From Hymenobacter sp. (lineage in GTDB: Bacteria > Bacteroidota > Bacteroidia > Cytophagales > Hymenobacteraceae), in the NCBI GenBank assembly GCA_028288445.1, contig JAQBNT010000138.1:1-64000 (forward strand): a stretch of DNA of 64,000 nt. Direction: 5' to 3'. Of the stretch, positions 1 to 64,000 are shown piece after piece (positions within the stretch are counted from its first letter, which is position 1; every line of letters begins with the position of its first letter). The translations under genes and the position numbers were made by a program. The notes below the pieces were generated by a model. It did no database searches. It saw nothing but the letters and a program-made list of their open reading frames with translations, and had not been told where the DNA came from.

Positions 1-74
1 GCCAGGCGGAGGGCCTCGGCCCGGAAGGTGGCGTCATAACGCCGACGCTTGGCGGGTTGGGGACTGTCTTTCAT
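1..74 (-). CDS. IS3-type transposase OrfA, N-terminal fragment (runs off the left edge)
   Basis: Reading the minus strand from ATG at 74 gives about 24 codons beginning MKDSPQPAKRRRYDATFR and continuing RAEALRL. A basic stretch followed by R-Y-D-x-x-F-R-x-E-A-L is the usual start of the helix-turn-helix OrfA of IS3/IS911-family elements, which binds the element ends. The rest of the element lies outside the window, so completeness cannot be judged. Only two dozen residues are visible, so the family call rests on this motif alone. Confidence 0.6.
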   Translation of the reverse strand, partial: MKDSPQPAKRRRYDATFRAEALRL

Positions 75-172
75 GACATTCGAAAGGTAAGGCCCTATTC
101 TGTCCAGGTTTATCCGACCACCTCATACTGCTACTTTGGGGGCGGCGATGGGCAGGTGTCCCAAGTCTACCA
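75..172. mobile_element. Probable terminal region of the IS element
   Basis: The 98 bp between the transposase start and about position 172 contain no gene. Read outward-in, the end would begin TGGTAGACTTGGGACACC, and a TG start is usual for IS3-family ends. The exact boundary and the target duplication cannot be confirmed because the other end is outside the window. ORF 185-793 starts only about 13 bp further on. Confidence 0.35.
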
Positions 173-184
173 CACATACCCCCA

Positions 185-793
185 ATGGCAAAAAAAGACT
201 ATTACCCCGAAGGCACTCCCGCGCTGCTCCAATGGCTCCAGCTTCAGGTGCAGCAATGGAACCTGCACTACGCCGATTTTGGCTTCACCATGGAGCAGAT
301 GAAGCTCATTGTGGACCGCATCCAGGCGCTGATTAATAAGATTCAGGCCGTGGCCAAGCTCCAGGCCGACGCGGCCGAGGCCGTGCGCAGCCGCGACGAG
401 CTGGCCGCCAGCTTCGAAACCTGGTACCGGGCCGAAATCCAGCGCGACCGCCGGGTGGAGAACCTGCCCGCCGCCTTCAAGTGGGACGGCACCGCGCAGG
501 CCCCGCCCAACCCCGACACCACCCAGCCTACCGTGGGAAGCTTCCACGCCGCCCCCGGCCAAATCGACCTCGACTGGGCGCGCGGCCCCTTCGACGGCGT
601 GGACGTGGACCTGAGCTACGACGGCCAGGCCTGGGCCCCCGGTGGCTTCGACAACCGCTCGCCCTACGAAGACCGCCGCCCCCTGCGCACCCCCGGCACC
701 CCCGAAACCCGCTACTACCGCCTGCGCTTCCGCTACAAGGGCGAGCCCTTCGGCCAGTACTCGGCCGTGGGCCAGGTGGTGGCCGCCGGCTAG
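185..793 (+). CDS. Hypothetical protein, helical N-terminus and fibronectin-like C-terminus
   Basis: This is a 202-residue protein starting MAKKDYYPEG, with no signal peptide or membrane segment. Residues 5-95 look helical and may form a small bundle. Residues 115-200 look like a beta-sandwich of the fibronectin type III kind, with a late R-Y-Y-R-L-R-F-R-Y strand. I recognise the general style from small Bacteroidota hypotheticals but know no function. The start lies about 13 bp from the apparent end of the IS element, so its native promoter may be lost or replaced. It converges on the SGNH hydrolase across a strong bidirectional terminator. Confidence 0.75.
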   Translation: MAKKDYYPEGTPALLQWLQLQVQQWNLHYADFGFTMEQMKLIVDRIQALINKIQAVAKLQADAAEAVRSRDELAASFETWYRAEIQRDRRVENLPAAFKWDGTAQAPPNPDTTQPTVGSFHAAPGQIDLDWARGPFDGVDVDLSYDGQAWAPGGFDNRSPYEDRRPLRTPGTPETRYYRLRFRYKGEPFGQYSAVGQVVAAG

Positions 794-818
794 GGCAGTG
801 GTCGGCCGGGCCCCTATG

Positions 819-854
819 AAAACAGCCGCCCCGGCACCGGGGCGGCTGTTTTTT
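819..854. terminator. Bidirectional rho-independent terminator
   Basis: The arms AACAGCCGCCCCGG (821-834) and CCGGGGCGGCTGTT (837-850) form a GC-rich stem flanked by A and T runs. It lies between convergent genes ending at 793 and 872 and would stop transcription from both. Confidence 0.9.
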
Positions 855-871
855 GCGTTCGGGCGCGTGCC

Positions 872-1828
872 CTACCCCAGGGCCAGCGCCAGCGCCTGGG
901 CAAAGCGGTCGGCCACCCGGCCAAAGCCCTGCGGCGTGGGATGCAGCTCGTTGGCCCACCAATCCTCGTACGTGGGGCCGGTGGCGAGGGTGCCGCGCAG
1001 GTCCACGTACCGCACATGGGCAAACTCGCGGGCCACCCGCCCCAGCATGTCGTTGAAGCGGTCCATGAGCTTTTTGGCGATGTCCTTGCGCGCCTCCAGG
1101 CTTTGGTAGCCCTTCTGGCGGAAGCCGGGGGCCAGCCACGGGCCCGGCAGCGGCCCCCAGCCGCCCAGAAAGCCCCGGCCATCGGGCACGGGGTGGTCGT
1201 AGCCGTGGATGAGAATGGGCAGGGGCCGCCCTAGGCGCTGCTGGCAGATGTCGGTAACGGCCTGCACGATGCGCAGGTAGGACAAGTACACCCGCTGGTC
1301 GATGATGCCCGCCACCACGCCATCGTTGAGGCCCGCCGCCACGGAATCGGCGTGGTCAAGCAGCATGTGAAACTCGTCGCCCGCCACGTCGTTGCCCCCG
1401 CCCGATAGCAGGATGGCCCGCGGCACCGCGCCGCGCCGCAGCAGCTTGTCGATGCGCCGCGTGAAATCCTCCAGCTGGCCGTCGTTGTAGGCCATGTCCT
1501 CCACCCGGTCGCCCTTGTGGGCCACCGACTCCACCTCGTAGCCATGCGCATCCTCCAGCTCGGACAGCACGTCGTGCATCGGGTAGTCGAACCAGGAATC
1601 CCCCTCGGCCACCAGCACCCCGGCCCCCGCCGGGGGGCCCAGCGCCGCCAGCACCTTCGGGGCTACCGCCGGGGCCGCCCCGAGGGCCTCCACGCCGAGC
1701 TGCCTGGCACGGGCATCGAGGGTCGTTTGCCGGGTTTGGAGGGCTTCGGCGCGGTGTTGCAGCACACGCTTGGCCTGCTGCTTGCCCTGGGCGCGGGCGC
1801 GGGCGGTGAGGTCGGGTTTCTGGGCCAT
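872..1828 (-). CDS. SGNH/GDSL-family hydrolase
   Basis: This 318-residue protein is probably an esterase or lipase-type hydrolase. Block I is EGDSWFDYP with the nucleophile near Ser78. Block III is SGGGNDVAG with the oxyanion-hole Asn. The C-terminal block V reads NELHPTPQGF and supplies the catalytic His. Many family members have Asp three residues before that His; here it is Asn, which may weaken or re-route the relay. Residues 1-60 are basic and helical, with no signal peptide. It is the last gene of the long minus-strand block and follows the first metalloprotease by about 50 bp. The substrate is unknown. Confidence 0.85.
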   Translation of the reverse strand: MAQKPDLTARARAQGKQQAKRVLQHRAEALQTRQTTLDARARQLGVEALGAAPAVAPKVLAALGPPAGAGVLVAEGDSWFDYPMHDVLSELEDAHGYEVESVAHKGDRVEDMAYNDGQLEDFTRRIDKLLRRGAVPRAILLSGGGNDVAGDEFHMLLDHADSVAAGLNDGVVAGIIDQRVYLSYLRIVQAVTDICQQRLGRPLPILIHGYDHPVPDGRGFLGGWGPLPGPWLAPGFRQKGYQSLEARKDIAKKLMDRFNDMLGRVAREFAHVRYVDLRGTLATGPTYEDWWANELHPTPQGFGRVADRFAQALALALG

Positions 1829-1880
1829 GGGCGTACAGTATTTTGAAAAATGAGCAGCGTATCGGGGGTATTGCTTTACA

Positions 1881-3038
1881 CTACTTGCGCGGATAAATGC
1901 GTGCTACTAATGCCCTATCACTGGGCGAGAGGCCATTTATCACGGATTTTACTTTGCCATCTGTCAATTGTGAAGGAAACTCATACATCATAATTGAATT
2001 CGCGTCAAAATTTCGATATGGCCCTAATTGGGTTTTAGAAACCGGGGTTAATAGATTGTTTTTTATGTCTTCTCGGCTCCAGAAATAAGGGGGACTCTCA
2101 TACAAAGCATACACTTTCTTCTCATTCCATGGAAATTGAGTATATGGGTTTTGAAATTCGTGAATCAATCCCAGTGCATGCCCAAAGTCATGTAATACAT
2201 TAGTCTCAGATACCCAGCCGTAGTTAATAGTGGGCTTATCTGCGGGTATGCCTAGAGCATCTGTCCCAATGTAAGACCATGAACCTTCTGCCGTAGTAAA
2301 GCTGATTCTTATTTGTGCATCCCCTTGTTCGACGAATTGAAAGCGCAGGTTGACAAATGGGAGCCATTTCATAATAATGTTCCGCACTTTCGCTCGATTA
2401 ACGTTAGACCCGCCTAAGAATTTAATTTTCAGAATTGTACCAACTGGCCAGTATTTGAATCCGTGACCAAATTTCTCCGGCTCTTGATTTTTTTTCTGCG
2501 CTAGTTCAATGGTTTCCCCTTCCGTTTTTTTCCTGATGTCATTAATCATCTTTTCATCAGTTACGGCCTGCTCTCTAAGTGTCTGCACTTCTGCTGCCAG
2601 ACTACGCACGTTCTGCTCCTGCCTATTTACCGCCGCTTCAGTGCTATCAATGCGAAGTTTCTCAAGCTTCACCTCAACCAATAGCTTTTCCAACGAATTT
2701 TTGATGGTATTCGCGGCGACAACAGATTTTTTTGCTTCTTCTACGGAGTCTTTTGCTTCCGCTACCGATTTCTTCAATTCGAAGCCATAAAGAGAGGCTC
2801 CTACTATTGCAAAAATGCCCAACAATGTTCCGGCAAATTTGCTGAAGCTTACCAGCGCGTCATCAACGATATAGACGGTCTTGCCTTTTTCCGCAAATGG
2901 TTTCCCATCGGTTGATACTTGTCCTGGCTGCGCCGGCAGCAGCTGTGACTGGCAGTAGCGGCATTTGATAGCGTCCGCATGCACCTGTTCCTTGCAAAAA
3001 GGACAGCTCTTAGCGGGAGGAGGAGTTGGCTCAGCCAT
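1881..3038 (-). CDS. Zinc-ribbon, membrane-anchored astacin-like metalloprotease with an altered active site
   Basis: The ATG at 3038 gives 385 residues. A zinc ribbon (C12-x2-C15, C26-x2-C29) is followed by one membrane segment (about residues 62-85), a long coiled coil (about 85-175) and an astacin/M12-type catalytic domain. The zinc motif reads HDFGHALGLIHE at residues 283-294: the general-base Glu of HExxH is Asp (codon GAC at 2189-2187). A Met-turn, NSIMMYEFP, is present. Its two neighbours keep a normal HExxH, so this copy may be inactive or slow, perhaps acting as a sensor or binding protein. Its base composition is clearly more AT-rich than neighbouring genes, which suggests separate acquisition. 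Confidence 0.8.
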   Translation of the reverse strand: MAEPTPPPAKSCPFCKEQVHADAIKCRYCQSQLLPAQPGQVSTDGKPFAEKGKTVYIVDDALVSFSKFAGTLLGIFAIVGASLYGFELKKSVAEAKDSVEEAKKSVVAANTIKNSLEKLLVEVKLEKLRIDSTEAAVNRQEQNVRSLAAEVQTLREQAVTDEKMINDIRKKTEGETIELAQKKNQEPEKFGHGFKYWPVGTILKIKFLGGSNVNRAKVRNIIMKWLPFVNLRFQFVEQGDAQIRISFTTAEGSWSYIGTDALGIPADKPTINYGWVSETNVLHDFGHALGLIHEFQNPYTQFPWNEKKVYALYESPPYFWSREDIKNNLLTPVSKTQLGPYRNFDANSIMMYEFPSQLTDGKVKSVINGLSPSDRALVARIYPRK

Positions 3039-3160
3039 CAATTGAAAAGTTACTTAGAGCATGTTTCCGCAGCAAAATCGAAGTTGCGCCTGTTGCTACT
3101 ACCTTGGTAACCTTGGCAGGAGCGGCTGCACAAGTGCCGACTATCACCGGCCAGCCCCAC

Positions 3161-4312
3161 TCACGGCTCAAACATCATAACCGAAGGAGGTATCCCGGAT
3201 TCACGGTACTTGACGCGAACGCGCAACATGTACCGATGCCCCCGGAACAGCTTTAGGTACAGCAACGCATTTTTTTCCAGGCCACTGTCATCATCCGCCG
3301 TGCGGTAGCGGTGCTCCTTGTTCTCATATTCGAACAAGGCAAGCAGAATGTCGCTTTTTCCAAATGTTCGGATGTCGTAATACCGCGTTTCAGGGGGGGT
3401 AATGATGAAATTGGCTTGGCCACCATTAACCAGGTCCAAGGGCATGGACTGGTTGACGACCAACTGGGGCGCTTTGGCTAGTAGGGACGGGTAGTTTTGC
3501 TGCGCCCACCGCTTGTCATCTTCCGAGAGCTTGCCGGGCGGGTTCAGGCCATCCCGCCAGTAGTTGGCCGGCCTTCGTATCAGGCCGGGGGGAAACGCGT
3601 ATTCCATCACCGAGTCAGGGTCCCAGCGCGTGCTTTTTACTTGGTTCCGCTCCAGCCGTTTGAGGATGTTCAGGTCTATGGTTTCCTGCGACCAGTTGTA
3701 GGGGCTCTGAGAGTAAAGCGTATACACCGCGTTTGTGTCGAATTCGATATCGGCAAACGGATTCATGTGCTCGTGCGGCAGCCCCAGCGTGTGCCCGATT
3801 TCGTGCAAGGCCGTGGCCAGCCCATCGGCACCGCGCAGGTCCCAGCCGAAATTCATGGTGCGCGTGGCCGGGTCGCGGCGCTCCTTGCTCACAATTTCAG
3901 TTCCGGTGTACGACCAAGCACCATCAGCCAGCATAAAGCCAATGCGAATTTCGGCATCTTCGCGGTGCTTCACTTCGACAAACTCCAGCCCAATTCCGAC
4001 GTTTTTCCAAATAGCGAAGGCTTCCCGCACCACATCCTGCTGCGCGATATTGCCGACCCATGTAACGGGCGAAAACTGGTGGTCGTCCTGTTCAACCTGG
4101 CTGAGGTCGCGCTTCTTGTCATTAAAAAAATAGTAGTGCAGCACGGTTCCATTGGCCCATACGTTGGCTTGGGCAATAATGGCGTGGGCCCGGGCGGCGT
4201 TAAGGGTATCGGGCAAGGGCGGCAGGTGCGGGTGCCGCGAGCTGCACAATGGCACCGGCAATAGGGTCGGGTCAGGGGCAGCTTGCGCGGGGGTAGCAGC
4301 AGAGGTGACCAT
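3161..4312 (-). CDS. Astacin-like (M12-type) zinc metalloprotease
   Basis: This 383-residue protein has the motif HEIGHTLGLPHEHMNP starting at His170, which gives three zinc ligands and the catalytic Glu171, and a Met-turn DSVMEYAFP further on. It lies in tandem with two paralogues, and all three share a [GS]-x-W-S-Y-x-G-T-[DE] segment before the active site. Residues from about 285 form a C-terminal beta domain, perhaps a pre-peptidase-like or binding module. The N-terminus (MVTSAATPAQAAPDP) lacks a hydrophobic core, so it is not a classical signal peptide. The gene contains a C7 run (3393-3399 on the other strand). The substrate is unknown. Confidence 0.85.
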   Translation of the reverse strand: MVTSAATPAQAAPDPTLLPVPLCSSRHPHLPPLPDTLNAARAHAIIAQANVWANGTVLHYYFFNDKKRDLSQVEQDDHQFSPVTWVGNIAQQDVVREAFAIWKNVGIGLEFVEVKHREDAEIRIGFMLADGAWSYTGTEIVSKERRDPATRTMNFGWDLRGADGLATALHEIGHTLGLPHEHMNPFADIEFDTNAVYTLYSQSPYNWSQETIDLNILKRLERNQVKSTRWDPDSVMEYAFPPGLIRRPANYWRDGLNPPGKLSEDDKRWAQQNYPSLLAKAPQLVVNQSMPLDLVNGGQANFIITPPETRYYDIRTFGKSDILLALFEYENKEHRYRTADDDSGLEKNALLYLKLFRGHRYMLRVRVKYRESGIPPSVMMFEP

Positions 4313-4381
4313 TGCAAAAGGGTGTAATTAGTAAGTTGTCAGGGTTTCATCAGTTGGGTGGCCGATGTCGCGCAGGCCTGC

Positions 4382-4717
4382 TTAGTATTCTCCTTCTTTG
4401 GGAGGGAGACTCACGGTGATAGTTACCAGATGCGTTTCGGGGGGGCGGCCCATCATTACAGCCGACGTAAAGAGTTTCAGCCCGGCCTGGCCGGGCTGTA
4501 AGGCCTCGACCGTTACCGTGTTGGGAAGGCCTGCTGGGTGAGGACCTGATGCCAATTTCGTTGTACTCGTTCGCAGGGAGGGACTCCGTAGCTCAACTAT
4601 CCCCTGGCCGTGCGCTAGCACGGCACCCGTCGCCCAAAAGTGGGCGGTGTCGCCAACTATCAGGGCGAGCTTATCAGGAATGTTTGGGCGCCCGGGCACT
4701 TCTACTTGCTTGCCCAC
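4382..4717 (-). CDS. Small Ig-like domain protein, possibly the detached C-terminus of the metalloprotease
   Basis: The 111 residues look like one beta-sandwich module ending LVTITVSLPPKEGEY. The start is GTG at 4717, only two codons after the TAA of the upstream metalloprotease and in the same frame. It could be an independently translated subunit, or the C-terminal domain of a longer protease separated by a nonsense mutation. No signal peptide or membrane segment is visible. A C7 run lies within it (4439-4445 on the other strand). No function is recognised. Confidence 0.5.
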   Translation of the reverse strand: MGKQVEVPGRPNIPDKLALIVGDTAHFWATGAVLAHGQGIVELRSPSLRTSTTKLASGPHPAGLPNTVTVEALQPGQAGLKLFTSAVMMGRPPETHLVTITVSLPPKEGEY

Positions 4718-4720
4718 GGA

Positions 4721-5659
4721 TTATATAAGCGTTGCTTGATTGAATTCGTCCAGCAGGTCCATCGAAAAGTGTTGGCCATTTACTCCGGGCCCGGCCGGCC
4801 CGGCCATGGCCGCCGGCTGGGCGATACCTCGGGTTCCGGGGGGGGTAGCAGCCTTGGCGGCCGTTTTAGGATACATCCGACCTGCGAACGCGTAGTCCGT
4901 TGGGTTGATGTCTTTCCCGCCTGGAATGCCAACGCCGTCTTTCATTATTTCGCCCGGCAGCTGGTAGCACATGATGGACGTGTCATCGGGCGGCGTCCCC
5001 ATCGTACTTGTCTGGTCGAGTGGCGTAAGCACCTGGGCATCTACGGTGGCCCGGTCCCAGCCCTGGTTGTTCCAAAAATAGGTATACGCTTCTTTCGGGT
5101 CAATGCGGCTCACCAGTTCCTTACGCATGTGCTCGTGTTCGAAACCCAGAGTATGTCCGGTTTCGTGGCGAACTACGCGCTTATACTCGTCCTCCGAAAT
5201 GTCCATGGAGAATCCTTCCAGATTCATCGTTGGCTCGTGCTTATCGACCAGCATGATGTCTGTTCCGACGTAGGACCAGTACCCCCCCGGTCCAAACGAG
5301 ATGCGCACCTGACCGATTCCGGAGCCCGCGTGCTTGAACGTAATGCCACAGGTCTTATTCCAGGCATTCATGTGGCTGATAATGCGGTCCTGAAGGTCGC
5401 GCCGCTTGTCGCCCTGAAAGCTAACCGTAAAGGTGCGATGCTGCGCATCCCATCTTTTACCGATTTGCATAATGGCCATCATCGGTACGGGATGTGGAGA
5501 GCCGTTGCTGGGGACTGGCTTCACCAGCGAGGCATTGAGCGGGTTGATGGCGACGGCGGCATGTACGGCATCCTGCTGCTGGTGGTCGGAGAGTCTTTTC
5601 ACCGTGCAGGGCTTCACATCGGCCTGCGGAAGGGCTTCGTTTTTTACTGTGGTGCTCAT
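4721..5659 (-). CDS. Astacin-like (M12-type) zinc metalloprotease
   Basis: This 312-residue protein has HETGHTLGFEHEHMRKE from His165, with Glu166 as general base, and a Met-turn TSIMCYQLP, both typical of astacins. The segment GPGGYWSYVGTDIM precedes the active site as in its two paralogues downstream. No signal peptide is evident. The coding strand holds a C8 tract (4838-4845) near the C-terminus and a G7 tract (5282-5288), both prone to slippage. The reading frame stays open after the TAA and becomes the small Ig-like ORF. The tail after about residue 270 is Ala/Pro/Gly-rich and looks like a linker. Confidence 0.85.
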   Translation of the reverse strand: MSTTVKNEALPQADVKPCTVKRLSDHQQQDAVHAAVAINPLNASLVKPVPSNGSPHPVPMMAIMQIGKRWDAQHRTFTVSFQGDKRRDLQDRIISHMNAWNKTCGITFKHAGSGIGQVRISFGPGGYWSYVGTDIMLVDKHEPTMNLEGFSMDISEDEYKRVVRHETGHTLGFEHEHMRKELVSRIDPKEAYTYFWNNQGWDRATVDAQVLTPLDQTSTMGTPPDDTSIMCYQLPGEIMKDGVGIPGGKDINPTDYAFAGRMYPKTAAKAATPPGTRGIAQPAAMAGPAGPGVNGQHFSMDLLDEFNQATLI

Positions 5660-5879
5660 GACATTGAAAAAATCAGAGGGTAAGAGATGAGGAAGATTTC
5701 CGGGACTGCACCGCCTACGTGTGGCTGCCGTTGCGGCGGCTCATGACCACGGCGCACCAATGGGCTATGCTTTGCCCCCGGCTCGGCAAGGATTAGCCCC
5801 GGCCGCTACTCCGGCCAGGCCGTCTGGATGCCAGGGGGGCACGCTGCCGATAAGCGTGCCGCCCACGATGCCCGGTGCG

Positions 5880-6245
5880 CTATTCGCAGTTGAGGCATAC
5901 TGGCAGTTTATTTGCAACGGTCTTTGCGCTACCTGCGGCATAATGCCCCATGCCAAACTCATCGTTTTCGTAGCCGCCTTGCGCCCGGTTGCTTCTTTGT
6001 CGATAGCCGACGATGCGCACGTTGATGGGTTCTGTTTCGATAGATGGAATGTCCTGTTCCGGCCTTTTTATTAGGGTTCGCCATGCGGCTGGCAGCGCTG
6101 CTGAACCGGCAGAAATGCCCGGCGGCACTCGGGCGTAAAAAGCGGCCGCGTCCTGCATGGCCGTGTGCAGGGCGGCGGCCAGATAGACCAAGCTGCCGGC
6201 GATGATGCTTAGCATCAGGCGCATGTACCAGTCGGTGGTTTTCAT
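5880..6245 (-). CDS. Small membrane-anchored hypothetical protein
   Basis: I chose the ATG at 6245 because a GGAG lies just upstream; an in-frame extension to 6284 has no such support. The 121-residue product starts MKTTDWYMRLMLSIIAG, with one hydrophobic segment at about residues 8-26. The remaining soluble part ends in a short strand-like segment, LPVCLNCE. Small one-helix proteins of this type are common in Hymenobacter-like genomes, but I know no function. It lies about 220 bp upstream of the metalloprotease trio and in the same direction. Confidence 0.55.
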   Translation of the reverse strand: MKTTDWYMRLMLSIIAGSLVYLAAALHTAMQDAAAFYARVPPGISAGSAALPAAWRTLIKRPEQDIPSIETEPINVRIVGYRQRSNRAQGGYENDEFGMGHYAAGSAKTVANKLPVCLNCE

Positions 6246-6346
6246 AAGTGCTCCATTTTTAAGGATTTGTCTTACACCAGCCAAGCCGCCTGGATGCCCC
6301 CTTCAGCAGCATGGCAACGAAACAGATGACGAGGCCGCTTCCGGTG

Positions 6347-6606
6347 CTAGGCAGCCCCGGCCCCAAAGGCCGGAATCAGAGCAGTGAGCACCGCCCGGAT
6401 GATAGGTTTGAGGTCGGCGTCGCCGAGGGTGGTAAAAGTGTCGTGGTGCGAAAGGGCCTGTGCCTTTTTTTCGATATGAAAGACGAGGTCGTCGTTGATA
6501 TCAGTGGCAGCGAGAATAGCAGGTATGAGGCGGGAGAGGTGAAGAGTTGACAGACTTAGCTGATGATGTCTTCGTTGAAGATTAGGGTATTGGTGAGTTC
6601 TTTAAA
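6347..6606 (-). pseudogene. Frameshifted small gene remnant
   Basis: Two adjacent minus-strand frames look protein-coding. The first reads FKELTNTLIFNEDIIS and stops at TAA (6558-6556). A second frame, overlapping that stop, reads on through LIPAILAATDINDDLVF and LGDADLKPIIRAVLTALIP to a TAG at 6349-6347. Neither has a convincing start. Together they resemble one small helical protein of about 80 residues broken by a frameshift. A sequencing error is an alternative explanation. No family is recognised. Confidence 0.4.
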
Positions 6607-6639
6607 CCTGCCCGGTTATTATCTCAGCGCCCGATTCCG

Positions 6640-6912
6640 CTATCTGCCGCAGCTGCATCCACCGGCTTTCGCAATCTTCTCCGCCCATTTTGCCTGTTTT
6701 CTCCCATACCGCGCATCGTTCACTTGACTGGCTTCGCGCAAGGTGCCGTAGATGCCGCAGTGGGTGGCTTGCAGCAGTTCCATGCCTGCGCGCGGTTCGT
6801 CATTTGCGGAAAATGGGGAGAGCGCTGAGGGCGAATAAAACAGCGCCATCCAGTTAGCGACTGAACTGCGGGTATTCCCAGAGGTAGCGAATGATGAAGG
6901 GCGAATCATCAT
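6640..6912 (-). CDS. Short hypothetical ORF downstream of a shared palindrome
   Basis: The ORF encodes 90 residues starting MMIRPSSFATSGN and ending in a basic, Cys-containing tail (KAGGCSCGR). Its second half looks more protein-like than the first. It has no recognised domain and would normally be doubtful. It is kept because the 16-bp palindrome found ahead of two other gene starts in this block sits 45 bp upstream of its ATG. It may be a fragment or a leader ORF. Confidence 0.3.
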   Translation of the reverse strand: MMIRPSSFATSGNTRSSVANWMALFYSPSALSPFSANDEPRAGMELLQATHCGIYGTLREASQVNDARYGRKQAKWAEKIAKAGGCSCGR

Positions 6913-6947
6913 GTGTTATGTATGACACAAAGAACTGCATAACACAT
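6911..6947. promoter_or_regulatory. 10-bp perfect inverted repeat over the 6912 start
   Basis: ATGTGTTATG (6911-6920) and CATAACACAT (6938-6947) are perfect reverse complements separated by 17 bp. The left arm touches the start codon of the 90-residue ORF. It could be an operator or an RNA hairpin in the leader. Confidence 0.4.
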
Positions 6948-6957
6948 ATTTATAGCA

Positions 6958-6973
6958 TCAGTGCCAGCACTGA
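6958..6973. promoter_or_regulatory. Putative operator, copy 1 (TCAGTGCCAGCACTGA)
   Basis: This is a perfect palindrome with 7-bp arms and a 2-bp centre, 45 bp upstream of the ORF starting at 6912. The core and a few flanking bases on each side are identical to the copy at 33078-33093. The tiny centre disfavours an RNA hairpin and fits a dimeric DNA-binding protein. Confidence 0.5.
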
Positions 6974-7047
6974 ATTCGGGTGTTGTTCGGGCATCGGCAA
7001 ACCCAGGTTGCCTGCCTTCAAAAGGGGTTAATTGAACCAGTACAGGT

Positions 7048-7179
7048 TCAGATGGCAGCAATCAGGACCCTTAAAATGGCATTCTTGGCCGCCACCGGGT
7101 CGTTAATTTCATCACGAGAGAAGCTGGCGTTTCCACTGCCAGCTCGATACTTCGGGAACGACAAGATTTGATGCAACGG
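7048..7179 (-). other. In-frame open tail after the protease stop codon (43 codons)
   Basis: Directly after the TAA of the trypsin-like protease the same frame stays open for 43 codons. It reads FPKYRAGSGNASFSRDE and then INDPVAAKNAILRVLIAAI before TGA. The composition looks coding and a TTG could serve as start. It may be a tiny separate ORF or an extension reached by readthrough or lost by mutation. Confidence 0.3.
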
Positions 7180-8289
7180 TTACAACCCGTCAAATAATCG
7201 CTTACCTTCATCAGTGATGGTGTGAGCAACACCTACGGCAGGCAGCCCTATAGCTATAAAGGTTCGGACCTGCTCTTTCAAATCGGTTAAAAAGCGACTA
7301 ATTCGAAGCCCTTCGTTTGCATACCAGGCCTTTCTTGCTTCACCTGTAGCAGATGTCCATGGCTGATTATCAACGTCTAAAATCTCGCCGGCGGCGTTTC
7401 TTTTTTCAGCTGCTCGGTGGTGGATACCAACAACTTGCCACTGCGAGTTGAACAGGGGCGCACCCGAAGACCCCGCCTGAGTATCCGTTTCATAATGCAT
7501 CCACTTGCCTTCCAACGCCGCTTCATCAATTGCCATCAGGCGATTGTTGCGCAGGCTCACCTGCCGGGTTAACCCTTCAGGATGTTGTATCGAAAAGATG
7601 GGTTCGCCTTTGGCTAGTTTGCCATTTTCGCCGATAAGATGGTTGTGACCAAATTCTTTCAGGAGTACCCCGGGCCTGTTGCTATCGCCCCGCGATTGTT
7701 CAGCCACTGCAACCAACACGTAGTCCAAGCCCCCATCTGCTGGGCTGGAAACGTAAAATACATCAGGCCGCAAATCGAATATGGCAGTAGGCATCGGAAT
7801 GCCCTCGTACGTCTCTTCGTAGTCGAACTCAATCCAACTAGTTGCTGCCGTGGCAAGGGAATCCAGAACATGCTGGTTCGTAACCAGGAGTTGGGGAGCT
7901 ACGAGGAAGCCGGTGCCCCAGCCAATACGACGATAATCATTGCGAACATGGATGCGCCCCACCGTGCGGCGCAGTTCAGCCCCCTTCGTAAGAAACCAGC
8001 ATTGCTGCAGGTCGTTGCCGTTGATAAAAATCTCCAAGGCACGCTGTGCGGCCATGGATGTCTCTACCAGCGGCTTGCTTGCTAATTCAAGCTCAATCTC
8101 AGGACCTATGATGTTTTTAAAGCTAGTATTGGTAATCAAGCGCTGTTTGCGCTGTTCCAGCCTCTGCGGGCCGTTGGCCTGAAGCAAAGTGCCATCCTGC
8201 AAATGGCGCTGGGTAGTATCCCATTCGTCTTCGGCAGCATTTATGCGTTGGGTGACGGCAGCTTGTGCCGACAAACTAAAAGGAGCCAT
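7180..8289 (-). CDS. Trypsin-like serine protease (S1, V8/HtrA-type fold)
   Basis: The 369 residues hold a chymotrypsin-fold domain from about residue 105. His140 sits in TNQHVLDS after GWGTGFLVAP, Asp189 in GGLDYVLVAV, and Ser275 in QAGSSGAPLFNS. The classical GDSGGP is varied to GSSGAP, as often seen in V8-like bacterial proteases. The triad is complete. The first 100 residues are helical and may be a recruitment or inhibitory domain. No signal peptide or PDZ domain is visible. It starts 9 bp after the stop of the nuclease fusion gene and is probably the last enzyme of the 16213-7180 operon. Confidence 0.88.
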   Translation of the reverse strand: MAPFSLSAQAAVTQRINAAEDEWDTTQRHLQDGTLLQANGPQRLEQRKQRLITNTSFKNIIGPEIELELASKPLVETSMAAQRALEIFINGNDLQQCWFLTKGAELRRTVGRIHVRNDYRRIGWGTGFLVAPQLLVTNQHVLDSLATAATSWIEFDYEETYEGIPMPTAIFDLRPDVFYVSSPADGGLDYVLVAVAEQSRGDSNRPGVLLKEFGHNHLIGENGKLAKGEPIFSIQHPEGLTRQVSLRNNRLMAIDEAALEGKWMHYETDTQAGSSGAPLFNSQWQVVGIHHRAAEKRNAAGEILDVDNQPWTSATGEARKAWYANEGLRISRFLTDLKEQVRTFIAIGLPAVGVAHTITDEGKRLFDGL

Positions 8290-8298
8290 GGGATAGTG

Positions 8299-9585
8299 CT
8301 AAAGAACTATGTTGGTGTAATTTTCCCGTATGCGAACCCGACCCGTATCAAATTGCAGTTCCAGGCCATCGGATGAGAGCGGCAGTTCGTTATTTGCCAG
8401 GTAGGAAAAGTCAATTCCCGTTCGCTCAATAATGTGGCTTATTTCAACTCGAAAGGGACCCGCCTCAAAGGCGATTTCTAACCCGGAGAAATCGTTTTTC
8501 ACCAGCTCCGCTTGTTCGAGCATATAAGCTGCGGTTGCCAACGAGCCGTCATTCTTTTGGTAAACAATGATTTTCCAAAAAGCAAGCGGCAGCCGCACTC
8601 CTTTATAGAGCGGGTCCTTGGCGTCAAGTACCGGCCCGGTGAACACCGTTACCCTTCGTTTACGGCTAGCGGCGTTATTTAAAATGTAATTTTCTAATCC
8701 TTGCCAAAGGTCTTTGCCTTGGTTGAATTTCGCGTGTTGCGGCGAGCAATTGGTAAAATGGAACGTGTCATCGTTGCCCTTGGCAGCATCCGGTCCCCAC
8801 ACTGGGTCCAACCGCCGCACTAGATGACCACGGTCTAGGTTATTCTTCTTATACAAAAATTCGCCAATCTGCTCTGATTCAGCAATGCGCGAGTCGTAAT
8901 ACCACTTGTCTGACTCCCGGGTTTTATCTTCCGTATGAGCCCCGTCGATATTCACCGCGGTGTATAACGCGAGTTGACGGCTGCGGGCCATTACAAGGCT
9001 GAAATGGGTGTATGGCAGTACCCAAGCGTCGATTCCACTTGGATTAATGTTGTTTTTAGCGGCGTCGCGGAGTTGCTCCGGGGTCAGAGTTGGCAAAGGC
9101 ACGGGGAATCCCAGGAAGTCCTTATCGTAACCTACATAACCTTCGTAGTAATTGGTCGGACGGTCGACCTCGAAGCCTAAGTTTAGGGCCTCTACCTGTT
9201 TTTCGACCGTCTGTCCAAGGATGATTAGATTACCGTCCGGGTCCTTGAGGGAGGCCAGGCGCACATGCTCATAAGAGGCAATGGGCCCGGTGAAGGCAAC
9301 CCCACGGTTTTGCAAGGCGGCCACCACGTCATCCAGCGAATGGGGTGCTGCCACCCGTAGCTCAATGCTGATTGCACCTATAGTGCCCGGAGAAGCGCCC
9401 AAGCTGTTGGCGGGGTGCAGGCCTACCACGAAACCGTTTCCGGCATCCAGTTCGGCCCATTCATTTTCGATGCGCATGGCCAGCCGGAAGCCCAGGGTTT
9501 CGGTGTAAAACAGCACGGCCCGGTCCATGTTGGACACGTAGATGGAAGCAATGCCGCCGTGCAGCAACGGGGTTAGATTACTCAT
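8299..9585 (-). CDS. Glyoxalase (VOC)-DNA/RNA non-specific endonuclease fusion
   Basis: I chose the ATG at 9585 (MSNLTPLLHGG) because longer starts run into the upstream phosphatase gene. The 428-residue product has a VOC/glyoxalase fold at about residues 8-125 (IASIYVSNMDRAVLFYTETL, then SLKDPDGNLIIL). A NUC1-type nuclease of the beta-beta-alpha-metal class follows. Its motif is LDRGHLVRRLDP with catalytic His near residue 254, followed by the metal-binding Asn region TNCSPQHAKFNQG. Related nucleases are often secreted, but no signal peptide is present here. The VOC part may bind a small molecule or serve as a scaffold or immunity-like module. This fusion is unusual to me. Confidence 0.85.
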   Translation of the reverse strand: MSNLTPLLHGGIASIYVSNMDRAVLFYTETLGFRLAMRIENEWAELDAGNGFVVGLHPANSLGASPGTIGAISIELRVAAPHSLDDVVAALQNRGVAFTGPIASYEHVRLASLKDPDGNLIILGQTVEKQVEALNLGFEVDRPTNYYEGYVGYDKDFLGFPVPLPTLTPEQLRDAAKNNINPSGIDAWVLPYTHFSLVMARSRQLALYTAVNIDGAHTEDKTRESDKWYYDSRIAESEQIGEFLYKKNNLDRGHLVRRLDPVWGPDAAKGNDDTFHFTNCSPQHAKFNQGKDLWQGLENYILNNAASRKRRVTVFTGPVLDAKDPLYKGVRLPLAFWKIIVYQKNDGSLATAAYMLEQAELVKNDFSGLEIAFEAGPFRVEISHIIERTGIDFSYLANNELPLSSDGLELQFDTGRVRIRENYTNIVL

Positions 9586-9659
9586 ATGCAGCGGAGAATT
9601 AACAGGCCCGGTGAATGACCTGACGGTTGGTATTAAAGGCGCGCAGATAAAGCGCTGGA

Positions 9660-10508
9660 CTACCCAATTTTGGCAGAGGTTTCCAGCTGAGAGCAGATGC
9701 TGCGCACAGCCATGCGTAGCAGCACGCCCAACTCGTCGTCGGCCGTATAGCGGGGAAAGCACATGTTTGATACCCGCTTGGGTAGCAAAAATTTCTCCCA
9801 GGCGCGCTTTACGCCCGACGGGCGCGCGGGGTCGAACAGCGCGAACGTGGTGCCTCCGCGGGCTTGCACCACCGAGAACGACGGCACGTCCGTCAGCCCA
9901 TCCCCGCAGTACACAATGTTGGAGAAGGGGACGCGGCGCTTGTCCGGGCTGAGGTACTCGTTGACAAGAAAGGGGTTGGAGCGCCCGTCCTTGCCCACTC
10001 CCTTATTGATTTCAAACAAGAAGCGGGTTTTGGCCGTGAAATCAACGATGCGGCTGGGGCGGGCAATGGTGTGGGTGTCTTCCAGCTCCACGCACGACAC
10101 CCCCCAGCAATCGGTCAGGAAGGGCGCAATGGTACTGCCCCGAATGAGTTGCTCGAACCCCCCGCTGATGACGTACACCTCAATGGTGGGTAGCGTCAGG
10201 GGATATTCCCGCGTGATGGCGCGCAGCTCTTCAAAAATATCCGGCAGGCCCGGGTAGAATTTCAAGGTCTTACCAAACTCAAACAATGCCGCGTTGGACA
10301 AGCCTTCCAGTGGGTTGCCCGGCTTGGTTAGCACAAAGATTTCTTCGAGAAAAGCCAGCGTGGGGTCCCAGCCGGCCAGCACACGCTTGGCCACTTTATT
10401 GCCCCAGAAGTCCTCGGGGTCTATGCCGTGGTGTACCAGCAGTTGGGTAGTGGAATCCGGCGTCAGGGTATCGTCGAAATCAAAAACGAGAGCAATAACG
10501 TGGCTCAT
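9660..10508 (-). CDS. HAD-superfamily phosphatase
   Basis: The ATG at 10508 lies 1 bp after the stop of the upstream PLD gene, so translation is probably coupled. The 282-residue product starts MSHVIALVFDFDDTLTPD, with the nucleophile Asp10 and general acid Asp12. Motif II is VYVISGGFEQLI, and motif IV is VYCGDGLTDVPSF with the Mg-binding Asp pair. This matches HAD subfamily I phosphatases, with some likeness to phosphoserine-phosphatase types. The large insert between the motifs suggests a cap domain. The substrate cannot be read from sequence. Confidence 0.85.
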   Translation of the reverse strand: MSHVIALVFDFDDTLTPDSTTQLLVHHGIDPEDFWGNKVAKRVLAGWDPTLAFLEEIFVLTKPGNPLEGLSNAALFEFGKTLKFYPGLPDIFEELRAITREYPLTLPTIEVYVISGGFEQLIRGSTIAPFLTDCWGVSCVELEDTHTIARPSRIVDFTAKTRFLFEINKGVGKDGRSNPFLVNEYLSPDKRRVPFSNIVYCGDGLTDVPSFSVVQARGGTTFALFDPARPSGVKRAWEKFLLPKRVSNMCFPRYTADDELGVLLRMAVRSICSQLETSAKIG

Positions 10509-10509
10509 A

Positions 10510-12291
10510 TCAGGCAGGATTAGGGGCGTAGGCAAACAGTTGGCGTTGGCGGTACTTCGGCGTATCCTTGGTGAACCAAGGTGTCAGCCATGCGCCGGTT
10601 GCATCCAGAAAGGCGGCCCGTTGCTCTTGTGGCTTGTTGGACCGTACCCGCCGGGCCAGTTCGCGGAATTGGTAGTGCTGAAACAGGCGCATGAACTCGC
10701 CGAGATAGATGTCGGCGACCCGTTTGTCTCCGTAAATCAGCAGCATGTTCTCGTCGTTTTTACCAACAGAAGCATCACTGAAGTTGGCAGACCCGGTTGC
10801 TACCAGTGGCGATTCGCTCAGCGGGTCAATCAGCAGGTATTTGGTGTGTATAAACTTGACATGCTCGTTCAGCTCGGTCAGCCGTTCTTTCTGCAACCAG
10901 TTGTGCAACGCACTTCGGTCGTTCAGGATAGCACCTGCCGCGAAGCGAAGGGTCTTGTCCTGTCGCAACAGCTCCAGCTTTTGGGCGGCGGCTTTGTTGC
11001 CGTACGACTCCATCAGCACGTACCTTAACAAACTAACCGGTATGCGCAATTGCTTTTGGATGCGTTCATTGATACCGAAAGCAGACGTGAAGAACACGCT
11101 CGATTTTGCAGTCGCTATCCGGTCGATATACCAATCCAAAGCGTCGTTGGGTGGTGGCACCGCCTTGCCGCTGCGGTTGAAGCGAGGACTGAACAAGCAG
11201 GAAATCCCGGAAGCCAACGCCGCAGCCGGTAGTGGTGTGGCCGTCTCATTCTGCTTACACAGCGGCTTTACTTCTGGGTCGCTCCACAGGCGCTGCCAGT
11301 AGTCCAGATAGGCCTGCGCCGTAGCAGCGTCGCGCACAACATGGCCGACGTTGGAGTGGCCAAAGATGCCTCCTTTACTGAAGTTGGTGGAACCCGTCCA
11401 TACCTGCTCCGGCTTTAGGGTGTCGTGCTCTGGTTCCGGCTTGTCGTGCTCGGGCTTAGGGGCATCCTGCCCTAACTGCTTGCCGGGCTCTTTGCGGGCC
11501 AGAACGATAAATTTGTTGTGGGATATGGAGTTGGGATTGGTTGTTCGCGGCTTCACATTCGCTTCTAAGCCATGCGCCTTCACGGCCGCGCGGACAGCAT
11601 CCCGCAAGGCAATGCCTTCGGCGTCCGTGGCGCGGTTATCGTAAATAATCTCTACGTCCGCCCCGGCATCTATTGCGGCTTTGAAGGCTTTCATTACCGG
11701 CTCGTAGGAAAACTCATACACCGAGGCGCGCAGGGCATATTCTGGTCCGTTGGCTTGGGCAATGAATGCCAGCATGGCTTCTTCCAGCCCCCTTGACAGC
11801 CAAGTATACGCCGCATTATCAGGTACATCGTCGGGAGATTTGTCGCCAAACCGGGAAGCGTAAGCTTGGCTGCCAGCTGCGCCACGGTTAAAGTAAATGG
11901 CATGGGTGCCGGTATCGACGCGTTCCGTCTCCACATCGATATCGACGGCGGCACCCTCTTCAAGTTGCGCTGGAGTGCCATAAAGGGGCACGACACGGTA
12001 CCGATACCGATTCCCCGGATGAGCCGCGTAATCACCCCACAAAAAGTCCTGCACGGGGTGCTGCTGGCTGCTGTAAAGCTTGCCTAACTCGGGCTGGGGC
12101 ACGGTTTGCTCGAATACCCGGTAGCCCTGTAGCCACTTTCCCTTCCCGGCAGTGAGGTCGGCGCGGTAAATGGCGAAACCCAGGAAGTTCGAGCGGGCGG
12201 CTTCCGTAAGCAGGTCGTAGGCCAGCAGCACCACGTAGGTGCCGGCAATGGCGCGGACGGCCAGCTGGTTGTTATTGGCTTGGGCTCTCAT
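10510..12291 (-). CDS. Phospholipase D-like protein with two HKD motifs
   Basis: The 593 residues comprise an N-terminal beta domain (about 1-125) and two PLD half-domains. The first has ISHNKFIVLARKE and TGSTNFSKGG, the second FIHTKYLLID and TGSANFSD, so both HxK motifs and the following Ser/Asn are intact. Between the two parts of the first motif lies a charged repeat insert (PKPEHDKPEPEHD). PLD enzymes hydrolyse phosphodiesters in lipids or nucleic acids. No signal peptide is seen. The start overlaps the DyP stop in ATGA, indicating an operon. Confidence 0.88.
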   Translation of the reverse strand: MRAQANNNQLAVRAIAGTYVVLLAYDLLTEAARSNFLGFAIYRADLTAGKGKWLQGYRVFEQTVPQPELGKLYSSQQHPVQDFLWGDYAAHPGNRYRYRVVPLYGTPAQLEEGAAVDIDVETERVDTGTHAIYFNRGAAGSQAYASRFGDKSPDDVPDNAAYTWLSRGLEEAMLAFIAQANGPEYALRASVYEFSYEPVMKAFKAAIDAGADVEIIYDNRATDAEGIALRDAVRAAVKAHGLEANVKPRTTNPNSISHNKFIVLARKEPGKQLGQDAPKPEHDKPEPEHDTLKPEQVWTGSTNFSKGGIFGHSNVGHVVRDAATAQAYLDYWQRLWSDPEVKPLCKQNETATPLPAAALASGISCLFSPRFNRSGKAVPPPNDALDWYIDRIATAKSSVFFTSAFGINERIQKQLRIPVSLLRYVLMESYGNKAAAQKLELLRQDKTLRFAAGAILNDRSALHNWLQKERLTELNEHVKFIHTKYLLIDPLSESPLVATGSANFSDASVGKNDENMLLIYGDKRVADIYLGEFMRLFQHYQFRELARRVRSNKPQEQRAAFLDATGAWLTPWFTKDTPKYRQRQLFAYAPNPA

Positions 12292-13655
12292 GCGGAAGGG
12301 GCGGCAAATAAGGCGGCGGCTAAGTAGTCGGGCAAGGCGTCGGCGGGCGTGTCGGGGTCATTGGCCCACTGCGGTGCCGCCGGACAGAAATAATATCCCC
12401 CCGTAATGTTGGATAGAATGCCGCGCCCGTACAGGGCGTCAATGCCGGTATCCTTGACGGGAAAATCCGGGTTGGTCTGCCACATCTGGATGGGCCACTC
12501 GAACTGCTTGCGCAGGTTGCGGGCAAAGGCCATGAAGAGCAGGCCGCAGTTCAAAGCATTGTTTTCATCCAGCCCGTCGAGGTAGGGGTACGCCCGGCGC
12601 AGAAACCGGCGCTCCAGGTCCTCGGCACCCAGCAAATCCAGTCCCTGGCGCCGGGGCTGCACCTTGCGAATGTGGGCCGTAAACGGAGTTTCCCGGGCGT
12701 CGGGCGGGTGTTGAAATACCGGGGTTAGCCCGCCAGGCCCCGTGCTTTGCTTTGAAAGAGGCATGCTGTCCTTTTTGTAGCGGCCAATCATGTTTTCCTG
12801 CTCGGTCGGCGGCTCCCGTTGCGCGGTCGGCTGGCCGCTTGTATGGCGGGGCTCGGTTTCCGGGGTGCTGGGGCGTGGTGGCCGCAGGGCTTCCCAGACG
12901 GGCAAGTTCTCGCGGATTTTGCGCCATGCCAAGTAAGTGCCGTTCTGGCACCAGGCGGGCTCCTCGTCCTGGGTCTGGATGTACACATGGCGGTCCAGTT
13001 CCAGGTCCCGCGCATTCGACAGGTTGTCTACCCCGTCGTCAAAGCGCAGCATCTCCCGCTTGTCCGGCCGGGAGAATCCCTGCTCCACGCGGCGGATAAC
13101 CAAGCGCTTGTCCACATACCCGTGAATCAAGGACCGTGCGATGGCCATGTTCACGTAGGGGTGGTCGCTGGCAATGACGAACAGAAAATCGGTGCCGTGG
13201 TCGGCGGGCTCGTAAGCATCACCCGTTACGCGGGGCATGGTCTTCAGCCAGCGCGGCCGGAAAGCGCCCAGCTGAAATCGGTCGTCGCCCTGCGCGGTGG
13301 CAAACAGCGAGGCCCCCAGCGCCACCGTCACCGTCACCCGGTAATTAGGCGGCAGGTATTCGAGGACGGGCACATGATTATCCACCGGATGGCGCGCCAT
13401 CTCGTAGCGGGCAAACCGGGTAATGCTGCGCAGCACCTGCTGCAACGCATCGCGGTCGGGCACCTGCACGTCCGCCGCGACGATGGTCAGAAACCGCTGG
13501 GGGTTGATGCGCCCTGCACGTTCGACCAGGTAGCGCTCCGGGTTGATGCCTTCGGGGGCCTCAAGGGGCCACTGAGGGTCGGTAATGCCCGGCTGAAATG
13601 GCCCGTCTAATCGGGGTTGAGGTTTGTCGGGGCGGAGAGCGGTGGGATTGTTCAT
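12288..13655 (-). CDS. DyP-type heme peroxidase
   Basis: The ATG at 13655 overlaps the upstream stop as ATGA and gives 455 residues; a longer frame to 13745 lies inside the upstream gene. DyP signatures are the distal region LRFDDGVDNLSN with the catalytic Asp, and TYLAWRKIRENLPVWEAL. A proximal heme-ligand His follows in AHIRKVQPR near residue 326, then RRAYPYLDG and NCGLLFMAFARNLRKQFE. The length is typical. No Tat or Sec signal is visible, whereas many DyPs are Tat-exported or encapsulated. It presumably oxidises organic substrates with peroxide. Its pairing with a glycyl-radical enzyme is unusual. Confidence 0.88.
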   Translation of the reverse strand: MNNPTALRPDKPQPRLDGPFQPGITDPQWPLEAPEGINPERYLVERAGRINPQRFLTIVAADVQVPDRDALQQVLRSITRFARYEMARHPVDNHVPVLEYLPPNYRVTVTVALGASLFATAQGDDRFQLGAFRPRWLKTMPRVTGDAYEPADHGTDFLFVIASDHPYVNMAIARSLIHGYVDKRLVIRRVEQGFSRPDKREMLRFDDGVDNLSNARDLELDRHVYIQTQDEEPAWCQNGTYLAWRKIRENLPVWEALRPPRPSTPETEPRHTSGQPTAQREPPTEQENMIGRYKKDSMPLSKQSTGPGGLTPVFQHPPDARETPFTAHIRKVQPRRQGLDLLGAEDLERRFLRRAYPYLDGLDENNALNCGLLFMAFARNLRKQFEWPIQMWQTNPDFPVKDTGIDALYGRGILSNITGGYYFCPAAPQWANDPDTPADALPDYLAAALFAAPSA

Positions 13656-16213
13656 GAAACGGCCTCTGCAGAAGGGACAAAAAGCGGGCGCCGGCGGTGG
13701 TGCGCCTGATGAGCTGGGAACAAGGCAATGAAAAATTCTGTCCACCCACCCATGCGCACGCGCACCAGGTTGTAATCCTGGGGATGCTCCTGGGCCGCGG
13801 CCATGGTGGCGGGGCTGGCCACCGTGAAGGTGGCAATTGACCCTCCCTCCCCATTGGCAAAAGCTCTCAGATTCTGTTGCAGCTTAGCCGGCGGGTAATC
13901 TTCCGGAATGTTGTAGTCCACGGGAGCACCGTCGCCCAATTGGTTCATGCAATCGTGCTTATAGCTTTTCATGCTTTGTTCCAGCGTCCCCATGCGGGCG
14001 TGCTGCTCACCCGTCGCCGGAATGGGCTCCTCATCCAGCCATAAAGGCGCCGGCGAGAGGTCCGACGCGATGCCTTCCCGCGCGTGGCGGCCATCGGCCG
14101 AAGCCCCAACGAAAAGGCCCCCCAGCAGGTATTGCTCAAAGGTTCCGACGCCCGGGGCTAGCAACAGGTTGAACGAGGCACCGTAGCGTTCCTTCAATTG
14201 AGCAAATGCCTGTTTGTGCCTATCGCTGTCCCAAGCGTCGCGTACGCACTGGCAGAATGTTTCAATCAGCTGCCAGGCCAACTCGTCTACTTCCTGATGG
14301 CCGTAGCCGAACTTGGGTTGCGCGCGGCACAGCGACTTGATTTCGGCAATCCGGGCTTTGGGTACCGCCAGCCCGAAAGCAGGTTGTTCCTGGCTGCCAA
14401 CGGGCAACAGTTCGCTCCCCCAGTTCGTGGCAAGGCACGTCACGAGTTCGTTCAGCCTGATTTGCTTCGTGTCAAAAACCAGCTTCTTGATAACGTAGAG
14501 GGAATCGGCGGCGGTGCTGATGCCTGTCATCAGCGGGGAGAAGATGCGGTAATTGGCACCGCCAGCTACCAGGTCCTGGCCGCGTTGGATGCAGCCATCA
14601 ATCAGGGCAGAGAGTAGGGGGGAGGGCGCAATAGGTTCCTTGTTGCCGTAGTTGGCCAGCAAGGAGCTTAGGTAACGGTGGCAGCTCAGCAGGGTGTGCT
14701 GCTGCATAATGGCCTGGAATTCTTCCCAGGACTTGATTTCAGCGGCCGGCTTACTGCGCCAGGAGTTTTTGTCCCCGCGCAGGTTCATCGGGCCGGCAGC
14801 GCCCAGGCCCGCGCCCCGATTGAGGGTAAACTCGATGACCGCATTGGCCGGGACGAAACCAAAGCTGAATTCGGTTTCCCCGGCAAACATGGTTTCGTAG
14901 CACCCGTCACAGGCGTAATTGCGGGCGGTACGGAGCGGTACGGGCTGGCCGGCGTTCATGAGGCCGGCGATTATCCGGTCATCGTTGAGCAGAACGGGAT
15001 GGGCTCCGCCGCTGAGCAAAGCTTGCGCGGCGAGTTCGAGCACCCGCTCGGGGGTCCCAGCGTGCACCCGCAGGTCGAGCGTCGGACTGTTCAGGGGCAG
15101 TCGGCGGGCACTGTGCAGGCAAAGTTGCGTCACTGCGTTGCAGGCATCCGTAGGGATGGCATCGTCGTTCGGCAGCACACCGCCGATGGTGACCTGCTGC
15201 ATCCACTGGTTGAGCAACCCGCCCTGGTCGAAGTTAGAGGAACCGTAGAAGCCCGTCAGCACCCCATCGGCCGCAGTATACCGGTTTTCAGCGTGGCGAT
15301 AATTAAGAATCACGCGCTCATCCAGCTTTAGCCAGAAACAATCCATCAGCTCTTGCGCCTGCCCTGACGTGAGGCCCTGCAATTGCCCGGCGTCATAGAA
15401 CGGCTGCAGAATCTGGTCCAGGCGGCCCAGCGGTACTATTTCTACTGTCCAGTGCAGGGCACAGTGCATCAAATAAATGCACTGAAGCGCATCGGCAAAG
15501 GATTCGCTGGGTTCCGCCGGAACGCGATGCAGTCGCTCCGCGATAGCGGCCAGATGCTCGCGCCGCGGGTCCGTTTCGGCTAACTGCTCGCTCTTTGCCC
15601 TCACCAGGTCGGCCAAGCGGCCCGCATAGTCAATTACCGCTTGCAAACAAATGATGACTGACTCGTAAAAGGCCACCTTCTCAGTGGGGGCCGCTGCCTG
15701 TAATTGCTTGCACTCGCGGATAAGAGCCCGCAGCCCCCGGTTCACGACCCGCCCGTGGTCGGGGACAATGTGCCCCATCGGCGAGAGCTCGTTGAGAAAT
15801 CCCAACATGCCCTTGTATTCCTCTTCTTCGGTGAGGTAGCGCACAAATTCCTTCCCCTGCCCAACTGAAAACGGAGGAAGGGAGCCTACAATCAACTCAT
15901 CAGCATCCAGCTCGCAGGTACCAGCCGAGTGCGCAATGGCTGGCTCCGTAATCAGCTCCAGCATGCGCTGTACCGCGAGGGCCTTGCGCACAGCCACCGG
16001 CAAGGCCGCCAAGCGGGCTTGCTCGGCAACAGCCAAATCGGGGCGGTCGCGAAACAGGTGGCCCACTTGGTCTTCGCGCAGCCACAAGGGTTTTTGCTGC
16101 CAACGATTAAACGTGCGCTCCAGCAGACGGCAAACGCGGGGAGTCGGCAAATCCGGGTGTTCGGCGTCCAACGATTGCAGATAACGCCAATAGTCAACAT
16201 CACTATGATGCAT
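13652..16213 (-). CDS. Glycyl-radical enzyme (pyruvate formate-lyase family)
   Basis: The 853 residues are close to the usual family length. The thiyl-radical loop appears as ACDGCYETMFAGE, with Cys near residue 437 and Glu two residues later, as in dehydratase or lyase-type members. Near the C-terminus VRVRMGGWTEFF, about residue 822, matches the glycyl-radical loop R-x-x-G-[YFW]. No radical-SAM activating enzyme is encoded in the window, and the organism is probably aerobic, so activation is unexplained. It heads an overlapping gene set (GRE-DyP-PLD-HAD) and has a palindrome about 75 bp upstream of its start. The reaction cannot be assigned. Confidence 0.82.
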   Translation of the reverse strand: MHHSDVDYWRYLQSLDAEHPDLPTPRVCRLLERTFNRWQQKPLWLREDQVGHLFRDRPDLAVAEQARLAALPVAVRKALAVQRMLELITEPAIAHSAGTCELDADELIVGSLPPFSVGQGKEFVRYLTEEEEYKGMLGFLNELSPMGHIVPDHGRVVNRGLRALIRECKQLQAAAPTEKVAFYESVIICLQAVIDYAGRLADLVRAKSEQLAETDPRREHLAAIAERLHRVPAEPSESFADALQCIYLMHCALHWTVEIVPLGRLDQILQPFYDAGQLQGLTSGQAQELMDCFWLKLDERVILNYRHAENRYTAADGVLTGFYGSSNFDQGGLLNQWMQQVTIGGVLPNDDAIPTDACNAVTQLCLHSARRLPLNSPTLDLRVHAGTPERVLELAAQALLSGGAHPVLLNDDRIIAGLMNAGQPVPLRTARNYACDGCYETMFAGETEFSFGFVPANAVIEFTLNRGAGLGAAGPMNLRGDKNSWRSKPAAEIKSWEEFQAIMQQHTLLSCHRYLSSLLANYGNKEPIAPSPLLSALIDGCIQRGQDLVAGGANYRIFSPLMTGISTAADSLYVIKKLVFDTKQIRLNELVTCLATNWGSELLPVGSQEQPAFGLAVPKARIAEIKSLCRAQPKFGYGHQEVDELAWQLIETFCQCVRDAWDSDRHKQAFAQLKERYGASFNLLLAPGVGTFEQYLLGGLFVGASADGRHAREGIASDLSPAPLWLDEEPIPATGEQHARMGTLEQSMKSYKHDCMNQLGDGAPVDYNIPEDYPPAKLQQNLRAFANGEGGSIATFTVASPATMAAAQEHPQDYNLVRVRMGGWTEFFIALFPAHQAHHRRRPLFVPSAEAVS

Positions 16214-16275
16214 AAAATCCGGTTATAAGACCCCGGTAAAAGCCACCGGTTACGGACGCAATGTATTGGGCTTCT

Positions 16276-16315
16276 GCTGCGCAAAAATCAGTGCCAGTAC
16301 TGATTTTTGCGCAGC
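16276..16315. promoter_or_regulatory. Putative operator, copy 2, inside a 40-bp perfect inverted repeat
   Basis: The 17-bp arms GCTGCGCAAAAATCAGT and ACTGATTTTTGCGCAGC flank a 6-bp centre. The core TCAGTGCCAGTACTGA at 16288-16303 differs from the other two copies by one base. It lies 74 bp upstream of the glycyl-radical enzyme start and 8 bp beyond the amidase stop. The flanking A and T runs also allow it to work as a terminator for the amidase transcript, so the two roles may be combined. Confidence 0.55.
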
Positions 16316-16323
16316 GAGCAGGT

Positions 16324-17010
16324 TTACCCCAAGCAACAGTTGCTCAGGCCGGCTGATGGTCTGGTATCAATGGCGGAAGCCGGCCGGGCATTGGCAACCA
16401 ATTCCGTGACCCTGCTATCCGGTCCCATTCCCAGCACCAGGTCTTTAAATCGCTGCCAGGGAAACGCAGTGCCAGGGTCTGAGCGCCGCGTTGGGTCCAG
16501 CTTGGCGTGCGATACGATGTGCGTTAGATTGGGGTATTTGGCCCAGCAGTAGCGCACTAGTTGAGCAGTGGCTTCCAGTTGCCAGTCTGAAAAGGCATCT
16601 GCTCTCAGCTGGCTGTTGACGACCTCAATGCCTAGTGACCAGTGGTTGACCTGCGTTTTGTCGCTGTTCACATCCGGGTGATGGCAGGCGTTTCTGACGT
16701 GCCAGGCGGCGCGGGCTTCTGGTACGCAGGCCCACACGGTTTTGCCATGCTGCGGTTCGTCTTCGTCTGGCACCAGCCAGTGGAAGGATGCATCCTCATC
16801 ACGCATCACCGATACCGCGTCCTCGGACGAGGCCCCAGCCGTAGCATGGATTACCACTGCCTTTATGCCAAAAATAGGGTCGTATATGCGGCCTGTCGTG
16901 CAGCGTGGCCAGTATTCCCTGACGCCGGGATACCATACCTCGTTTATGAGCACGTCGTCGGGCCTGCCCGTAGCAGGCAGGTTAAACTGATAGGTGTTGG
17001 GGTTTGCCAT
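16324..17010 (-). CDS. N-acetylmuramoyl-L-alanine amidase (Amidase_2 fold)
   Basis: The 228-residue protein cleaves, by family, the bond between MurNAc and L-alanine in peptidoglycan. Zinc-site elements are VVIHATAG, with the first His, and a second cluster HIVSHAKLDPTRRSDPG, with His and Asp. The core WSLGIEVVN is typical. There is no signal peptide and no cell-wall binding repeat, as in phage or cytoplasmic amidases. It follows the subtilase by about 50 bp and probably ends the 33004-16324 transcription unit. Confidence 0.88.
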   Translation of the reverse strand: MANPNTYQFNLPATGRPDDVLINEVWYPGVREYWPRCTTGRIYDPIFGIKAVVIHATAGASSEDAVSVMRDEDASFHWLVPDEDEPQHGKTVWACVPEARAAWHVRNACHHPDVNSDKTQVNHWSLGIEVVNSQLRADAFSDWQLEATAQLVRYCWAKYPNLTHIVSHAKLDPTRRSDPGTAFPWQRFKDLVLGMGPDSRVTELVANARPASAIDTRPSAGLSNCCLG

Positions 17011-17059
17011 GGCCAGAAAATCGCTGAATTTGTTAGACTGAGTTTGGTTGCAAACGAAG

Positions 17060-18892
17060 CTACTGCGCTACCTTATCCGTGGCTAAGGCCGCCAAAATGC
17101 CCTTGAGTGCCACGGCCGCAGCAGCGGCATCCACGCAGCCGAAGCCGTAGCCCGGCGAATGGCCGTAAGCATCATAGTTGGCTGGACTACCAATTTTTCG
17201 GGCAGTGCTCTCGACGGCCCGCCGTAATTCCTCCGCGGTGATTTTGGGATTGAGCGAAAAAAGCCAGGCACAAACGCCTGCTACCAATGGGCAGGCGCTG
17301 GAAGTGCCGCCAAATTCGTTGGTATAGGCCCCTGGCGAGTACCCGGCCTCACGGACCACTCCGTTGGTGGTATAGCTGCCCTGCACATCGGCGGTGGTAA
17401 TGCGCCACCCGCCCGCGCCACTGGAGGGCGCGCATACGCTAATCTGGGCCCCAAAATTGGAGTAGTCCGAACGCTCATCCCGGCTGGTAGACGCCGCAAT
17501 GGCCATCACCTCCGGGTGGGTAGCGAAGCCATTAATGGTAATCTTGGCGGCATCGTCAATATCCGTATTGTCATTGCCGGCTGCAAAGCACACGATTGTT
17601 CCCAAGCCATTACGCCCCTGACGAGCACAGTTGGTAATGGCGGTGCGTATACGAGTTGAGAGCGTATAGACTTTGGCTGTAGCTTTCCAACTGCAGCTGA
17701 CTACCCACGCGCCCATGGCCGCTACGTAGTTAAACCAGCTTTCTACCTGGGCATCAGACAAAGAGTCTCCCCACCGCACCGGCATCAGCCGGGCTTGCGG
17801 GGCTGCCCCCAGAATTCCGACCCCGTTGGCACTGCCCACCGCCACTCCTGCACAGGCCGTGCCGTGCCAATTACGGGCCACCATGTCGGGCAGGGGGCTT
17901 GCCGTGTTACGGGTGAAGTCCATGGCCGCAACAATTTTGCCATCGCCACTCAAATCCGGGTGTGACAGGTCGAAGCCGTCATCGATAACGGCCACAATTA
18001 CCCCAATGTCACCCAGCGACTGGCTTTGTTCCCAGGCATCAATTACCCGGGCATCGGCCCCTTTCTTAAAGCCGATGGCTGTGCCGTGGTGCAAGCCACT
18101 ATTGCGCAAATGCCATTGGTCTACAAGGCGCTCGTCGGCCGGCAGCTGGAGCCGCAGAATCTTGCTGGGAGTTGCTAAGTCAGGCTCCGCAACCGCTACA
18201 AGAGGACTCTGCTGTAGATTGGCGGCTGCTTTTATGGGGTTGGGAGACGACTTTGTCGTTTGGGCAATGAGCGTACGCTCCCCTCGCGCCTCAATAATGG
18301 TCAGGTTCTGCTCATCGAGCAGCTGCTGGCATTCCTCGGTACTGGTACCGGGCTGGAATTCAATGTAAATCTGGCCAGTTGGCAAAAAGGGAACCCCGTC
18401 GTCAGACGTGTGGAAAACGTGAGTTCCTGCCGCCACATTGCTGTCGTTCCTCAATGTGTCCAGCTTAATTTCCATTCCCTGCTTCGCGTGTTCCACATCA
18501 ACGATAGCAAAGCCTCCCAAAGTCTGCGGAGCTGTGTTAGGCAAGTTATCGGGCCCCAGTGCTGTCTTTAAAGGATTATTTCCCTGCATTTTAATCCCTA
18601 TCAGACTCGGGCTTTTAGTCAGCCGCAGTGGCTGGCCGCCGTAGGTGAGCTCGACACTGTCCAGCTGCTCGCGCTGGGGTACTGCCTGGTTGGCATCAAG
18701 GGGCTGAAGCGCGTCGCTGGCAACAAAAACGTCGAGTTCCTCGGGAGCCTGAACGCGGGAATAGGCAGGGTGTTCCTCCAGCATTGCCACAAGGGTGCCC
18801 GCCGCAAGGCGTCCATCGGGGGGGCTCGCCTGTTGCGGTCCAATGGAATAGTAATCAACGTCACGTACCAAGCGGTGAGTGGGAGTTTTCAT
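17060..18892 (-). CDS. Subtilisin-like serine protease (S8), leaderless
   Basis: The 610 residues carry the subtilase triad: Asp in VIVAVIDDGFDLSHPDL (about residue 302), His in NWHGTACAGVAVG (about 341) and Ser in GGTSSACPLVAG (about 530). Residues 1-60 may be SH3-like. A segment around 170-235, with the fragments FQPGTSTEECQQLL and VAVAEPDL, resembles the pro-domain of fervidolysin-type subtilases. No Sec signal and no T9SS sorting domain are present, unlike the other S8 protein in this window. It lies between the giant gene and the amidase and is probably co-transcribed with them. Confidence 0.9.
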   Translation of the reverse strand: MKTPTHRLVRDVDYYSIGPQQASPPDGRLAAGTLVAMLEEHPAYSRVQAPEELDVFVASDALQPLDANQAVPQREQLDSVELTYGGQPLRLTKSPSLIGIKMQGNNPLKTALGPDNLPNTAPQTLGGFAIVDVEHAKQGMEIKLDTLRNDSNVAAGTHVFHTSDDGVPFLPTGQIYIEFQPGTSTEECQQLLDEQNLTIIEARGERTLIAQTTKSSPNPIKAAANLQQSPLVAVAEPDLATPSKILRLQLPADERLVDQWHLRNSGLHHGTAIGFKKGADARVIDAWEQSQSLGDIGVIVAVIDDGFDLSHPDLSGDGKIVAAMDFTRNTASPLPDMVARNWHGTACAGVAVGSANGVGILGAAPQARLMPVRWGDSLSDAQVESWFNYVAAMGAWVVSCSWKATAKVYTLSTRIRTAITNCARQGRNGLGTIVCFAAGNDNTDIDDAAKITINGFATHPEVMAIAASTSRDERSDYSNFGAQISVCAPSSGAGGWRITTADVQGSYTTNGVVREAGYSPGAYTNEFGGTSSACPLVAGVCAWLFSLNPKITAEELRRAVESTARKIGSPANYDAYGHSPGYGFGCVDAAAAAVALKGILAALATDKVAQ

Positions 18893-18997
18893 GGCTTATG
18901 GTATCAGTAAGGTGAGGTTTAGGAGCGTTTTATCAGGCAGAGTTATCAGGCAATTGGTCGATGACTTGCCGCCAGTCAGCCTGAAATACATGGTCTG

Positions 18998-21900
18998 TTA
19001 AGTTGTTGGGCAGGGGCTATCGCCCTTGCCATACCAGTTGGCCTGGGAGCCGCGGGTGTCCAGATGCACGAAATTTTGACGCCGGTAAGTGCCAATTCCT
19101 CCCTGGAAACGGAAGGTTTCGCCGGTATGGGGGTTGGTGAATAGCGTATTCCGATACTGTCGCAGCGCCGCCGCCCAGCTACAAGGAGAGCCGGCCGCAC
19201 AGGTGAAATCAATGGCCTGAAACCGCTGGTGGAAGGAGTTCGGCTCGCCGCCCACGGCCTGGTTATAGGCCTTTGACCGGTACGTGCTGGTCAACGTGAT
19301 AGAAGCACCAAGCTGCTGCCGGAGCGCATTCAGCACCACCAGGGTGGGCACGATGTTCGGCCACAGCTCTTCGGGCGGAATGGAGTTTTGAACGCCATTG
19401 TGCACCCGGCTCCAGTACGGGGTAAACTCCCGGCCGCGGAAATGCGCCAGCTGCAGACCATCAATGAACTGCTCCAGCCGTTGGTCTTGTGAGCTGGCCA
19501 GGGGCAAAGCGAGCGGGCCTGTCAGGTTTTGGTTATTGTCCGTCAGCTCTGCCTGGTCGTGCAGGTCATCGGGCAATGGGGTCTGGGCCAGGAGCAGCTG
19601 CTGAATGGTATCCAGCCGGCCCACGACGTCCTGCAAAAGGTCGGGGGGGAGGGCTGGGGTGCTGGCCTGTGCCGTTAGTGCCGCTGGTTTTGCGGTCGGC
19701 TCGAACGTAAAGGCACTTAGCGGCAGCACCACGTAGGGCAGATGCAGCAACAGCGGGCCAGCGTTCAGGCTTAGCGTAATGTCCAGGCCAAGAGCACCCT
19801 CGCCGACGGGCCGAAACTCCTGCGCCCAGCCACTCAATTCGTTGCTAAGTTCGGCAAGGGCCGTGCTCATCGCCGGCTCGGAGCCTGCAATGCTTTCTTT
19901 CAGAAAAATACCCCGGCGGGTGGCCTGCAGCCAATCGGTCTGGTGAGGCAGCTTATACAGAAAATAACACTCGCAGGAGGCCACCACCGGGGCCGCCGCG
20001 AGCGGGCCGGCGGTTTCCAGCAGGGCCGCAAAGGTTTCGTGGAGCAGCGCGTAGCAGCCAGGCTTGCGGGACGCACCAGCCTGCGCGTATACCAGAGGGG
20101 CCGCATGCTCTACGAAAGGCCGCAGGGGCCGGGCGCTCCGAAACTCCTCGGTGGTGTAGATATATTCCTTCGCGATTTTCTTGCCCTGCAGCAGGCTCTC
20201 GTTACGGGTCAGGTAAATCCCCGTTTCAGCGTCTGTTACGTCAAGCAAATCGAGTGGTGGGGTCAATAAAGCCACGCGCCGTAGTGCGGTTAGCGCCACG
20301 GCGGGCTGCCCGGCGTCCAGCCCGAAAAGCCATTCGCCCGCCTCGGTGCGCAGGTAGGAATACGACGTTCGTTTTTCTATCGATTTGGTCGCATCCTGGG
20401 GGTCCGGCGCGGCATACACCAGCTCCACGCTGTCTTTGCGGGTGGTGTCGGCCATGCCGCTGAGCACGGCCGCATCGCCGGCCGGTTGGATGTACAGGCC
20501 CGTGACACTTCCGTTCTTGGTAACCAGCCGGTAGGCCAGGTGCACCGTTTGCCGGTAGCCAGCCAGGCCTTGCGATGCCCCGGCAGCAGGCTCGGGTACC
20601 GTTGGGGCCGTTTCAAGGGCCCGTAAGTAACGTGCAAACTGCACTGCCAGCGCCTGGGTCAGGGCATCGGGCGGGCTTTGCAGGCGCGGTTCCAGGGCGG
20701 TCCACACTTCAGCAGCGGCAGCAATGCACTCGGCCTCGTTCCACGCCTCGGCCTGCTGCAGGGCGAAGGTGGCCTGGGCACCGAAGTACAGGGCCACGTA
20801 CCCTTTGTCCTGCCCAATCGAGGGGCCAATCAGCTCCAGTTGATAGCGCCAGCGCCGGGTGCTCTGCAGCAGCTGCGGCCAGGTGCCCCCGGCCAATGCG
20901 GCTTCCGGGAGGCAGGCGTGTCTGCTCACGGCGGGCAGGGCCGGGTACTGCCGCTGCACTATTTGCACCTTATCGGCCCGCAGATCGAGCCGGGCACCTG
21001 CGGGGTCGGCCAGGTGCAGCTTTATCCAGCGCGAATACTCGTAGGCTCCCGGTGCGTCGACTTTCTGAATGCTGTGTTCGAGATACGTCGGAACGAGCGT
21101 TTGCTGAAAGCTGATGAGCGGGTCGCTGCCCGGCGCAAAATCGTTGCGGGTGTAGTTCACTTTTAGCAACAGCTCCGGCGCGGGAGCGTCGTGCGCGAGT
21201 TCCACCTTTAGCGGAGCGATGCTGACATCGGTGGCATCAGCGGGCGGCGCGACCGGCTGCTGCTGCACTTCCAGCTGCAGGCGGCAGGGCTGGCTGGGCA
21301 TGCGGGCCGGCCCCTGCAGGCGGTAGCTCAGCACCATATCCTGCAGGTAGGCGTGTTCGCTTTTGCGTAGCATCTGCTGCCTTAGGCCCTCCTGGGCCTC
21401 CGGCAGCTTGGCAGCGGGTGCGCCTTCGTACAAACTGGCCAGCCGCTTTGTGGGGTACCAGCGGGCCACCGCCTGCTTGGCGGCGAGCAGCTCGTCGAGG
21501 GCAGTGGGGCCGGGGCCGGCCGGCAGCGGGGCCGCCAGGCCGGGCAGCTGCTGGTGTTCCAGCAGCCGGTCAAGGCCCAGCAGGACGCGCCGAAATAGCA
21601 CGTCCAGGTCCAGGCTGGCCCGCGTAGCCGGTAGGCTGGAGCCGCTGTCCGCGGGCAGGTCAACCTTTTGGGTCATCGAAAACAGGCGGTTCAGCACGGG
21701 GCGCGGCGCATACACCGTGTAGTCGGGGGCAGTGGGTTTCACGGTCAGCCGCAGGTCGGTCCAGCTGCGTGGTATCAGCCAATATCGCTGCTGCCCGGCA
21801 TTGTCGAGTCCCGTGCCCAAGCGCAGGGTTTTGCCCCCCAGCCGCTGCTCCACGGCTTCCGCAAAGGCGTGTTCGGGCTTGCTCGCCTCTTTGGCAGAGA

Positions 21901-24900
21901 CAGTAGCTCCCGCGTAGCCCGGCAAAACCTCCGTGAGTAGCTGCTGCACGGCATCAGCACCCACTATGCTTGGGGTAAGCGCCAGCTGGTCAGGGTGCAG
22001 CTCTGCTGGGACCAGCTTTTTGGCGCGCTCGGTTTGAATGGTCACCGCCAGGTAAGCCGGGTTTAGCAAGCCGGACAGCGCGGTGCTACCCAGGGGCAGG
22101 GTTAGGGCCTGCCGCGCCAGCAATAGTCCCCAAGGGCTCACCAGCGTCAGCTTAACGTCCACGTACTCCGCCTTTGGCTGACCATATGTTTGGTACATCT
22201 TCTTGGCATCCAGTACGAAAACTCCCTGCTCAAGATGGTATGTCCCCGGCGCAGCATCCTTGCCGTCTACCTGAAGCTTAGGGCTGTTCGACAGATAAGC
22301 CAGCCGCTCGTCGGCGGCCCGGAAGCCGACCAGAATGGTCCCCGTGCCGGCGGCGGTCAGGCGCAGGGCCACGGGAGCCAGCGTGAGTTGGGCGAAATGT
22401 CCGTCGCGGATGTCCTCTAACGCCTGGATGGCACCTTGCAGATACGTCGTCAGCAGCGGGGCGGCCGGTAGCTCGGTGCGGGTTTCGGCCAGGGGCAGGC
22501 CATCACTCGTTCGAAGCTCTACGCGGGCTATAGCCGTCAGGCCAGGTCCTTGCTGCTGCTCCAGGGCTTGCTGATACGTCGAGAGGATATTGGCCACGGC
22601 CTTTTGGCCAGTGGGGTTCGCCGGCCACATCTCGGGCTGCAGGCCCTGGCTGAGCGTCAGCGCCACGCGGTTGTCGGCCGGAATGGTATAGGCCGGCACC
22701 GTGCCGGGCCAGCTGTTGGGCCCCAGTAGCAGGTCCACGTACTGCAACGTTTCCGGCGGCCCCTCAAAACCCAGGCCGGCCAGCGGGTTGCCGTACACGT
22801 CGCGCCAGCCAAACGCCAGCCGAAATACGTCGCCCACCCGCTCATACCGGTTGCCGTTGGGCGTGGGTACCCGAATGCCCTGCTCGTAATGCCAGGTGTC
22901 CTCGTCTTCATGCTTCGTGGCCGGCGAAACTGGCAGTGTATTGTGCCCGGCAATGGCCTGAAAGTCCGGCTGGCCGGCCGCCTGGCTTTGCAGGGTAAAA
23001 TCGAGGAGGCTGTAGAGATTTTCCAGTGTTTGCCGGGCAATCTTCATTTTGTCCGGCTCGCTGTCGGGCAATTCCACTACGGCCGGACGCTGCACCGCAA
23101 AGGCCACGACCGCCGGCGGCCGAACCGGGATGTACTGCTGCCAGTCGGCTGTTTTCCAGTAGTATTCCATCCCATCGGGCAGCTCCTGAGCGGGGTGCAG
23201 GTGGGTGTGGTACGGTTGCAGGGCCCCCGGCTTATCGGCAGGGCTGCCCGCCGTCGGCTCGCTTTGTACAAACAGCGCGATGCTCAGGCGCCCGGCGGCC
23301 GTGGCCGGCAAACCGGGCAGTTGCAGAAAAATCCCCTCCTGGTTGATAATGCCGGAAGCAGACAGGATTTCGAGAAAGGCACGGGGTTCGCTGGCGGCGG
23401 CGAAGTACTTTTCAGGAGCCTCGTCGGTCGTATTGAGCAGCCGCTGCCCGTTATCCTCAATTGGCGGCGCGCTCTCGGTGCTGAGGTTAACTTTAAACAG
23501 CTGGATGCCGGCGGTGCTCCCGGTATAGAGCTTGTACTCGGCGTGAAGCTCATCGGCCGCCGCGTAGTGCAGGCTTATCTCCCGGAGGGTGGCCGGGGCC
23601 TGCAACAAGTCCAGCAGCGGCAAAAGGCGCTCGGCCGTGAAGCCGCGCAGGGCGTAAAAGTCGCCCGCGTCCGCCGCCCCAGGACCAGGGCTCGCGGCGG
23701 GCGCTACCGTAAATTCGAGCAGCGTACCGGGCCGGTAGCCCACCTGTACCTCCGATTTTACCTGCTGGTCGTGGTGGCGGAACAGCTGGAAAACCGGGGC
23801 CGGAATGCGGGGCTGGCCCGGCTGTAGGCGCTGGCGCAGGCGGCTCCTGACGGCCGCGCTCACCGGAATAAACCCTTGCTTGTGGTTGGGGGCCGCCCGC
23901 AACAATACCGCCAGCGTTAGCCCGCTGGTGTAGTCCTGATGCGCCCACCGAAGCAGCGGCCCCACGCTGCTGTGCAGGGGCTCCGTCAGCTGTACCTGGC
24001 TCAGCTCAGGCGAATAGTCGGGCTGAACTTCCAGTTGCCGGCTTCCGCCGTAATAAAGGGCCACCTCGGGCGGCGTGGCCCCCACCGGGAACTGCTGCTT
24101 TAAGTAGCGGAAAATGGGCTCCCGCAACCGGAAGTTGGCATCGACCGGCAGCTGCAAGCCGTGGCGCACAAAGCGGTTGATGCGGGCATTCAGGTCGTTA
24201 TACGCCTTCACCTGCTCCGCCGCAGGCAGGCTGCTAAATCGCTGCACCGCCGGCGGGCCATCGGGGGAGTGCGCGTGCTGATAGGCCATCTCAACCCGTG
24301 CCAGATGGGTGTCCACCACGCTTTTAAACAGCATTTCCAAATAGTCCTCCAGCATGAGCTGCGCCAGCGCCACGGGCGGGGCCACCGCCAGGGCATCCAC
24401 GGCCGCCGAAGCCTCCCGATGCACGAAAAGCTGCTCGAAATACTGCTGTAGCGCCTGCTTGTAGCCAGCGCTTACCTGCACGCGGGAGTAATCAATTTCG
24501 CCGCCATCCTGGCTGAACAGGCCCGATTTCAGCACCACGCCGGGCAGCATCGGGAAGAACGAGGCCACGTAGCCCACGCCCGCCTGCACCTCGTCTTGCC
24601 GAAGCTCTGCAAGCCCGGCAAACTGATAGGTAAAGAGCGTTTCGGCGGCGGTACCCAGGAAAATCTGGGCATAGTCTTGCTCCGCAATTGTTTTCTCGTA
24701 CTCCCGCAGGTTGTCGTAAGTTATTGCTCCGGCTGGGCCGGGCACCTGCGCCGCGGCGGCCTGCCAGATGCGGTCTTCCAGATAGCCAACCAAGGCCGCA
24801 AAGCTCAGCGGGTACTGGCGGCCGTCGGCGTTGTTGACGACACTTTTCTCGGCCAGGCTCAGCATGGGCAATGCCTGCAAGGTGCCGTCCGCCTGCGTGT

Positions 24901-27900
24901 ACTCAAAGTAAAAGAACAGCTCCAGCAACGGCTTTTGCTGAGCGGCAACCAGCGTTTGTAGGCGCTGGGGAGCGGCGGGAGCAGCCAGGGCTTGGCCGGC
25001 CGGCACGCAGGGAGTGGTAGTTCCCAGCTGCCAGTCGAAGCGCAGGGTGGTTGAAAAGCTGAGGCTAATCGATATTTGAAAGCGTTTGCCAAATATCTTA
25101 AAGCTGCCAATGACCAGCCTTATTTTGACATGCACACCCGCCTCGATGAAAAGCAGGGTGGCCTGGTTGGTCTGCAGCCGAAAGCCCGTCGACACTTCCA
25201 CCAGAATGTGTATTGAGGCCTTGATGATGCCGAAATCAACGTAGCCATACACCTCGGCGATAATGCCCACCACGCCCGACAAATACAGCTCGTGCGGCTT
25301 GAGCACCGACTGGCCGGGCGCAAAGTTGGCCGCCCCTTCCAGCACGCCAAACACGCTCACCGAGAGCCCGGCTTTGAGCATACCCCGGTTGAACTGCCGG
25401 CCCAGCCCCACCCGCAGCGCAAAGCCCACGGCCACGGCCGGGTAGCTCTGCTCGCAAAACGTGTTGGGCACGCCCCCACGGGTCATGGCAAAGTAGAACC
25501 CGCCCCAGCCAATGAAGGGCCCCGCCTGTACCACGAAGGAGCGCGAGTAGTCCAGGCCCCGCGGAAAGCCGACATCTACCCGAAACCCGCCGTTGGTATA
25601 GATGGCCACAAACAGGCTGGGCACCGTGATGGCTACCGCGCCAAAGTCCCAGTTGCGCAGGCTGTCGGGCAGGGTCAGGTCCGTAGACCATTCCCCCACG
25701 CCCGGCCCCAGCTTTTTGTACATGATGTCTACACTCAGGTTGCCCATGGTGGGCAGGTGCAGAAACAAGCCGTACAGCTCAGGGTCGTAAAGGGCCAGTG
25801 ATACGTCGAGCACCGAAAAAACGCCCTTTAGCCGCAGGGCAAACAGCCAGTCCAGCTTTTCGTTGTACTGCTGCAGGATTGCGGCCGTGACTGTAGCTGG
25901 CATGCCTTCGGGTGGCATGGCTGTATCAGGCTTCAAGGACCCCAGCAATTTCTCCATCGCGCCCACGGCCGCATCGGTTGTTGCCAGCTTGGTAAGCTGG
26001 CTGCTTTCTAAAAACCGCTGGCCCGCGCCGATAAAAATGTCCTCCTTTTCTTCCGCGTTGCTCTTGGTATAGCCAATTAGCCACGCCGTTTTGGGGGTTC
26101 GGGAGCCGGTCTTTTTCGGCCGGAAAATCAACGCACCAATTCGGCTGTCGGTCGATTTGGGGTACGACTGGCCCAGCAGGTCTACCCGAACGTCGGGGGA
26201 GTGAAAGAAGAGCTGGCCCGCCTCAAATCTGAGCGTAAGCTCGCGCAACGTAATGCGGATAAAGCTCTCAATGCCAATCTGCAAGTCCTTGCCCTCAAAA
26301 TCGGGGAACCGAATGCCGTAGGCCATCTGGTAAGTCCCTTGCCCAGGCTGCCAACCCAGGAAAACAGCGGCTTTGAGGTCTTTTAGTCCAGCGGCCAGCC
26401 CACCCAGTACGCCCAGGTTGAGCTCGAACGAAAAACCGAACTGGAAGTCAACGTTGGGCAGGTCCCCAATGCCAAAGCACTGGAAGCCCAGGCTGCCAAC
26501 GGAAAGCGGAATCGTGCTGAAATGAAACTGCTTGAATTTGAGCGGAAAAGCGCTGAGCAGGCTGTTGGCGGTGTCCCGCAGCCTGGCGCTGTCAAAATTG
26601 AATGACAGCTGCGGCATATCCAGCTTGATATTCGCCAAGCCATCTTTAAACCAGCACAGGGCCAGATTGCTAAAGTCAATTTCCTGAATTGACAACAGGT
26701 CGATGGGCAGGTCGGGCAGGTTGCCGCTGTTGAAGTAGAGCTTGCCATCGATGGTAAACTGAAACTGCTGCTTATCACCGCTTTTGCTGCCCGTATATTC
26801 TATGCGGTTCAGCTGGATTTTTTGCAGGAGCGAGGTAGCCGGAAAATCCAGCTGATAGCTGGTGTCGGCGGCAAACACATACCGCTCCCCGTCCGGCCCG
26901 TTGCTGTAGGTGCCGCGCAGTACAATCAGCTGCTCCGGGTCGGCTAAGGCTTCGGCAAACAGGTGTTTGATTTTCAGCTTAATCGTGCAGCGAAAATCGA
27001 CAATCTCCGCGTTGCGGAATAGGATAAACAGCTCGCTAACCTGATAATCCGCTAACTGCTCGGGGGGCGACGGCTCAAAATCATCCGGGTTCTCGTAGGA
27101 AATAAGCGCCGTGAAGGAAGGCTTGCGCACTTCCAGCTGGCGGATATCACTCAGGACTTGGCTGCCCTCAAACGCGAGGCAGGTCAGCGACACGGGTACG
27201 CCCCGCATCAGCTCCTTGATAACGGAGGGAAGCTGCACCGGTGTATCCATCACCAGCATGCCCCGCCAGTGGGGCGCGTTGAGAATATCGTGCAGCAGCT
27301 CCTTCACGGCCGGTTTCTGCTGCACCCTGGCCAGGTAGTCATCCACTCCCTCTTTAAGCTCTTTGACCCCCGTCCGGTAAGAGGCGTAATTGCTCCACAA
27401 TCCCGTTTGCTCAAGGAGCTGGTTCAGGGGCTGGTCGTGGTATTTTTGGAGGAAGTAGCCGGCTTCCGCCACTTTGTCGAACCAGTCGAAAACGTATTCC
27501 TCGTCCAGAATGCGGATTCGCAGCTTGGTTTGCAGCTCCCGGCCCAGGGAGTGCCGCTTGGCGCTCGTCACGAGCATGAGCTGGTCGCGCAGCAGGGACT
27601 TGATGTAGTCTTCATCGGGCTCGCGGATGAAAACAAACTGCTCTATCTCTTTGCGCAACTGCAACAGCGGTTGCCCAGCATGCAGGGTGTGGCCCTCTAC
27701 GCTAGCTGAAAACAGTAGAAAATAGTAGTGTTCCCGACCTTCTAGCTCGGCATACACAATTACAAATCCTTGGGGCGTGACGCGGAAATAGCAAAGCGGG
27801 TCGGGGTCGGCCGCCACCAGGGCCGTTACCCTGAGTGCGGCCGGCTGCGTGGCGATAAACGCGTGGCGGGCCGGCGACACCATTAGCTCTTCGAGCTTTG

Positions 27901-29293
27901 GCCCCCAGCCGGACGCTAAGCCCGGGGCCATGCCGGCCAAAGGCAGCAGGGGAAATACCAGGGGCTGGCCCAGCGGCAGCGCACCGGTTTCTACGGCTAC
28001 CAGCGTGGCGGCCGGCGCATCGGCCAGGGCTTCGGCGGCAGCCAGGCCGCGGGCCGCCGGCTCATAAAAAAGGTGTTTTTCGGCCTCGTTCACGTAGCGC
28101 AGCGGCTGGCTGGCCACTACCTGCACCCAGCTGGTCGAGCCCGGTTTTAGCGCGGGCTTCGCCGTTCCCAGGCGGTGGGCGGGCTCCAGGGCTGTGTCAA
28201 AGGCAGGCGCTTTGGCCGCATCAAAAACGGTCGGCACGAAGGAGGCGTTGCCCGCCACAAACCGCAGGCGGGCCTCGGCGCTTCCCGGAATCCGCAGGTA
28301 CTGGCTGCCCGTCTGGCTGAGCAGAATCTGCCAGTCCGCCCCGCCATTGTCGAGCAGCTGAAAGTCGCCCTGGGGCGCAAAGTAGCTTTTGGTGCTGTCG
28401 TCGGTGTCGGAGGGCTGCTGCTGAATAACAAACCGCGGCGGCTGCACATCGGCGGCGGGCGCTGGCACGCGCACGCGCACCGGCGCGCCATTGCTCTGGG
28501 TGAAGGCGGTGGCAAAGTCGGCCGCCGACTCGATGGCAATGTGCGTGGCGGCGCTGTGCTTGGAGTTGCCAAACGGATGCGCTTCCAGGATTAGGGAAAC
28601 ATCCGACGGGGGAGAGCTGGCCGATGCAAAAAATGCAAACGGTAGGTAAGCGGCCTCCTTTTCCCCTTCCGTGTGTTGGTAGTGAAAGAGTACGCCGATG
28701 TGGTCGGTTGGAGCTGTGGAAGCAAGAATTTCATTTACCGCCAGCACCAGCCGGCCGGCCTGTGGCCCGGTTAGCGGCACTGTCACTGCTGCTTGCACCG
28801 GCAGCTGCGCATCAAGCCCCGACCCTAAACTCTGAATAGTGGCTTCATTCTGCTCAAACAGAATCCGGTCATCGGAAAAAGTGATTTTAGCCGAGGAAAT
28901 AATATCAAGCTTAAACCCAAAGCTTTGAAAGGGTTCATTAACAACTATGCTGCTTGGCTGCCCGCCTGTAGTAGCGGCATTCACATACACGTATCCATTT
29001 CCACCTTGCCGCCCTTGCTCATCTACCGCAACTATGAATGAGAGTTGGCCCGCAACGGGAGGATGGAGAATATACGCTGCTATGCTGGCAAGCACTGACG
29101 CGGGAAAATCCTCGGCGCGATAAGCGGCCGGCAGCAGAATGACGCCCAGCTTGTTCTGGCTCCATAATACCGGCAGGTTGTCCAGCGTCTCGCCGCCGTT
29201 CTGATGCCAGAACAGGTAAGGTAATGCTGACTGTCCGAGACCGTCGCGAACCCCATACAGATGTGGCGTGCCTGGTAGTTTATAAGCTTTCAT
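18998..29293 (-). CDS. Giant 3431-residue protein with C-terminal M15-like peptidase domain
   Basis: This is one uninterrupted frame of 3431 residues. Its start overlaps the lipoprotein stop by 14 bp. There is no N-terminal signal. About residues 930-1420 are dense in alternating hydrophobic strands and Gly (for example VGFALRVGLGRQFNRG and GYVDFGIIKASIHILVEV). This suggests a beta-barrel, groove or long beta solenoid; from memory it recalls large proteins annotated with DUF6603, unverified. Residues from about 1500 to 3200 are Ala/Leu/Pro-rich. The last 140 residues hold TSTYRSKAYNQ, SFHQRFQAIDF and FVHLDTRG, matching the zinc site of M15 D-Ala-D-Ala carboxypeptidases. I infer a large delivery or scaffold protein ending in a peptidoglycan peptidase. 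Confidence 0.75.
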   Translation of the reverse strand: MKAYKLPGTPHLYGVRDGLGQSALPYLFWHQNGGETLDNLPVLWSQNKLGVILLPAAYRAEDFPASVLASIAAYILHPPVAGQLSFIVAVDEQGRQGGNGYVYVNAATTGGQPSSIVVNEPFQSFGFKLDIISSAKITFSDDRILFEQNEATIQSLGSGLDAQLPVQAAVTVPLTGPQAGRLVLAVNEILASTAPTDHIGVLFHYQHTEGEKEAAYLPFAFFASASSPPSDVSLILEAHPFGNSKHSAATHIAIESAADFATAFTQSNGAPVRVRVPAPAADVQPPRFVIQQQPSDTDDSTKSYFAPQGDFQLLDNGGADWQILLSQTGSQYLRIPGSAEARLRFVAGNASFVPTVFDAAKAPAFDTALEPAHRLGTAKPALKPGSTSWVQVVASQPLRYVNEAEKHLFYEPAARGLAAAEALADAPAATLVAVETGALPLGQPLVFPLLPLAGMAPGLASGWGPKLEELMVSPARHAFIATQPAALRVTALVAADPDPLCYFRVTPQGFVIVYAELEGREHYYFLLFSASVEGHTLHAGQPLLQLRKEIEQFVFIREPDEDYIKSLLRDQLMLVTSAKRHSLGRELQTKLRIRILDEEYVFDWFDKVAEAGYFLQKYHDQPLNQLLEQTGLWSNYASYRTGVKELKEGVDDYLARVQQKPAVKELLHDILNAPHWRGMLVMDTPVQLPSVIKELMRGVPVSLTCLAFEGSQVLSDIRQLEVRKPSFTALISYENPDDFEPSPPEQLADYQVSELFILFRNAEIVDFRCTIKLKIKHLFAEALADPEQLIVLRGTYSNGPDGERYVFAADTSYQLDFPATSLLQKIQLNRIEYTGSKSGDKQQFQFTIDGKLYFNSGNLPDLPIDLLSIQEIDFSNLALCWFKDGLANIKLDMPQLSFNFDSARLRDTANSLLSAFPLKFKQFHFSTIPLSVGSLGFQCFGIGDLPNVDFQFGFSFELNLGVLGGLAAGLKDLKAAVFLGWQPGQGTYQMAYGIRFPDFEGKDLQIGIESFIRITLRELTLRFEAGQLFFHSPDVRVDLLGQSYPKSTDSRIGALIFRPKKTGSRTPKTAWLIGYTKSNAEEKEDIFIGAGQRFLESSQLTKLATTDAAVGAMEKLLGSLKPDTAMPPEGMPATVTAAILQQYNEKLDWLFALRLKGVFSVLDVSLALYDPELYGLFLHLPTMGNLSVDIMYKKLGPGVGEWSTDLTLPDSLRNWDFGAVAITVPSLFVAIYTNGGFRVDVGFPRGLDYSRSFVVQAGPFIGWGGFYFAMTRGGVPNTFCEQSYPAVAVGFALRVGLGRQFNRGMLKAGLSVSVFGVLEGAANFAPGQSVLKPHELYLSGVVGIIAEVYGYVDFGIIKASIHILVEVSTGFRLQTNQATLLFIEAGVHVKIRLVIGSFKIFGKRFQISISLSFSTTLRFDWQLGTTTPCVPAGQALAAPAAPQRLQTLVAAQQKPLLELFFYFEYTQADGTLQALPMLSLAEKSVVNNADGRQYPLSFAALVGYLEDRIWQAAAAQVPGPAGAITYDNLREYEKTIAEQDYAQIFLGTAAETLFTYQFAGLAELRQDEVQAGVGYVASFFPMLPGVVLKSGLFSQDGGEIDYSRVQVSAGYKQALQQYFEQLFVHREASAAVDALAVAPPVALAQLMLEDYLEMLFKSVVDTHLARVEMAYQHAHSPDGPPAVQRFSSLPAAEQVKAYNDLNARINRFVRHGLQLPVDANFRLREPIFRYLKQQFPVGATPPEVALYYGGSRQLEVQPDYSPELSQVQLTEPLHSSVGPLLRWAHQDYTSGLTLAVLLRAAPNHKQGFIPVSAAVRSRLRQRLQPGQPRIPAPVFQLFRHHDQQVKSEVQVGYRPGTLLEFTVAPAASPGPGAADAGDFYALRGFTAERLLPLLDLLQAPATLREISLHYAAADELHAEYKLYTGSTAGIQLFKVNLSTESAPPIEDNGQRLLNTTDEAPEKYFAAASEPRAFLEILSASGIINQEGIFLQLPGLPATAAGRLSIALFVQSEPTAGSPADKPGALQPYHTHLHPAQELPDGMEYYWKTADWQQYIPVRPPAVVAFAVQRPAVVELPDSEPDKMKIARQTLENLYSLLDFTLQSQAAGQPDFQAIAGHNTLPVSPATKHEDEDTWHYEQGIRVPTPNGNRYERVGDVFRLAFGWRDVYGNPLAGLGFEGPPETLQYVDLLLGPNSWPGTVPAYTIPADNRVALTLSQGLQPEMWPANPTGQKAVANILSTYQQALEQQQGPGLTAIARVELRTSDGLPLAETRTELPAAPLLTTYLQGAIQALEDIRDGHFAQLTLAPVALRLTAAGTGTILVGFRAADERLAYLSNSPKLQVDGKDAAPGTYHLEQGVFVLDAKKMYQTYGQPKAEYVDVKLTLVSPWGLLLARQALTLPLGSTALSGLLNPAYLAVTIQTERAKKLVPAELHPDQLALTPSIVGADAVQQLLTEVLPGYAGATVSAKEASKPEHAFAEAVEQRLGGKTLRLGTGLDNAGQQRYWLIPRSWTDLRLTVKPTAPDYTVYAPRPVLNRLFSMTQKVDLPADSGSSLPATRASLDLDVLFRRVLLGLDRLLEHQQLPGLAAPLPAGPGPTALDELLAAKQAVARWYPTKRLASLYEGAPAAKLPEAQEGLRQQMLRKSEHAYLQDMVLSYRLQGPARMPSQPCRLQLEVQQQPVAPPADATDVSIAPLKVELAHDAPAPELLLKVNYTRNDFAPGSDPLISFQQTLVPTYLEHSIQKVDAPGAYEYSRWIKLHLADPAGARLDLRADKVQIVQRQYPALPAVSRHACLPEAALAGGTWPQLLQSTRRWRYQLELIGPSIGQDKGYVALYFGAQATFALQQAEAWNEAECIAAAAEVWTALEPRLQSPPDALTQALAVQFARYLRALETAPTVPEPAAGASQGLAGYRQTVHLAYRLVTKNGSVTGLYIQPAGDAAVLSGMADTTRKDSVELVYAAPDPQDATKSIEKRTSYSYLRTEAGEWLFGLDAGQPAVALTALRRVALLTPPLDLLDVTDAETGIYLTRNESLLQGKKIAKEYIYTTEEFRSARPLRPFVEHAAPLVYAQAGASRKPGCYALLHETFAALLETAGPLAAAPVVASCECYFLYKLPHQTDWLQATRRGIFLKESIAGSEPAMSTALAELSNELSGWAQEFRPVGEGALGLDITLSLNAGPLLLHLPYVVLPLSAFTFEPTAKPAALTAQASTPALPPDLLQDVVGRLDTIQQLLLAQTPLPDDLHDQAELTDNNQNLTGPLALPLASSQDQRLEQFIDGLQLAHFRGREFTPYWSRVHNGVQNSIPPEELWPNIVPTLVVLNALRQQLGASITLTSTYRSKAYNQAVGGEPNSFHQRFQAIDFTCAAGSPCSWAAALRQYRNTLFTNPHTGETFRFQGGIGTYRRQNFVHLDTRGSQANWYGKGDSPCPTT

Positions 29294-30710
29294 CGGTATA
29301 GATTCTGTCGCCAGCTTTTAAGTAGAATTTGCCGAAGGAAGCCCGGAGGGAATCGGTGCCAGGGAAGCGCACCTGGGTGTAGCTCGCCTCGGAGGGGCGC
29401 TCTACCCGCACCTGCTTCAGGGGCTTTTTCTGGAGTTGAGCCTGCCCTAGGGAGTCACTCAGCACGTTTAGAAGTGTGCTGCCAAGCCTGGCAAATCCTT
29501 TTTTGCCGTTCAGATAGTAGGGCACTTCCACCGCTATCTGCGCAGGCCAGATATAGAAAGACCTCTCTGGTAGTTTCCTGCTTGGAGTGGCCATACTGGC
29601 GGCAAGCTTTTCCCAGGAAGCGCCGCAGGTGAAGCTGGTTTTTGGCGAACTATTGTACCACATATCCGGGTCACTGAGCTTAGCAGCATAGGTCATCGAT
29701 AGCAGTGCCGGGACCGTATCGGTTTGAATGCTGATGTAGCGCGCCGAAAATGCGTTTAGCTGGCAGAGACTCTTAAAAAAGGTGATGCCTAGTTTCTTTT
29801 TTAATTCGCTGGAATCTCGCGTTTCAGGGAAGGATTTATGATAGATAGCATCGTAGGCGCAATCGGCGAAATGCAGGCTTCCATCCATCGGGCTTACCCG
29901 AACAATGGTAGACTCGATAATACCTAGTGGCGAATACAGCCACTGGCTCCACGTTCTGTCCTGGGCGGGTGGGAAAGGCCGAACGGTAGGTGGCTTTGTC
30001 GTATCAATGACAACTGCAGCCTTGTTGAGCCGGCTGAACGTTGTTACTATTTTCAAATCCGGCACCACGAGCACGCTGTTTCTGCCGGGCAATGACGGGC
30101 CGGCATATTCCGTCAGGCTCAGGTGGGCCGGCTGGGGGGCCTGCTCAAATACGGTTCTTACTACCTCCTGCGGATGATGTCCCTTTGGCCAGTCGGCCTT
30201 TTGCCGCGCCTCGTCCAGCGCGATGCGTAGCTGCCCCAGCATCGCGTAAAAGCTGCGGTCGCTGGAGCCGGGGCCGTAGAGCTTATCCAGGTTGAGCACC
30301 ACGTACAGGTCGTTGCGGTGGCGGTGCACCGCCGTGTAGTCGTTGAAGGTTGAGCCGGCCAGCTTTAGCAAGCTAAACCGGTTGAATACTCGGGGCTTTA
30401 GCTTTTGCTTATTCAGCCACTCGTTGTAGGCCGAGGTTCTGGAGGGGCTTCCTTTTCCGGCAGCGGTCGGCGCTGGACTGGTATAGAAATCCTCTATCGG
30501 TACTACGTACAGCCCGGTCAGCACCCGGCTATCGAACTGCCCCCAGTACACATGGCCGGGAATGCGCCGCAGGTATGCCTGGGGCAGCAGGTACGCCTGG
30601 CCTTTAGCGGCGGCCCCGCCAATGTCAACCATCGTATAGCGCGCCGAATTGCAACCCGCCAGCAAGGCCAGCATCAGGCAAATGCCAGCTATAAAACGCG
30701 AACTGCCCAT
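29280..30710 (-). CDS. Lipoprotein of unknown function
   Basis: The ATG at 30710 (MGSSRFIAGICLMLALLAGC) gives a lipoprotein signal with lipobox LAGC and a mature N-terminal Cys; the upstream in-frame GTG at 30716 is less likely. The 476-residue product has no domain I recognise. Segments such as FNDYTAVHRHRNDLYVVLNL and KVLANLNL-like strands suggest an alpha/beta globular protein on the periplasmic face or the cell surface. It is the only gene in this block with a lipobox and overlaps the giant gene, so the two products probably work together, for example with this one as membrane docking site. Confidence 0.75.
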   Translation of the reverse strand: MGSSRFIAGICLMLALLAGCNSARYTMVDIGGAAAKGQAYLLPQAYLRRIPGHVYWGQFDSRVLTGLYVVPIEDFYTSPAPTAAGKGSPSRTSAYNEWLNKQKLKPRVFNRFSLLKLAGSTFNDYTAVHRHRNDLYVVLNLDKLYGPGSSDRSFYAMLGQLRIALDEARQKADWPKGHHPQEVVRTVFEQAPQPAHLSLTEYAGPSLPGRNSVLVVPDLKIVTTFSRLNKAAVVIDTTKPPTVRPFPPAQDRTWSQWLYSPLGIIESTIVRVSPMDGSLHFADCAYDAIYHKSFPETRDSSELKKKLGITFFKSLCQLNAFSARYISIQTDTVPALLSMTYAAKLSDPDMWYNSSPKTSFTCGASWEKLAASMATPSRKLPERSFYIWPAQIAVEVPYYLNGKKGFARLGSTLLNVLSDSLGQAQLQKKPLKQVRVERPSEASYTQVRFPGTDSLRASFGKFYLKAGDRIYTDESL

Positions 30711-30787
30711 GGCCACTAGCTAATTAGGGTTTTGTGTATGCTTGACCACCACCATGCCGCCGCAATGCCCGGACTGCCTGCGGGCTA

Positions 30788-31516
30788 TCAGGCCGTTTTG
30801 CTGCCGGTAGCGGCGGCCAGTTTGGTAAAGCCGTAAGGCAACACCCCAATGCCCAGCGACAGGAGCACCGTTACCAGGCCGTCGAAGGACGGAATGTTCT
30901 TGTCCGGGTAGGCAAAGGCATGGTAGATGCCGTAGGAGGCCAGCGAAATACCAATGGAAACCCCGGCGTAGCCCGACATGAACACAATCAGGCGGCTGGC
31001 ACTGGTTATGGGTTTGGCTACTTCGCTGGCGGGAGGCGTACCGTCGGCCCCTTCATTATTCACGGCTGGGTCCGACGCGTCTGGTTTAGGCTGTGTATCG
31101 GTGTTGGCCAGCGGCTGCGTAAAGGCCTCCGTAGCCACCGTCTTTCTGAGGGTGGTTTCGCTGGTCTGGTTCTGCTGAGCCAACGCGGCCATCGGCGCGT
31201 CTTGCCCTTGTTGAGCGGGGGTGTTGGTCTGCGGCTTAAGCACTTGCTGTACCACCGCTGTCCGCAGCAGTCGCGCGCGCTCGCCTTCTTTGTTAATCGT
31301 TTCTTTGTCAGCCAGGGCTCCTTCCAGGGTTATGTTGCTGCGCCACAGCCAGTACAGCATCATCAGGTGCATGAGTAGCGGGCCCAGCACAATTACCCAT
31401 TGCCCTCCCATTAAGCGTAACGGTTCATCCGCAGGGGCGGCCTGCGCAGCTAGCGGAGCGAACAAGGCCAAGAACACCAAACCGTGCCGGCCATGAAGGA
31501 AAGTGAGCGATGGCAT
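30788..31516 (-). CDS. Multi-pass membrane protein beside the muramidase
   Basis: The ATG at 31516 gives MPSLTFLHGRHGLVFLALFA, a signal-like segment with possible cleavage after AQA. Two alternative starts lie upstream. Further hydrophobic segments are WVIVLGPLLMHLMMLYWLW, RLIVFMSGYAGVSIGISL and LVTVLLSLGIGVLPYGF. A long Gln/Thr/Pro-rich hydrophilic loop separates the second and third. No family is recognised. Its size, topology and position after a GH25 muramidase and before a lipoprotein recall holin-like proteins, but this is context only. Confidence 0.65.
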   Translation of the reverse strand: MPSLTFLHGRHGLVFLALFAPLAAQAAPADEPLRLMGGQWVIVLGPLLMHLMMLYWLWRSNITLEGALADKETINKEGERARLLRTAVVQQVLKPQTNTPAQQGQDAPMAALAQQNQTSETTLRKTVATEAFTQPLANTDTQPKPDASDPAVNNEGADGTPPASEVAKPITSASRLIVFMSGYAGVSIGISLASYGIYHAFAYPDKNIPSFDGLVTVLLSLGIGVLPYGFTKLAAATGSKTA

Positions 31517-31618
31517 GTGCAGAAAGAAATGAAGGTGAAAGCACAAAAAGCACCCGTGCGAACCCGTTAGGGGCCTTACGCGTCGGAATATTCAGGCAGG
31601 CCTGGCCATGGCAGTGCC

Positions 31619-33004
31619 TTACCAGGGCCAGGCCTGCCTGAGCTGCGCCAGCGTGCCCTGAAACAGGCTGCGGTCGGCCCCGCTCGTGCCCGGCGTTGCG
31701 CGCGGCTCCGGCCCGCTCAGGCCATCCGTATATTGCCACAGGGTATAGGTGGGCCATATTTGCTGCGGAATGGCCAGCGGCTCTTTGGCGTAGCGGCTGT
31801 ACCAGAGCGGGCAGTTGGCCAGCACCGCATCGGGCTTGTTGCCCACGCTTTCGCGCAGCAGGCTTCCACCGTACACTACCGGCCAGCGCCCCGTACGCTC
31901 TTTAATAGTCCTGACGAACTGCTGGGCCTGCTGCTGGGTCATGTTGCTGCCCGCCGTGCTGGCTTCCCAGTCCAGGGCTATTACTTCGTCATTAGCCGGC
32001 TGGGCAAACTCCAGGAAGAACTCCGCCTGTCGCACCGGGTCATCGCCCGACGAATAGTGGTAGCACCCCCAAAGCAGCCCTTGCTCTTTGGCGAGCTTGC
32101 GGCGTTCGTGGTACGTTTTGTCCTTAAAGGCAAGGCCTTGCGTTGCTTTATGAATGACGGCCGCTACCCCCGCCGCCTTCACCCGCGCCATGTCGATGGT
32201 GTGGTGGTGAGAAGTATCGATGATGCCGCTAAAGCCGGCGGGCAGTGCAGTGGCTGCCAGGGCCGTGGGAGCCTGGGCAGGCGTCAGTTTCCGGGCAGCG
32301 GCCTCAAACTGACGGCTCATCTGCCGCAGATAAGCCGCCTGCCCGCGTAAGCTGGCGGCGCTTGCGTCCGGGCCTTCTACCAGCGCCAGCTGCAAAGCGG
32401 GAATAAGCCCGTCAACAACTGTCGCTTCCTGCTCAAACCGGGCCAGCAGTTTGGGCCGCGTATTGGGGCCGCTTTGGTCAAATACCCTTTTCCAGTTGTC
32501 GGCCCAGTAGGTAGCATGGGCGGCCGGACCGCTACCGATGACCCCGGGAATGGCCGCAAAGGCAATTCTGGCTAAGTAAATCCCGAACAGGTCGTTTGCT
32601 TTCGCCCCGCCCAGCAAATCTTGCAGCAGGTTGTCGGCCGGCCAGGATTGTCCGATATCGGCTGCCGCTTTTTCCAACGCCTCCGCCGTGCAATTGCCAA
32701 CCCTGGCTAGCTCCGTCAGAAATTTATCCGCCCCTTCCCGGCGTTTGGCGTAGGCCACGGCCTCTTTGGCGCGCAGTGGCTCAAACTGAAAAAAGCTTCG
32801 GCCGGGGCCGACCGGGTTTTGCTTCCGCTGTTTCAGAAAAGCTCCCTCGTGCCAGGCGACATGCAGTAAAAACCGCCGCAGATTGTCCTTCGAAATCTCA
32901 TTTTCATTGGGCAGAAAAAAATTGACGGCACTAGTCAGGAGGCCCCACATGGTAGCCACCCGTGCTTTATCTTTTCCAGCGGTATCAACGTTTTCTGCAG
33001 CCAT
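31619..33004 (-). CDS. GH25 (lysozyme-type) muramidase with helical N-terminal domain
   Basis: The 461-residue protein has a GH25 catalytic barrel from about residue 215. It starts FSGIIDTSHHHTIDMARVK, with the conserved Asp, and carries the catalytic D-x-E pair in VIALDWEAS near residue 345; WGCYHYSSGDDPVRQAEFF lies between. GH25 enzymes cut the MurNAc-GlcNAc bond of peptidoglycan. The first 210 residues are helical and contain WHEGAFLKQRKQNPVGPG, which looks like a second lysozyme- or transglycosylase-type region. There is no Sec signal. It heads the 33004-16324 unit and has a palindrome 73 bp upstream. Confidence 0.87.
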   Translation of the reverse strand: MAAENVDTAGKDKARVATMWGLLTSAVNFFLPNENEISKDNLRRFLLHVAWHEGAFLKQRKQNPVGPGRSFFQFEPLRAKEAVAYAKRREGADKFLTELARVGNCTAEALEKAAADIGQSWPADNLLQDLLGGAKANDLFGIYLARIAFAAIPGVIGSGPAAHATYWADNWKRVFDQSGPNTRPKLLARFEQEATVVDGLIPALQLALVEGPDASAASLRGQAAYLRQMSRQFEAAARKLTPAQAPTALAATALPAGFSGIIDTSHHHTIDMARVKAAGVAAVIHKATQGLAFKDKTYHERRKLAKEQGLLWGCYHYSSGDDPVRQAEFFLEFAQPANDEVIALDWEASTAGSNMTQQQAQQFVRTIKERTGRWPVVYGGSLLRESVGNKPDAVLANCPLWYSRYAKEPLAIPQQIWPTYTLWQYTDGLSGPEPRATPGTSGADRSLFQGTLAQLRQAWPW

Positions 33005-33077
33005 TCTTAATTACTCGAAAGCTCTAACCGGTGAATGTTTGTGATGGTAAAGGACCTCCACACCGCGCCCCCGTGCA

Positions 33078-33093
33078 TCAGTGCCAGCACTGA
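33078..33093. promoter_or_regulatory. Putative operator, copy 3 (TCAGTGCCAGCACTGA)
   Basis: This perfect 16-bp palindrome is identical to copy 1, including flanking bases on both sides (21 bp shared, 33075-33095). It is 73 bp upstream of the muramidase start, nearly the same spacing as copy 2 to the glycyl-radical enzyme. No clear Bacteroidota -33/-7 promoter could be picked out nearby. Confidence 0.55.
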
Positions 33094-33099
33094 ATATAT

Positions 33100-33590
33100 T
33101 TAGCTTGTTCTCAACCGTGAAGCAGGATTAGCACCGTTTGAGATGTGCTCGCACCGGACCCCGCCCCGTGTGCCGCTCACGCGGCATGCCGCCGGCCGCC
33201 AGCACCTCGGAGATGCGGGCGAGGGGATGTGCTTTTACGAAGCAGGTACTTGCTCAGCGCCGGGCGGCCCGCAGCCGGCGGGTGCCGTAGCGGCCGGCAC
33301 GGCGCGTCAAAGCCGCCGGCGCTGCCACCGGGCACCCGCACCCGGCCTTGACGGCGGGCGGGTGGGAGGGACGTCACCAAACGGACTTGAGCAGCGGGGG
33401 CGTTGGCTTTTACCTGGGCGTGGCGAGGCGCGGCGGCCAGCAGGAGCAGCAGGCCAGGAGGCGTTGGCGCATGGCGGTAGCGATGGCGCTGGTCGGGCCA
33501 GGGTAGAAGGCGGCTGGAGGCGAGGCGGGTTCTCCTGCGTCTTCCTGCTTCGCCTCGCTACACGCCACGCACAGGACCGGGCGCAGACAC
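33100..33590. other. GC-rich gap, possibly a decayed gene
   Basis: No intact gene is supported. On the minus strand one frame gives GLLLLLAAAPRHAQ, like a signal peptide end, followed by VKANAPAAQVRLVTS. Another frame nearer the left side gives VKAHPLARISEVLAAGG. This suggests a secreted protein gene broken by frameshifts, but composition bias alone could produce it. The long plus-strand frame here is low in complexity and unconvincing. Confidence 0.25.
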
Positions 33591-33600
33591 GGAGTTGAAT

Positions 33601-33674
33601 GAAATGTATTCTATCAAAACTCAAAATACATTTCACGGCTGAAATGTATTTTGAGTTTTGATAGAATACATTTC
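33601..33674. repeat. Perfect 74-bp AT-rich inverted repeat
   Basis: Two 35-bp arms (33601-33635 and 33640-33674) are exact reverse complements around CGGC. Each arm itself begins with GAAATGTATT and ends with its complement, so the half-site occurs four times, and AAATACATTTT follows once more at 33675. The AT richness contrasts with the surroundings. No T run follows, so it is not a standard terminator. It could be a paired operator, a recombinase site or a miniature mobile element. Confidence 0.85.
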
Positions 33675-33784
33675 AAATACATTTTACACGACGGAGTTGC
33701 TTGGGAAGTCGGGATTAAAGCGGGCTGTCGGCTTTGTTGCCGGCTGTCCGCTCAGGTAGCCGCCGGCTTTCGGGGAGCTACGCG

Positions 33785-34519
33785 CTACTCCAGCTGCCGG
33801 GCCGCGAAATACCGCATCCGGTAGCAGTTCTGCGCGGTTTCGCCCAGCTGCTCGATGAGCTTGTAGTTGGCCACGGCCCCCACGGCCGCGCCCACGAAGG
33901 GCAGGAGCTGGGCCATTTTGGCGAGGTCGATGTAGTCGCGGTACTCCTGCTGGAAGGTGCGCCAGTCGAATTCCTCCGGGTTCAGGGGCAGGGTGAGGCG
34001 GTAGGCGTCCCAGTCGGCGAGGCGGTGGTAGGTGGCGTTGCGGGTGTGCTGGCTGCTGAAGGCCAGCTGGAACACGTAGAGCAGGTAGAGGCGCTCGGTG
34101 TAGTCGTGCACGTCGTAGCCGTAGGCGGCGGCCACGTCGAAAAGCAGCTTGAGCTTGATGCCGAGCAGCAGCGGGAAATCGGCCAGGCCGAGCAGGAAGC
34201 CGCCCGCGCCGGTCATGGCCCCTTCGGCGGTGGCCATGGTGCGGTAGTTGCGAATCTGGCCGCGCACGGCGGTTTCGCGCTGGGCAAACGGGACATTGGC
34301 CAGCACCTTGCCGGTGGTGTGCTGCGAGCCGAAGAGCACGCCCCGCACCATTTGCTTGATGGCCCCGGTGATGGCCTGGTGCACCTTTTCGGGCAGGAAG
34401 GCATTGAGCCGCACCTGCACGCGGCGGGCAAAGTTGTTGAGGAACGAGGGCGCCCGCTGCATTTTCAGTTGCCAGGCGCGGAGCTCGATGCGGGCTTGCT
34501 GTTCGTCGTCGGAAGTCAT
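33785..34519 (-). CDS. EcsC-family protein
   Basis: The ATG at 34519 gives 244 residues; an in-frame TTG at 34525 is the alternative. The central part (GAIKQMVRGVLFGSQ, then GAGGFLLGLADFPLLLGIKL and ERLYLLYVFQLAF) matches the EcsC family, which associates with membranes and is named after a Bacillus gene next to an ABC transporter. Its biochemical role is unknown. Hydrophobic helices around residues 115-140 and 210-225 suggest peripheral or hairpin membrane insertion. It follows the small membrane protein gene by 16 bp. Confidence 0.85.
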   Translation of the reverse strand: MTSDDEQQARIELRAWQLKMQRAPSFLNNFARRVQVRLNAFLPEKVHQAITGAIKQMVRGVLFGSQHTTGKVLANVPFAQRETAVRGQIRNYRTMATAEGAMTGAGGFLLGLADFPLLLGIKLKLLFDVAAAYGYDVHDYTERLYLLYVFQLAFSSQHTRNATYHRLADWDAYRLTLPLNPEEFDWRTFQQEYRDYIDLAKMAQLLPFVGAAVGAVANYKLIEQLGETAQNCYRMRYFAARQLE

Positions 34520-34535
34520 AATCAAGGTGGCGAAG

Positions 34536-34961
34536 CTACAGCGTGGCTACCTGACTGGCGCGCGTTTCGCGGGGCTTCTGCACCAGGTAATAGTACAGCA
34601 GAATGCCCAGCCCGATGAGAAACGGCACCAGCGCCAGGTGCTTGCCCGTGACGTGCGGGGCCACCAGCACGGCATCGAACCCGAAAAACTCGCTGGCCAT
34701 CCAGTAGGAGTTGGCCGTAATCCAGAACACGATGGCCAGGTTGTGGGCCAGCTCCGAGGCGTAGGCGCGGGTGCGCCAGGCAATGACGAGGGCAATGCCC
34801 AGCGTGGGCACCACCATGAGCAGGCCCAGCGGCCGCCACACCATGCACCAGGCAATGTCCTTCAGCAGCCAGAACAGGATGTGGGTGTTCTCCATCTTCC
34901 GGTACGTGGCCGGGATGGCGTACACTTCTTCTTCGGAAACCGGGGGCGCGGGGGCAGGCAT
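34536..34961 (-). CDS. Hypothetical membrane protein
   Basis: The ATG at 34961 (MPAPAPPVSEEEV) gives 141 residues; a longer version from TTG at 34985 is less likely. Three or four hydrophobic segments are visible: PLGLLMVVPTLGIALVIAW, AHNLAIVFWITANSYWMA and LALVPFLIGLGILLYYYL. No family is recognised. The gene lies 16 bp upstream of the EcsC gene and is probably co-transcribed with it. Confidence 0.75.
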   Translation of the reverse strand: MPAPAPPVSEEEVYAIPATYRKMENTHILFWLLKDIAWCMVWRPLGLLMVVPTLGIALVIAWRTRAYASELAHNLAIVFWITANSYWMASEFFGFDAVLVAPHVTGKHLALVPFLIGLGILLYYYLVQKPRETRASQVATL

Positions 34962-35029
34962 GGGCGTGCGTTGGTAAAAGCCCAAAAATATGCCGGGTTT
35001 TGGTTTGATGCCGCGATTCCGAAAGCCGC

Positions 35030-37714
35030 CTAATGCACCACCGTCACCCGCTGCCGGGCCGGGCCCTGGCCGGTAGTGGTTTGCAGCAGGTACACGCCCG
35101 CCGCCACCTCAGCAAGGGAAATAACGGCTTCCGACTGGTGGGCGGGCAGCGCGAAGCGGCGCACCGTGCGGCCCTGCATATCAAGCAGCAGCACGGGCTG
35201 GGCAGTGGCCGATACGGCCGTAGCCGGGACGCGCAAGGTCACCTGCTGCTGGGCGGGGTTCGGGAAAACCTCCAGCTCCGGCGCGGCCGCGAAGGCCGGG
35301 CGCGTGGCCAGCAGCGTGTTGCTGATGCGTACCAGGCTGCCGCACAGCTGCCCATTAACACTGGTGACGCCATAAATCAGGAGTTTACCATCCTGCGGCT
35401 GCATTACCGTGCCGATGAGGGTGCCGTAGAAGATGCCCTGCGGGGTTTCGATGGTTGGAAACGTGCTGTCGAGGCTGCCGTCGGTGTTGAGCCGGCGCAA
35501 CCGAACAACTGGCTCGGGAAAATATTCGGTGGCCGGCGGTTGCTGGGCTCCAATGAGGCGGCCATCGGGCTGGATGGCAACAATGTACAGGGCCGCGGCG
35601 GCGGCAAAGGAAGTATCGGGCTGGCCGTTTGCCAGCAGGCGCAACATCCCATTGGGTGTGGCCTGCCCGTTGAAGCTGGTGAAAGAGCCGTTGATAACGA
35701 CCTGCCCGTTGGGTTGCAGAGAAGCGTAAAAAAACGTGTTAGGCCCGCCTCCGCTGCCGATGGAAAAGGTATTGTCAACCGCTCCCGTGGTTGCCGAAAG
35801 GCGCGTCAGGTACGTGCCGTTGTTGTCGTACCAATGCACGATTGGCTGCCCGTTGGGCTGCACCCCCGCCAGGTAGTAGATATTGCCGCCCGCTGCGGCC
35901 TGCCAGGGAGCTCCCGGGAGATTAAACGCCTGGTCGAGGGCCCCGGTGGCCGTTACCCGCGCCAGGCCCGGGCGGGGCTGGCCGTTCACGGCCGTAAAGT
36001 CGCCCGTCAGCAGCAGGTCCCCGTTGGGCAGCGGGGTGATGGCCGGGGAATAGCCGGAGTTGGCAAAGGGCGGGTAGGTGAAGGCCAGCGGCGTGAAGCT
36101 GGTGTCGAGCGTCCCATTGGCCAGCAAGCGCAGCAGCGTACAGTCCGTGGAGCCGAAGGGACCAGAGTTGTAGCCCGAAACCATAAAGCGCCCGTCGGGC
36201 ATCGCCCTGGGATTGCTGCTCATGAAGGAATAAGGCGCAAGGTTCAGCACCACCCGCCCCACGTAGCCGCCGCTGCTGTTGAGGCGGTGCAGCGTGCTGG
36301 TGGTTGCCACCGCAGTGCCGTTGATGGACGAGGCGTACACACCCACGAGAAGGTCACCGTTGTTGAGCGGCATGACACTGGAGAGGGAGCCGCCAAACTC
36401 AATCACGGAATTATACGCGGCATCTACCTGGCTGGCACTGGCGTTGAGGCGCGCCAGCCCGGTGCGGGTGGCCCCGGCAAAGGAGGTGAAAGTGCCGCCC
36501 ACCAGCAGCTGCCCGTTGGTAAGCTCCAGCAGGTTGTAAATGATGTTGGGCGCCGTGGGCGCGGTGGTGGCGGTAGCCGGCCCGAAGCTCGTATCGAGCA
36601 CGCCCGTGGCGCTCACCCGGGCCACCCCGCCGCGCGCGGTGCCGTTGTAGGCCGTGAAAGTGCCGCAGGCCACGATGGTGCCATCGGCATTGAGCCGCAC
36701 GTTGTATATGCCGGTGGTGTTGCCCGTTGGGCTGAGCACGCCCGGCGTGAAGCTGACATCGCGGGTGCCGTCGGCATTGAGCCGGACGAGGCCGCCGCCG
36801 GCCTGCCCATTCACCTGCGTAAACAAGCCTCCTACCAGCAGCTTGCCATCGGGCTGGCGCGCCACGGTGCGCACCGTGCCGTTGGTGCCCGTGCTCAGAA
36901 AGGTATTGTCGATGGTGCCGTTGGCATTGAGCCGCACCAGGTTGCCGGCAGGCACGCCATTGACCTGCGCAAATGTGCCCCCAACCACAATCTTGCCATC
37001 GGGCTGCACCAGGATGGTTTCCGGGGTGCCACTGCTGGGGCTGGTGAGGGCCCCGGTGGCCGTCAGCCCCAGGGCACCCACGCTGAAGCTGGTATCGAGG
37101 GTGCCGTTGGCATTGAGCCGCACCAGGTTGGCCGCATCCTGGCCATTGTAGCGGTCCAGGTTGCCACCTACCAGAATTTTATCATCGGTCTGGACCGTGA
37201 GGCTGCGGATGTTGTTGCCAAAATTGGGGGCCGACGAGGACACCTGCTCGTTGTAGGTGAAGCCGGTGCCGCCCGCGTTGAAGGCCGCATCCACACTGCC
37301 CGTGGCGTTGAGGCGGACGAGGTTGCCGGTAAGCACACCGTTGTAGGTGCGGCTAAATGCACAGCCCACCAGGATTTTGCCGGTGCTTTGCAGGGCCAGG
37401 GCCACTACACTGCCGCCATCCGTGCCCGTCCCGGTTTGGGTGGCGAAGGCCACGTCGGGCGTGCCGTCGGCGTTGAGGCGGCGCATCCGGCTCACCCGCT
37501 GGTTATCAACAAAATCGTAGCTGCCGCCCGTCAGGATTTTGCCGTCGGGCTGTTGCAGCATCGCCCGTACGGCGTAGTTGCCGCTCTGCTGCGCCAGCTT
37601 TAGGGTAGTAGGGGTGAAAGTAGGGTCGAGGACGCTTTGGGCGATGGCCGGTGCACTGGCCAGTAGCAGGGCCCCGCAAATGACAGATGAGAGCGCGTAG
37701 AAGTGTTTAAGCAT
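35030..37714 (-). CDS. Secreted delta-60 repeat protein with T9SS sorting domain
   Basis: The ATG at 37714 (MLKHFYALSSVICGALLLAS) gives a clear signal peptide ending near AQS and an 894-residue product. Most of the protein consists of repeated units of the form QPDGKILVGG..VNG...LVRLNANGTLDTSF, the delta-60 repeat, which folds into a beta-propeller-like array. The end (VFPNPAQQQVTLRVP, then GVYLLQTTTG) is a type A C-terminal domain for type IX secretion, so the protein is exported across the outer membrane. Its role is probably surface binding or adhesion. It lies about 120 bp after the glycosyltransferase gene. Confidence 0.92.
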   Translation of the reverse strand: MLKHFYALSSVICGALLLASAPAIAQSVLDPTFTPTTLKLAQQSGNYAVRAMLQQPDGKILTGGSYDFVDNQRVSRMRRLNADGTPDVAFATQTGTGTDGGSVVALALQSTGKILVGCAFSRTYNGVLTGNLVRLNATGSVDAAFNAGGTGFTYNEQVSSSAPNFGNNIRSLTVQTDDKILVGGNLDRYNGQDAANLVRLNANGTLDTSFSVGALGLTATGALTSPSSGTPETILVQPDGKIVVGGTFAQVNGVPAGNLVRLNANGTIDNTFLSTGTNGTVRTVARQPDGKLLVGGLFTQVNGQAGGGLVRLNADGTRDVSFTPGVLSPTGNTTGIYNVRLNADGTIVACGTFTAYNGTARGGVARVSATGVLDTSFGPATATTAPTAPNIIYNLLELTNGQLLVGGTFTSFAGATRTGLARLNASASQVDAAYNSVIEFGGSLSSVMPLNNGDLLVGVYASSINGTAVATTSTLHRLNSSGGYVGRVVLNLAPYSFMSSNPRAMPDGRFMVSGYNSGPFGSTDCTLLRLLANGTLDTSFTPLAFTYPPFANSGYSPAITPLPNGDLLLTGDFTAVNGQPRPGLARVTATGALDQAFNLPGAPWQAAAGGNIYYLAGVQPNGQPIVHWYDNNGTYLTRLSATTGAVDNTFSIGSGGGPNTFFYASLQPNGQVVINGSFTSFNGQATPNGMLRLLANGQPDTSFAAAAALYIVAIQPDGRLIGAQQPPATEYFPEPVVRLRRLNTDGSLDSTFPTIETPQGIFYGTLIGTVMQPQDGKLLIYGVTSVNGQLCGSLVRISNTLLATRPAFAAAPELEVFPNPAQQQVTLRVPATAVSATAQPVLLLDMQGRTVRRFALPAHQSEAVISLAEVAAGVYLLQTTTGQGPARQRVTVVH

Positions 37715-37831
37715 ACTGAGAAGCAAGTGGAAAGGAAAAATGCTTCGCAAGATACTGCTGCACCAAGCCTTGCAGAACAAAAAATCTGCTGCGCTGCAAG
37801 ACCGCCACGGCGTGTAGTCACTTGGCTACCG

Positions 37832-38590
37832 CTAAGCGGGTTCGGCCACGCCCAGCGCCTTCAACTGCGGCGCGTACTTCTGGTAAATCACCCGCAAATC
37901 GGCGTTGTGCGTCTCGGCATCCACCCCAATGCTCACGTTGCGGGCGTGGAAGCGGTGCAGGTGGCTGATGTGCGGGCACACCACCGGCAGCTGCCCGGCC
38001 AGCAGGAAGCGCACGTAGAGGTCGAGGTCCTCGGCCATCTTCAGTTCGCCGTCGTAGCCGCCCACTTCGTCCACCAAAGCCTTGCTGTAGCACACGTTGC
38101 CCTGAATGAAGTTCTCGGCCCGGAAAGTGGCTTGCAGCATGGCCGCCGGCGACTCGAACTGCCAGGCGTAGTAATCCTCGTTGGGCAGGTAGCGGCCGGT
38201 TTCGTCCACCCGCAGGAAATCGGCCACGAACCACGGCCGGCCGGGGTGGGCCTCAATTTGCGCGGCATAGTTATGCAGCGTGCGCTGGAGCATGATGTCG
38301 TCGTCATCCAGGGGCACAATCCAGGCCTCGGGGGCGGCTTCCGCAATGAGGCGGTTGCGGCCTTCGCCGGCCAGCAGGCGGCCGGGCGAGTGCCAGTGGC
38401 GCAGCGGGGGGCCGGGCTGGGCGGCGGCCTCGCGCAGGTAGGCGGCCGTGCCATCGCGCGAGCCGCTGTCGTAAATCAGGTGCTCAAAAGAGAAGTCGAG
38501 CGGGGCGCTGATGCTGGCGCGCACGCTGGCCACCGCCTCGGGCAGCAGCTCCCGGCGCTGGTGGGTGGGGGTGATAATCGTAAAATGCAT
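37832..38590 (-). CDS. Family 2 glycosyltransferase
   Basis: The ATG at 38590 begins MHFTIITPTHQRRELLPEAV, the normal start of a GT-A fold; a frame to 38638 adds a weak extension. The 252-residue enzyme has the metal- and nucleotide-binding cluster VPLDDDDIM, the acceptor-side GGYDGELKMAEDLDLYVRF with catalytic acid residues, and no membrane helix. GT2 enzymes transfer sugars from nucleotide donors in polysaccharide or glycoprotein synthesis. No other glycan genes are nearby, so the target is unknown. Confidence 0.88.
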   Translation of the reverse strand: MHFTIITPTHQRRELLPEAVASVRASISAPLDFSFEHLIYDSGSRDGTAAYLREAAAQPGPPLRHWHSPGRLLAGEGRNRLIAEAAPEAWIVPLDDDDIMLQRTLHNYAAQIEAHPGRPWFVADFLRVDETGRYLPNEDYYAWQFESPAAMLQATFRAENFIQGNVCYSKALVDEVGGYDGELKMAEDLDLYVRFLLAGQLPVVCPHISHLHRFHARNVSIGVDAETHNADLRVIYQKYAPQLKALGVAEPA

Positions 38591-39007
38591 AGACGGGGTG
38601 TTCGTTGGAAGGGCCGGAAAAGTTGCTGTGTGAGCCATTACGGGCGGCTTTGGGTGCCCGGATGCGGCAAATGATGAATCGCAGCGTGGCCCACTGACCC
38701 CGGAGCCCTCCCAACCCCGACCGAAATGCAGGCAGCGCTGCTAAAGGCCAGCGGCTTAAGTTAATTTATTATTCTTATGAATAAGTTATTAATCAGGCAG
38801 TATCTTTCTGGGCAAAGATTGTGCTTTGAGCATAATGCATACTAATATGTTACTTCTTGATGTGTGCTGCCAATGAGCTGCAATTGGTTCATGGTAAGCG
38901 CATAATCATTGAAATCTGGTGCCAGTAGTGTGGTATTCTCACCTGGCTGATTTGGCTGTTCCTTTTTTATTTCCTCTCTGTTCCTTTTTTCCATTTAAAC
39001 CTTCTTT
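38591..39007. promoter_or_regulatory. AT-rich intergenic leader of the giant surface protein
   Basis: These 417 bp between divergent genes hold no ORF I can support. From about 38760 the sequence turns strongly AT-rich, which fits a promoter and a long untranslated leader for the gene at 39008. A TTTG at about 38825 followed by AT-rich sequence could be a -33 element, but I could not fix a matching -7 element. Confidence 0.4.
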
Positions 39008-42000
39008 ATGCAACAACTTTTACATGGTGAGTTGCCGGCCCGGCCGGTGAAAACTTTGCTGCTAACCCGCTGGGGCCGGCTGCTGGCGGTGCTGGCGGTG
39101 CTGCTGAGCGGCTCCGGCGCGTGGGCCCAGAGCAGCGCCAACTACGTGTTCAGCACAGGCACCGCGGGCTCGCTGCTACTGGACCGCAACAGCAACGCGG
39201 TGGACATGAGCACGGGCACCACGCAACTGGTAGGAGCCGACTTAGATAACAGTAATGGAATAGGGCTGCAGACCCTGCCTATCTCCTTTACATTCATGGG
39301 CACTTCGTTTACCCAGTTTTCGGCCAGCAGCAACGGGTTGCTACGCTTGGGGCCCACGGTGGTTGCTGCTGGTACGTATACCGTTTCTACGGGTACGGCG
39401 GCCTCGCCCATCATTTCAGCCTTCGGGGGTGACTTGCGAACGGGGAGTACTGGCAAGGTGCATTATAAGACCGTGGGCACCGCTCCGAACCGCACCCTGG
39501 TGGTGGAGTTTTTGAATATGTCGCTGCTGTATGTTGGTTCGCCGGGCTCTAATGACGGTACCTATCAGGTTCGACTCTATGAAAGCACGGGTGCGGTAGA
39601 ATTTGTATACGGTGCCATGTTTCGCAATGCCGGCACCTCGGCACTCAATAGCCAACAGGTTGGTATCGGTTTCGCGGCGGGTAGTACGGTTGGCAAACTG
39701 GCTTATATCCTGTCGGCTACTAACGCCAACACGAATACCTCGGCCACTTTTACGCAGCAGACCTACACGGTTAACACGGCTATTGCCAGCCTGAACTCGG
39801 CGGCAGACGGTTCGCGCCGCACGTACACCTACGTGCCCACCCCGCCGGCCACCCCCACGGCGCTGACCTTTACGGGCGTTACGGGTACCGGCATGACGGT
39901 GGGATTCACCGACAACTCGCCCACGGAAACCCGGTTTCTGCTGCAATACTCCACCGACAACGTCACCTTCACCACGCCGACCGGGGGCACCATTACCAGT
40001 ACCACCTCGGCCGGTACCGGTACCGCTTACTCGCTGGCCCTGACCGGCCTGACGACGGGTACCACCTACTACTACCGGGTGGTAGCCATCGCGGAGGGAC
40101 CCTCCAGCGCCCTGACGGGCTCGCAGGCCACCACGGCCGGCACGCCCCGCACGGTGACGGCCCTGACCTACACGCAAAACGGGGCCAACACCTACCGCGG
40201 CCAGTCCAGCCAGCAGGTGACGGGCCTGAACGTGAACACGGCCGGCACCAGTGGCAGCGCCCTGACGCTGAACAGCCTGACCTTTGACCTGGGCAGCACC
40301 AACCCGGCCGACATCACCAACGCCAGACTCTACAGCACGGGCACCAGCGCCACCTTTGCCACCACCACACTGGTACCCACCACGGGCACCATTGCCAGCA
40401 GCTACACGCTGACCGTGACCACCCCGGCCGCGCTACCCACCGGCGACAACTACTTCTGGCTGACCTACGACATCGCGGCGGCGGCCACGCCCGGCAACAC
40501 GGTGGCCTCGGTGCCCTCGGCCGTGAACGTGAGCGGCACCAGCTACACGGGCAGCAGCACGCCGGCCATCACGCCGGGCGGCGCGGCGGCCAGCCGGCTT
40601 ATCATCGCGCCGCTCAGCGGCACCTACTACGTGACGGCCACGGTGGGCTCATCGCCCGACCCCGCCAAGGAATTCGCGACGCTGACGGCGGCGGCCAATG
40701 CCTACACCCTGCGCGGGGTAGGGGCGGCCACGAGCTTCGTGCTGCTCGATGCCGCGTACAGCACGGCCGAAACCTTTCCCATCACATTTGGGGCGGCCAG
40801 CGGGGCCAGCGCCACCAACACGCTGACCATTAAGCCCGGCGTGGGCGTGACGACAACGGTTACGAACGCAACCACGGCCTCAACCTTCAAAACCCTCAGC
40901 GCCTCGTACGTCATCCTCGACGGCTCGAATACGGCTGGCACCACCACCCGCAACCTGACCCTGAGCAACACCAGCGCCTCGGCCACGGCGGCCGCCCTGG
41001 TGTGGGTGGCCTCGACGCTGGCGGCTCCCAGCACCGGCGTGCAGGTGCTGAACCTGACCCTGCAAGGGGCGGCCAACGGCAGCAGCAACACCAGTGCGGG
41101 CGTGATGATAAGCAACACGACTTACAACGCCGCCACCGGGGGCAGCGCCACCGGCACGGTGGTGCGCAACAACGCCATGCAGGGCACCAGCTTCGGCATC
41201 GTGGAGGGCAACGACGCGACCGCGCCCGGCACGGTGCAAATCGTGAACAACCTGGTGGGGCCGGCCACGGCCGCCACGGCCACCAACCTGAGCGTGTACG
41301 GCATCTTCGTCTACAGCGTCACATCGCCCCAGATTACGGGCAACACGGTGCGCAACGTAGTGAATTCCGGCAACTACGCCTACGGCATTTACCTGGGCCC
41401 CTCGACGGGGAGCGTGGTGGACGGCAACCGCATCAGCGGTATCGTGGGCAACGGCAGCGCGGGCTACGGCGGCTTCGGCATCGTCGTGGCCACGGGCACA
41501 ACCAACGCCAACGGGCGGGTGAGCAACAACTTCGTGTACGCCATCAGCGGCACGGGCTACACCGGCCTGACCAGCGGAGCCATTGTGGGTATCCTGCTCG
41601 ACGGTAGCACGGCGCAGTCGGGCATTAACGTGTACTACAATTCAGTCTATCTGAGCGGCTCGTACACGCCGGGCACGACAACGACGGGGCTGATAACGGC
41701 AGCGTTGGGCGTGACGACGGGCAACACCGGCCTGGACGTGCGCAACAATGTCTTTGCCAATGCGCTGGCCAGCAGCAGCGGCACCAGCAAGTCGTATGCC
41801 CTGTACAGCGCCGCCGCGGCTTCGGCCTACACCACCATTAACTACAACGACTACTACGTGAGCGGTACGCAGGGCGTGCTGGCCTACCTGAGCAGCGACC
41901 GGACTACCCTGACGGCCCTGCGAACGGCCACCACCCAGGACGGCAGCTCGCTTAACATCGACCCGCAGTTCACCTCCACCACCGACCTGCACACCTCAAA

Positions 42001-45000
42001 CTCGGCCCTAGCCGTGGGCACGCCGCTGGGCAGCGTCACGACGGACATCGACGGCGACCTGCGCAGCACCACGGCCCCCTTCCTCGGGGCCGATGAAACC
42101 CTGCCCCTCAACGTGGATGCCCAGCCCACGGCCCTGGTGGCCCCGGCGGCCGGCAGCGGCTGCTACAGCAGCGCCGAAGCCGTGACGGTGACCGTGCGCA
42201 ATGCCTCGACCATCGCGGCCCTTGACTTTGTGGCCAATCCCGTGACGGTGACGGTAGTGGTGACGGGTACCAACCCGCAAACGCTGACGCAAACCTTCAG
42301 CACTAATGCCGCCAACCCCGGCGGCACCCCGCTGGCCGTGGGTGCCACGGTGAACCTAACCCTGACCGGCACGCAGAACATGAGCACGGCCGGCACCTAC
42401 ACCTTTGCGGTGAGCGCGGCGGCCCAGGGCGACCAGAACACGGCCAATGCGAACCTGGCCACCCAGACCCGCACCGTGACGGCCCCGGCCCTGACCAGCA
42501 TCAGCGCCTCGACGGCCAGCATCTGCGGGGCCAGCGGCCCGGTGACGCTGACGGCCACCGGCGTGGTGGGCGGCACGGTAACGTTCTACTCATCAGTCGA
42601 CAACTACACCGCGGCCATCGGTACGGGCTCGCCGCTGGCCGTGACGGCCACGGCCACCACCTCGTACCGCGCCAACGTGGTGTGCAACAGCACCACCTCG
42701 GCCAACTCGAACGTGGTGACAGTGACGGTGAACAACCCGACCGTGACCAGCACCAACGCCGCGCCCGCCAGCATCTGCGGCACCGGCACCAGCACCATCA
42801 CGGCCGGCGGCAGCGCGGGCACCACCGTCCGGCTCTACTCGGCGGCTACGGGCGGCACCCTGCTGGCCACGGGCACGACCGGGGCGGGCACCATCAGCTA
42901 CACCACGCCCACCATTGCGGCCAGCACCAGCTACTACGCCGAGGCCAGCTCGCTGGGCGGCACGGAAAGCGTAGGGCGCACGGCCCCAACCGGCACTACC
43001 TCGCCGGGGGTTACCGGCTACGGGCTGACTTTCGATGCCACCAGCAGCTTCGTGCTGAAGTCGGTGGATGTATACAATAACGGCGCGGCTACCAACCTCA
43101 CCATTGAGGTGCAAACCAGCAGCAGCACGGTCATCAGCGGACTCACGGCTACGGTGGCCATTCCGGCCGGCACGGGCACTACGGCCTTCACGGTGCCGCT
43201 CAACTTCACCGTGCCGGTCGGCACGGGGATGAAAATCATTGGGCAGGCCGGCTCCGGCACGCTGGTGCGCGAAACGGGCATCACCTTCCCCTTCACCTCG
43301 CCGGGTGGCAGCGCCAAAATAACGGGCGCGGCTACCGGGGCAGCTACCAACTACTACTTCTTCTACAACTGGCAGATAAGTGGCCAGTGCACCGGTGCCC
43401 GCACGGCCATTCCGGTGACGGTGACCCCGGCCCCAACCCTGACGCCCGCCAGCACCACCCAGACGGTGTGCGTAGGCAGCAGCACCACCATCACCTTCGC
43501 CGGTTACCCTACGCTGAGCGTGACGCCGACCGCCGGCACGGTGGTTACCGGGCAGGACATCACCTTCACGCCGCCGCTGGGCACCACCACTTACACCGTG
43601 ACCGGTACCGACGGCACCTGCTCCAACACGGCCACCGTAACCCTGAACTCGAACACCCTGGCCGGCGGCACGGCCACGGCCACCTCGGCCCCCTTCTGCA
43701 ACGGCAGCGGCGGTGCGCCCACGCTGGCTGTGAGCAACCTGGTGGGCCAGACCAGCTTCGTCTGGCAGGCCTCGGCCACGGGCGCGGCCGGCTCGTTTGC
43801 CCCCCTGGCGGGCAGCGACAACCAGAGCCCTTACACGGCTCCGGCCATCACGGCCACCACCTACTACCAGGTGGTCGCTACCTGCGGCAGCACCTCGGCC
43901 ACCTCCACGGTAGTTGCGGTAGCGGTGAGCAGCCCGAGCGTGGCCGCCACCAATTCGCCCATCACGCGCTGCGGGGCCGGCACGGTGGCCCTGACGGCCA
44001 GCGGCAGCACCGGCAGCACGTCTTATTATTACGCAGCGGCCAGCGGCGGCCAGCCCCTGGGTTCGGGGGCCTCGTACACGGCCACGGTGACGGCCACGCC
44101 GGCCACTCAGAACTTCTACGTGGCGGCCCGCGACAACGCGAGCACCACCTACGTAGCCGGCCTGCCCAACAGCGCGGCTGCCTATGGCACGTTTGCGCCG
44201 GCCGGCGGCACTGCCAACCGCACGCTGGGCTTCGACGTGAGCCAGAGCGGCACGCTCGCCTCGGTGGATGTGTACCCGTCGGCGACCGGCTCGGTCAATA
44301 TTCTGATTTATGCGGCTACGGCTAACCCCGGCGCTACGGGCGCGCTGCTGGCTACGGTGGCTTCGCCGGCCTTCACGGCGGCGCAGGTAGGCACCCGCGT
44401 CACGGTGCCACTCGGCATCGCGCTGGTAGCGGGCTCGTACAAGCTGTCGTCTCCGGCTGCTACGCTGGGACGCTTCAGTGCTTACTCTGGCACCTACCCG
44501 CTCACCAGCGGGGCATTGGCCATCGTGGGCTCGTACAACAGCGCTACAACCGCGACCTACACGGCCGGCACCTACAACAACTTCTTCAACGTCACGTTTG
44601 CCGCGAGCTGCGAGTCGGCCCGCTCGGCCATCACCGTGAACGTGACCACTCCGCCCACGCTGACCTACACGGGCAGCACCACCATCTGCCCCGCCAACAG
44701 CACGGTGCTGACGTTCGCGCCGGCCTCCTACACCGCCCTCGTGGTGGCACCCACCACGGGCACGGTGGTCGACAACGCGGCCCACACCATCACCTTCAGC
44801 CCCACGGCCAGCACAAGCTACACCGTGACCGGCAACGACGGTACCGGCCCGGCGGGCTGCACCGCCACGGCCGCGGTAGCCATCACGGTGAATGCCGCGC
44901 CGACCGCGCCCACGCTCACGCCGACGGCGGCCACCATCTGCGCCGGCAACAGCGCCACGGCTACGGCCGCCGCCACGTACGCTGTGCCAGCCATCGCCCT

Positions 45001-47095
45001 GACTGCCACGTTCAACTCGGGAGGAGATGGTTTCACCACCACCAACTCCAATGCTGCGAACTATGGCTTCGCGCGCTACATTGATGCTACCGGACCTGAC
45101 AGCACTCCATATATTGAAGCCAATGCCTACAGCAGCCCGAACAACGGCACGAACGTAGTGACCACGCTGGTATCGCCCACCATTGACCTGACGGGTTACT
45201 CGGCAGCTAAAGTGAAGTTCTCGAACGGTTACTATTACAGTTTCTCCGACAATTACGCCCAAGTACAGATTTCGGGCAACAACGGCTCAACCTGGACGAC
45301 CCTCAAGGATTACTACACCGATGGTGCCGACGCACTCGTGGCCGACTCCCTGGTTATTCCCAATACGTTCCTGGGGCTAAGCACCGTTAAAGTACGGTTC
45401 AACTACTCAGCCGTAGCTTACTATGGAGGCATCTGGGATGTGGACAACGTGGTCGTGCGAGGCACGAAAAACCTGGCCGCGACCACCTACGCTGTGGTGG
45501 GCAACCCGGCCACGGCCAGCGTAAGCGGCTCGACCATCACCTTCAACCCCCTTGCCACTACCACCTACCAGGTAACGGCCACCGGCAGCAGCGGCTGCCC
45601 CAGCCCGGCCACGCCCATCACCATCACGGTGAACACGGTCACGGCCTGGACCGGCGCCACCAGCACCGACTGGTTCACGAGCAGCAACTGGACCAACTGC
45701 GTGCCCACCCGCTACACCGATGCCACCGTTCCGGTGGCCACGTCGGGCAACTACCCCAGCATCAGCACCACGGCCAACGCGGCGGAGGTGAAGTCGCTGA
45801 CGTTGGACAGCGGGGCCAGCCTGAGCGAGAGCGCCGGCACCCTGAACATCTACGCCAGCCTGACCACCAACGGTACCACCAGCCTCACGGGTGGCATGGT
45901 GGCCTTCCTGGGGGCCTCGCCCATGCTGACGGGTAGCAACCCGCCGGCCTTCTACAACCTGAACGTGAACCTGAACAGCGGCACCCTCACGCTGGGCAGC
46001 CCCACCACCGTGACCAACGCCCTGACCCTGACGGCCGGCACCCTGACCACCGGCAGCTACAGCGTGATACTGCCCGCCGGGGCCACCATTTCGGAAACGG
46101 ATGCCAGCTACGTGCTGGGCACCGTGAGCGTGCCGGGCCGCAGCCTGACGGCCGGCACGGCCGAGAACTTCGGCGGCATCGGCCTGGTGCTGACGCCGGC
46201 CGCCGGCTCGCTGGCCCCCGGCCCGACGCCGGTAGTGCGCACCACGGGCACGACGCTCACGGGCGTGGGCACCAGCAAGAGCATCCAGCGGTATTTCGAC
46301 ATTCAGCCGGCCACCAACACCGGCTTGGACGTGACGATGGACTTCACCTACCTCGCCCACGAGAATACCAACGGCATCAATGCCAGCAAGATGACCTTGT
46401 TTAAGTCGACTACGGGGGCTGGCGGGCCTTGGGCAGCCCAGCGCCCCGCAACCATCAACGGCAACACCGTGACCAAAACCGGCATCACCGACTTCAGTGT
46501 CTGGACGCTGGGCGATGCCGACAGCCCGCTGCCGGTGCAGCTGGTTCGGTTTGAGGCCACTCGCCAGGGCGCCGAAGCCCTGCTGGACTGGGCTACGGCC
46601 ACGGAGCTCGACAACCAGGGCTTTGAAGTGCAGGTGAGCCTGGATGGCCAACGCTTCCGGGCGCTGGGCTTCGTGGCCGGGGCGGGCAGCAGCGCCAGCC
46701 CCCGCAGCTACCGCTTCACCGACCGCGAAACCGGCAAGGCCGGCCTGCGCTACTACCGCCTGCGTCAGGTAGACCGGCAGGGCACGGCCACGTTCTCGCC
46801 GGTGCGCACCGTGCTGTTTGAGGCCCCGGCCGCCCAGCTGGTGGCCTGGCCCAATCCCTACCAGCAAGCCGTGCACCTGAGCGTGACGCTGCCGCTGGCG
46901 GCCTCCTCGGCCACCCTCACGCTCATCGATGGCGTGGGCCGGGAGGTGCTGCGTCAGGAGTTAGGCGCTCTGCCCGCCGGCCTCAGCGAGCCCGCGCTCG
47001 AAACCACCGCCTTCAGCCGGTTGCCAGTGGGCGTCTACGTGCTGCGCCTCTCAACCCCCACCGGGGTTCAGCTGCTGAAGCTGACAAAGGAGTAA
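39008..47095 (+). CDS. Giant T9SS-secreted surface protein (2695 residues)
   Basis: The protein begins with a signal peptide (residues 20-42, ending SGAWAQ). A fibronectin III domain lies at about 278-382 (TGLTTGTTYYYRVVAIAEGP). A right-handed beta-helix spans about 545-1040, with many short N/G turns. A CARDB-like segment is near 1050-1160, followed by repeated Ig-like modules of the CxGxSxT type. A MAM- or lectin-like domain is near 2000-2150 (IDLTGYSAAKVKFSNGYYY). The C-terminal type A sorting domain is AWPNPYQQAVHLSV. This is the usual architecture of Bacteroidota adhesins. Composition is Thr/Ser/Gly/Ala-rich. It has its own terminator. Confidence 0.92.
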   Translation: MQQLLHGELPARPVKTLLLTRWGRLLAVLAVLLSGSGAWAQSSANYVFSTGTAGSLLLDRNSNAVDMSTGTTQLVGADLDNSNGIGLQTLPISFTFMGTSFTQFSASSNGLLRLGPTVVAAGTYTVSTGTAASPIISAFGGDLRTGSTGKVHYKTVGTAPNRTLVVEFLNMSLLYVGSPGSNDGTYQVRLYESTGAVEFVYGAMFRNAGTSALNSQQVGIGFAAGSTVGKLAYILSATNANTNTSATFTQQTYTVNTAIASLNSAADGSRRTYTYVPTPPATPTALTFTGVTGTGMTVGFTDNSPTETRFLLQYSTDNVTFTTPTGGTITSTTSAGTGTAYSLALTGLTTGTTYYYRVVAIAEGPSSALTGSQATTAGTPRTVTALTYTQNGANTYRGQSSQQVTGLNVNTAGTSGSALTLNSLTFDLGSTNPADITNARLYSTGTSATFATTTLVPTTGTIASSYTLTVTTPAALPTGDNYFWLTYDIAAAATPGNTVASVPSAVNVSGTSYTGSSTPAITPGGAAASRLIIAPLSGTYYVTATVGSSPDPAKEFATLTAAANAYTLRGVGAATSFVLLDAAYSTAETFPITFGAASGASATNTLTIKPGVGVTTTVTNATTASTFKTLSASYVILDGSNTAGTTTRNLTLSNTSASATAAALVWVASTLAAPSTGVQVLNLTLQGAANGSSNTSAGVMISNTTYNAATGGSATGTVVRNNAMQGTSFGIVEGNDATAPGTVQIVNNLVGPATAATATNLSVYGIFVYSVTSPQITGNTVRNVVNSGNYAYGIYLGPSTGSVVDGNRISGIVGNGSAGYGGFGIVVATGTTNANGRVSNNFVYAISGTGYTGLTSGAIVGILLDGSTAQSGINVYYNSVYLSGSYTPGTTTTGLITAALGVTTGNTGLDVRNNVFANALASSSGTSKSYALYSAAAASAYTTINYNDYYVSGTQGVLAYLSSDRTTLTALRTATTQDGSSLNIDPQFTSTTDLHTSNSALAVGTPLGSVTTDIDGDLRSTTAPFLGADETLPLNVDAQPTALVAPAAGSGCYSSAEAVTVTVRNASTIAALDFVANPVTVTVVVTGTNPQTLTQTFSTNAANPGGTPLAVGATVNLTLTGTQNMSTAGTYTFAVSAAAQGDQNTANANLATQTRTVTAPALTSISASTASICGASGPVTLTATGVVGGTVTFYSSVDNYTAAIGTGSPLAVTATATTSYRANVVCNSTTSANSNVVTVTVNNPTVTSTNAAPASICGTGTSTITAGGSAGTTVRLYSAATGGTLLATGTTGAGTISYTTPTIAASTSYYAEASSLGGTESVGRTAPTGTTSPGVTGYGLTFDATSSFVLKSVDVYNNGAATNLTIEVQTSSSTVISGLTATVAIPAGTGTTAFTVPLNFTVPVGTGMKIIGQAGSGTLVRETGITFPFTSPGGSAKITGAATGAATNYYFFYNWQISGQCTGARTAIPVTVTPAPTLTPASTTQTVCVGSSTTITFAGYPTLSVTPTAGTVVTGQDITFTPPLGTTTYTVTGTDGTCSNTATVTLNSNTLAGGTATATSAPFCNGSGGAPTLAVSNLVGQTSFVWQASATGAAGSFAPLAGSDNQSPYTAPAITATTYYQVVATCGSTSATSTVVAVAVSSPSVAATNSPITRCGAGTVALTASGSTGSTSYYYAAASGGQPLGSGASYTATVTATPATQNFYVAARDNASTTYVAGLPNSAAAYGTFAPAGGTANRTLGFDVSQSGTLASVDVYPSATGSVNILIYAATANPGATGALLATVASPAFTAAQVGTRVTVPLGIALVAGSYKLSSPAATLGRFSAYSGTYPLTSGALAIVGSYNSATTATYTAGTYNNFFNVTFAASCESARSAITVNVTTPPTLTYTGSTTICPANSTVLTFAPASYTALVVAPTTGTVVDNAAHTITFSPTASTSYTVTGNDGTGPAGCTATAAVAITVNAAPTAPTLTPTAATICAGNSATATAAATYAVPAIALTATFNSGGDGFTTTNSNAANYGFARYIDATGPDSTPYIEANAYSSPNNGTNVVTTLVSPTIDLTGYSAAKVKFSNGYYYSFSDNYAQVQISGNNGSTWTTLKDYYTDGADALVADSLVIPNTFLGLSTVKVRFNYSAVAYYGGIWDVDNVVVRGTKNLAATTYAVVGNPATASVSGSTITFNPLATTTYQVTATGSSGCPSPATPITITVNTVTAWTGATSTDWFTSSNWTNCVPTRYTDATVPVATSGNYPSISTTANAAEVKSLTLDSGASLSESAGTLNIYASLTTNGTTSLTGGMVAFLGASPMLTGSNPPAFYNLNVNLNSGTLTLGSPTTVTNALTLTAGTLTTGSYSVILPAGATISETDASYVLGTVSVPGRSLTAGTAENFGGIGLVLTPAAGSLAPGPTPVVRTTGTTLTGVGTSKSIQRYFDIQPATNTGLDVTMDFTYLAHENTNGINASKMTLFKSTTGAGGPWAAQRPATINGNTVTKTGITDFSVWTLGDADSPLPVQLVRFEATRQGAEALLDWATATELDNQGFEVQVSLDGQRFRALGFVAGAGSSASPRSYRFTDRETGKAGLRYYRLRQVDRQGTATFSPVRTVLFEAPAAQLVAWPNPYQQAVHLSVTLPLAASSATLTLIDGVGREVLRQELGALPAGLSEPALETTAFSRLPVGVYVLRLSTPTGVQLLKLTKE

Positions 47096-47112
47096 GCACT
47101 ACGCGCAAAGAG

Positions 47113-47143
47113 AAAAGCCCCGGCAGTCGCCGGGGCTTTTTTT
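47113..47143 (+). terminator. Rho-independent terminator
   Basis: AAAAGCCCCGGC-AGTC-GCCGGGGCTTTT followed by more T forms an 8-bp GC stem with A/T flanks, 18 bp after the stop of the giant surface protein. It also faces the MutS-like gene and may act in both directions. Confidence 0.95.
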
Positions 47144-47230
47144 GTGTAGGGCCATCTGCCTGATGCGCGGTATCAATGCCCCCGCACTCGTTATTATGGT
47201 TGCTCCCGGTTGCTGATGCTGCGACTTGGC

Positions 47231-48841
47231 TTAGCTGGCGATAGTGCCGGGAGCTGCCACTCCGGCCGCGTCCAGGGTGCGGCTCAGGGCCAGGGCCTGC
47301 TGCACAATGCCGGCCGGGTAGCCCGCCCGTTCCAGCAGCCGGATGGCGTTGCGGGTGGTGAGCGGGCCGGGCTTGAGCCGGTAGTCGAAGTACCAGTCGG
47401 CCTCGGTCACGGTTTCGGAGAAGTGGTATTCGGTGAAAGCCGGGGCGAGGAGTGCGCCCAGCTCGCCGTCGTGCGTGGAGGCCACCACCAGGCTGCGCGC
47501 TTGCAGGTGCGCCAGCACGGCCTGCGTGGCCGCGATGCGCTCCACCGTATTGGTGCCCTTGAACAGCTCATCGAGAATGAACAGGTAGCCGCCCGCCTCC
47601 GCCTGCCGGATGAAACCCAGTACCGCCTCAGCCTCGGCAAAGTAGTAGCTCTTGCCCTCGGGCAGGTTATCAGCCAGGTTGATGCTGGACACCACCCGCC
47701 GGAATGGAGCTGCGTAGGCCGCCGCCGGGCAGGTGGCAATGGTCTGGGCCAGCAGCGTATTGAGCCCAATGGTGCGCATAAACGTGGTTTTGCCTGACAT
47801 ATTGGAGCCAGTAAGCAGTACGCTGGCCCCGGTCACGGTCAGGTCGTTGGGCACGCAGCCGGGCACCAGCGGATTGTAGGCGGCCGTGAGGTGCAGGCCG
47901 GTTTCATCCGCTGTGAAAACCGGCGCACAGTGCGGCTGCCGCGCCCGAAACCCAGCCACCGCCACCGCGCAATCGGTGTAGCCCACGGCCTCAAACACGG
48001 CCCGGATGGCTTCGGCGTGCTGCTCCACGTCGCGTCGACAGCGATGGTACACGATGAAATCGAGCAGCAGCACAATCTTGATATACTGCAGTATCAGCCA
48101 CGGCAGGGCCGCTATGTCGGATTGCAGCTGGCCCTCGAACTGCAAAAAAGCTACCTTGTTCACGATGGAGCCCAACCGGCCCAGCGGCGCGGCCAGCCCA
48201 CGCAACGCGGGCAGTGGCAGGCTCAGCCGGCTCAAATCGCGCCCGGCACGATAGAGGCTGCCCAACTGCAGCATGGGCCGCACGCCGGCCACCACCCGCG
48301 CCCGGTTCCAGAAGTGCAGCAGCGTGTGCACCAGCAGCTGCCCCGCCGTAAGCAGCCACAGCGCCGGCTCCCACCAGCCGCCTACGGCCGTGGCCAGCAG
48401 CAGCAGCACCAGCGCCGGGGCCGCTGCCGTCCAGGGCAGCTCGGGCAGGGCCTCGCCGGCCAGCAGGTCTGCCAGGTAGTAGGCTTCGGTGGAGGTGAGG
48501 CGGCTGAGGGCCAACTGCGCCCGGCCACGCTCGGTTGGCTGAGTGGCAAAAAAGCCGGCCGCTTCGTCGAACTCCCGCAGGGCTGTGGCATCGGCCAGCG
48601 GGCTGTGCAGGCGGTGGTAGAGGCACTGCTGGCCCACGCGGCTCACGGTGCCGTCCAGTAGCGCAAATAGCTCGTCGCCGTTCAGGTCGGTCCAGGTTTG
48701 CTGGTCGAGGCGGTGGTAGGCGGGCTCGGCCGGCACCACCGCGTAGTAGCGGGCAATGAGCGGAAAGTTGCGAAAGCGCGCCGTGGGCTGCCGCCACTCG
48801 GCGTCGAGGGCGGCCAGCCGCTCGGAGGTTGAAGTCCACAT
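47231..48841 (-). CDS. MutS-family ATPase with membrane segments
   Basis: The ATG at 48841 (MWTSTSERLAALDAEW) gives 536 residues; longer frames run into the divergent promoter region. The C-terminal ATPase has Walker A GSNMSGKTTFMRTIGLN, Walker B LFILDELFKGTN and the His switch ASTHDGELG, all as in MutS domain V. The mismatch-recognition domain of MutS is absent. Two hydrophobic stretches near residues 145-190 (APALVLLLLATAVGG and PALWLLTAGQLLVHTLLHF) suggest membrane anchoring. Such MutS-related proteins occur in Bacteroidota, but their job is unknown and is unlikely to be classical mismatch repair. Confidence 0.88.
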   Translation of the reverse strand: MWTSTSERLAALDAEWRQPTARFRNFPLIARYYAVVPAEPAYHRLDQQTWTDLNGDELFALLDGTVSRVGQQCLYHRLHSPLADATALREFDEAAGFFATQPTERGRAQLALSRLTSTEAYYLADLLAGEALPELPWTAAAPALVLLLLATAVGGWWEPALWLLTAGQLLVHTLLHFWNRARVVAGVRPMLQLGSLYRAGRDLSRLSLPLPALRGLAAPLGRLGSIVNKVAFLQFEGQLQSDIAALPWLILQYIKIVLLLDFIVYHRCRRDVEQHAEAIRAVFEAVGYTDCAVAVAGFRARQPHCAPVFTADETGLHLTAAYNPLVPGCVPNDLTVTGASVLLTGSNMSGKTTFMRTIGLNTLLAQTIATCPAAAYAAPFRRVVSSINLADNLPEGKSYYFAEAEAVLGFIRQAEAGGYLFILDELFKGTNTVERIAATQAVLAHLQARSLVVASTHDGELGALLAPAFTEYHFSETVTEADWYFDYRLKPGPLTTRNAIRLLERAGYPAGIVQQALALSRTLDAAGVAAPGTIAS

Positions 48842-48977
48842 GGAAAGCGAGGGGAGATGCCGCCGCAGATGGCGGTAGCCGGACAAAAGTACAGGCCGCC
48901 GCCGGTTGCCCCGGCCCGTGGCTTCTCCGATTTCTGCCGTACTTGGCGGCGTTAAACTCAACCATTTCCGCACCCGC

Positions 48978-49382
48978 ATGAACCCCCAACCGCAACCGTC
49001 CAATGCCTTTATCGCCGCTTCCTGGGTGGCCCTGCTGGCCGGCCTGGCCGCCTTCATCATCGGCCTTTGGAACGCCGCCATGCCCCTGAACGAAAAAGGC
49101 TACTACTTCACGGTGCTCATGTACGGCTTGTTTTCAGCCATTTCCCTGCAAAAAAGCGTGCGCGACCGCCTCGAAGGCATCCCCGTAACCAACATTTATT
49201 ACGGCCTGAGCTGGTTTTCTACCGTACTGTGCATTCTGCTGCTCACCGTCGGTCTGTGGAACGCCACGCTCACCCTGAGCGAAAAAGGCTTCTATGCCAT
49301 GTCGTTTCTGCTGAGCATGTTCGCGGCCATCGCCGTGCAGAAGAACACCCGCGACAGCCAGCGCTCCAGCGTCGCTCAATAA
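48978..49382 (+). CDS. YiaA/YiaB-like inner membrane protein
   Basis: The ATG at 48978 ([16 protein letters not shown]) gives 134 residues with four hydrophobic helices in two similar halves. Each half ends in a similar turn ([15 protein letters not shown] and [15 protein letters not shown]). This internal duplication is the mark of the YiaAB two-helix domain. The function is unknown; enterobacterial members are inner-membrane proteins. It diverges from the MutS-like gene and lies 18 bp before the next gene. Confidence 0.85.
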
Positions 49383-49400
49383 ATCTGCTTACCCCAATCT

Positions 49401-50090
49401 ATGCCGCTTACGCTTCGCAAAACCCTCAAATTTACCGGCTACACCATTGGCGGCATCATCGGCGTGGCGGCGCTCTACGTGGGCACGGCCCTGGCGCTGT
49501 CTGCCATCCCGGTAGCCAAAACCGACCCCAACGCCCCGGCCGACGTCACCGTTTTCCTGCACACCAACGGTGTGCACACCGACATCGTGCTGCCCATCAA
49601 AACCACCCAAATTGACTGGAGCCAGCTGCTGCCCATTGCCAACATCCCGTCGCAGGACAGCACCATGCACTACATCGCCTTCGGCTGGGGCGATAAAGGT
49701 TTTTACCTCGACACCCCCACTTGGGCCGACCTCAAGTTCAGCACCGCCTTTGTGGCCGCGTTCTGGCTGGGCTCCTCGGCCATGCACACCACCTACTTCC
49801 ACAGCATGGCCCCCAGCTCTGAAACCATCCCGCTCCACCTCAGCCGCGCCGAGTACGCCCGCCTGATTGCCTATATCCAGCGCAGCTTCGCACTCGATGC
49901 GGCTGGCCGCGCCCAGCACATCAAAGGCCACAGCTACGGGCAGGATGATGCCTTCTACGAAGCTCACCGCGTTTACAGCTTCGCATATACCTGCAACACC
50001 TGGACCAATAACGCCCTGAAAGCCAGCGGCCAGCGCGCCTGTCTCTGGACGCCTTCCGATAAGGGGATTTTCCACATTTACGGCCGGTAG
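49401..50090 (+). CDS. TIGR02117-family conserved protein (DUF2459)
   Basis: The 229-residue protein has an N-terminal hydrophobic segment (TIGGIIGVAALYVGTALAL) that could be a signal anchor. Conserved family stretches follow: FLHTNGVHTDIVLPI, YIAFGWGDKGFYLDTPTWAD and TYNCNTW-like residues near the C-terminus. From memory TIGR02117 was noted beside urease genes in some genomes, but its biochemistry is unknown. His and Cys residues in these stretches could form an active site. It is probably co-transcribed with the YiaA/B gene. Confidence 0.85.
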   Translation: MPLTLRKTLKFTGYTIGGIIGVAALYVGTALALSAIPVAKTDPNAPADVTVFLHTNGVHTDIVLPIKTTQIDWSQLLPIANIPSQDSTMHYIAFGWGDKGFYLDTPTWADLKFSTAFVAAFWLGSSAMHTTYFHSMAPSSETIPLHLSRAEYARLIAYIQRSFALDAAGRAQHIKGHSYGQDDAFYEAHRVYSFAYTCNTWTNNALKASGQRACLWTPSDKGIFHIYGR

Positions 50091-50093
50091 CAC

Positions 50094-50175
50094 TGTAGCG
50101 TGGACTCTGTGAGTCCGCGCCTAGGCGCACGACTTGCAACCCAACGATGCGCGGACTGGCAGAGTCCACGCTACA
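50094..50175. repeat. 82-bp imperfect inverted repeat (intergenic repeat type)
   Basis: The 27-bp arms at 50094-50120 and 50149-50175 are reverse complements with two mismatches; the outer parts read TGTAGCGTGGACTCTG and CAGAGTCCACGCTACA. It begins 4 bp after the stop of the TIGR02117 gene. The form suggests a REP-like or MITE-like dispersed element. Other copies would be outside this window. Confidence 0.75.
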
Positions 50176-50183
50176 AACAAACC

Positions 50184-50213
50184 GACCCCGCCGGCGACGA
50201 AGCCAGCGGGGTC
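50184..50213. terminator. Hairpin terminator between convergent genes
   Basis: GACCCCGC and GCGGGGTC form a strong stem around a 14-nt loop, with only a short T run. It lies between the TIGR02117 gene and the convergent small gene at 50252-50500. Confidence 0.6.
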
Positions 50214-50251
50214 TTAAGGGATGAAACCATCGGGCGAACGGCCGGCGCGGC

Positions 50252-50500
50252 CTAGTTCAACCATACATCCGCCACTTGCTCGAAGCGGTGGGCGGCAAAA
50301 GCCCCGTAGGGACGCTCGGCATAAAAACCAAGGACGTGCACCTGCGGATGGCCCGTGCGCACATGCGGCAACACGCGCACGGCGTACACGCGGCCGGCCT
50401 CGGGCCAGTCGCCAACGTAGTCGGCCGGACGTTGCGCGTCGTTCACGCAACGGGCAAATTGCTGCAAGGGCAGCGGCGTAGGGAGCTTGACGTTTGACAT
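50252..50500 (-). CDS. Small hypothetical protein
   Basis: The ATG at 50500 (MSNVKLPTPLPLQQFARCVN) gives 82 residues without signal or membrane segment. Strand-rich text such as VYAVRVLPHVRTGHPQVHVLG suggests a small beta fold. Good reading-frame composition and an AT-rich upstream region support a real gene. I do not recognise the family. Confidence 0.6.
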   Translation of the reverse strand: MSNVKLPTPLPLQQFARCVNDAQRPADYVGDWPEAGRVYAVRVLPHVRTGHPQVHVLGFYAERPYGAFAAHRFEQVADVWLN

Positions 50501-51047
50501 ACCCAAAGATACAATTATTACGGTAAACTAAAAAATTTGGAAAGAAATTTATTTAGGCTTTTTCGGAGACTAGTTGATGAATTTTGCATTTTCAACATGA
50601 TTATCCCATGAAGCTCGTAAAGCAATTAGAAAAAGGTAGTTGTGTAATGAGTAGGGTGGAGGGAAAGAAGAAGCTAATTATGTTAGTAATGAGCTCCTGC
50701 AATGCTGAAGCTAAATCACTTGAATATTGTGATGATTGCATCTATTGGCAATTTTATCGGTGCTCCTCTTTTTAGCACTCGGGCGTTGCTGGTGTTTCGT
50801 TGCCCGGTGCCGGCCGGCGGCTCCTGGCCATATGTTGCGCTGTGGGACGGAGCGTGGTCAGGACGGTCAGTTGCCAGCAACGGCATGGACCGGAAACAGG
50901 GCCCGTCACAAACCTAGCGCGCTCACGCTGCCATATGGCAACAAACCGCTGGATAGCTGGTATTTCCCGGCGGAATCCTCATTAATCACTATGTATGCTT
51001 CCGGCGGCGGTGCTACTATGGCGGCTGGCGCGAAACGTCCATACCAT
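50501..51047. other. Gene-poor AT-rich stretch
   Basis: This region is AT-rich to about 50780 and more GC-rich afterwards. Short frames exist (for example from 50608) but none has a recognisable domain, good composition or a start site. I see no RNA gene. Confidence 0.4.
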
Positions 51048-51108
51048 TCCATCTAAGCCAAAAAAGCCTTTCACATGCGTTGTGAAAGGCTTTTTTGGCT
51101 TAGATGGA
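51048..51108. terminator. Perfect 61-bp palindrome with terminator core
   Basis: Two 28-bp arms (51048-51075 and 51081-51108) are exact reverse complements around TGCGT. The core AAAAAAGCCTTTCACA and TGTGAAAGGCTTTTTT is a classical bidirectional terminator, but the arms extend 12 bp beyond the A/T runs. It lies 148 bp from the end of the S8 gene, which it could terminate. Confidence 0.8.
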
Positions 51109-51255
51109 CGGGAACCGGGGCCTTGCCATAATTTACCATTAATACATGCCAGCCGTGCCGGGAGGTGTACGGACTGAACACGCCGTTTCCCCTTTTGCGT
51201 TGCTAATCAGTGTCGGATAACAATAAAAAATTTGTCAATGTGCGCTTTGTTAATC

Positions 51256-54096
51256 CTATTGAATAACTACAGTCCGGCTTATAATCTGGCGGCTGCCCAC
51301 GGCCTGCACCACGTACCAGCCGGGCGGCAGGCTTTCCAGTTGCGCATCGAGCAGGTGGCCGGCCGCCGCCTGCCGCCGCACTACCTGGCCCAGCGGGTTC
51401 AGCACCCGCACTTCCACGAGGCCAAAATCAACCGGGACTTCCACCCGCAGCGGGCCGGCCGTGGGGTTCGGATACACCCGGAACTCAGTCGCCAATGCCG
51501 TTGAGCGCGTGGGCAACACGCTGGCGTAAACCGCTGCCGCCGCATCGGCCGAGGCCTGAAGCTGCGCCAGCGTGGGCGCGGCCAATACGGCGAAGGCCAC
51601 CGTGGTAGAATCGCCGGGAGCCAGCCGGGCCAGCCGGGTGCCCACCACCTGCGACACATCGGAGCCGTTGGGCAGGCCGGCGGTGCGCTGGGCGCGGGCG
51701 GTGCCGCTGCTCAGGGCCAGGAATTTTTCGGCCACTGAAAAGCCGTCGGCCAGGCGGATGGGGGAGCCAGCGGGCGCGCCGCCATCGATGGAATACACGG
51801 CCGGTGCGCCGCCGCTCAGCAGCCGGATGCCCGCGTAGGCCACCGGGGCGGTGGTGCCGGCCGGGCCGCCCAGCGCGTAGCAATAGCCCAGGGCGCGGGC
51901 GGTGTCGTATGCTGCCGCGTTGCGGGCTGCACCGTCGGGGTTAGGCAGGTCCCAATCGGTGAAAATGCCGGCGTAGAGGGGCTTGAGGGTATCGGCGGTG
52001 AGGTTTTTGAGCGAGTATTCCAGCACCACGAAATCGCGGCGGCCGGGCGTGGCCCAGGCATAGGCGCGCTGGCGCACGGCCACGCCTACGCTCCGCACGC
52101 GGCTGCCGGCCACCGGAATGGTGTCCTGAAAGGCCACGCGGGCTTCCTGGTCGGCGCGGGGGCCGGGCTGCTGGTGGGTGGCTTGGCGCAGGCTGAAAAA
52201 CGACTGGCGCGACTGCCCGCCGCTGGTGCGCAGCCGGTCCGATACGCGGGTGGGCGTGGTGGCCAGCAGCAGGCCGCCTTCGCTCAGGATGTTGCCGCTG
52301 GTGCGGTAGCTCAGGCCCGCGCCCACGGTGCCGGCCAGGTTGTCGAAGGCCAGGTTGCCCCGGCTGGTGAGCGTGAGGGCCAGGTCGTTGGCGTTGAGAA
52401 TCACGTAGTCGGGGTTTAGCACCAAGTCAACGTATTGGTCGTACTGAAAGCCGCCCGTGTCGGTGATGCGGTAGCGCAGCGTGGCGGTGGTATTGAGCGG
52501 GATGCCGCTGGCGGCCACGGCCAGCCGGAAGGGCGCGGTGGCATTGGTGGCGCGGTCCAGCGTGGCCATGTTGCCCACCGCAAAGCTGCCCTGCCGCACC
52601 GTGACGTAGGGCGAGAGCGAGGTGAGGGTGACCGTAAGCCCGGTCACCGGCTGCAACAGGTTCTGCACGTCCACGGTCAGGCGCAGGCTATCGCCGGGCG
52701 CGTAGGCGGCCCGGGCGGGCAGGAAGGTGCTGGCAATAACGCGGGCCTCCTTGGGGTCGGCGGTGAGGGCGCGCAGTACGTTGAGCCGGCCGGTGCCGAG
52801 GCGGCCGGCCCAGGCGGCGTTGGCGGGCAGGCCGTCGATGTTGTCGGTGGTCTGGCGCAGGCGGGCCATCACCTGGGCCGCCGTGAGCTGCGGAAACCGC
52901 CAGCGCACCAGCGCCGCCGCCGCTGCGGCCAGCGGCGCGGCAAACGAGGTGCCGCCCACCGCTACGTAATCAGCATCGGCCACGCCGCCCGCCGATACCG
53001 TGTGGTAGCCCTGCGTGGTGAGGATGCTCAGGCCCGGGGCCGTCATGTCCACGCGGTGGTTGAAGGTGGCGGCGGGGCTTTTCTGGTCGGTGCTGCTCAC
53101 GCCCGACACCGACAGCACATGGTCGTAGGAGGCGGGGTAGAACAGGATATCGGCGCTGGTGTTGCCGGCGGCGGCCACCACCACGGCGTCGCGGTTTATG
53201 GCGGCGTAGGTGATGGCGTCCTGCTCGAAACGCGAGTAGCCGCCCGGCGCGCCCCAACTCATGTTGATAACCTGGCAGCCGTGGTCGGCGGCGTACACGA
53301 TGGCCTCGTAGCCGGCAAAGCTGCCCGTGGGCGTGTTGGGGTAAATATTCAGCGGCAGAAACCGGCACCGGTTGCCCAGCCCGGCAATGCCGAGGCCGTT
53401 GTCGGTGCGGGCGGTGGCCACGCCGGCCACCAGCGAGCCATGGATGATGGTGATGTCGTAGCCGCAGTCGTTGTCGTTGTTGGCCAGGTCCCAGCCCGTG
53501 AAATTGTCCACGTAGCCGTCGCCGTCGTCGTCGCGGCCGTTCACGGGGTCGGCGTAGTTGTGCTTGATTTGCTGGCGCAGGTCTTCGTGGGTGAGGCGCA
53601 CGCCGCCGTCGGTGATGCCGATGACGATGCTGCTGTCGCCGCGGGTCACGTCCCAGGCGCGGTAGGCCCGGATTTGCTTGAGGTAGAACTGGCTGGCCGT
53701 GAGACTGGTGAGCGTGGAATCTGCCCGGGGGTCGTTGGGCTGGTACATCGGCCGGCGGATGTAGAGCGGCTCCACGTACTCCACGGCCCCGGTGCCCAGC
53801 AGCACGGTCCGGGCGCGGTCGAACGGCGTGGCGGCGGGCAGCTCAACCTGATAAATGCCCCGCAAATCCACGCTGCCGGGCCGCTCGGCGCTGGGGGCTT
53901 GGGCACGCGGAAATTTCTGCCGCAGGCTGTGAGCGTCCAGCGTATTCAGCGCGGCTTCGAGGGCAGCGAGGGAGTGGCCGGGGCGCAGCTTCAGCACCAC
54001 GCGGCCGGGGATGGTGGGCGGCGCAGCCTGCGCCGCGCCCGACTGCCCCAATCCAATTATTAACAGGAAAAATAGTGCGCGTAACGTGTTTTTCAT
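51256..54096 (-). CDS. Secreted subtilase (S8) with T9SS sorting domain
   Basis: The 946-residue protein starts with a signal peptide (MKNTLRALFFLLIIGLG, cleavage near AAQA). A pro-domain covers about residues 28-115. The subtilase triad is Asp163 in GITDGGVRLTHED, His near 217 in IIHGSLVAGVATAR, and Ser near 383 in VGGTSFAAPLAA. A beta-rich region from 460 to 870 follows. The type A sorting domain (VYPNPTAGPLRVEVP, then GWYVVQAVGS) directs export through T9SS, so the enzyme is surface-bound or released. It contrasts with the leaderless S8 protein at 17060-18892. Confidence 0.93.
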   Translation of the reverse strand: MKNTLRALFFLLIIGLGQSGAAQAAPPTIPGRVVLKLRPGHSLAALEAALNTLDAHSLRQKFPRAQAPSAERPGSVDLRGIYQVELPAATPFDRARTVLLGTGAVEYVEPLYIRRPMYQPNDPRADSTLTSLTASQFYLKQIRAYRAWDVTRGDSSIVIGITDGGVRLTHEDLRQQIKHNYADPVNGRDDDGDGYVDNFTGWDLANNDNDCGYDITIIHGSLVAGVATARTDNGLGIAGLGNRCRFLPLNIYPNTPTGSFAGYEAIVYAADHGCQVINMSWGAPGGYSRFEQDAITYAAINRDAVVVAAAGNTSADILFYPASYDHVLSVSGVSSTDQKSPAATFNHRVDMTAPGLSILTTQGYHTVSAGGVADADYVAVGGTSFAAPLAAAAAALVRWRFPQLTAAQVMARLRQTTDNIDGLPANAAWAGRLGTGRLNVLRALTADPKEARVIASTFLPARAAYAPGDSLRLTVDVQNLLQPVTGLTVTLTSLSPYVTVRQGSFAVGNMATLDRATNATAPFRLAVAASGIPLNTTATLRYRITDTGGFQYDQYVDLVLNPDYVILNANDLALTLTSRGNLAFDNLAGTVGAGLSYRTSGNILSEGGLLLATTPTRVSDRLRTSGGQSRQSFFSLRQATHQQPGPRADQEARVAFQDTIPVAGSRVRSVGVAVRQRAYAWATPGRRDFVVLEYSLKNLTADTLKPLYAGIFTDWDLPNPDGAARNAAAYDTARALGYCYALGGPAGTTAPVAYAGIRLLSGGAPAVYSIDGGAPAGSPIRLADGFSVAEKFLALSSGTARAQRTAGLPNGSDVSQVVGTRLARLAPGDSTTVAFAVLAAPTLAQLQASADAAAAVYASVLPTRSTALATEFRVYPNPTAGPLRVEVPVDFGLVEVRVLNPLGQVVRRQAAAGHLLDAQLESLPPGWYVVQAVGSRQIISRTVVIQ

Positions 54097-54180
54097 CAGG
54101 CAGAAGCGTCGCGGTGATATTGTAGTTAAAGATAAGTGCTTACGTAATTATTGCACGGTTCGGATTATCATCAGAAGCCG

Positions 54181-54220
54181 AAAAAACAAAGCCGCCGCTT
54201 CGGCAGAAGCAACGGCTTTG
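54181..54220 (-). terminator. Rho-independent terminator of the small secreted protein gene
   Basis: CAAAGCCG (54187-54194) pairs with CGGCTTTG (54213-54220) and encloses a second small stem, GCTT/AAGC. On the minus strand a run of T follows (54186-54181). It lies 27 bp after the stop of the gene at 54247. Confidence 0.9.
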
Positions 54221-54246
54221 GCTGATAAGAACCGCGAGGCGGGACC

Positions 54247-54507
54247 TTACTTGGGGTTATAATATTTGTAGGGCTTGGGCGGTTTGGTCGTTTTGAAGGA
54301 CTCCAGCTTGTGAGGCTTCAAGTCGATAACCGGACGGCTGCCCCCATTCTCCTTACGGAAGTGAGCTTTGTTGTTTTTACCCTGGCTCGATTCGGATTTG
54401 TGAGCAAAAGCTCGTTTTGCTTTCACCTTGGGGCGCGACTGGGCAGTGGCCGGCAGGGTCAGGCTTAGGCCGAGGCCCAGAAGCAAGAGGGAGAAAATCT
54501 TGTGCAT
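54247..54507 (-). CDS. Small secreted basic protein
   Basis: The 86 residues start with a signal peptide (MHKIFSLLLLGLGLSLTLPA, cleavage near TAQS). The mature part is short, Lys-rich and probably disordered (SRPKVKAKRAFAHKSES) and ends KPYKYYNPK. No domain is recognised. A dedicated terminator supports a real gene. Confidence 0.7.
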   Translation of the reverse strand: MHKIFSLLLLGLGLSLTLPATAQSRPKVKAKRAFAHKSESSQGKNNKAHFRKENGGSRPVIDLKPHKLESFKTTKPPKPYKYYNPK

Positions 54508-54597
54508 TGTGGGAAGAAAAAGACGGTGAAAGGAAGAAGAAGTGAGCGTTCGGAAAGTGCTTGCATCGGCGGCAAGCCACTTACCAGCAGCAATTAG

Positions 54598-54906
54598 CTA
54601 CAATAAGGCCTGTACGTCGTGGCCCAGGTTTTCGATGTCCTGCCGCAGCTGTTGCCAGGGGCCGGGCTCGGAGCCGGCGGGCGGGGTGCCGGCCTGCGTG
54701 AGCTGTGCCGCCAGGCGGGCGCGCTTCGCTTCGAGGGCGGCGGCGTGGGTTTCGTAGGTATTGGTAGAGCCGGCGGCGGTAGCGTGGGCGCGGTTGTGCA
54801 GGGTCTTGATTTTGGCGTCCAGTTCATCGAGGGCCAGGCGCAGGTTGGCGGCCGAAAGCTGCGGGTCGCGCGGAGCGGATGCGTCGGAAGTAGGGGAGGG
54901 AACCAT
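54598..54906 (-). CDS. Coiled-coil hypothetical protein
   Basis: The 102-residue protein is almost entirely helical, with heptad-like stretches (LRLALDELDAKIKTLHNRA and AALEAKRARLAAQLTQAG). It has no signal or membrane segment. Short acidic coiled-coil proteins of this type often act as adaptors, but nothing here indicates a partner. The gene stands alone between the small secreted protein and the divergent TonB-like gene. Confidence 0.6.
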   Translation of the reverse strand: MVPSPTSDASAPRDPQLSAANLRLALDELDAKIKTLHNRAHATAAGSTNTYETHAAALEAKRARLAAQLTQAGTPPAGSEPGPWQQLRQDIENLGHDVQALL

Positions 54907-55098
54907 AAGCAGCGGAGTAAAGAGCGTACTAACAGGTTATTGTACTGATTTTGGATGCGAAAGGATACCACCCGGACCAGCCGCCCGCTGGGCGGCCATG
55001 TTACCAACATTATCACAACAAAAGGATAATTCTGAGGCCTCTGCGCTGGCAATGGGGGCAAGTAGCTTTGTGCCATAGAACTTTAGCCAGACCACCTT

Positions 55099-55542
55099 AT
55101 GCTTTGCCGTTTCGCGCTGGTTGCTGGATTGATTGTGGCGGCTGGTGGTTTGGCCCGGGCCCAGACGGCTTCAGCCGATGTGCCGGCTCAAACCGAAAGC
55201 GGTGCTACCGCCACCCCGGCGGCCCCCACCGTCTACTTCACGGCCGAGGAGATGCCCGCCTTCCCCGGCGGCGATGCCGCGCTGGTGAAGTTCCTGAGCA
55301 GCAAGGTGAAATACCCCGCCGCCGCGCTCGACCGCAGTCTATCGGGCAAAGTGCACGTCACCTTCACGGTGGACCCCGCCGGCCACCTGCACGACCCGCG
55401 CGTGGTGCGCGGCCTGGGCAGCGGCCTCGACGAAGAGGCCCTGCGCCTCGTGCGCCTCATGCCCTGGTGGACGCCCGGCCGCGTTCACGGCCAGCCCGTG
55501 TGGGTGAGCGTGACCATGCCCATCGTGTTTCGGGCGCTGTAA
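55099..55542 (+). CDS. TonB C-terminal domain protein
   Basis: The 147-residue protein has a signal peptide (MLCRFALVAGLIVAAGG, cleavage near ARAQ). A TonB-C fold spans about residues 55-145: PAFPGGDAALVKFLSSKVKY, then GKVHVTFTVDPAGHL and a final WVSVTMPIVF. The FPGG and KYP motifs are typical of Bacteroidota energy-transducer-like proteins. It lacks the usual transmembrane anchor and Pro-rich linker, so it is probably periplasmic and not a complete TonB. It converges on the next gene with a 6-bp gap. Confidence 0.85.
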   Translation: MLCRFALVAGLIVAAGGLARAQTASADVPAQTESGATATPAAPTVYFTAEEMPAFPGGDAALVKFLSSKVKYPAAALDRSLSGKVHVTFTVDPAGHLHDPRVVRGLGSGLDEEALRLVRLMPWWTPGRVHGQPVWVSVTMPIVFRAL

Positions 55543-55548
55543 AGTTCG

Positions 55549-56103
55549 TCAGTCACCAAAAGCCCGCGGCAGGCCCAACTCCCGCGCCAGCGGGGCCGCG
55601 CCCGACTGCCAGAGCGCGGCCAGTACGGCGTTGGCGGTTTCGGCCAGCTCCAGGTGGAAATCTTCGTGCAGGCGCAGGGTTTGGCGCAGAGCCTCCTGGG
55701 TGCGTTTGGCCAGGTGCTGGAGCAGGGGCTGGGTGGGGCCGTGCAGGCGCGCCGTGCTGGCGGCCTGGTGCCGGAACACGTTGGCCAGCAGCCGCCAGCT
55801 GAGCTCGGCTTCGCCGAAGGCATCGTCGGTGATTTTGGCGTGGTAGGCCAGCCGCGCCTGGAGCTGCCGCAAGATAACCAGCAGGTCGTTAGGGGTTTGA
55901 TGGAAGCCCCGCACGGGGTCGTCGACCTGGGCGCGCAGGGCAGTGCGGCGGGTTTCCAGGGCCTCGGGGCCTTCGAGCAGGCGGAAGGCCAGCTGTTCGG
56001 TCAGCACCGCGTCCTGGGCCACGAGGCGGGCCAGGAGCTGGTCTTTTTCTTTTTGCGGCAGCTGCAACAGGGCTTTGCGGAGGTCGGGCGAAAGGGCGGG
56101 CAT
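55549..56103 (-). CDS. Helical hypothetical protein
   Basis: The 184 residues are mainly helical and start MPALSPDLRKALLQLPQKEK. The phrase LPQKEKDQLLARLVAQD recalls small Bacteroidota proteins near stress genes, but I cannot name the family. There is no signal or membrane segment. It lies 70 bp downstream of a universal stress protein gene in the same direction and may be co-transcribed. Confidence 0.65.
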   Translation of the reverse strand: MPALSPDLRKALLQLPQKEKDQLLARLVAQDAVLTEQLAFRLLEGPEALETRRTALRAQVDDPVRGFHQTPNDLLVILRQLQARLAYHAKITDDAFGEAELSWRLLANVFRHQAASTARLHGPTQPLLQHLAKRTQEALRQTLRLHEDFHLELAETANAVLAALWQSGAAPLARELGLPRAFGD

Positions 56104-56173
56104 GGGGAGGCGCTACGCGAACTGGGGTTCAGCCGCAAACTACGTGCCCCGCGCCCGGAAGGTGCCCCGGTGC

Positions 56174-56986
56174 TTACTTCGCCGGCAGCACCAGGATGGG
56201 CAAAGCGCTGTCCAGCAATAGCTCGGCCGTAACGCTGTTATGAAACAGCTTGCCCAAAAAGCTGCGCTCGCGGGCCACCACCACCAGCAAATCGAAGTCG
56301 TGGGGCTGGGCCACCTGCAAAATGCCCCGGGCGGGGCTGGCATTGGTCACGGTGCGGGCGTGCGCCGGGGGCAGGTCGAGCAGCAGGCCGGTTTGCCGCA
56401 CCGATTCCAGGGCGGCGGGGTCCAGCTCGTGGCGGCCGGCCGACACGTTCAGCACGGTTACCTCGGCCTTCAGGGCCGTGAAAAGCTCCTGCATGGTGCC
56501 GGCGTGCGCGCCCAGGCTGAAGGGCTCCCCGTCCACGGCCATCAGCACGCGCCGGGGCGGGGCGGTGCTGCTCACCAAGTGGGGCACCACCAGCATGGGG
56601 TAGGGGCTGTGGCGCAGCAGGTCCAGCGACGTGGTTTGCACCAGTTCATCGGGCAGGTTGGAGTGGTCGGGGCGGCCCAGCACTATCAGGGCGGGGTGGT
56701 GGCGGGCCACGGCATCGGCCACGGCCACTTCTACGCGGCCGTAGCCTACCTCGGCCACCACGGGCACCGGCAGGCCGCGCGCCACGCTATTGAGGGCCAG
56801 CGCCACGGCTTCCTTGCTCAGGTTGGAAAAATTGCCGGTGAAGTGTTCCGGGTCGAGCGCGGAATCGCGGCGGACGTGCAACAGCACGAGGCGCGCGTGG
56901 AGCGGGCGGGCCAGGTTGGTGGCATAGTCCAGGGCCCGGTTGGCGGCCTGAAAAAAGTCGGTGAGGATGAGCAGGGAGGCCGTCAT
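56174..56986 (-). CDS. Tandem universal stress protein
   Basis: The 270 residues hold two UspA folds. The first starts SLLILTDFFQAANRALDYA and ends LLRHSPYPMLVVPHLV. The second starts RRVLMAVDGEPFSLGA and ends LLLDSALPILVLPAK. The canonical nucleotide-binding G-x2-G-x9-G-S/T is degenerate in both halves, so ATP binding is uncertain. It is one of four two-domain Usp genes within 6 kb. An FNR/CRP-type box lies 86 bp upstream in the region shared with the L,D-transpeptidase. Confidence 0.88.
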   Translation of the reverse strand: MTASLLILTDFFQAANRALDYATNLARPLHARLVLLHVRRDSALDPEHFTGNFSNLSKEAVALALNSVARGLPVPVVAEVGYGRVEVAVADAVARHHPALIVLGRPDHSNLPDELVQTTSLDLLRHSPYPMLVVPHLVSSTAPPRRVLMAVDGEPFSLGAHAGTMQELFTALKAEVTVLNVSAGRHELDPAALESVRQTGLLLDLPPAHARTVTNASPARGILQVAQPHDFDLLVVVARERSFLGKLFHNSVTAELLLDSALPILVLPAK

Positions 56987-57071
56987 GAGGGGAAAGGACT
57001 GGTGAGACTGAGCAGAACAAAGAACCGGCCTGCGCTATGCCGGCCAGCTATAATAAGTTAGTAAAGATGCC

Positions 57072-57083
57072 TGATTTTTATCA
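57072..57083. promoter_or_regulatory. FNR/CRP-type box 1 (TGAT-TTTT-ATCA)
   Basis: The perfect palindrome TGATTTTTATCA matches the FNR/CRP half-site pattern TGAT-N4-ATCA. It lies between the divergent Usp (start 56986) and L,D-transpeptidase (start 57207) genes. A CRP-type response regulator is encoded 5 kb away. Confidence 0.5.
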
Positions 57084-57206
57084 TGTTCCACGGGGTGAGG
57101 TGGGCCTTATAATGCATACCTGGCACCGGTCCGAAAGGTAGATAATCGATTTGTTTAAGTAATATATATTAATTACTATTATAAAGAATTATGCCTGTTG
57201 GTTCCA

Positions 57207-58676
57207 ATGGCTGCCCTCCGCTTCCTGCCGGTTTGCCTGTGCCTGGCCCTGACGGCCCCGGGAGGTGGCTCCGTGCCCGGCTGGCAGGCACCGAAGCCAG
57301 TTTCGGCAGTTATCAAACCCGCCAGCCCGCCACCCATCGAGTCGGTGGCCCACTACATTCAGGCCCTGCTCGATACCACGGCCGCCGGCAGCCTGCGCGC
57401 CGCCGACGAGCACCGGGGCCTGCAAGCCGGGGCCACCGTGCGGGCCTTTTATGGGGCCGACTATGCCCCGGCCTGGGGTACCGCGCCCGATAGCCTCAAC
57501 AGCCGCGCCGCCCTGGCCCTGCTGGCCCGCGCCGCCGAGCACGGCCTGAGCGCCGCCGACTACCACCTCGACCAGCTGCGGGCCCTGCGCGACTCGCTGG
57601 GCCACGCCCGGCACCCGGCCGCCGCCCAGCAGGCCCGCCTCGAAGTATACCTCAGCGATGCGGTGCTGGCTTTCATGCGCGATTTGCGGCGCGGGCGGCT
57701 GCGGCCCTACACGGTGTCGGCGGAGGAGAAGGCCGCCGGGCCGGCCGGCCAGCCGGCCCCGGTGCTGCGCGCCGCCCTGGCCGGCCACAACGTGCCCGCC
57801 GCCCTGCGGGCCAGCCAGCCCGCCAACCGCGAATACCGCCAACTGCAACAGGCGCTGGCGCAGTGGCTGGCCGCCCCCGTGCTGCCCGACTCGGCGGCCC
57901 GGCACCGGGCGCAGTACGAGCAGGTGGCCCTGAACCTGGAACGCTGGCGCTGGGACGGCATTTTCGAAGCCGAATACATCCTGATTAATCTGCCCGCCTA
58001 CGAGCTGGAGGTAATTGCCCGCGACTCGGTGCAGCGCCGGCACCGCGTGGTGGTGGGCAAGCCCGAAACGCCCACGCCCACGCTCAGCAGCCGCCTCAGC
58101 TACTTCACGCTGGCCCCTGACTGGCACGTGCCACAGTCCATTGCCACCAAGGAAATCCTGCCCCGCCTCAAGAAGGACCCCGGCTACCTGTACCGCAACA
58201 ACTACCGCCTCACCGACGCCCAGGGCCGGGGTCGCAACCCCTGGCACATCAACTGGGCCAACGTCACGGCCGAGAACTTCAACTATACCGTCCGCCAGTC
58301 GGCCTGCTGCGATAATGCCTTGGGCAACATTGTGTTTCGCTTTGCTAATCCGTACTCCGTGTACCTGCACGACACGCCGGCGCGGAAGTTGTTCAAGTCC
58401 CCCAGCCGGGCGCTCAGCCACGGCTGCATCCGGCTGCAGAACCCCATGCTGCTGGCGGCCTACCTACTGCGCCGCGAAGGCCGCCCCGTGCAGCTGCCCA
58501 CCGAAGACGAGTGCGCCGAGATGCCGCGCCCGCGCGATGTGCGCCTGAACCGCCCCCTGCCCCTGTACGTGCGCTACGCCACCTGCACCGCCGAAAACGG
58601 CCAGCTCCGCTTCCTGGCCGACGTGTACCACCGCGACGAAGCCCTGCGGCAGGCGCTGTTCGGCCTGCGGCCCTAA
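57207..58676 (+). CDS. L,D-transpeptidase (YkuD/YcbB type)
   Basis: The ATG at 57207 (MAALRFLPVCLCLALTA) starts a signal peptide; an upstream TTG at 57198 is in frame. The 489-residue product has a scaffold domain (about 35-260) with YGADYAPAWGTAPDSLN. The YkuD catalytic domain follows, with ALSHGCIRLQN and catalytic Cys407 in the S-H-G-C-x-R motif, plus FANPYSVYLHDTPAR before it. YcbB-type enzymes make 3-3 crosslinks in peptidoglycan. It is placed among stress genes and shares an FNR/CRP-like box, so envelope remodelling under stress is plausible. Confidence 0.92.
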   Translation: MAALRFLPVCLCLALTAPGGGSVPGWQAPKPVSAVIKPASPPPIESVAHYIQALLDTTAAGSLRAADEHRGLQAGATVRAFYGADYAPAWGTAPDSLNSRAALALLARAAEHGLSAADYHLDQLRALRDSLGHARHPAAAQQARLEVYLSDAVLAFMRDLRRGRLRPYTVSAEEKAAGPAGQPAPVLRAALAGHNVPAALRASQPANREYRQLQQALAQWLAAPVLPDSAARHRAQYEQVALNLERWRWDGIFEAEYILINLPAYELEVIARDSVQRRHRVVVGKPETPTPTLSSRLSYFTLAPDWHVPQSIATKEILPRLKKDPGYLYRNNYRLTDAQGRGRNPWHINWANVTAENFNYTVRQSACCDNALGNIVFRFANPYSVYLHDTPARKLFKSPSRALSHGCIRLQNPMLLAAYLLRREGRPVQLPTEDECAEMPRPRDVRLNRPLPLYVRYATCTAENGQLRFLADVYHRDEALRQALFGLRP

Positions 58677-58702
58677 GCCGGGTTTTGCCACCGGCTGTTT
58701 TT
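58676..58702 (+). terminator. Rho-independent terminator
   Basis: AGCCGG pairs with CCGGCT around a 9-nt loop and is followed by GTTTTTAT, starting at the last base of the transpeptidase stop codon. It immediately precedes the second FNR/CRP-type box. Confidence 0.75.
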
Positions 58703-58703
58703 A

Positions 58704-58715
58704 TGATAAAAATCA
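58704..58715. promoter_or_regulatory. FNR/CRP-type box 2 (TGAT-AAAA-ATCA)
   Basis: TATGATAAAAATCATA (58702-58717) is a perfect palindrome with 6-bp arms around AAAA. It lies 107 bp upstream of the 31-residue peptide ORF and 304 bp upstream of the next Usp gene. Confidence 0.5.
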
Positions 58716-58821
58716 TACCGTAAGGCGATTAACATCACGGCGGCGAGGGGGCGATTTCTTGATATTTGAATGGCCACCCGCTCAGCCCAACCTCGTTCGC
58801 ACCATCCTAAAACTGCTACTC

Positions 58822-58917
58822 ATGCAACCGCTGCTGCTCCTGCTTTCGGTGCTGCTGGCCAGTGTGCTAACCCTGCTGGGCTGGCGGCTGGAAGCCAATA
58901 CCCGGCGTCCGGCTTAG
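58822..58917 (+). CDS. 31-residue single-helix membrane peptide
   Basis: ATG at 58822 gives MQPLLLLLSVLLASVLTLLG followed by WRLEANTRRPA and TAG. A hydrophobic helix followed by a positively charged tail fits a membrane microprotein. It sits between an FNR/CRP-type box and a Usp gene. Its size and form recall KdpF-like or other small regulators of membrane complexes, but no family is recognised. Confidence 0.4.
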   Translation: MQPLLLLLSVLLASVLTLLGWRLEANTRRPA

Positions 58918-59018
58918 TGCCTTAGAGGCGCAGCCTGCTTCGGCCTGCCGGCTCGTTTCCGGGCGCTGCCTGGGCGGGGCCTGCTTTTCACTTGCTCTGT
59001 TTGCTCTTTTTCCTGGCC

Positions 59019-59837
59019 ATGAATCATTCGCCCGCCCTCGTCGTCCTCACCGATTTTTTTGCCGTCTCCAACCGCACGCTTTCGTATGCGGCGGGGCTGG
59101 CGGTGCCGCTGCATGCCCACCTGGTACTGCTGCACGTGCGCCGCGATGGCCTGCTGGCCCCCGCCGAATACAGCCACCACACCACCAGCACCGAGCGGCA
59201 AACGGCCCGGCAGCTAAAGCACCTGGCCGCCGGCCAGGACGTGCCCACCGAAGTGGATATTTCGGAAGACTTCCTGCCCGAAGCCGTGGAGGACGTGGTG
59301 CGCCGCCACCACCCGCTGCTGCTGGTGCTGGGCCGCCCCGGCTCGGCCACCATGCCGGCCGAAATCGTGACCAATACGGCCATGGACCTGCTTCGACACG
59401 CGCCCTTCCCGCTGCTGGTGGTGCCCACCGTGGGCTGGGACGTGCGCCCGCCCCGACGGCTGCTGCTAGCCGTGGATGGGCAGCCCTTCCAGCTGCCCGA
59501 AACCCACCACCTGCTGCCGCGCCTGCTCCGGGCCAACGAGGGTACGCTCGATGTGGTGCACGTCGCCACTGCCGCTGCCCCGGACACGCCGGATGTACTG
59601 GCGGGCATAAACCAGCCCGGTCTACTGAAAGAGGTGGAAGCCAGTCGCGTGCACCGCGTGCAGCAGCCCACTGTGGTGGGCGGCGTATTGCAGCAAGCCG
59701 CCGACATGGAGGTTGATATGCTGGTGGTGGTGGCCCGGCGGCACAGCCTGCTGGGCGGCCTGTTCCACCGCAGCGTCACGGCGCAGCTCATTCAGGAAAG
59801 CCCCATTCCGGTGCTGGTGCTGCCCGCCGAGGAGTAG
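59019..59837 (+). CDS. Tandem universal stress protein
   Basis: The ATG at 59019 (MNHSPALVVLTDFFAVSNRT) gives 272 residues. Two Usp folds are visible, ending LLRHAPFPLLVVP and LIQESPIPVLVLPAEE. It is very similar in layout to the Usp at 56174-56986, sharing the LTDFF start and LLHVRRD strand, so the two are recent paralogues. Usp proteins bind nucleotides or small molecules under starvation, oxygen or redox stress. It is the first of three consecutive Usp genes on this strand. Confidence 0.88.
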   Translation: MNHSPALVVLTDFFAVSNRTLSYAAGLAVPLHAHLVLLHVRRDGLLAPAEYSHHTTSTERQTARQLKHLAAGQDVPTEVDISEDFLPEAVEDVVRRHHPLLLVLGRPGSATMPAEIVTNTAMDLLRHAPFPLLVVPTVGWDVRPPRRLLLAVDGQPFQLPETHHLLPRLLRANEGTLDVVHVATAAAPDTPDVLAGINQPGLLKEVEASRVHRVQQPTVVGGVLQQAADMEVDMLVVVARRHSLLGGLFHRSVTAQLIQESPIPVLVLPAEE

Positions 59838-59890
59838 CCCGGTAGGAGCATTCGGGGTGTTTTACAACGTTGTTTTTTCGGCTCAAGGTC

Positions 59891-60754
59891 ATGAATCCAT
59901 CTGTTCTGGTACTCGCCAATCTGTCGGACTCGGCGGCGCAGGCCACGCGGTGGGCGGCCGTGCTGGGGGCCCCGCTCCAGGCCCGGCTCGAGTTGCTGCA
60001 CCTGTGCTCAGGCCCGGAGTCGGACCCCGAGCCGGCTACGCTGGCCGGCATGCACGCCTACAGCAGCCAGGCCGAAACGGCTCAGGCCCTGGAAGCTCTG
60101 GGCCACCAGCTGCCCACGCCCACCGGCGTCACCATCACCCACGAACCCCTCGCCGAAGCTGTGGCCACGGCCGTGCACCAGCACCACCCGCTGCTGCTGG
60201 CCCTGGGCCTGAGCGAGGAGCACACCCTGCTCGACCACCTGCTGCACAACCGCGCCCTGCCCGCGCTACGGGCCACCCACCGGCCCCTGCTGCTGGTGCC
60301 CGAAGACGCGCCAGAACCCCGCCTGCCGCGCCGCGTGGTCATTGCCGTCGATGCCGAACCTTTCGCGCTCAATGCTGCCGCCAGGGCCCTGGCCCCGCTT
60401 ATGGCCGCCTGGCACGCCTCCTACACCGTGGTGCACGTCACGGCCGCCCCCGAGCCGCTGGCTCTTTCCAGCCGCATGGCCCTGGCCGATGTGCGGGCCA
60501 GCCACCTGCTGCCGCCCGCCACGTCGCTGGTGTTGCAGGAGTCGCACCACCCCATCCCGGCCACCGGCATTGTGGAGGCGCTGTATGGCCCGCGCATCGA
60601 CCTGCTGGTGCTCATTGCCCGCACGCGCAGCTTCCTGGGGCGACTGTTCCATCGCAGCGTTACGGCCCAGGTGCTGCGCCACAGCCCCGTGCCAGTGCTG
60701 CTGCTGCCCGCCGAAGCCCCCGAAATCCCCGACTGGATGCCCAGCATGAGCTAA
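59891..60754 (+). CDS. Tandem universal stress protein, divergent first half
   Basis: The ATG at 59891 (MNPSVLVLANLSDSAAQATR) gives 287 residues with two Usp folds. The first half is more divergent (LANLSD replaces LTDFF), while the second ends VLRHSPVPVLLLPAE, which is typical. The segment LVLIARTRSFLGRLFHRSVT matches the equivalent part of its neighbours, supporting a shared origin. It follows the previous Usp by 53 bp and is probably in one operon. Confidence 0.87.
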   Translation: MNPSVLVLANLSDSAAQATRWAAVLGAPLQARLELLHLCSGPESDPEPATLAGMHAYSSQAETAQALEALGHQLPTPTGVTITHEPLAEAVATAVHQHHPLLLALGLSEEHTLLDHLLHNRALPALRATHRPLLLVPEDAPEPRLPRRVVIAVDAEPFALNAAARALAPLMAAWHASYTVVHVTAAPEPLALSSRMALADVRASHLLPPATSLVLQESHHPIPATGIVEALYGPRIDLLVLIARTRSFLGRLFHRSVTAQVLRHSPVPVLLLPAEAPEIPDWMPSMS

Positions 60755-60824
60755 GGTATTTGAGCTGAGACATTATTGAACCGCTGACTATGATGCTGTT
60801 CGGCCATCTTTTTCTCGCTTCGTC

Positions 60825-61664
60825 ATGCAACCCAACTTCGTTGTTCTAACCGATTTCTCGCTCGCGGCCGAGCGCGCCCGGGTGTACGCGGCGGCCCTGG
60901 CCACGCCCCTCAAGGCCGACCTGCACCTGATACATGTCTTTCTGCCGCAGCCCATCGTGAGTGAATACGGCACGGTGCTGCCCGTGCTTGACGAGCAGTA
61001 CGTGCCCTCAACCCGGCGCAGCCTCCAGCAAGTGGCCGCCGCCCTGCCCGTGCACGCCACCGCCGAGCTGCTGGAAGCCGACTGGCCCAGCGCCATCGAG
61101 CAGGCCCTCAGCCAGCACCACCCGCTGCTACTGGTGTCCGGCCTTACGGCTACCAGCGGCTACCTCGACGAGTGGCTGAGCAACCGCACCCTGCCGCTGG
61201 TGCACCAAACCGGCTTCCCGCTGCTGCTCGTGCCCGAGCACCTGCCCGATGCCGCTATGCATCCGCCCCGCCGCGTGGTGCTGGCCCTGGAAGCCGACCA
61301 GGCCTTCGTGCTGGAGCCGGCGGCTACGGCCGTGGTGCCGGTGCTGCATGCCCTAGAGTGTGAAGTAGTGCCCGTGACGGTGCGGCCGCCGGGAGCCCCG
61401 GCCGGCAGCGGGGCAGGCTTCGCGGCGGCCCAGGCGTGTGGGCTGGCCGCCACCCTGCCCGGCAGCGAGCTGCACCCGGTGCTGAGCGAGCTGCCCGCGT
61501 CGGGGGTGCTGCAAGCGGTGCAGGAACTGAGAGCCGACCTGCTGGTGCTGCTCGACCAGGGCCACGGCTGGATGCACAAGCTGGTCAGCGGCAGCGTGAT
61601 TGACCATGTGCTGCGCTATACCAAGGTGCCGGTGCTGCTGCTCTCGGCTCGCCCGCGCGACTGA
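60825..61664 (+). CDS. Tandem universal stress protein
   Basis: The 279-residue protein starts MQPNFVVLTDFSLAAERARV, like the other Usp copies. Both folds are recognisable, ending HQTGFPLLLVPEHL and LRYTKVPVLLLSARPRD. The second half has lost the usual ligand loop (LVLLDQGHGWMHKLVSGSV), so it may be a structural or dimerising half. It is the last of three consecutive Usp genes, about 70 bp after the previous one. Confidence 0.87.
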   Translation: MQPNFVVLTDFSLAAERARVYAAALATPLKADLHLIHVFLPQPIVSEYGTVLPVLDEQYVPSTRRSLQQVAAALPVHATAELLEADWPSAIEQALSQHHPLLLVSGLTATSGYLDEWLSNRTLPLVHQTGFPLLLVPEHLPDAAMHPPRRVVLALEADQAFVLEPAATAVVPVLHALECEVVPVTVRPPGAPAGSGAGFAAAQACGLAATLPGSELHPVLSELPASGVLQAVQELRADLLVLLDQGHGWMHKLVSGSVIDHVLRYTKVPVLLLSARPRD

Positions 61665-62112
61665 GGTGGGGCGGCGGGTTAAATGGTTGCTGGTTAAGGC
61701 CTGCCGCAGCCGTTTAGGTTCCTGCGTTAGACGGCGGCACACCCGGCAAAATGATAAAAGTCAGCTATTGATGTGATGCTGATTATTAAATACGCGGGAA
61801 GCATATCGCAGCTTTGCAAATGGTACTCAGCAGCCCAACTGCGCCCGGCACAGCGGGCCAGAGGGCCGGGGCTGGGCCCAATCGAACTGCATTATTCATC
61901 AATCAAGCGGAGATTCCGGAAATTCTCCCAGCGAAACGTATGCAAGTTTCTGCCGCCCATCTGGAACTGATTTTTGTGGCATCTACGGTTTCGGCGGCGT
62001 GGGGCGTGGGATGGGTGGCCACCACGGTGCCGGCCCCGCGTGTGGGGCAGCTGTCCGTGCCCGTGCTGCCGGTGCCGGTGCGGCTGACGGTGGTGCCGGT
62101 CTAATAGCGGGC
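61665..62112. other. Intergenic region between the Usp operon and the response regulator
   Basis: These 448 bp separate convergent genes. They include the third FNR-like box (61752-61763, TGATAAAAGTCA, one mismatch). A 54-codon ORF from 61940 (MQVSAAHLELIFVASTVSAA) to 62104 has a hydrophobic stretch and a Val/Pro-rich end. It could be a small membrane peptide, but codon pattern and context are weak. No clear terminator was found. Confidence 0.35.
61752..61763. promoter_or_regulatory. FNR/CRP-type box 3, imperfect (TGAT-AAAA-GTCA)
   Basis: The site has the same left half and spacer as box 2 with one mismatch in the right half. No convincing gene start follows, except a weak ORF at 61940, so its role is uncertain. 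Confidence 0.3.
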
Positions 62113-63168
62113 CTACCAGTTGGGCTGGCGCAGCTTTTCGGGGTGCAATAGCCGGATGCCGTGGCTGGTCAGCTCAATCAGGCCGCTTTGCTTGAACTCA
62201 CTCAGGGTTCGAATCAGCGACTCCGGGGCGGTGCCCACCACGGCGGCCATGTCGTCGCGCGAGAGCTGGATGGTGGCTTCCGGGGCAGCTCCGGCCTGCT
62301 CGTGCAGGCGCAGCAGCGTGTCGGCCACGCGCCGCCGGATGGAGCCGTAGGCCATGCCCAGCAGTTGCTCCTCGCGCTCGCTCACGCGCCCCGCCAGCAG
62401 GCGCACAAACTGTTGGCCCACGGCCGCGTTGCGGTGCAGCAGCGCCATAAAATCGGCCTTCGGAATGTAGAGCAGCGTGGTATCGTCAAGCACCAGGGCG
62501 GTGTCGGCGTGCGGGCGCTGCTCCAGCAGCGGCAGATAGCCGAAAAACTCGCCGGGGCCATACACGCCCGTGATTAATTCCTTGCCGCTGGCGGTGCGCC
62601 GCACGGTTTTTACGCGGCCCGTTTGCACGAAATACAGCCGCGTGGGGTCGTCGCCCTCGGCATACACTTCCTGCTTTTTGCGCAGCGAGTGCGGGCGGCG
62701 GTCAATGGTGAGGTCGCTGAGCTGGCCGGCAGCGGCGGCATCGTCCAGAAACGTGCCCAGGCCGTCGGGGGCGTGCAGGTCGTAGTCGGGTTTGAGGTGC
62801 TGGAAGCGGTTGAGCCGGCTGCTAATGGCACTCAGCAGCTCGGTGTCCTCGAAGGGCTTGGTGAGGTAGTCATCGGCCCCCAGCTCCATGCCGCGGCGCT
62901 GGTCGGCGCGCTCGGTTTTGGCGGTGAGGAAGATGAAGGGCACGCCGGCCAGCTGCGGGGTCTGGTTGAAGATGTGCAGCACGCCGTAGCCGTCCAGCAC
63001 GGGCATCATAATATCGCACACCACCAAATCGGGCTTGGTGGCCAAGGCTTTTTCCACGCCCACCTTGCCATTTTCGGCCGGGAGCACGGCGTAGCCGGCC
63101 AGCTCCAGAATCTCGGCGGTGTTTTCCCGGATAACGTCGTTGTCCTCAATCAGCAGAATGGTTTTCAT
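62113..63168 (-). CDS. Response regulator with REC, cNMP-binding and CRP-type HTH domains
   Basis: The 351 residues start with a receiver domain (MKTILLIEDNDVIRENTAEI), with phosphoacceptor Asp52 in LVVCDIMMP and later FLTAKTERADQ and YLTKPFED. A cyclic-nucleotide-binding fold covers about 165-280 (VYAEGDDPTRLYFVQTGRVK). A winged HTH at about 300-340 follows: SRDDMAAVVGTAPESLIRT, keeping the E-x3-R pair used by CRP and FNR to read TGA half-sites. No FNR-type Cys cluster is present, so control comes through phosphorylation and perhaps a ligand. Its start overlaps the histidine kinase gene by 23 bp. Confidence 0.92.
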   Translation of the reverse strand: MKTILLIEDNDVIRENTAEILELAGYAVLPAENGKVGVEKALATKPDLVVCDIMMPVLDGYGVLHIFNQTPQLAGVPFIFLTAKTERADQRRGMELGADDYLTKPFEDTELLSAISSRLNRFQHLKPDYDLHAPDGLGTFLDDAAAAGQLSDLTIDRRPHSLRKKQEVYAEGDDPTRLYFVQTGRVKTVRRTASGKELITGVYGPGEFFGYLPLLEQRPHADTALVLDDTTLLYIPKADFMALLHRNAAVGQQFVRLLAGRVSEREEQLLGMAYGSIRRRVADTLLRLHEQAGAAPEATIQLSRDDMAAVVGTAPESLIRTLSEFKQSGLIELTSHGIRLLHPEKLRQPNW

Positions 63169-64000
63169 AGGGAATGGTGATGGTGACGGTGGTGCCCACG
63201 TTCAGCTCGCTATGTAACTCGATGGTGCCGCCCATCAACTCCAGGTATTTGGCGATGATGTAGAGGCCCAGGCCGGTACCGGGCGTATTGGCCACGTTGC
63301 GGGCCCGGTAAAAGCGCTCGAATAAATGCTGCTGGTCTTCGGGCGCGATGCCCACGCCCTGGTCCTGTACGCGCAGCGTGAGCAGGCCCGGCCGGCCGGT
63401 GGCACTCAGGCTGATGGTGGTGTTTTCGGCAGAATATTTCAGGGCATTCGACAGCAGATTGACCAGCACTTTGCGCAGCAGCGAAGCATCAAGCCACACC
63501 TTTTCGGGGCCTTCGGCGGTCATCTGGATGTGCTGGCCGGGCTTGCGCAGGCCCAGCACTTCGGCCACGGCTTCGCGCAGCAGGATGGGCACGGCCAGCC
63601 GGGCCGGGTGGGCTTCCAGCTTGCCCTCCTCAATTTTGCCCACCGACAGAAACTCCTCCAGAATGTCGGTCAGGTGCTTCACCGAGGCCCGGATGCGGTC
63701 CAGGTGGCGCAGGCGCTGGGGCTGCTGCTCGGCGGCCGGGTATTTCTCCACCAGCGTGGCCGAGGTGAGCACGGCCGTGAGCGGCGTGCGGAACTCGTGC
63801 GAGGCCATGGCCACAAAGCGCGACTTGAGCTCGCCCAGCTCCTGCTCGGCGGCCAGGGCCTTGGCCAGTTCCTCGGAGCGGTGCTCCAGCTGGGCCAGCG
63901 TGGTCATGAGGGCGTGGGTACGGTCGGCCACTTTCTGCTCCAGCTCGGCGTTGAGGCGCTCCACGCGCTGGCGCTCGGCCTGCAAGGCCCGCTCGGCCTC
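63146..64000 (-). CDS. Histidine kinase, C-terminal part (5' end outside the window)
   Basis: The visible 284 residues begin with a coiled coil (AERQRVERLNAELEQKV). A HisKA domain follows, with the phosphoacceptor His in MASHEFRTPLTAVL. The ATPase domain has N-box NLLSNALKYSAEN, G1 VQDQGVGIAPEDQ, F-box FERFYRARN and G2 GTGLGLYIIAKYLEL. All catalytic boxes are intact. The sensor domain lies beyond position 64000. It overlaps the response regulator start, so the pair is almost certainly a two-component system controlling nearby stress genes or others. Confidence 0.93.
   Translation of the reverse strand, partial: EAERALQAERQRVERLNAELEQKVADRTHALMTTLAQLEHRSEELAKALAAEQELGELKSRFVAMASHEFRTPLTAVLTSATLVEKYPAAEQQPQRLRHLDRIRASVKHLTDILEEFLSVGKIEEGKLEAHPARLAVPILLREAVAEVLGLRKPGQHIQMTAEGPEKVWLDASLLRKVLVNLLSNALKYSAENTTISLSATGRPGLLTLRVQDQGVGIAPEDQQHLFERFYRARNVANTPGTGLGLYIIAKYLELMGGTIELHSELNVGTTVTITIPYENHSAD

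What the first reader, a model, noticed from the sequence alone, without database searches (positions are those of the whole stretch)
872..33004. A 32-kb co-oriented island of mostly leaderless degradative enzymes
On one strand lie a muramidase, an amidase, an M15-like peptidase, S8 and S1 proteases, three astacin-like proteases, a NUC1 nuclease, a PLD, a phosphatase, an SGNH hydrolase, a DyP peroxidase and a glycyl-radical enzyme. Almost none has a Sec, lipoprotein or T9SS signal, although T9SS proteins exist elsewhere in the window. Together they attack every major class of cell polymer. This suggests a lysis-released or specially delivered antibacterial or scavenging arsenal that I cannot match to a known system.
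Basis: partly seen in the sequence, partly recalled or inferred. Interest (0 to 1): 0.75.

Follow-up and report, generated by a model that had tools for sequence, protein, structure and literature searches.

The report
Mosaic island of leaderless destructive enzymes
A Hymenobacter-like bacterium carries a patchwork of probably acquired genes for enzymes that cut proteins, DNA, lipids and cell wall but mostly lack export signals; part of it resembles a known family of bacterial self-destruction systems, and at its centre sits a giant protein from a widespread family that we could not match to any described system.

Summary
In detail: 13 enzymes and a 3431-aa giant lie on the minus strand, nearly all without a leader. 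It is not one conserved unit but a low-GC mosaic of at least three modules. (1) Trypsin plus NucA-type nuclease, with S8: the core of 'System 3' (Kaur et al. 2020), like LypC of a CARD-NLR-like lysis system; fused in two rhizobial plasmid proteins. No sensor NTPase was seen. (2) HAD-PLD-DyP-glycyl-radical: a collinear 6.5-kb, 79.8% copy lies on a Hymenobacter plasmid; DyP and GRE are fused in two other bacteria, one also carrying a leaderless S8 and the island's rare membrane protein. (3) The giant fuses two proteins, A and B, found as A-X-B operons in many phyla; X is mostly an EEP-type nuclease or a metallo-beta-lactamase fold, and no A or B tested shows a leader. B has a predicted porin-like beta-barrel and often LysM; here it ends in an M15 peptidase. 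Best reading: intracellular destruction effectors. The A-X-B family is the most novel part; whether it delivers X is open.

The parts
872..1828 (-). SGNH/GDSL hydrolase, leaderless, GC 71% (may be native rather than island)
   Evidence: Pfam PF13472 E 2.1e-9; GC
1881..3041 (-). astacin-like protein with a weak zinc-ribbon match and HDFGH in place of HExxH
   Evidence: PF01400 E 3.9e-6; PF13248 below cut-off; motif read by eye
3161..4312 (-). astacin/matrixin metalloprotease related to NCBIfam AbsR1 (364 bits, cut-off 650)
4382..4717 (-). 111-aa protein, no family
4721..5659 (-). astacin-like metalloprotease, leaderless
   Evidence: PF01400 E 8.2e-8
7180..8289 (-). trypsin-like peptidase (Trypsin_2), System-3-type core component
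   Evidence: PF13365 E 1.9e-23; 37% to the trypsin part of the R. leguminosarum trypsin-NucA fusion
8299..9762 (-). VOC domain + NucA/Endonuclease_NS, 9 bp from the trypsin gene; start probably over-called (overlaps HAD by 103 bp)
   Evidence: PF01223 E 1.6e-45, PF00903 E 1.3e-9
9660..10535 (-). HAD-type protein, PADLOC candidate-defence family PDC-S34
   Evidence: below Pfam cut-off; PDC-S34 E 2.4e-51
10510..12291 (-). phospholipase-D-like protein with two PLD stretches
   Evidence: PF13091 E 5.6e-21; plasmid homologues
12288..13745 (-). DyP-type peroxidase, nearest solved relatives EfeB-type; start probably over-called
13652..16213 (-). glycyl-radical enzyme homologue with the Cys and Gly motifs
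   Evidence: PF02901 E 3.4e-105, PF01228 E 9.2e-4 below cut-off; alignment
9667..16213 (-). HAD-PLD-DyP-GRE module, collinear on H. cellulosilyticus plasmid NZ_CP095048.1
   Evidence: one 79.8% alignment
16324..17010 (-). N-acetylmuramoyl-L-alanine amidase (Amidase_2), leaderless
   Evidence: PF01510 E 1.6e-20
17060..18892 (-). S8 subtilase, leaderless
   Evidence: PF00082 E 6.6e-40; 50% relative in another family of the order
18998..29293 (-). 3431-aa giant: A part (~1-1080), B part (~1080-3130) with predicted beta-barrel (~1149-1423), C-terminal M15_3 peptidase (3284-3412)
29280..30716 (-). 478-aa protein with lipoprotein-like leader, no family
30788..31546 (-). 252-aa membrane protein (TM252) of a rare family shared with locus L172
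   Evidence: phmmer E 4.5e-11; 2 of 395 genomes
31619..33004 (-). GH25 muramidase with unassigned N-terminal part, leaderless
   Evidence: PF01183 E 4.2e-30

Best explanation
A horizontally assembled mosaic of leaderless cell-destruction effectors that act, at least first, inside the producing cell. Shown: the genes, their near-contiguity, the lack of leaders, recurrence of sub-modules on plasmids and in other phyla. Inferred: a trypsin-like protease is switched on by an unidentified trigger and activates the adjacent NucA nuclease and perhaps other partners (the proteolytic cascade Kaur et al. propose for System 3); PLD, S8, amidase, GH25 and the M15-tailed giant then degrade membrane, protein and wall, so that the cell dies and lyses, limiting phage or plasmid spread and, as a by-product, freeing the enzymes. 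DyP-GRE is a co-inherited redox module of unknown substrate. The giant belongs to a separate family (A-X-B operons) that has joined this island.
For: Trypsin + NucA 9 bp apart, S8 in the same island. Trypsin-NucA fusions in R. leguminosarum (37-38% to both window proteins) and Bradyrhizobium. Kaur et al. (passages; section 32 read) define this pair as System 3, name S8 as an occasional partner and lysozyme- and papain-like peptidoglycan enzymes as EAD1-linked partners. In Caulobacter LypABC the trypsin-endonuclease protein LypC is needed for lysis through its protease, and other CARD-NLR variants use phospholipases or endonucleases (passages). On the H. cellulosilyticus plasmid the HAD-PLD-DyP-GRE module lies within about 1-8 kb of two trypsin-like genes, an AAA_16-type NTPase with weak STAND matches, and NucA remnants. 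Homologues of the island's own parts stay leaderless by the same rule elsewhere: both trypsin-NucA fusions, both DyP-GRE fusions, the G351 S8, two of three PLDs tested. Plasmid setting and low GC. HAD in PADLOC family PDC-S34.
Against: No NTPase, CARD or EAD match among the island proteins; the plasmid NTPase has no relative in this genome (one query, no positive control). The plasmid's trypsin-like genes are not matched by the window trypsin at E 1e-4. Wall enzymes in the cytoplasm need a pore to reach the wall. LypC endonuclease activity was dispensable for lysis. Trypsin + NucA lie near the PLD in 3 of 9 plasmid neighbourhoods read (with 71) and 0 of 11 from whole genomes, two of them under 9 kb. 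Island enzymes do not accompany A-X-B elsewhere. Co-transcription is not shown.
Confidence: 0.4

Rival explanations
1. Lysis-released or otherwise delivered toxin arsenal: the A/B giant is a pore/translocation device (beta-barrel plus wall-binding or wall-cutting domain) that carries enzymes into other cells, as Tc toxins do in principle; the island enzymes are its extended cargo.
For: A and B flank an interchangeable enzyme: in 60 of 77 loci with separate A and B my caller finds a gene between them, 42 EEP-type, 8 metallo-beta-lactamase fold, 5 a c9+c10 pair, 4 c8, 1 unclassified (classes mostly by BLAST cluster and motif reading; Pfam supports Exo_endo_phos in 18 and Lactamase_B in 5 of 70 proteins). 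No A or B has a leader (0 of 73, 0 of 80, 0 of 5 fused), yet B has a porin-like barrel also in Bacillota and Actinomycetota members. LysM in 7 of 12 B proteins; M15 on the window's B. Weak Foldseek rows for A include Tc/Rhs-type chains (SGS1 E 0.016, teneurin-2 0.21, TcdB1-TccC2 0.76).
Against: Those Foldseek rows have probability 0.03 or less and TM-scores under 0.1. No Rhs or SpvB match in the giant, the Tistrella proteins or 12 B proteins. 9 of 70 X and 43 of 146 upstream proteins have leaders, so the parts may lie in different compartments. Island enzymes do not accompany A-X-B elsewhere.
Confidence: 0.25
2. Accretion: a hot spot where unrelated mobile genes accumulated, with no joint function.
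For: GC varies from 44 to 63% among neighbours; modules have separate distributions; S8 and PLD relatives in other Cytophagales lack shared neighbours.
Against: Strong functional bias to destructive enzymes, a single strand, gene overlaps within HAD-GRE, and TM252 + S8 + DyP-GRE recurring in G351.
Confidence: 0.25
3. Ordinary cytoplasmic turnover or stress enzymes collected on an accessory element.
For: No leaders; DyP/EfeB-like and HAD enzymes are often housekeeping (recalled).
Against: Degradative families usually secreted (recalled), plasmid spread, rarity (a GRE this similar, E 1e-50, in 4 of 296 Bacteroidota genomes, own included).
Confidence: 0.08

Closest known systems
System 3 (trypsin + NucA, Kaur et al. 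eLife 2020, PMC7159879; section 32 and found passages read)
   Same: Adjacent Trypsin_2 and Endonuclease_NS genes, fused in alphaproteobacterial proteins; S8 and peptidoglycan-degrading partners
   Different: Bacteroidota; no EAD1, Death-like domain or STAND NTPase seen in the island; many more enzymes; S8 is a separate gene
CARD-NLR-like LypABC of Caulobacter (PMC13236601, passages read)
   Same: LypC = trypsin-like peptidase + endonuclease; drives host lysis
   Different: No CARD or NLR protein found here; trypsin and nuclease are separate genes
Glycyl-radical enzymes (PFL2/CutC type) and DyP/EfeB peroxidases
   Same: Sequence families and the GRE catalytic motifs
   Different: Adjacent or fused to each other; no PFLE/PFLC-type activase found in the genome, whereas the GRE relatives in G197 and G313 have an activase-like gene next door (read by eye)
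Tc toxins / Rhs proteins (recalled)
   Same: Idea only: leaderless giant subunits plus a variable enzyme
   Different: No detected sequence homology; structure comparison inconclusive

Membership tests
System 3 (Kaur et al. 2020) | NucA/Endonuclease_NS domain | tested here: met
   PF01223 E 1.6e-45
System 3 (Kaur et al. 2020) | trypsin-like peptidase in the same operon or fused | tested here: met
   PF13365, 9 bp from NucA, same strand; transcription untested; fused in L131 and L134
System 3 (Kaur et al. 2020) | EAD1-linked effectors (subset of systems) | tested here: inconclusive
   No EAD match at E 0.1 in Pfam; whether Pfam holds an EAD1 model was not checked
CARD-NLR | NLR-type ATPase and CARD protein | tested here: inconclusive
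   None among island ORFs; one NTPase query negative in the genome, without positive control; genome 92.8% complete
Glycyl-radical enzyme | active-site Cys and radical Gly | tested here: met
   GCYE aligned to GCVE, RMGGW to RVAGY (the Gly segment scores only 1.2 bits there); PF01228 E 9.2e-4, just below its cut-off
Glycyl-radical enzyme | cognate radical-SAM activase | tested here: inconclusive
   TIGR02494: 0 matches at E 1e-3 in own genome (92.8% complete); rings in 13 of 14 control genomes, over its cut-off in 3; other activase models not tried
Tc toxin | SpvB/Rhs/TcA-type domains by sequence | tested here: not met
   No such Pfam match in the window giant, six Tistrella proteins or 12 B proteins, three of them A+B fusions
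Tc toxin | Tc-like fold | tested here: inconclusive
   only weak rows
eCIS cargo | contractile injection genes nearby or in genome | not tested
   No eCIS search was run

The most novel reading that the evidence does not exclude
A-X-B is an undescribed, phylum-crossing device: two giant leaderless proteins, one with a porin-like barrel and peptidoglycan-binding or -cutting domains, that form a pore-bearing complex and deliver an interchangeable enzyme (EEP nuclease, metallo-beta-lactamase-fold hydrolase and others) into target cells after lysis of the producer; in this Hymenobacter A and B are fused, an M15 peptidase stands where others have LysM, and the locus has recruited a whole battery of further degradative enzymes.
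Probability: 0.22. Interest if true: 0.88.

Novelty: new variant of a known kind. Interest (0 to 1): 0.6.

Why it matters
It links a predicted class of protease-nuclease self-destruction systems, reported mostly from alphaproteobacteria, to Bacteroidota plasmid islands, and it defines by gene order a large family of giant proteins (A and B; no Pfam or NCBIfam family found for A or for the barrel in the members scanned) with a swapped enzyme between them. If the pair delivers its middle enzyme it is a new toxin device; if it acts inside, a new death effector. Either can be tested by expressing three genes. The DyP-GRE pair also raises the question of a glycyl-radical enzyme homologue that works with a peroxidase.

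Tried and rejected
Rejected: one conserved 32-kb system (no neighbourhood examined has it). Rejected: PLD as marker of the island (none of the panel enzymes near it in 11 of 11 whole-genome neighbourhoods, except one DUF2278 gene about 8 kb away). The first genome-contig scan, with the giant's sequence, found nothing; the profile scan succeeded. Structure of A: good model (pLDDT 83.8) but no fold worth naming: best Foldseek row 6bly, E 9.6e-4 at probability 0.08, best VIA Z 5.2, nothing significant among viral models. B: Foldseek E 0.03 or worse; the barrel rests on VIA-align and on strand alternation (0 of 5000 shuffles as strong). Gasdermin, triglyceride-transfer and LptD rows I took for generic long-strand matches. 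Literature: searches returned no paper for A-X-B- or DyP-GRE-related terms, 123 none for PDC-S34; one search gave only Tc, T6SS and toxin papers (listing seen); absence from print is claimed for those searches only. AbsR1: listing seen, five of 12 papers, none on a protease by title. PMC8195603, PMC10907252, PMC8866957 and PMC9612521 were seen only in listings. The gap 5660-7179 gave no convincing decayed gene.

Counts: one search kept 80 of 250 confirmed relatives; two of eight plasmid hits (H5, H8) were not fetched; hence 86 loci. The four without a recognised A (L049, L077, L078, L085) are short stretches beginning near B. X counts are lower bounds: L075, L080 and L091 have an EEP-cluster ORF whose over-called start overlaps A, and in Tistrella (L011) the record annotates a 479-aa CDS between A and B that my caller lost to an antisense ORF. 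L092 and L079 likewise have an antisense ORF there. All ORFs are longest-ORF calls, so an over-called start could hide a leader further in.
Full report
Observation. The minus strand from 872 to 33004 carries 17 clear ORFs. Pfam assigns 13 to enzyme families (HAD just below its cut-off) besides the giant with its M15_3 tail, and finds nothing in the 111-, 478- and 252-aa proteins. Gaps are 119 bp or less except one of 1520 bp between the astacins and the trypsin. A hydropathy rule flags a leader only in the 478-aa and 252-aa proteins and a doubtful ORF (5880-6284); PLD is just under the threshold. The rule flags secreted proteins further along the contig, two of which (35030-37780, 51256-54096) have T9SS C-terminal sorting domains. 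The genes have 44-63% GC, SGNH 71%, and 33005-64000 has 65%. The window is the first 64 kb of a 73.8-kb contig. The genus is Hymenobacter by inference: G021:C262 and the H. terricola record behind L092 are both 36,689 bp with matching A and B ORFs, and G021 is listed as same genus.

The giant. Its ~1080 N-terminal residues resemble a ~1200-aa protein (A) and the next ~2050 a larger protein (B) that are separate genes in most bacteria; an M15_3 peptidase follows. tblastn finds B on 8 of 72,556 plasmid records. A profile of B's core finds 250 confirmed relatives in genome contigs, of which the best 80 were kept, from Bacteroidota, Acidobacteria, Proteobacteria, Cyanobacteria, Actinobacteria, Firmicutes, Chloroflexi and others. 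In a Bacteroidota sample 4 of 395 genomes have it, own included. Among 86 loci (80 + 6 plasmid regions) A is recognised in 82: 77 as a separate gene, 5 fused to B. In 60 of the 77, a lower bound, a same-strand gene X of 110 aa or more lies between them: EEP-type nuclease in 42, metallo-beta-lactamase fold in 8, other types in 10. At E 1e-3 Pfam supports Exo_endo_phos in 18 of 70 X proteins, Lactamase_B in 5 and Lactamase_B_2 in 3; the other assignments rest on BLAST clusters and on reading motifs. G095 (A-MBL-B) and G179 (A-B) repeat the pattern; G452 appears to be the genome of L067.

Structure. The window's B region (giant residues 1085-2255) gave mean pLDDT 67 and pTM 0.42, but mostly 79-91 between model residues 81 and 340, which form antiparallel strands, long ones from 176 on. 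VIA-align puts outer-membrane porins at the top (best Z 13.2, rmsd 5.4 A over 222 residues; 188 chains at Z 8 or more), while no Foldseek E-value is below 0.03. In the seven strands of 12 or more residues hydrophobicity alternates far more than in 5000 shuffles (3.1 against a mean of 1.1). Members occur in bacteria without an outer membrane (Paenibacillus, Lysinibacillus, Streptomyces, Glycomyces), and no A or B tested shows a leader (0 of 73, 0 of 80, 0 of 5 fused), so the barrel is unlikely to be an ordinary outer-membrane protein of the producer (inference). Parts upstream of A often have leaders (43 of 146), and 9 of 70 X proteins do. LysM occurs in 7 of 12 B proteins scanned, Phage_BR0599 in one; the window giant has neither. 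A gave a good model (pLDDT 83.8, pTM 0.70) without a convincing known fold; weak Tc/Rhs-type rows are listed under the first rival.

Destruction module. Trypsin and NucA genes are 9 bp apart. The nearest parallels read are a 669-aa fusion on a R. leguminosarum plasmid, whose neighbourhood also holds a PLD homologue, S1/P1 nuclease, CHAT peptidase, an EEP protein and heparin lyase, and a fusion on a Bradyrhizobium plasmid beside PLD, further serine proteases and S1/P1 nuclease. Both fusions are leaderless by the rule; heparin lyase, DUF3616 and one S1/P1 nuclease in these neighbourhoods are not. Kaur et al. 2020 describe the trypsin-NucA pair, with S8 and peptidoglycan-degrading partners, as 'System 3'. 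In Caulobacter LypABC the trypsin-endonuclease protein LypC is needed for lysis through its protease, not its nuclease. I therefore call the pair System-3-like; sensor parts were not found.

HAD-PLD-DyP-GRE. 6.5 kb (9667-16213) aligns as one piece at 79.8% identity with H. cellulosilyticus plasmid NZ_CP095048.1, where several of these genes are annotated as split or shortened ORFs. That plasmid also has QatABCD, conjugation genes, two trypsin-like genes around an AAA_16-type NTPase, and NucA remnants; its trypsin-like genes are not matched by the window trypsin at E 1e-4. DyP and GRE are one polypeptide in Asticcacaulis AND118 (1326 aa, annotated DyP, GRE match from about residue 449) and in G351 (1304 aa, both families by profile), each near a SUMF1-type gene. 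G351 also has a leaderless S8 and a homologue of the island's 252-aa membrane protein (E 4.5e-11). That protein is found in 2 of 395 Bacteroidota genomes, these two (the profile came from them). The GRE keeps its Cys and Gly motifs, but no PFLE/PFLC-type activase is detectable in this 92.8% complete genome.

Against unity. PLD homologues at E 1e-40 occur in 4 of 300 genomes of Undibacterium's order and 5 of 297 of Aurantimonas's; those nine neighbourhoods and two others (G472, G474) show no other panel enzyme except one DUF2278, though two stretches are under 9 kb. Of nine plasmid PLD neighbourhoods read, three have trypsin + NucA, one of these only as NucA remnants (with 71). None of the 13 enzymes matches an ORF in the 86 A-B loci at E 1e-3. 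S8 and PLD relatives looked at in other Cytophagales lack shared neighbours.

Conclusion. A mosaic of destructive modules, leaderless most likely because they act first inside a dying cell, although some partners in relatives are exported; the A-X-B family is the part that is new and deserves experiments. The delivery reading of A-X-B cannot be excluded.

Noticed in passing
window 39008-47095 (+): 2695-aa protein with a leader and Ig_7, fn3 and BNR-neuraminidase N-terminal domains.
   Followed up: no
window 51256-54096 (-) and 35030-37780 (-): S8 subtilase and DUF5122 beta-propeller protein, each with a leader and a T9SS C-terminal sorting domain (below cut-off in the S8): a contrast to the leaderless island S8.
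   Followed up: partly
window 56174-63168: Three tandem-Usp genes (56174-56986 -, 58992-59837 +, 60825-61664 +) near a response regulator fused to a cNMP-binding and Crp-type DNA-binding domain (62113-63168 -).
   Followed up: no
window 47231-49081 (-): MutS-like protein matching domain V, with a domain III match below cut-off.
   Followed up: no
L013 (Azospirillum B510) 11347-23637 and cluster c8: The c8-type gene between A and B of Mycetohabitans (L012) aligns with the N-terminal third of the Azospirillum B (326-1131), so this X seems fused to B there; it looks like a glycosyltransferase to the eye, untested.
   Followed up: no
L131 (R. leguminosarum Vaf10 plasmid) 21952-24882: 976-aa protein without Pfam hit that aligns with the DyP part of the DyP-GRE fusion of L172 (E 4.8e-18).
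   Followed up: partly
A-X-B loci, clusters c1, c3, c4, c16: Small genes upstream of A, often in pairs; 12 of 41 c1 and 8 of 15 c3 proteins have leaders by the hydropathy rule while A and B do not.
   Followed up: partly
one of the 12 B proteins of alignment A7: One B protein matches Phage_BR0599 (E 4.5e-16); which member was not determined.
   Followed up: no
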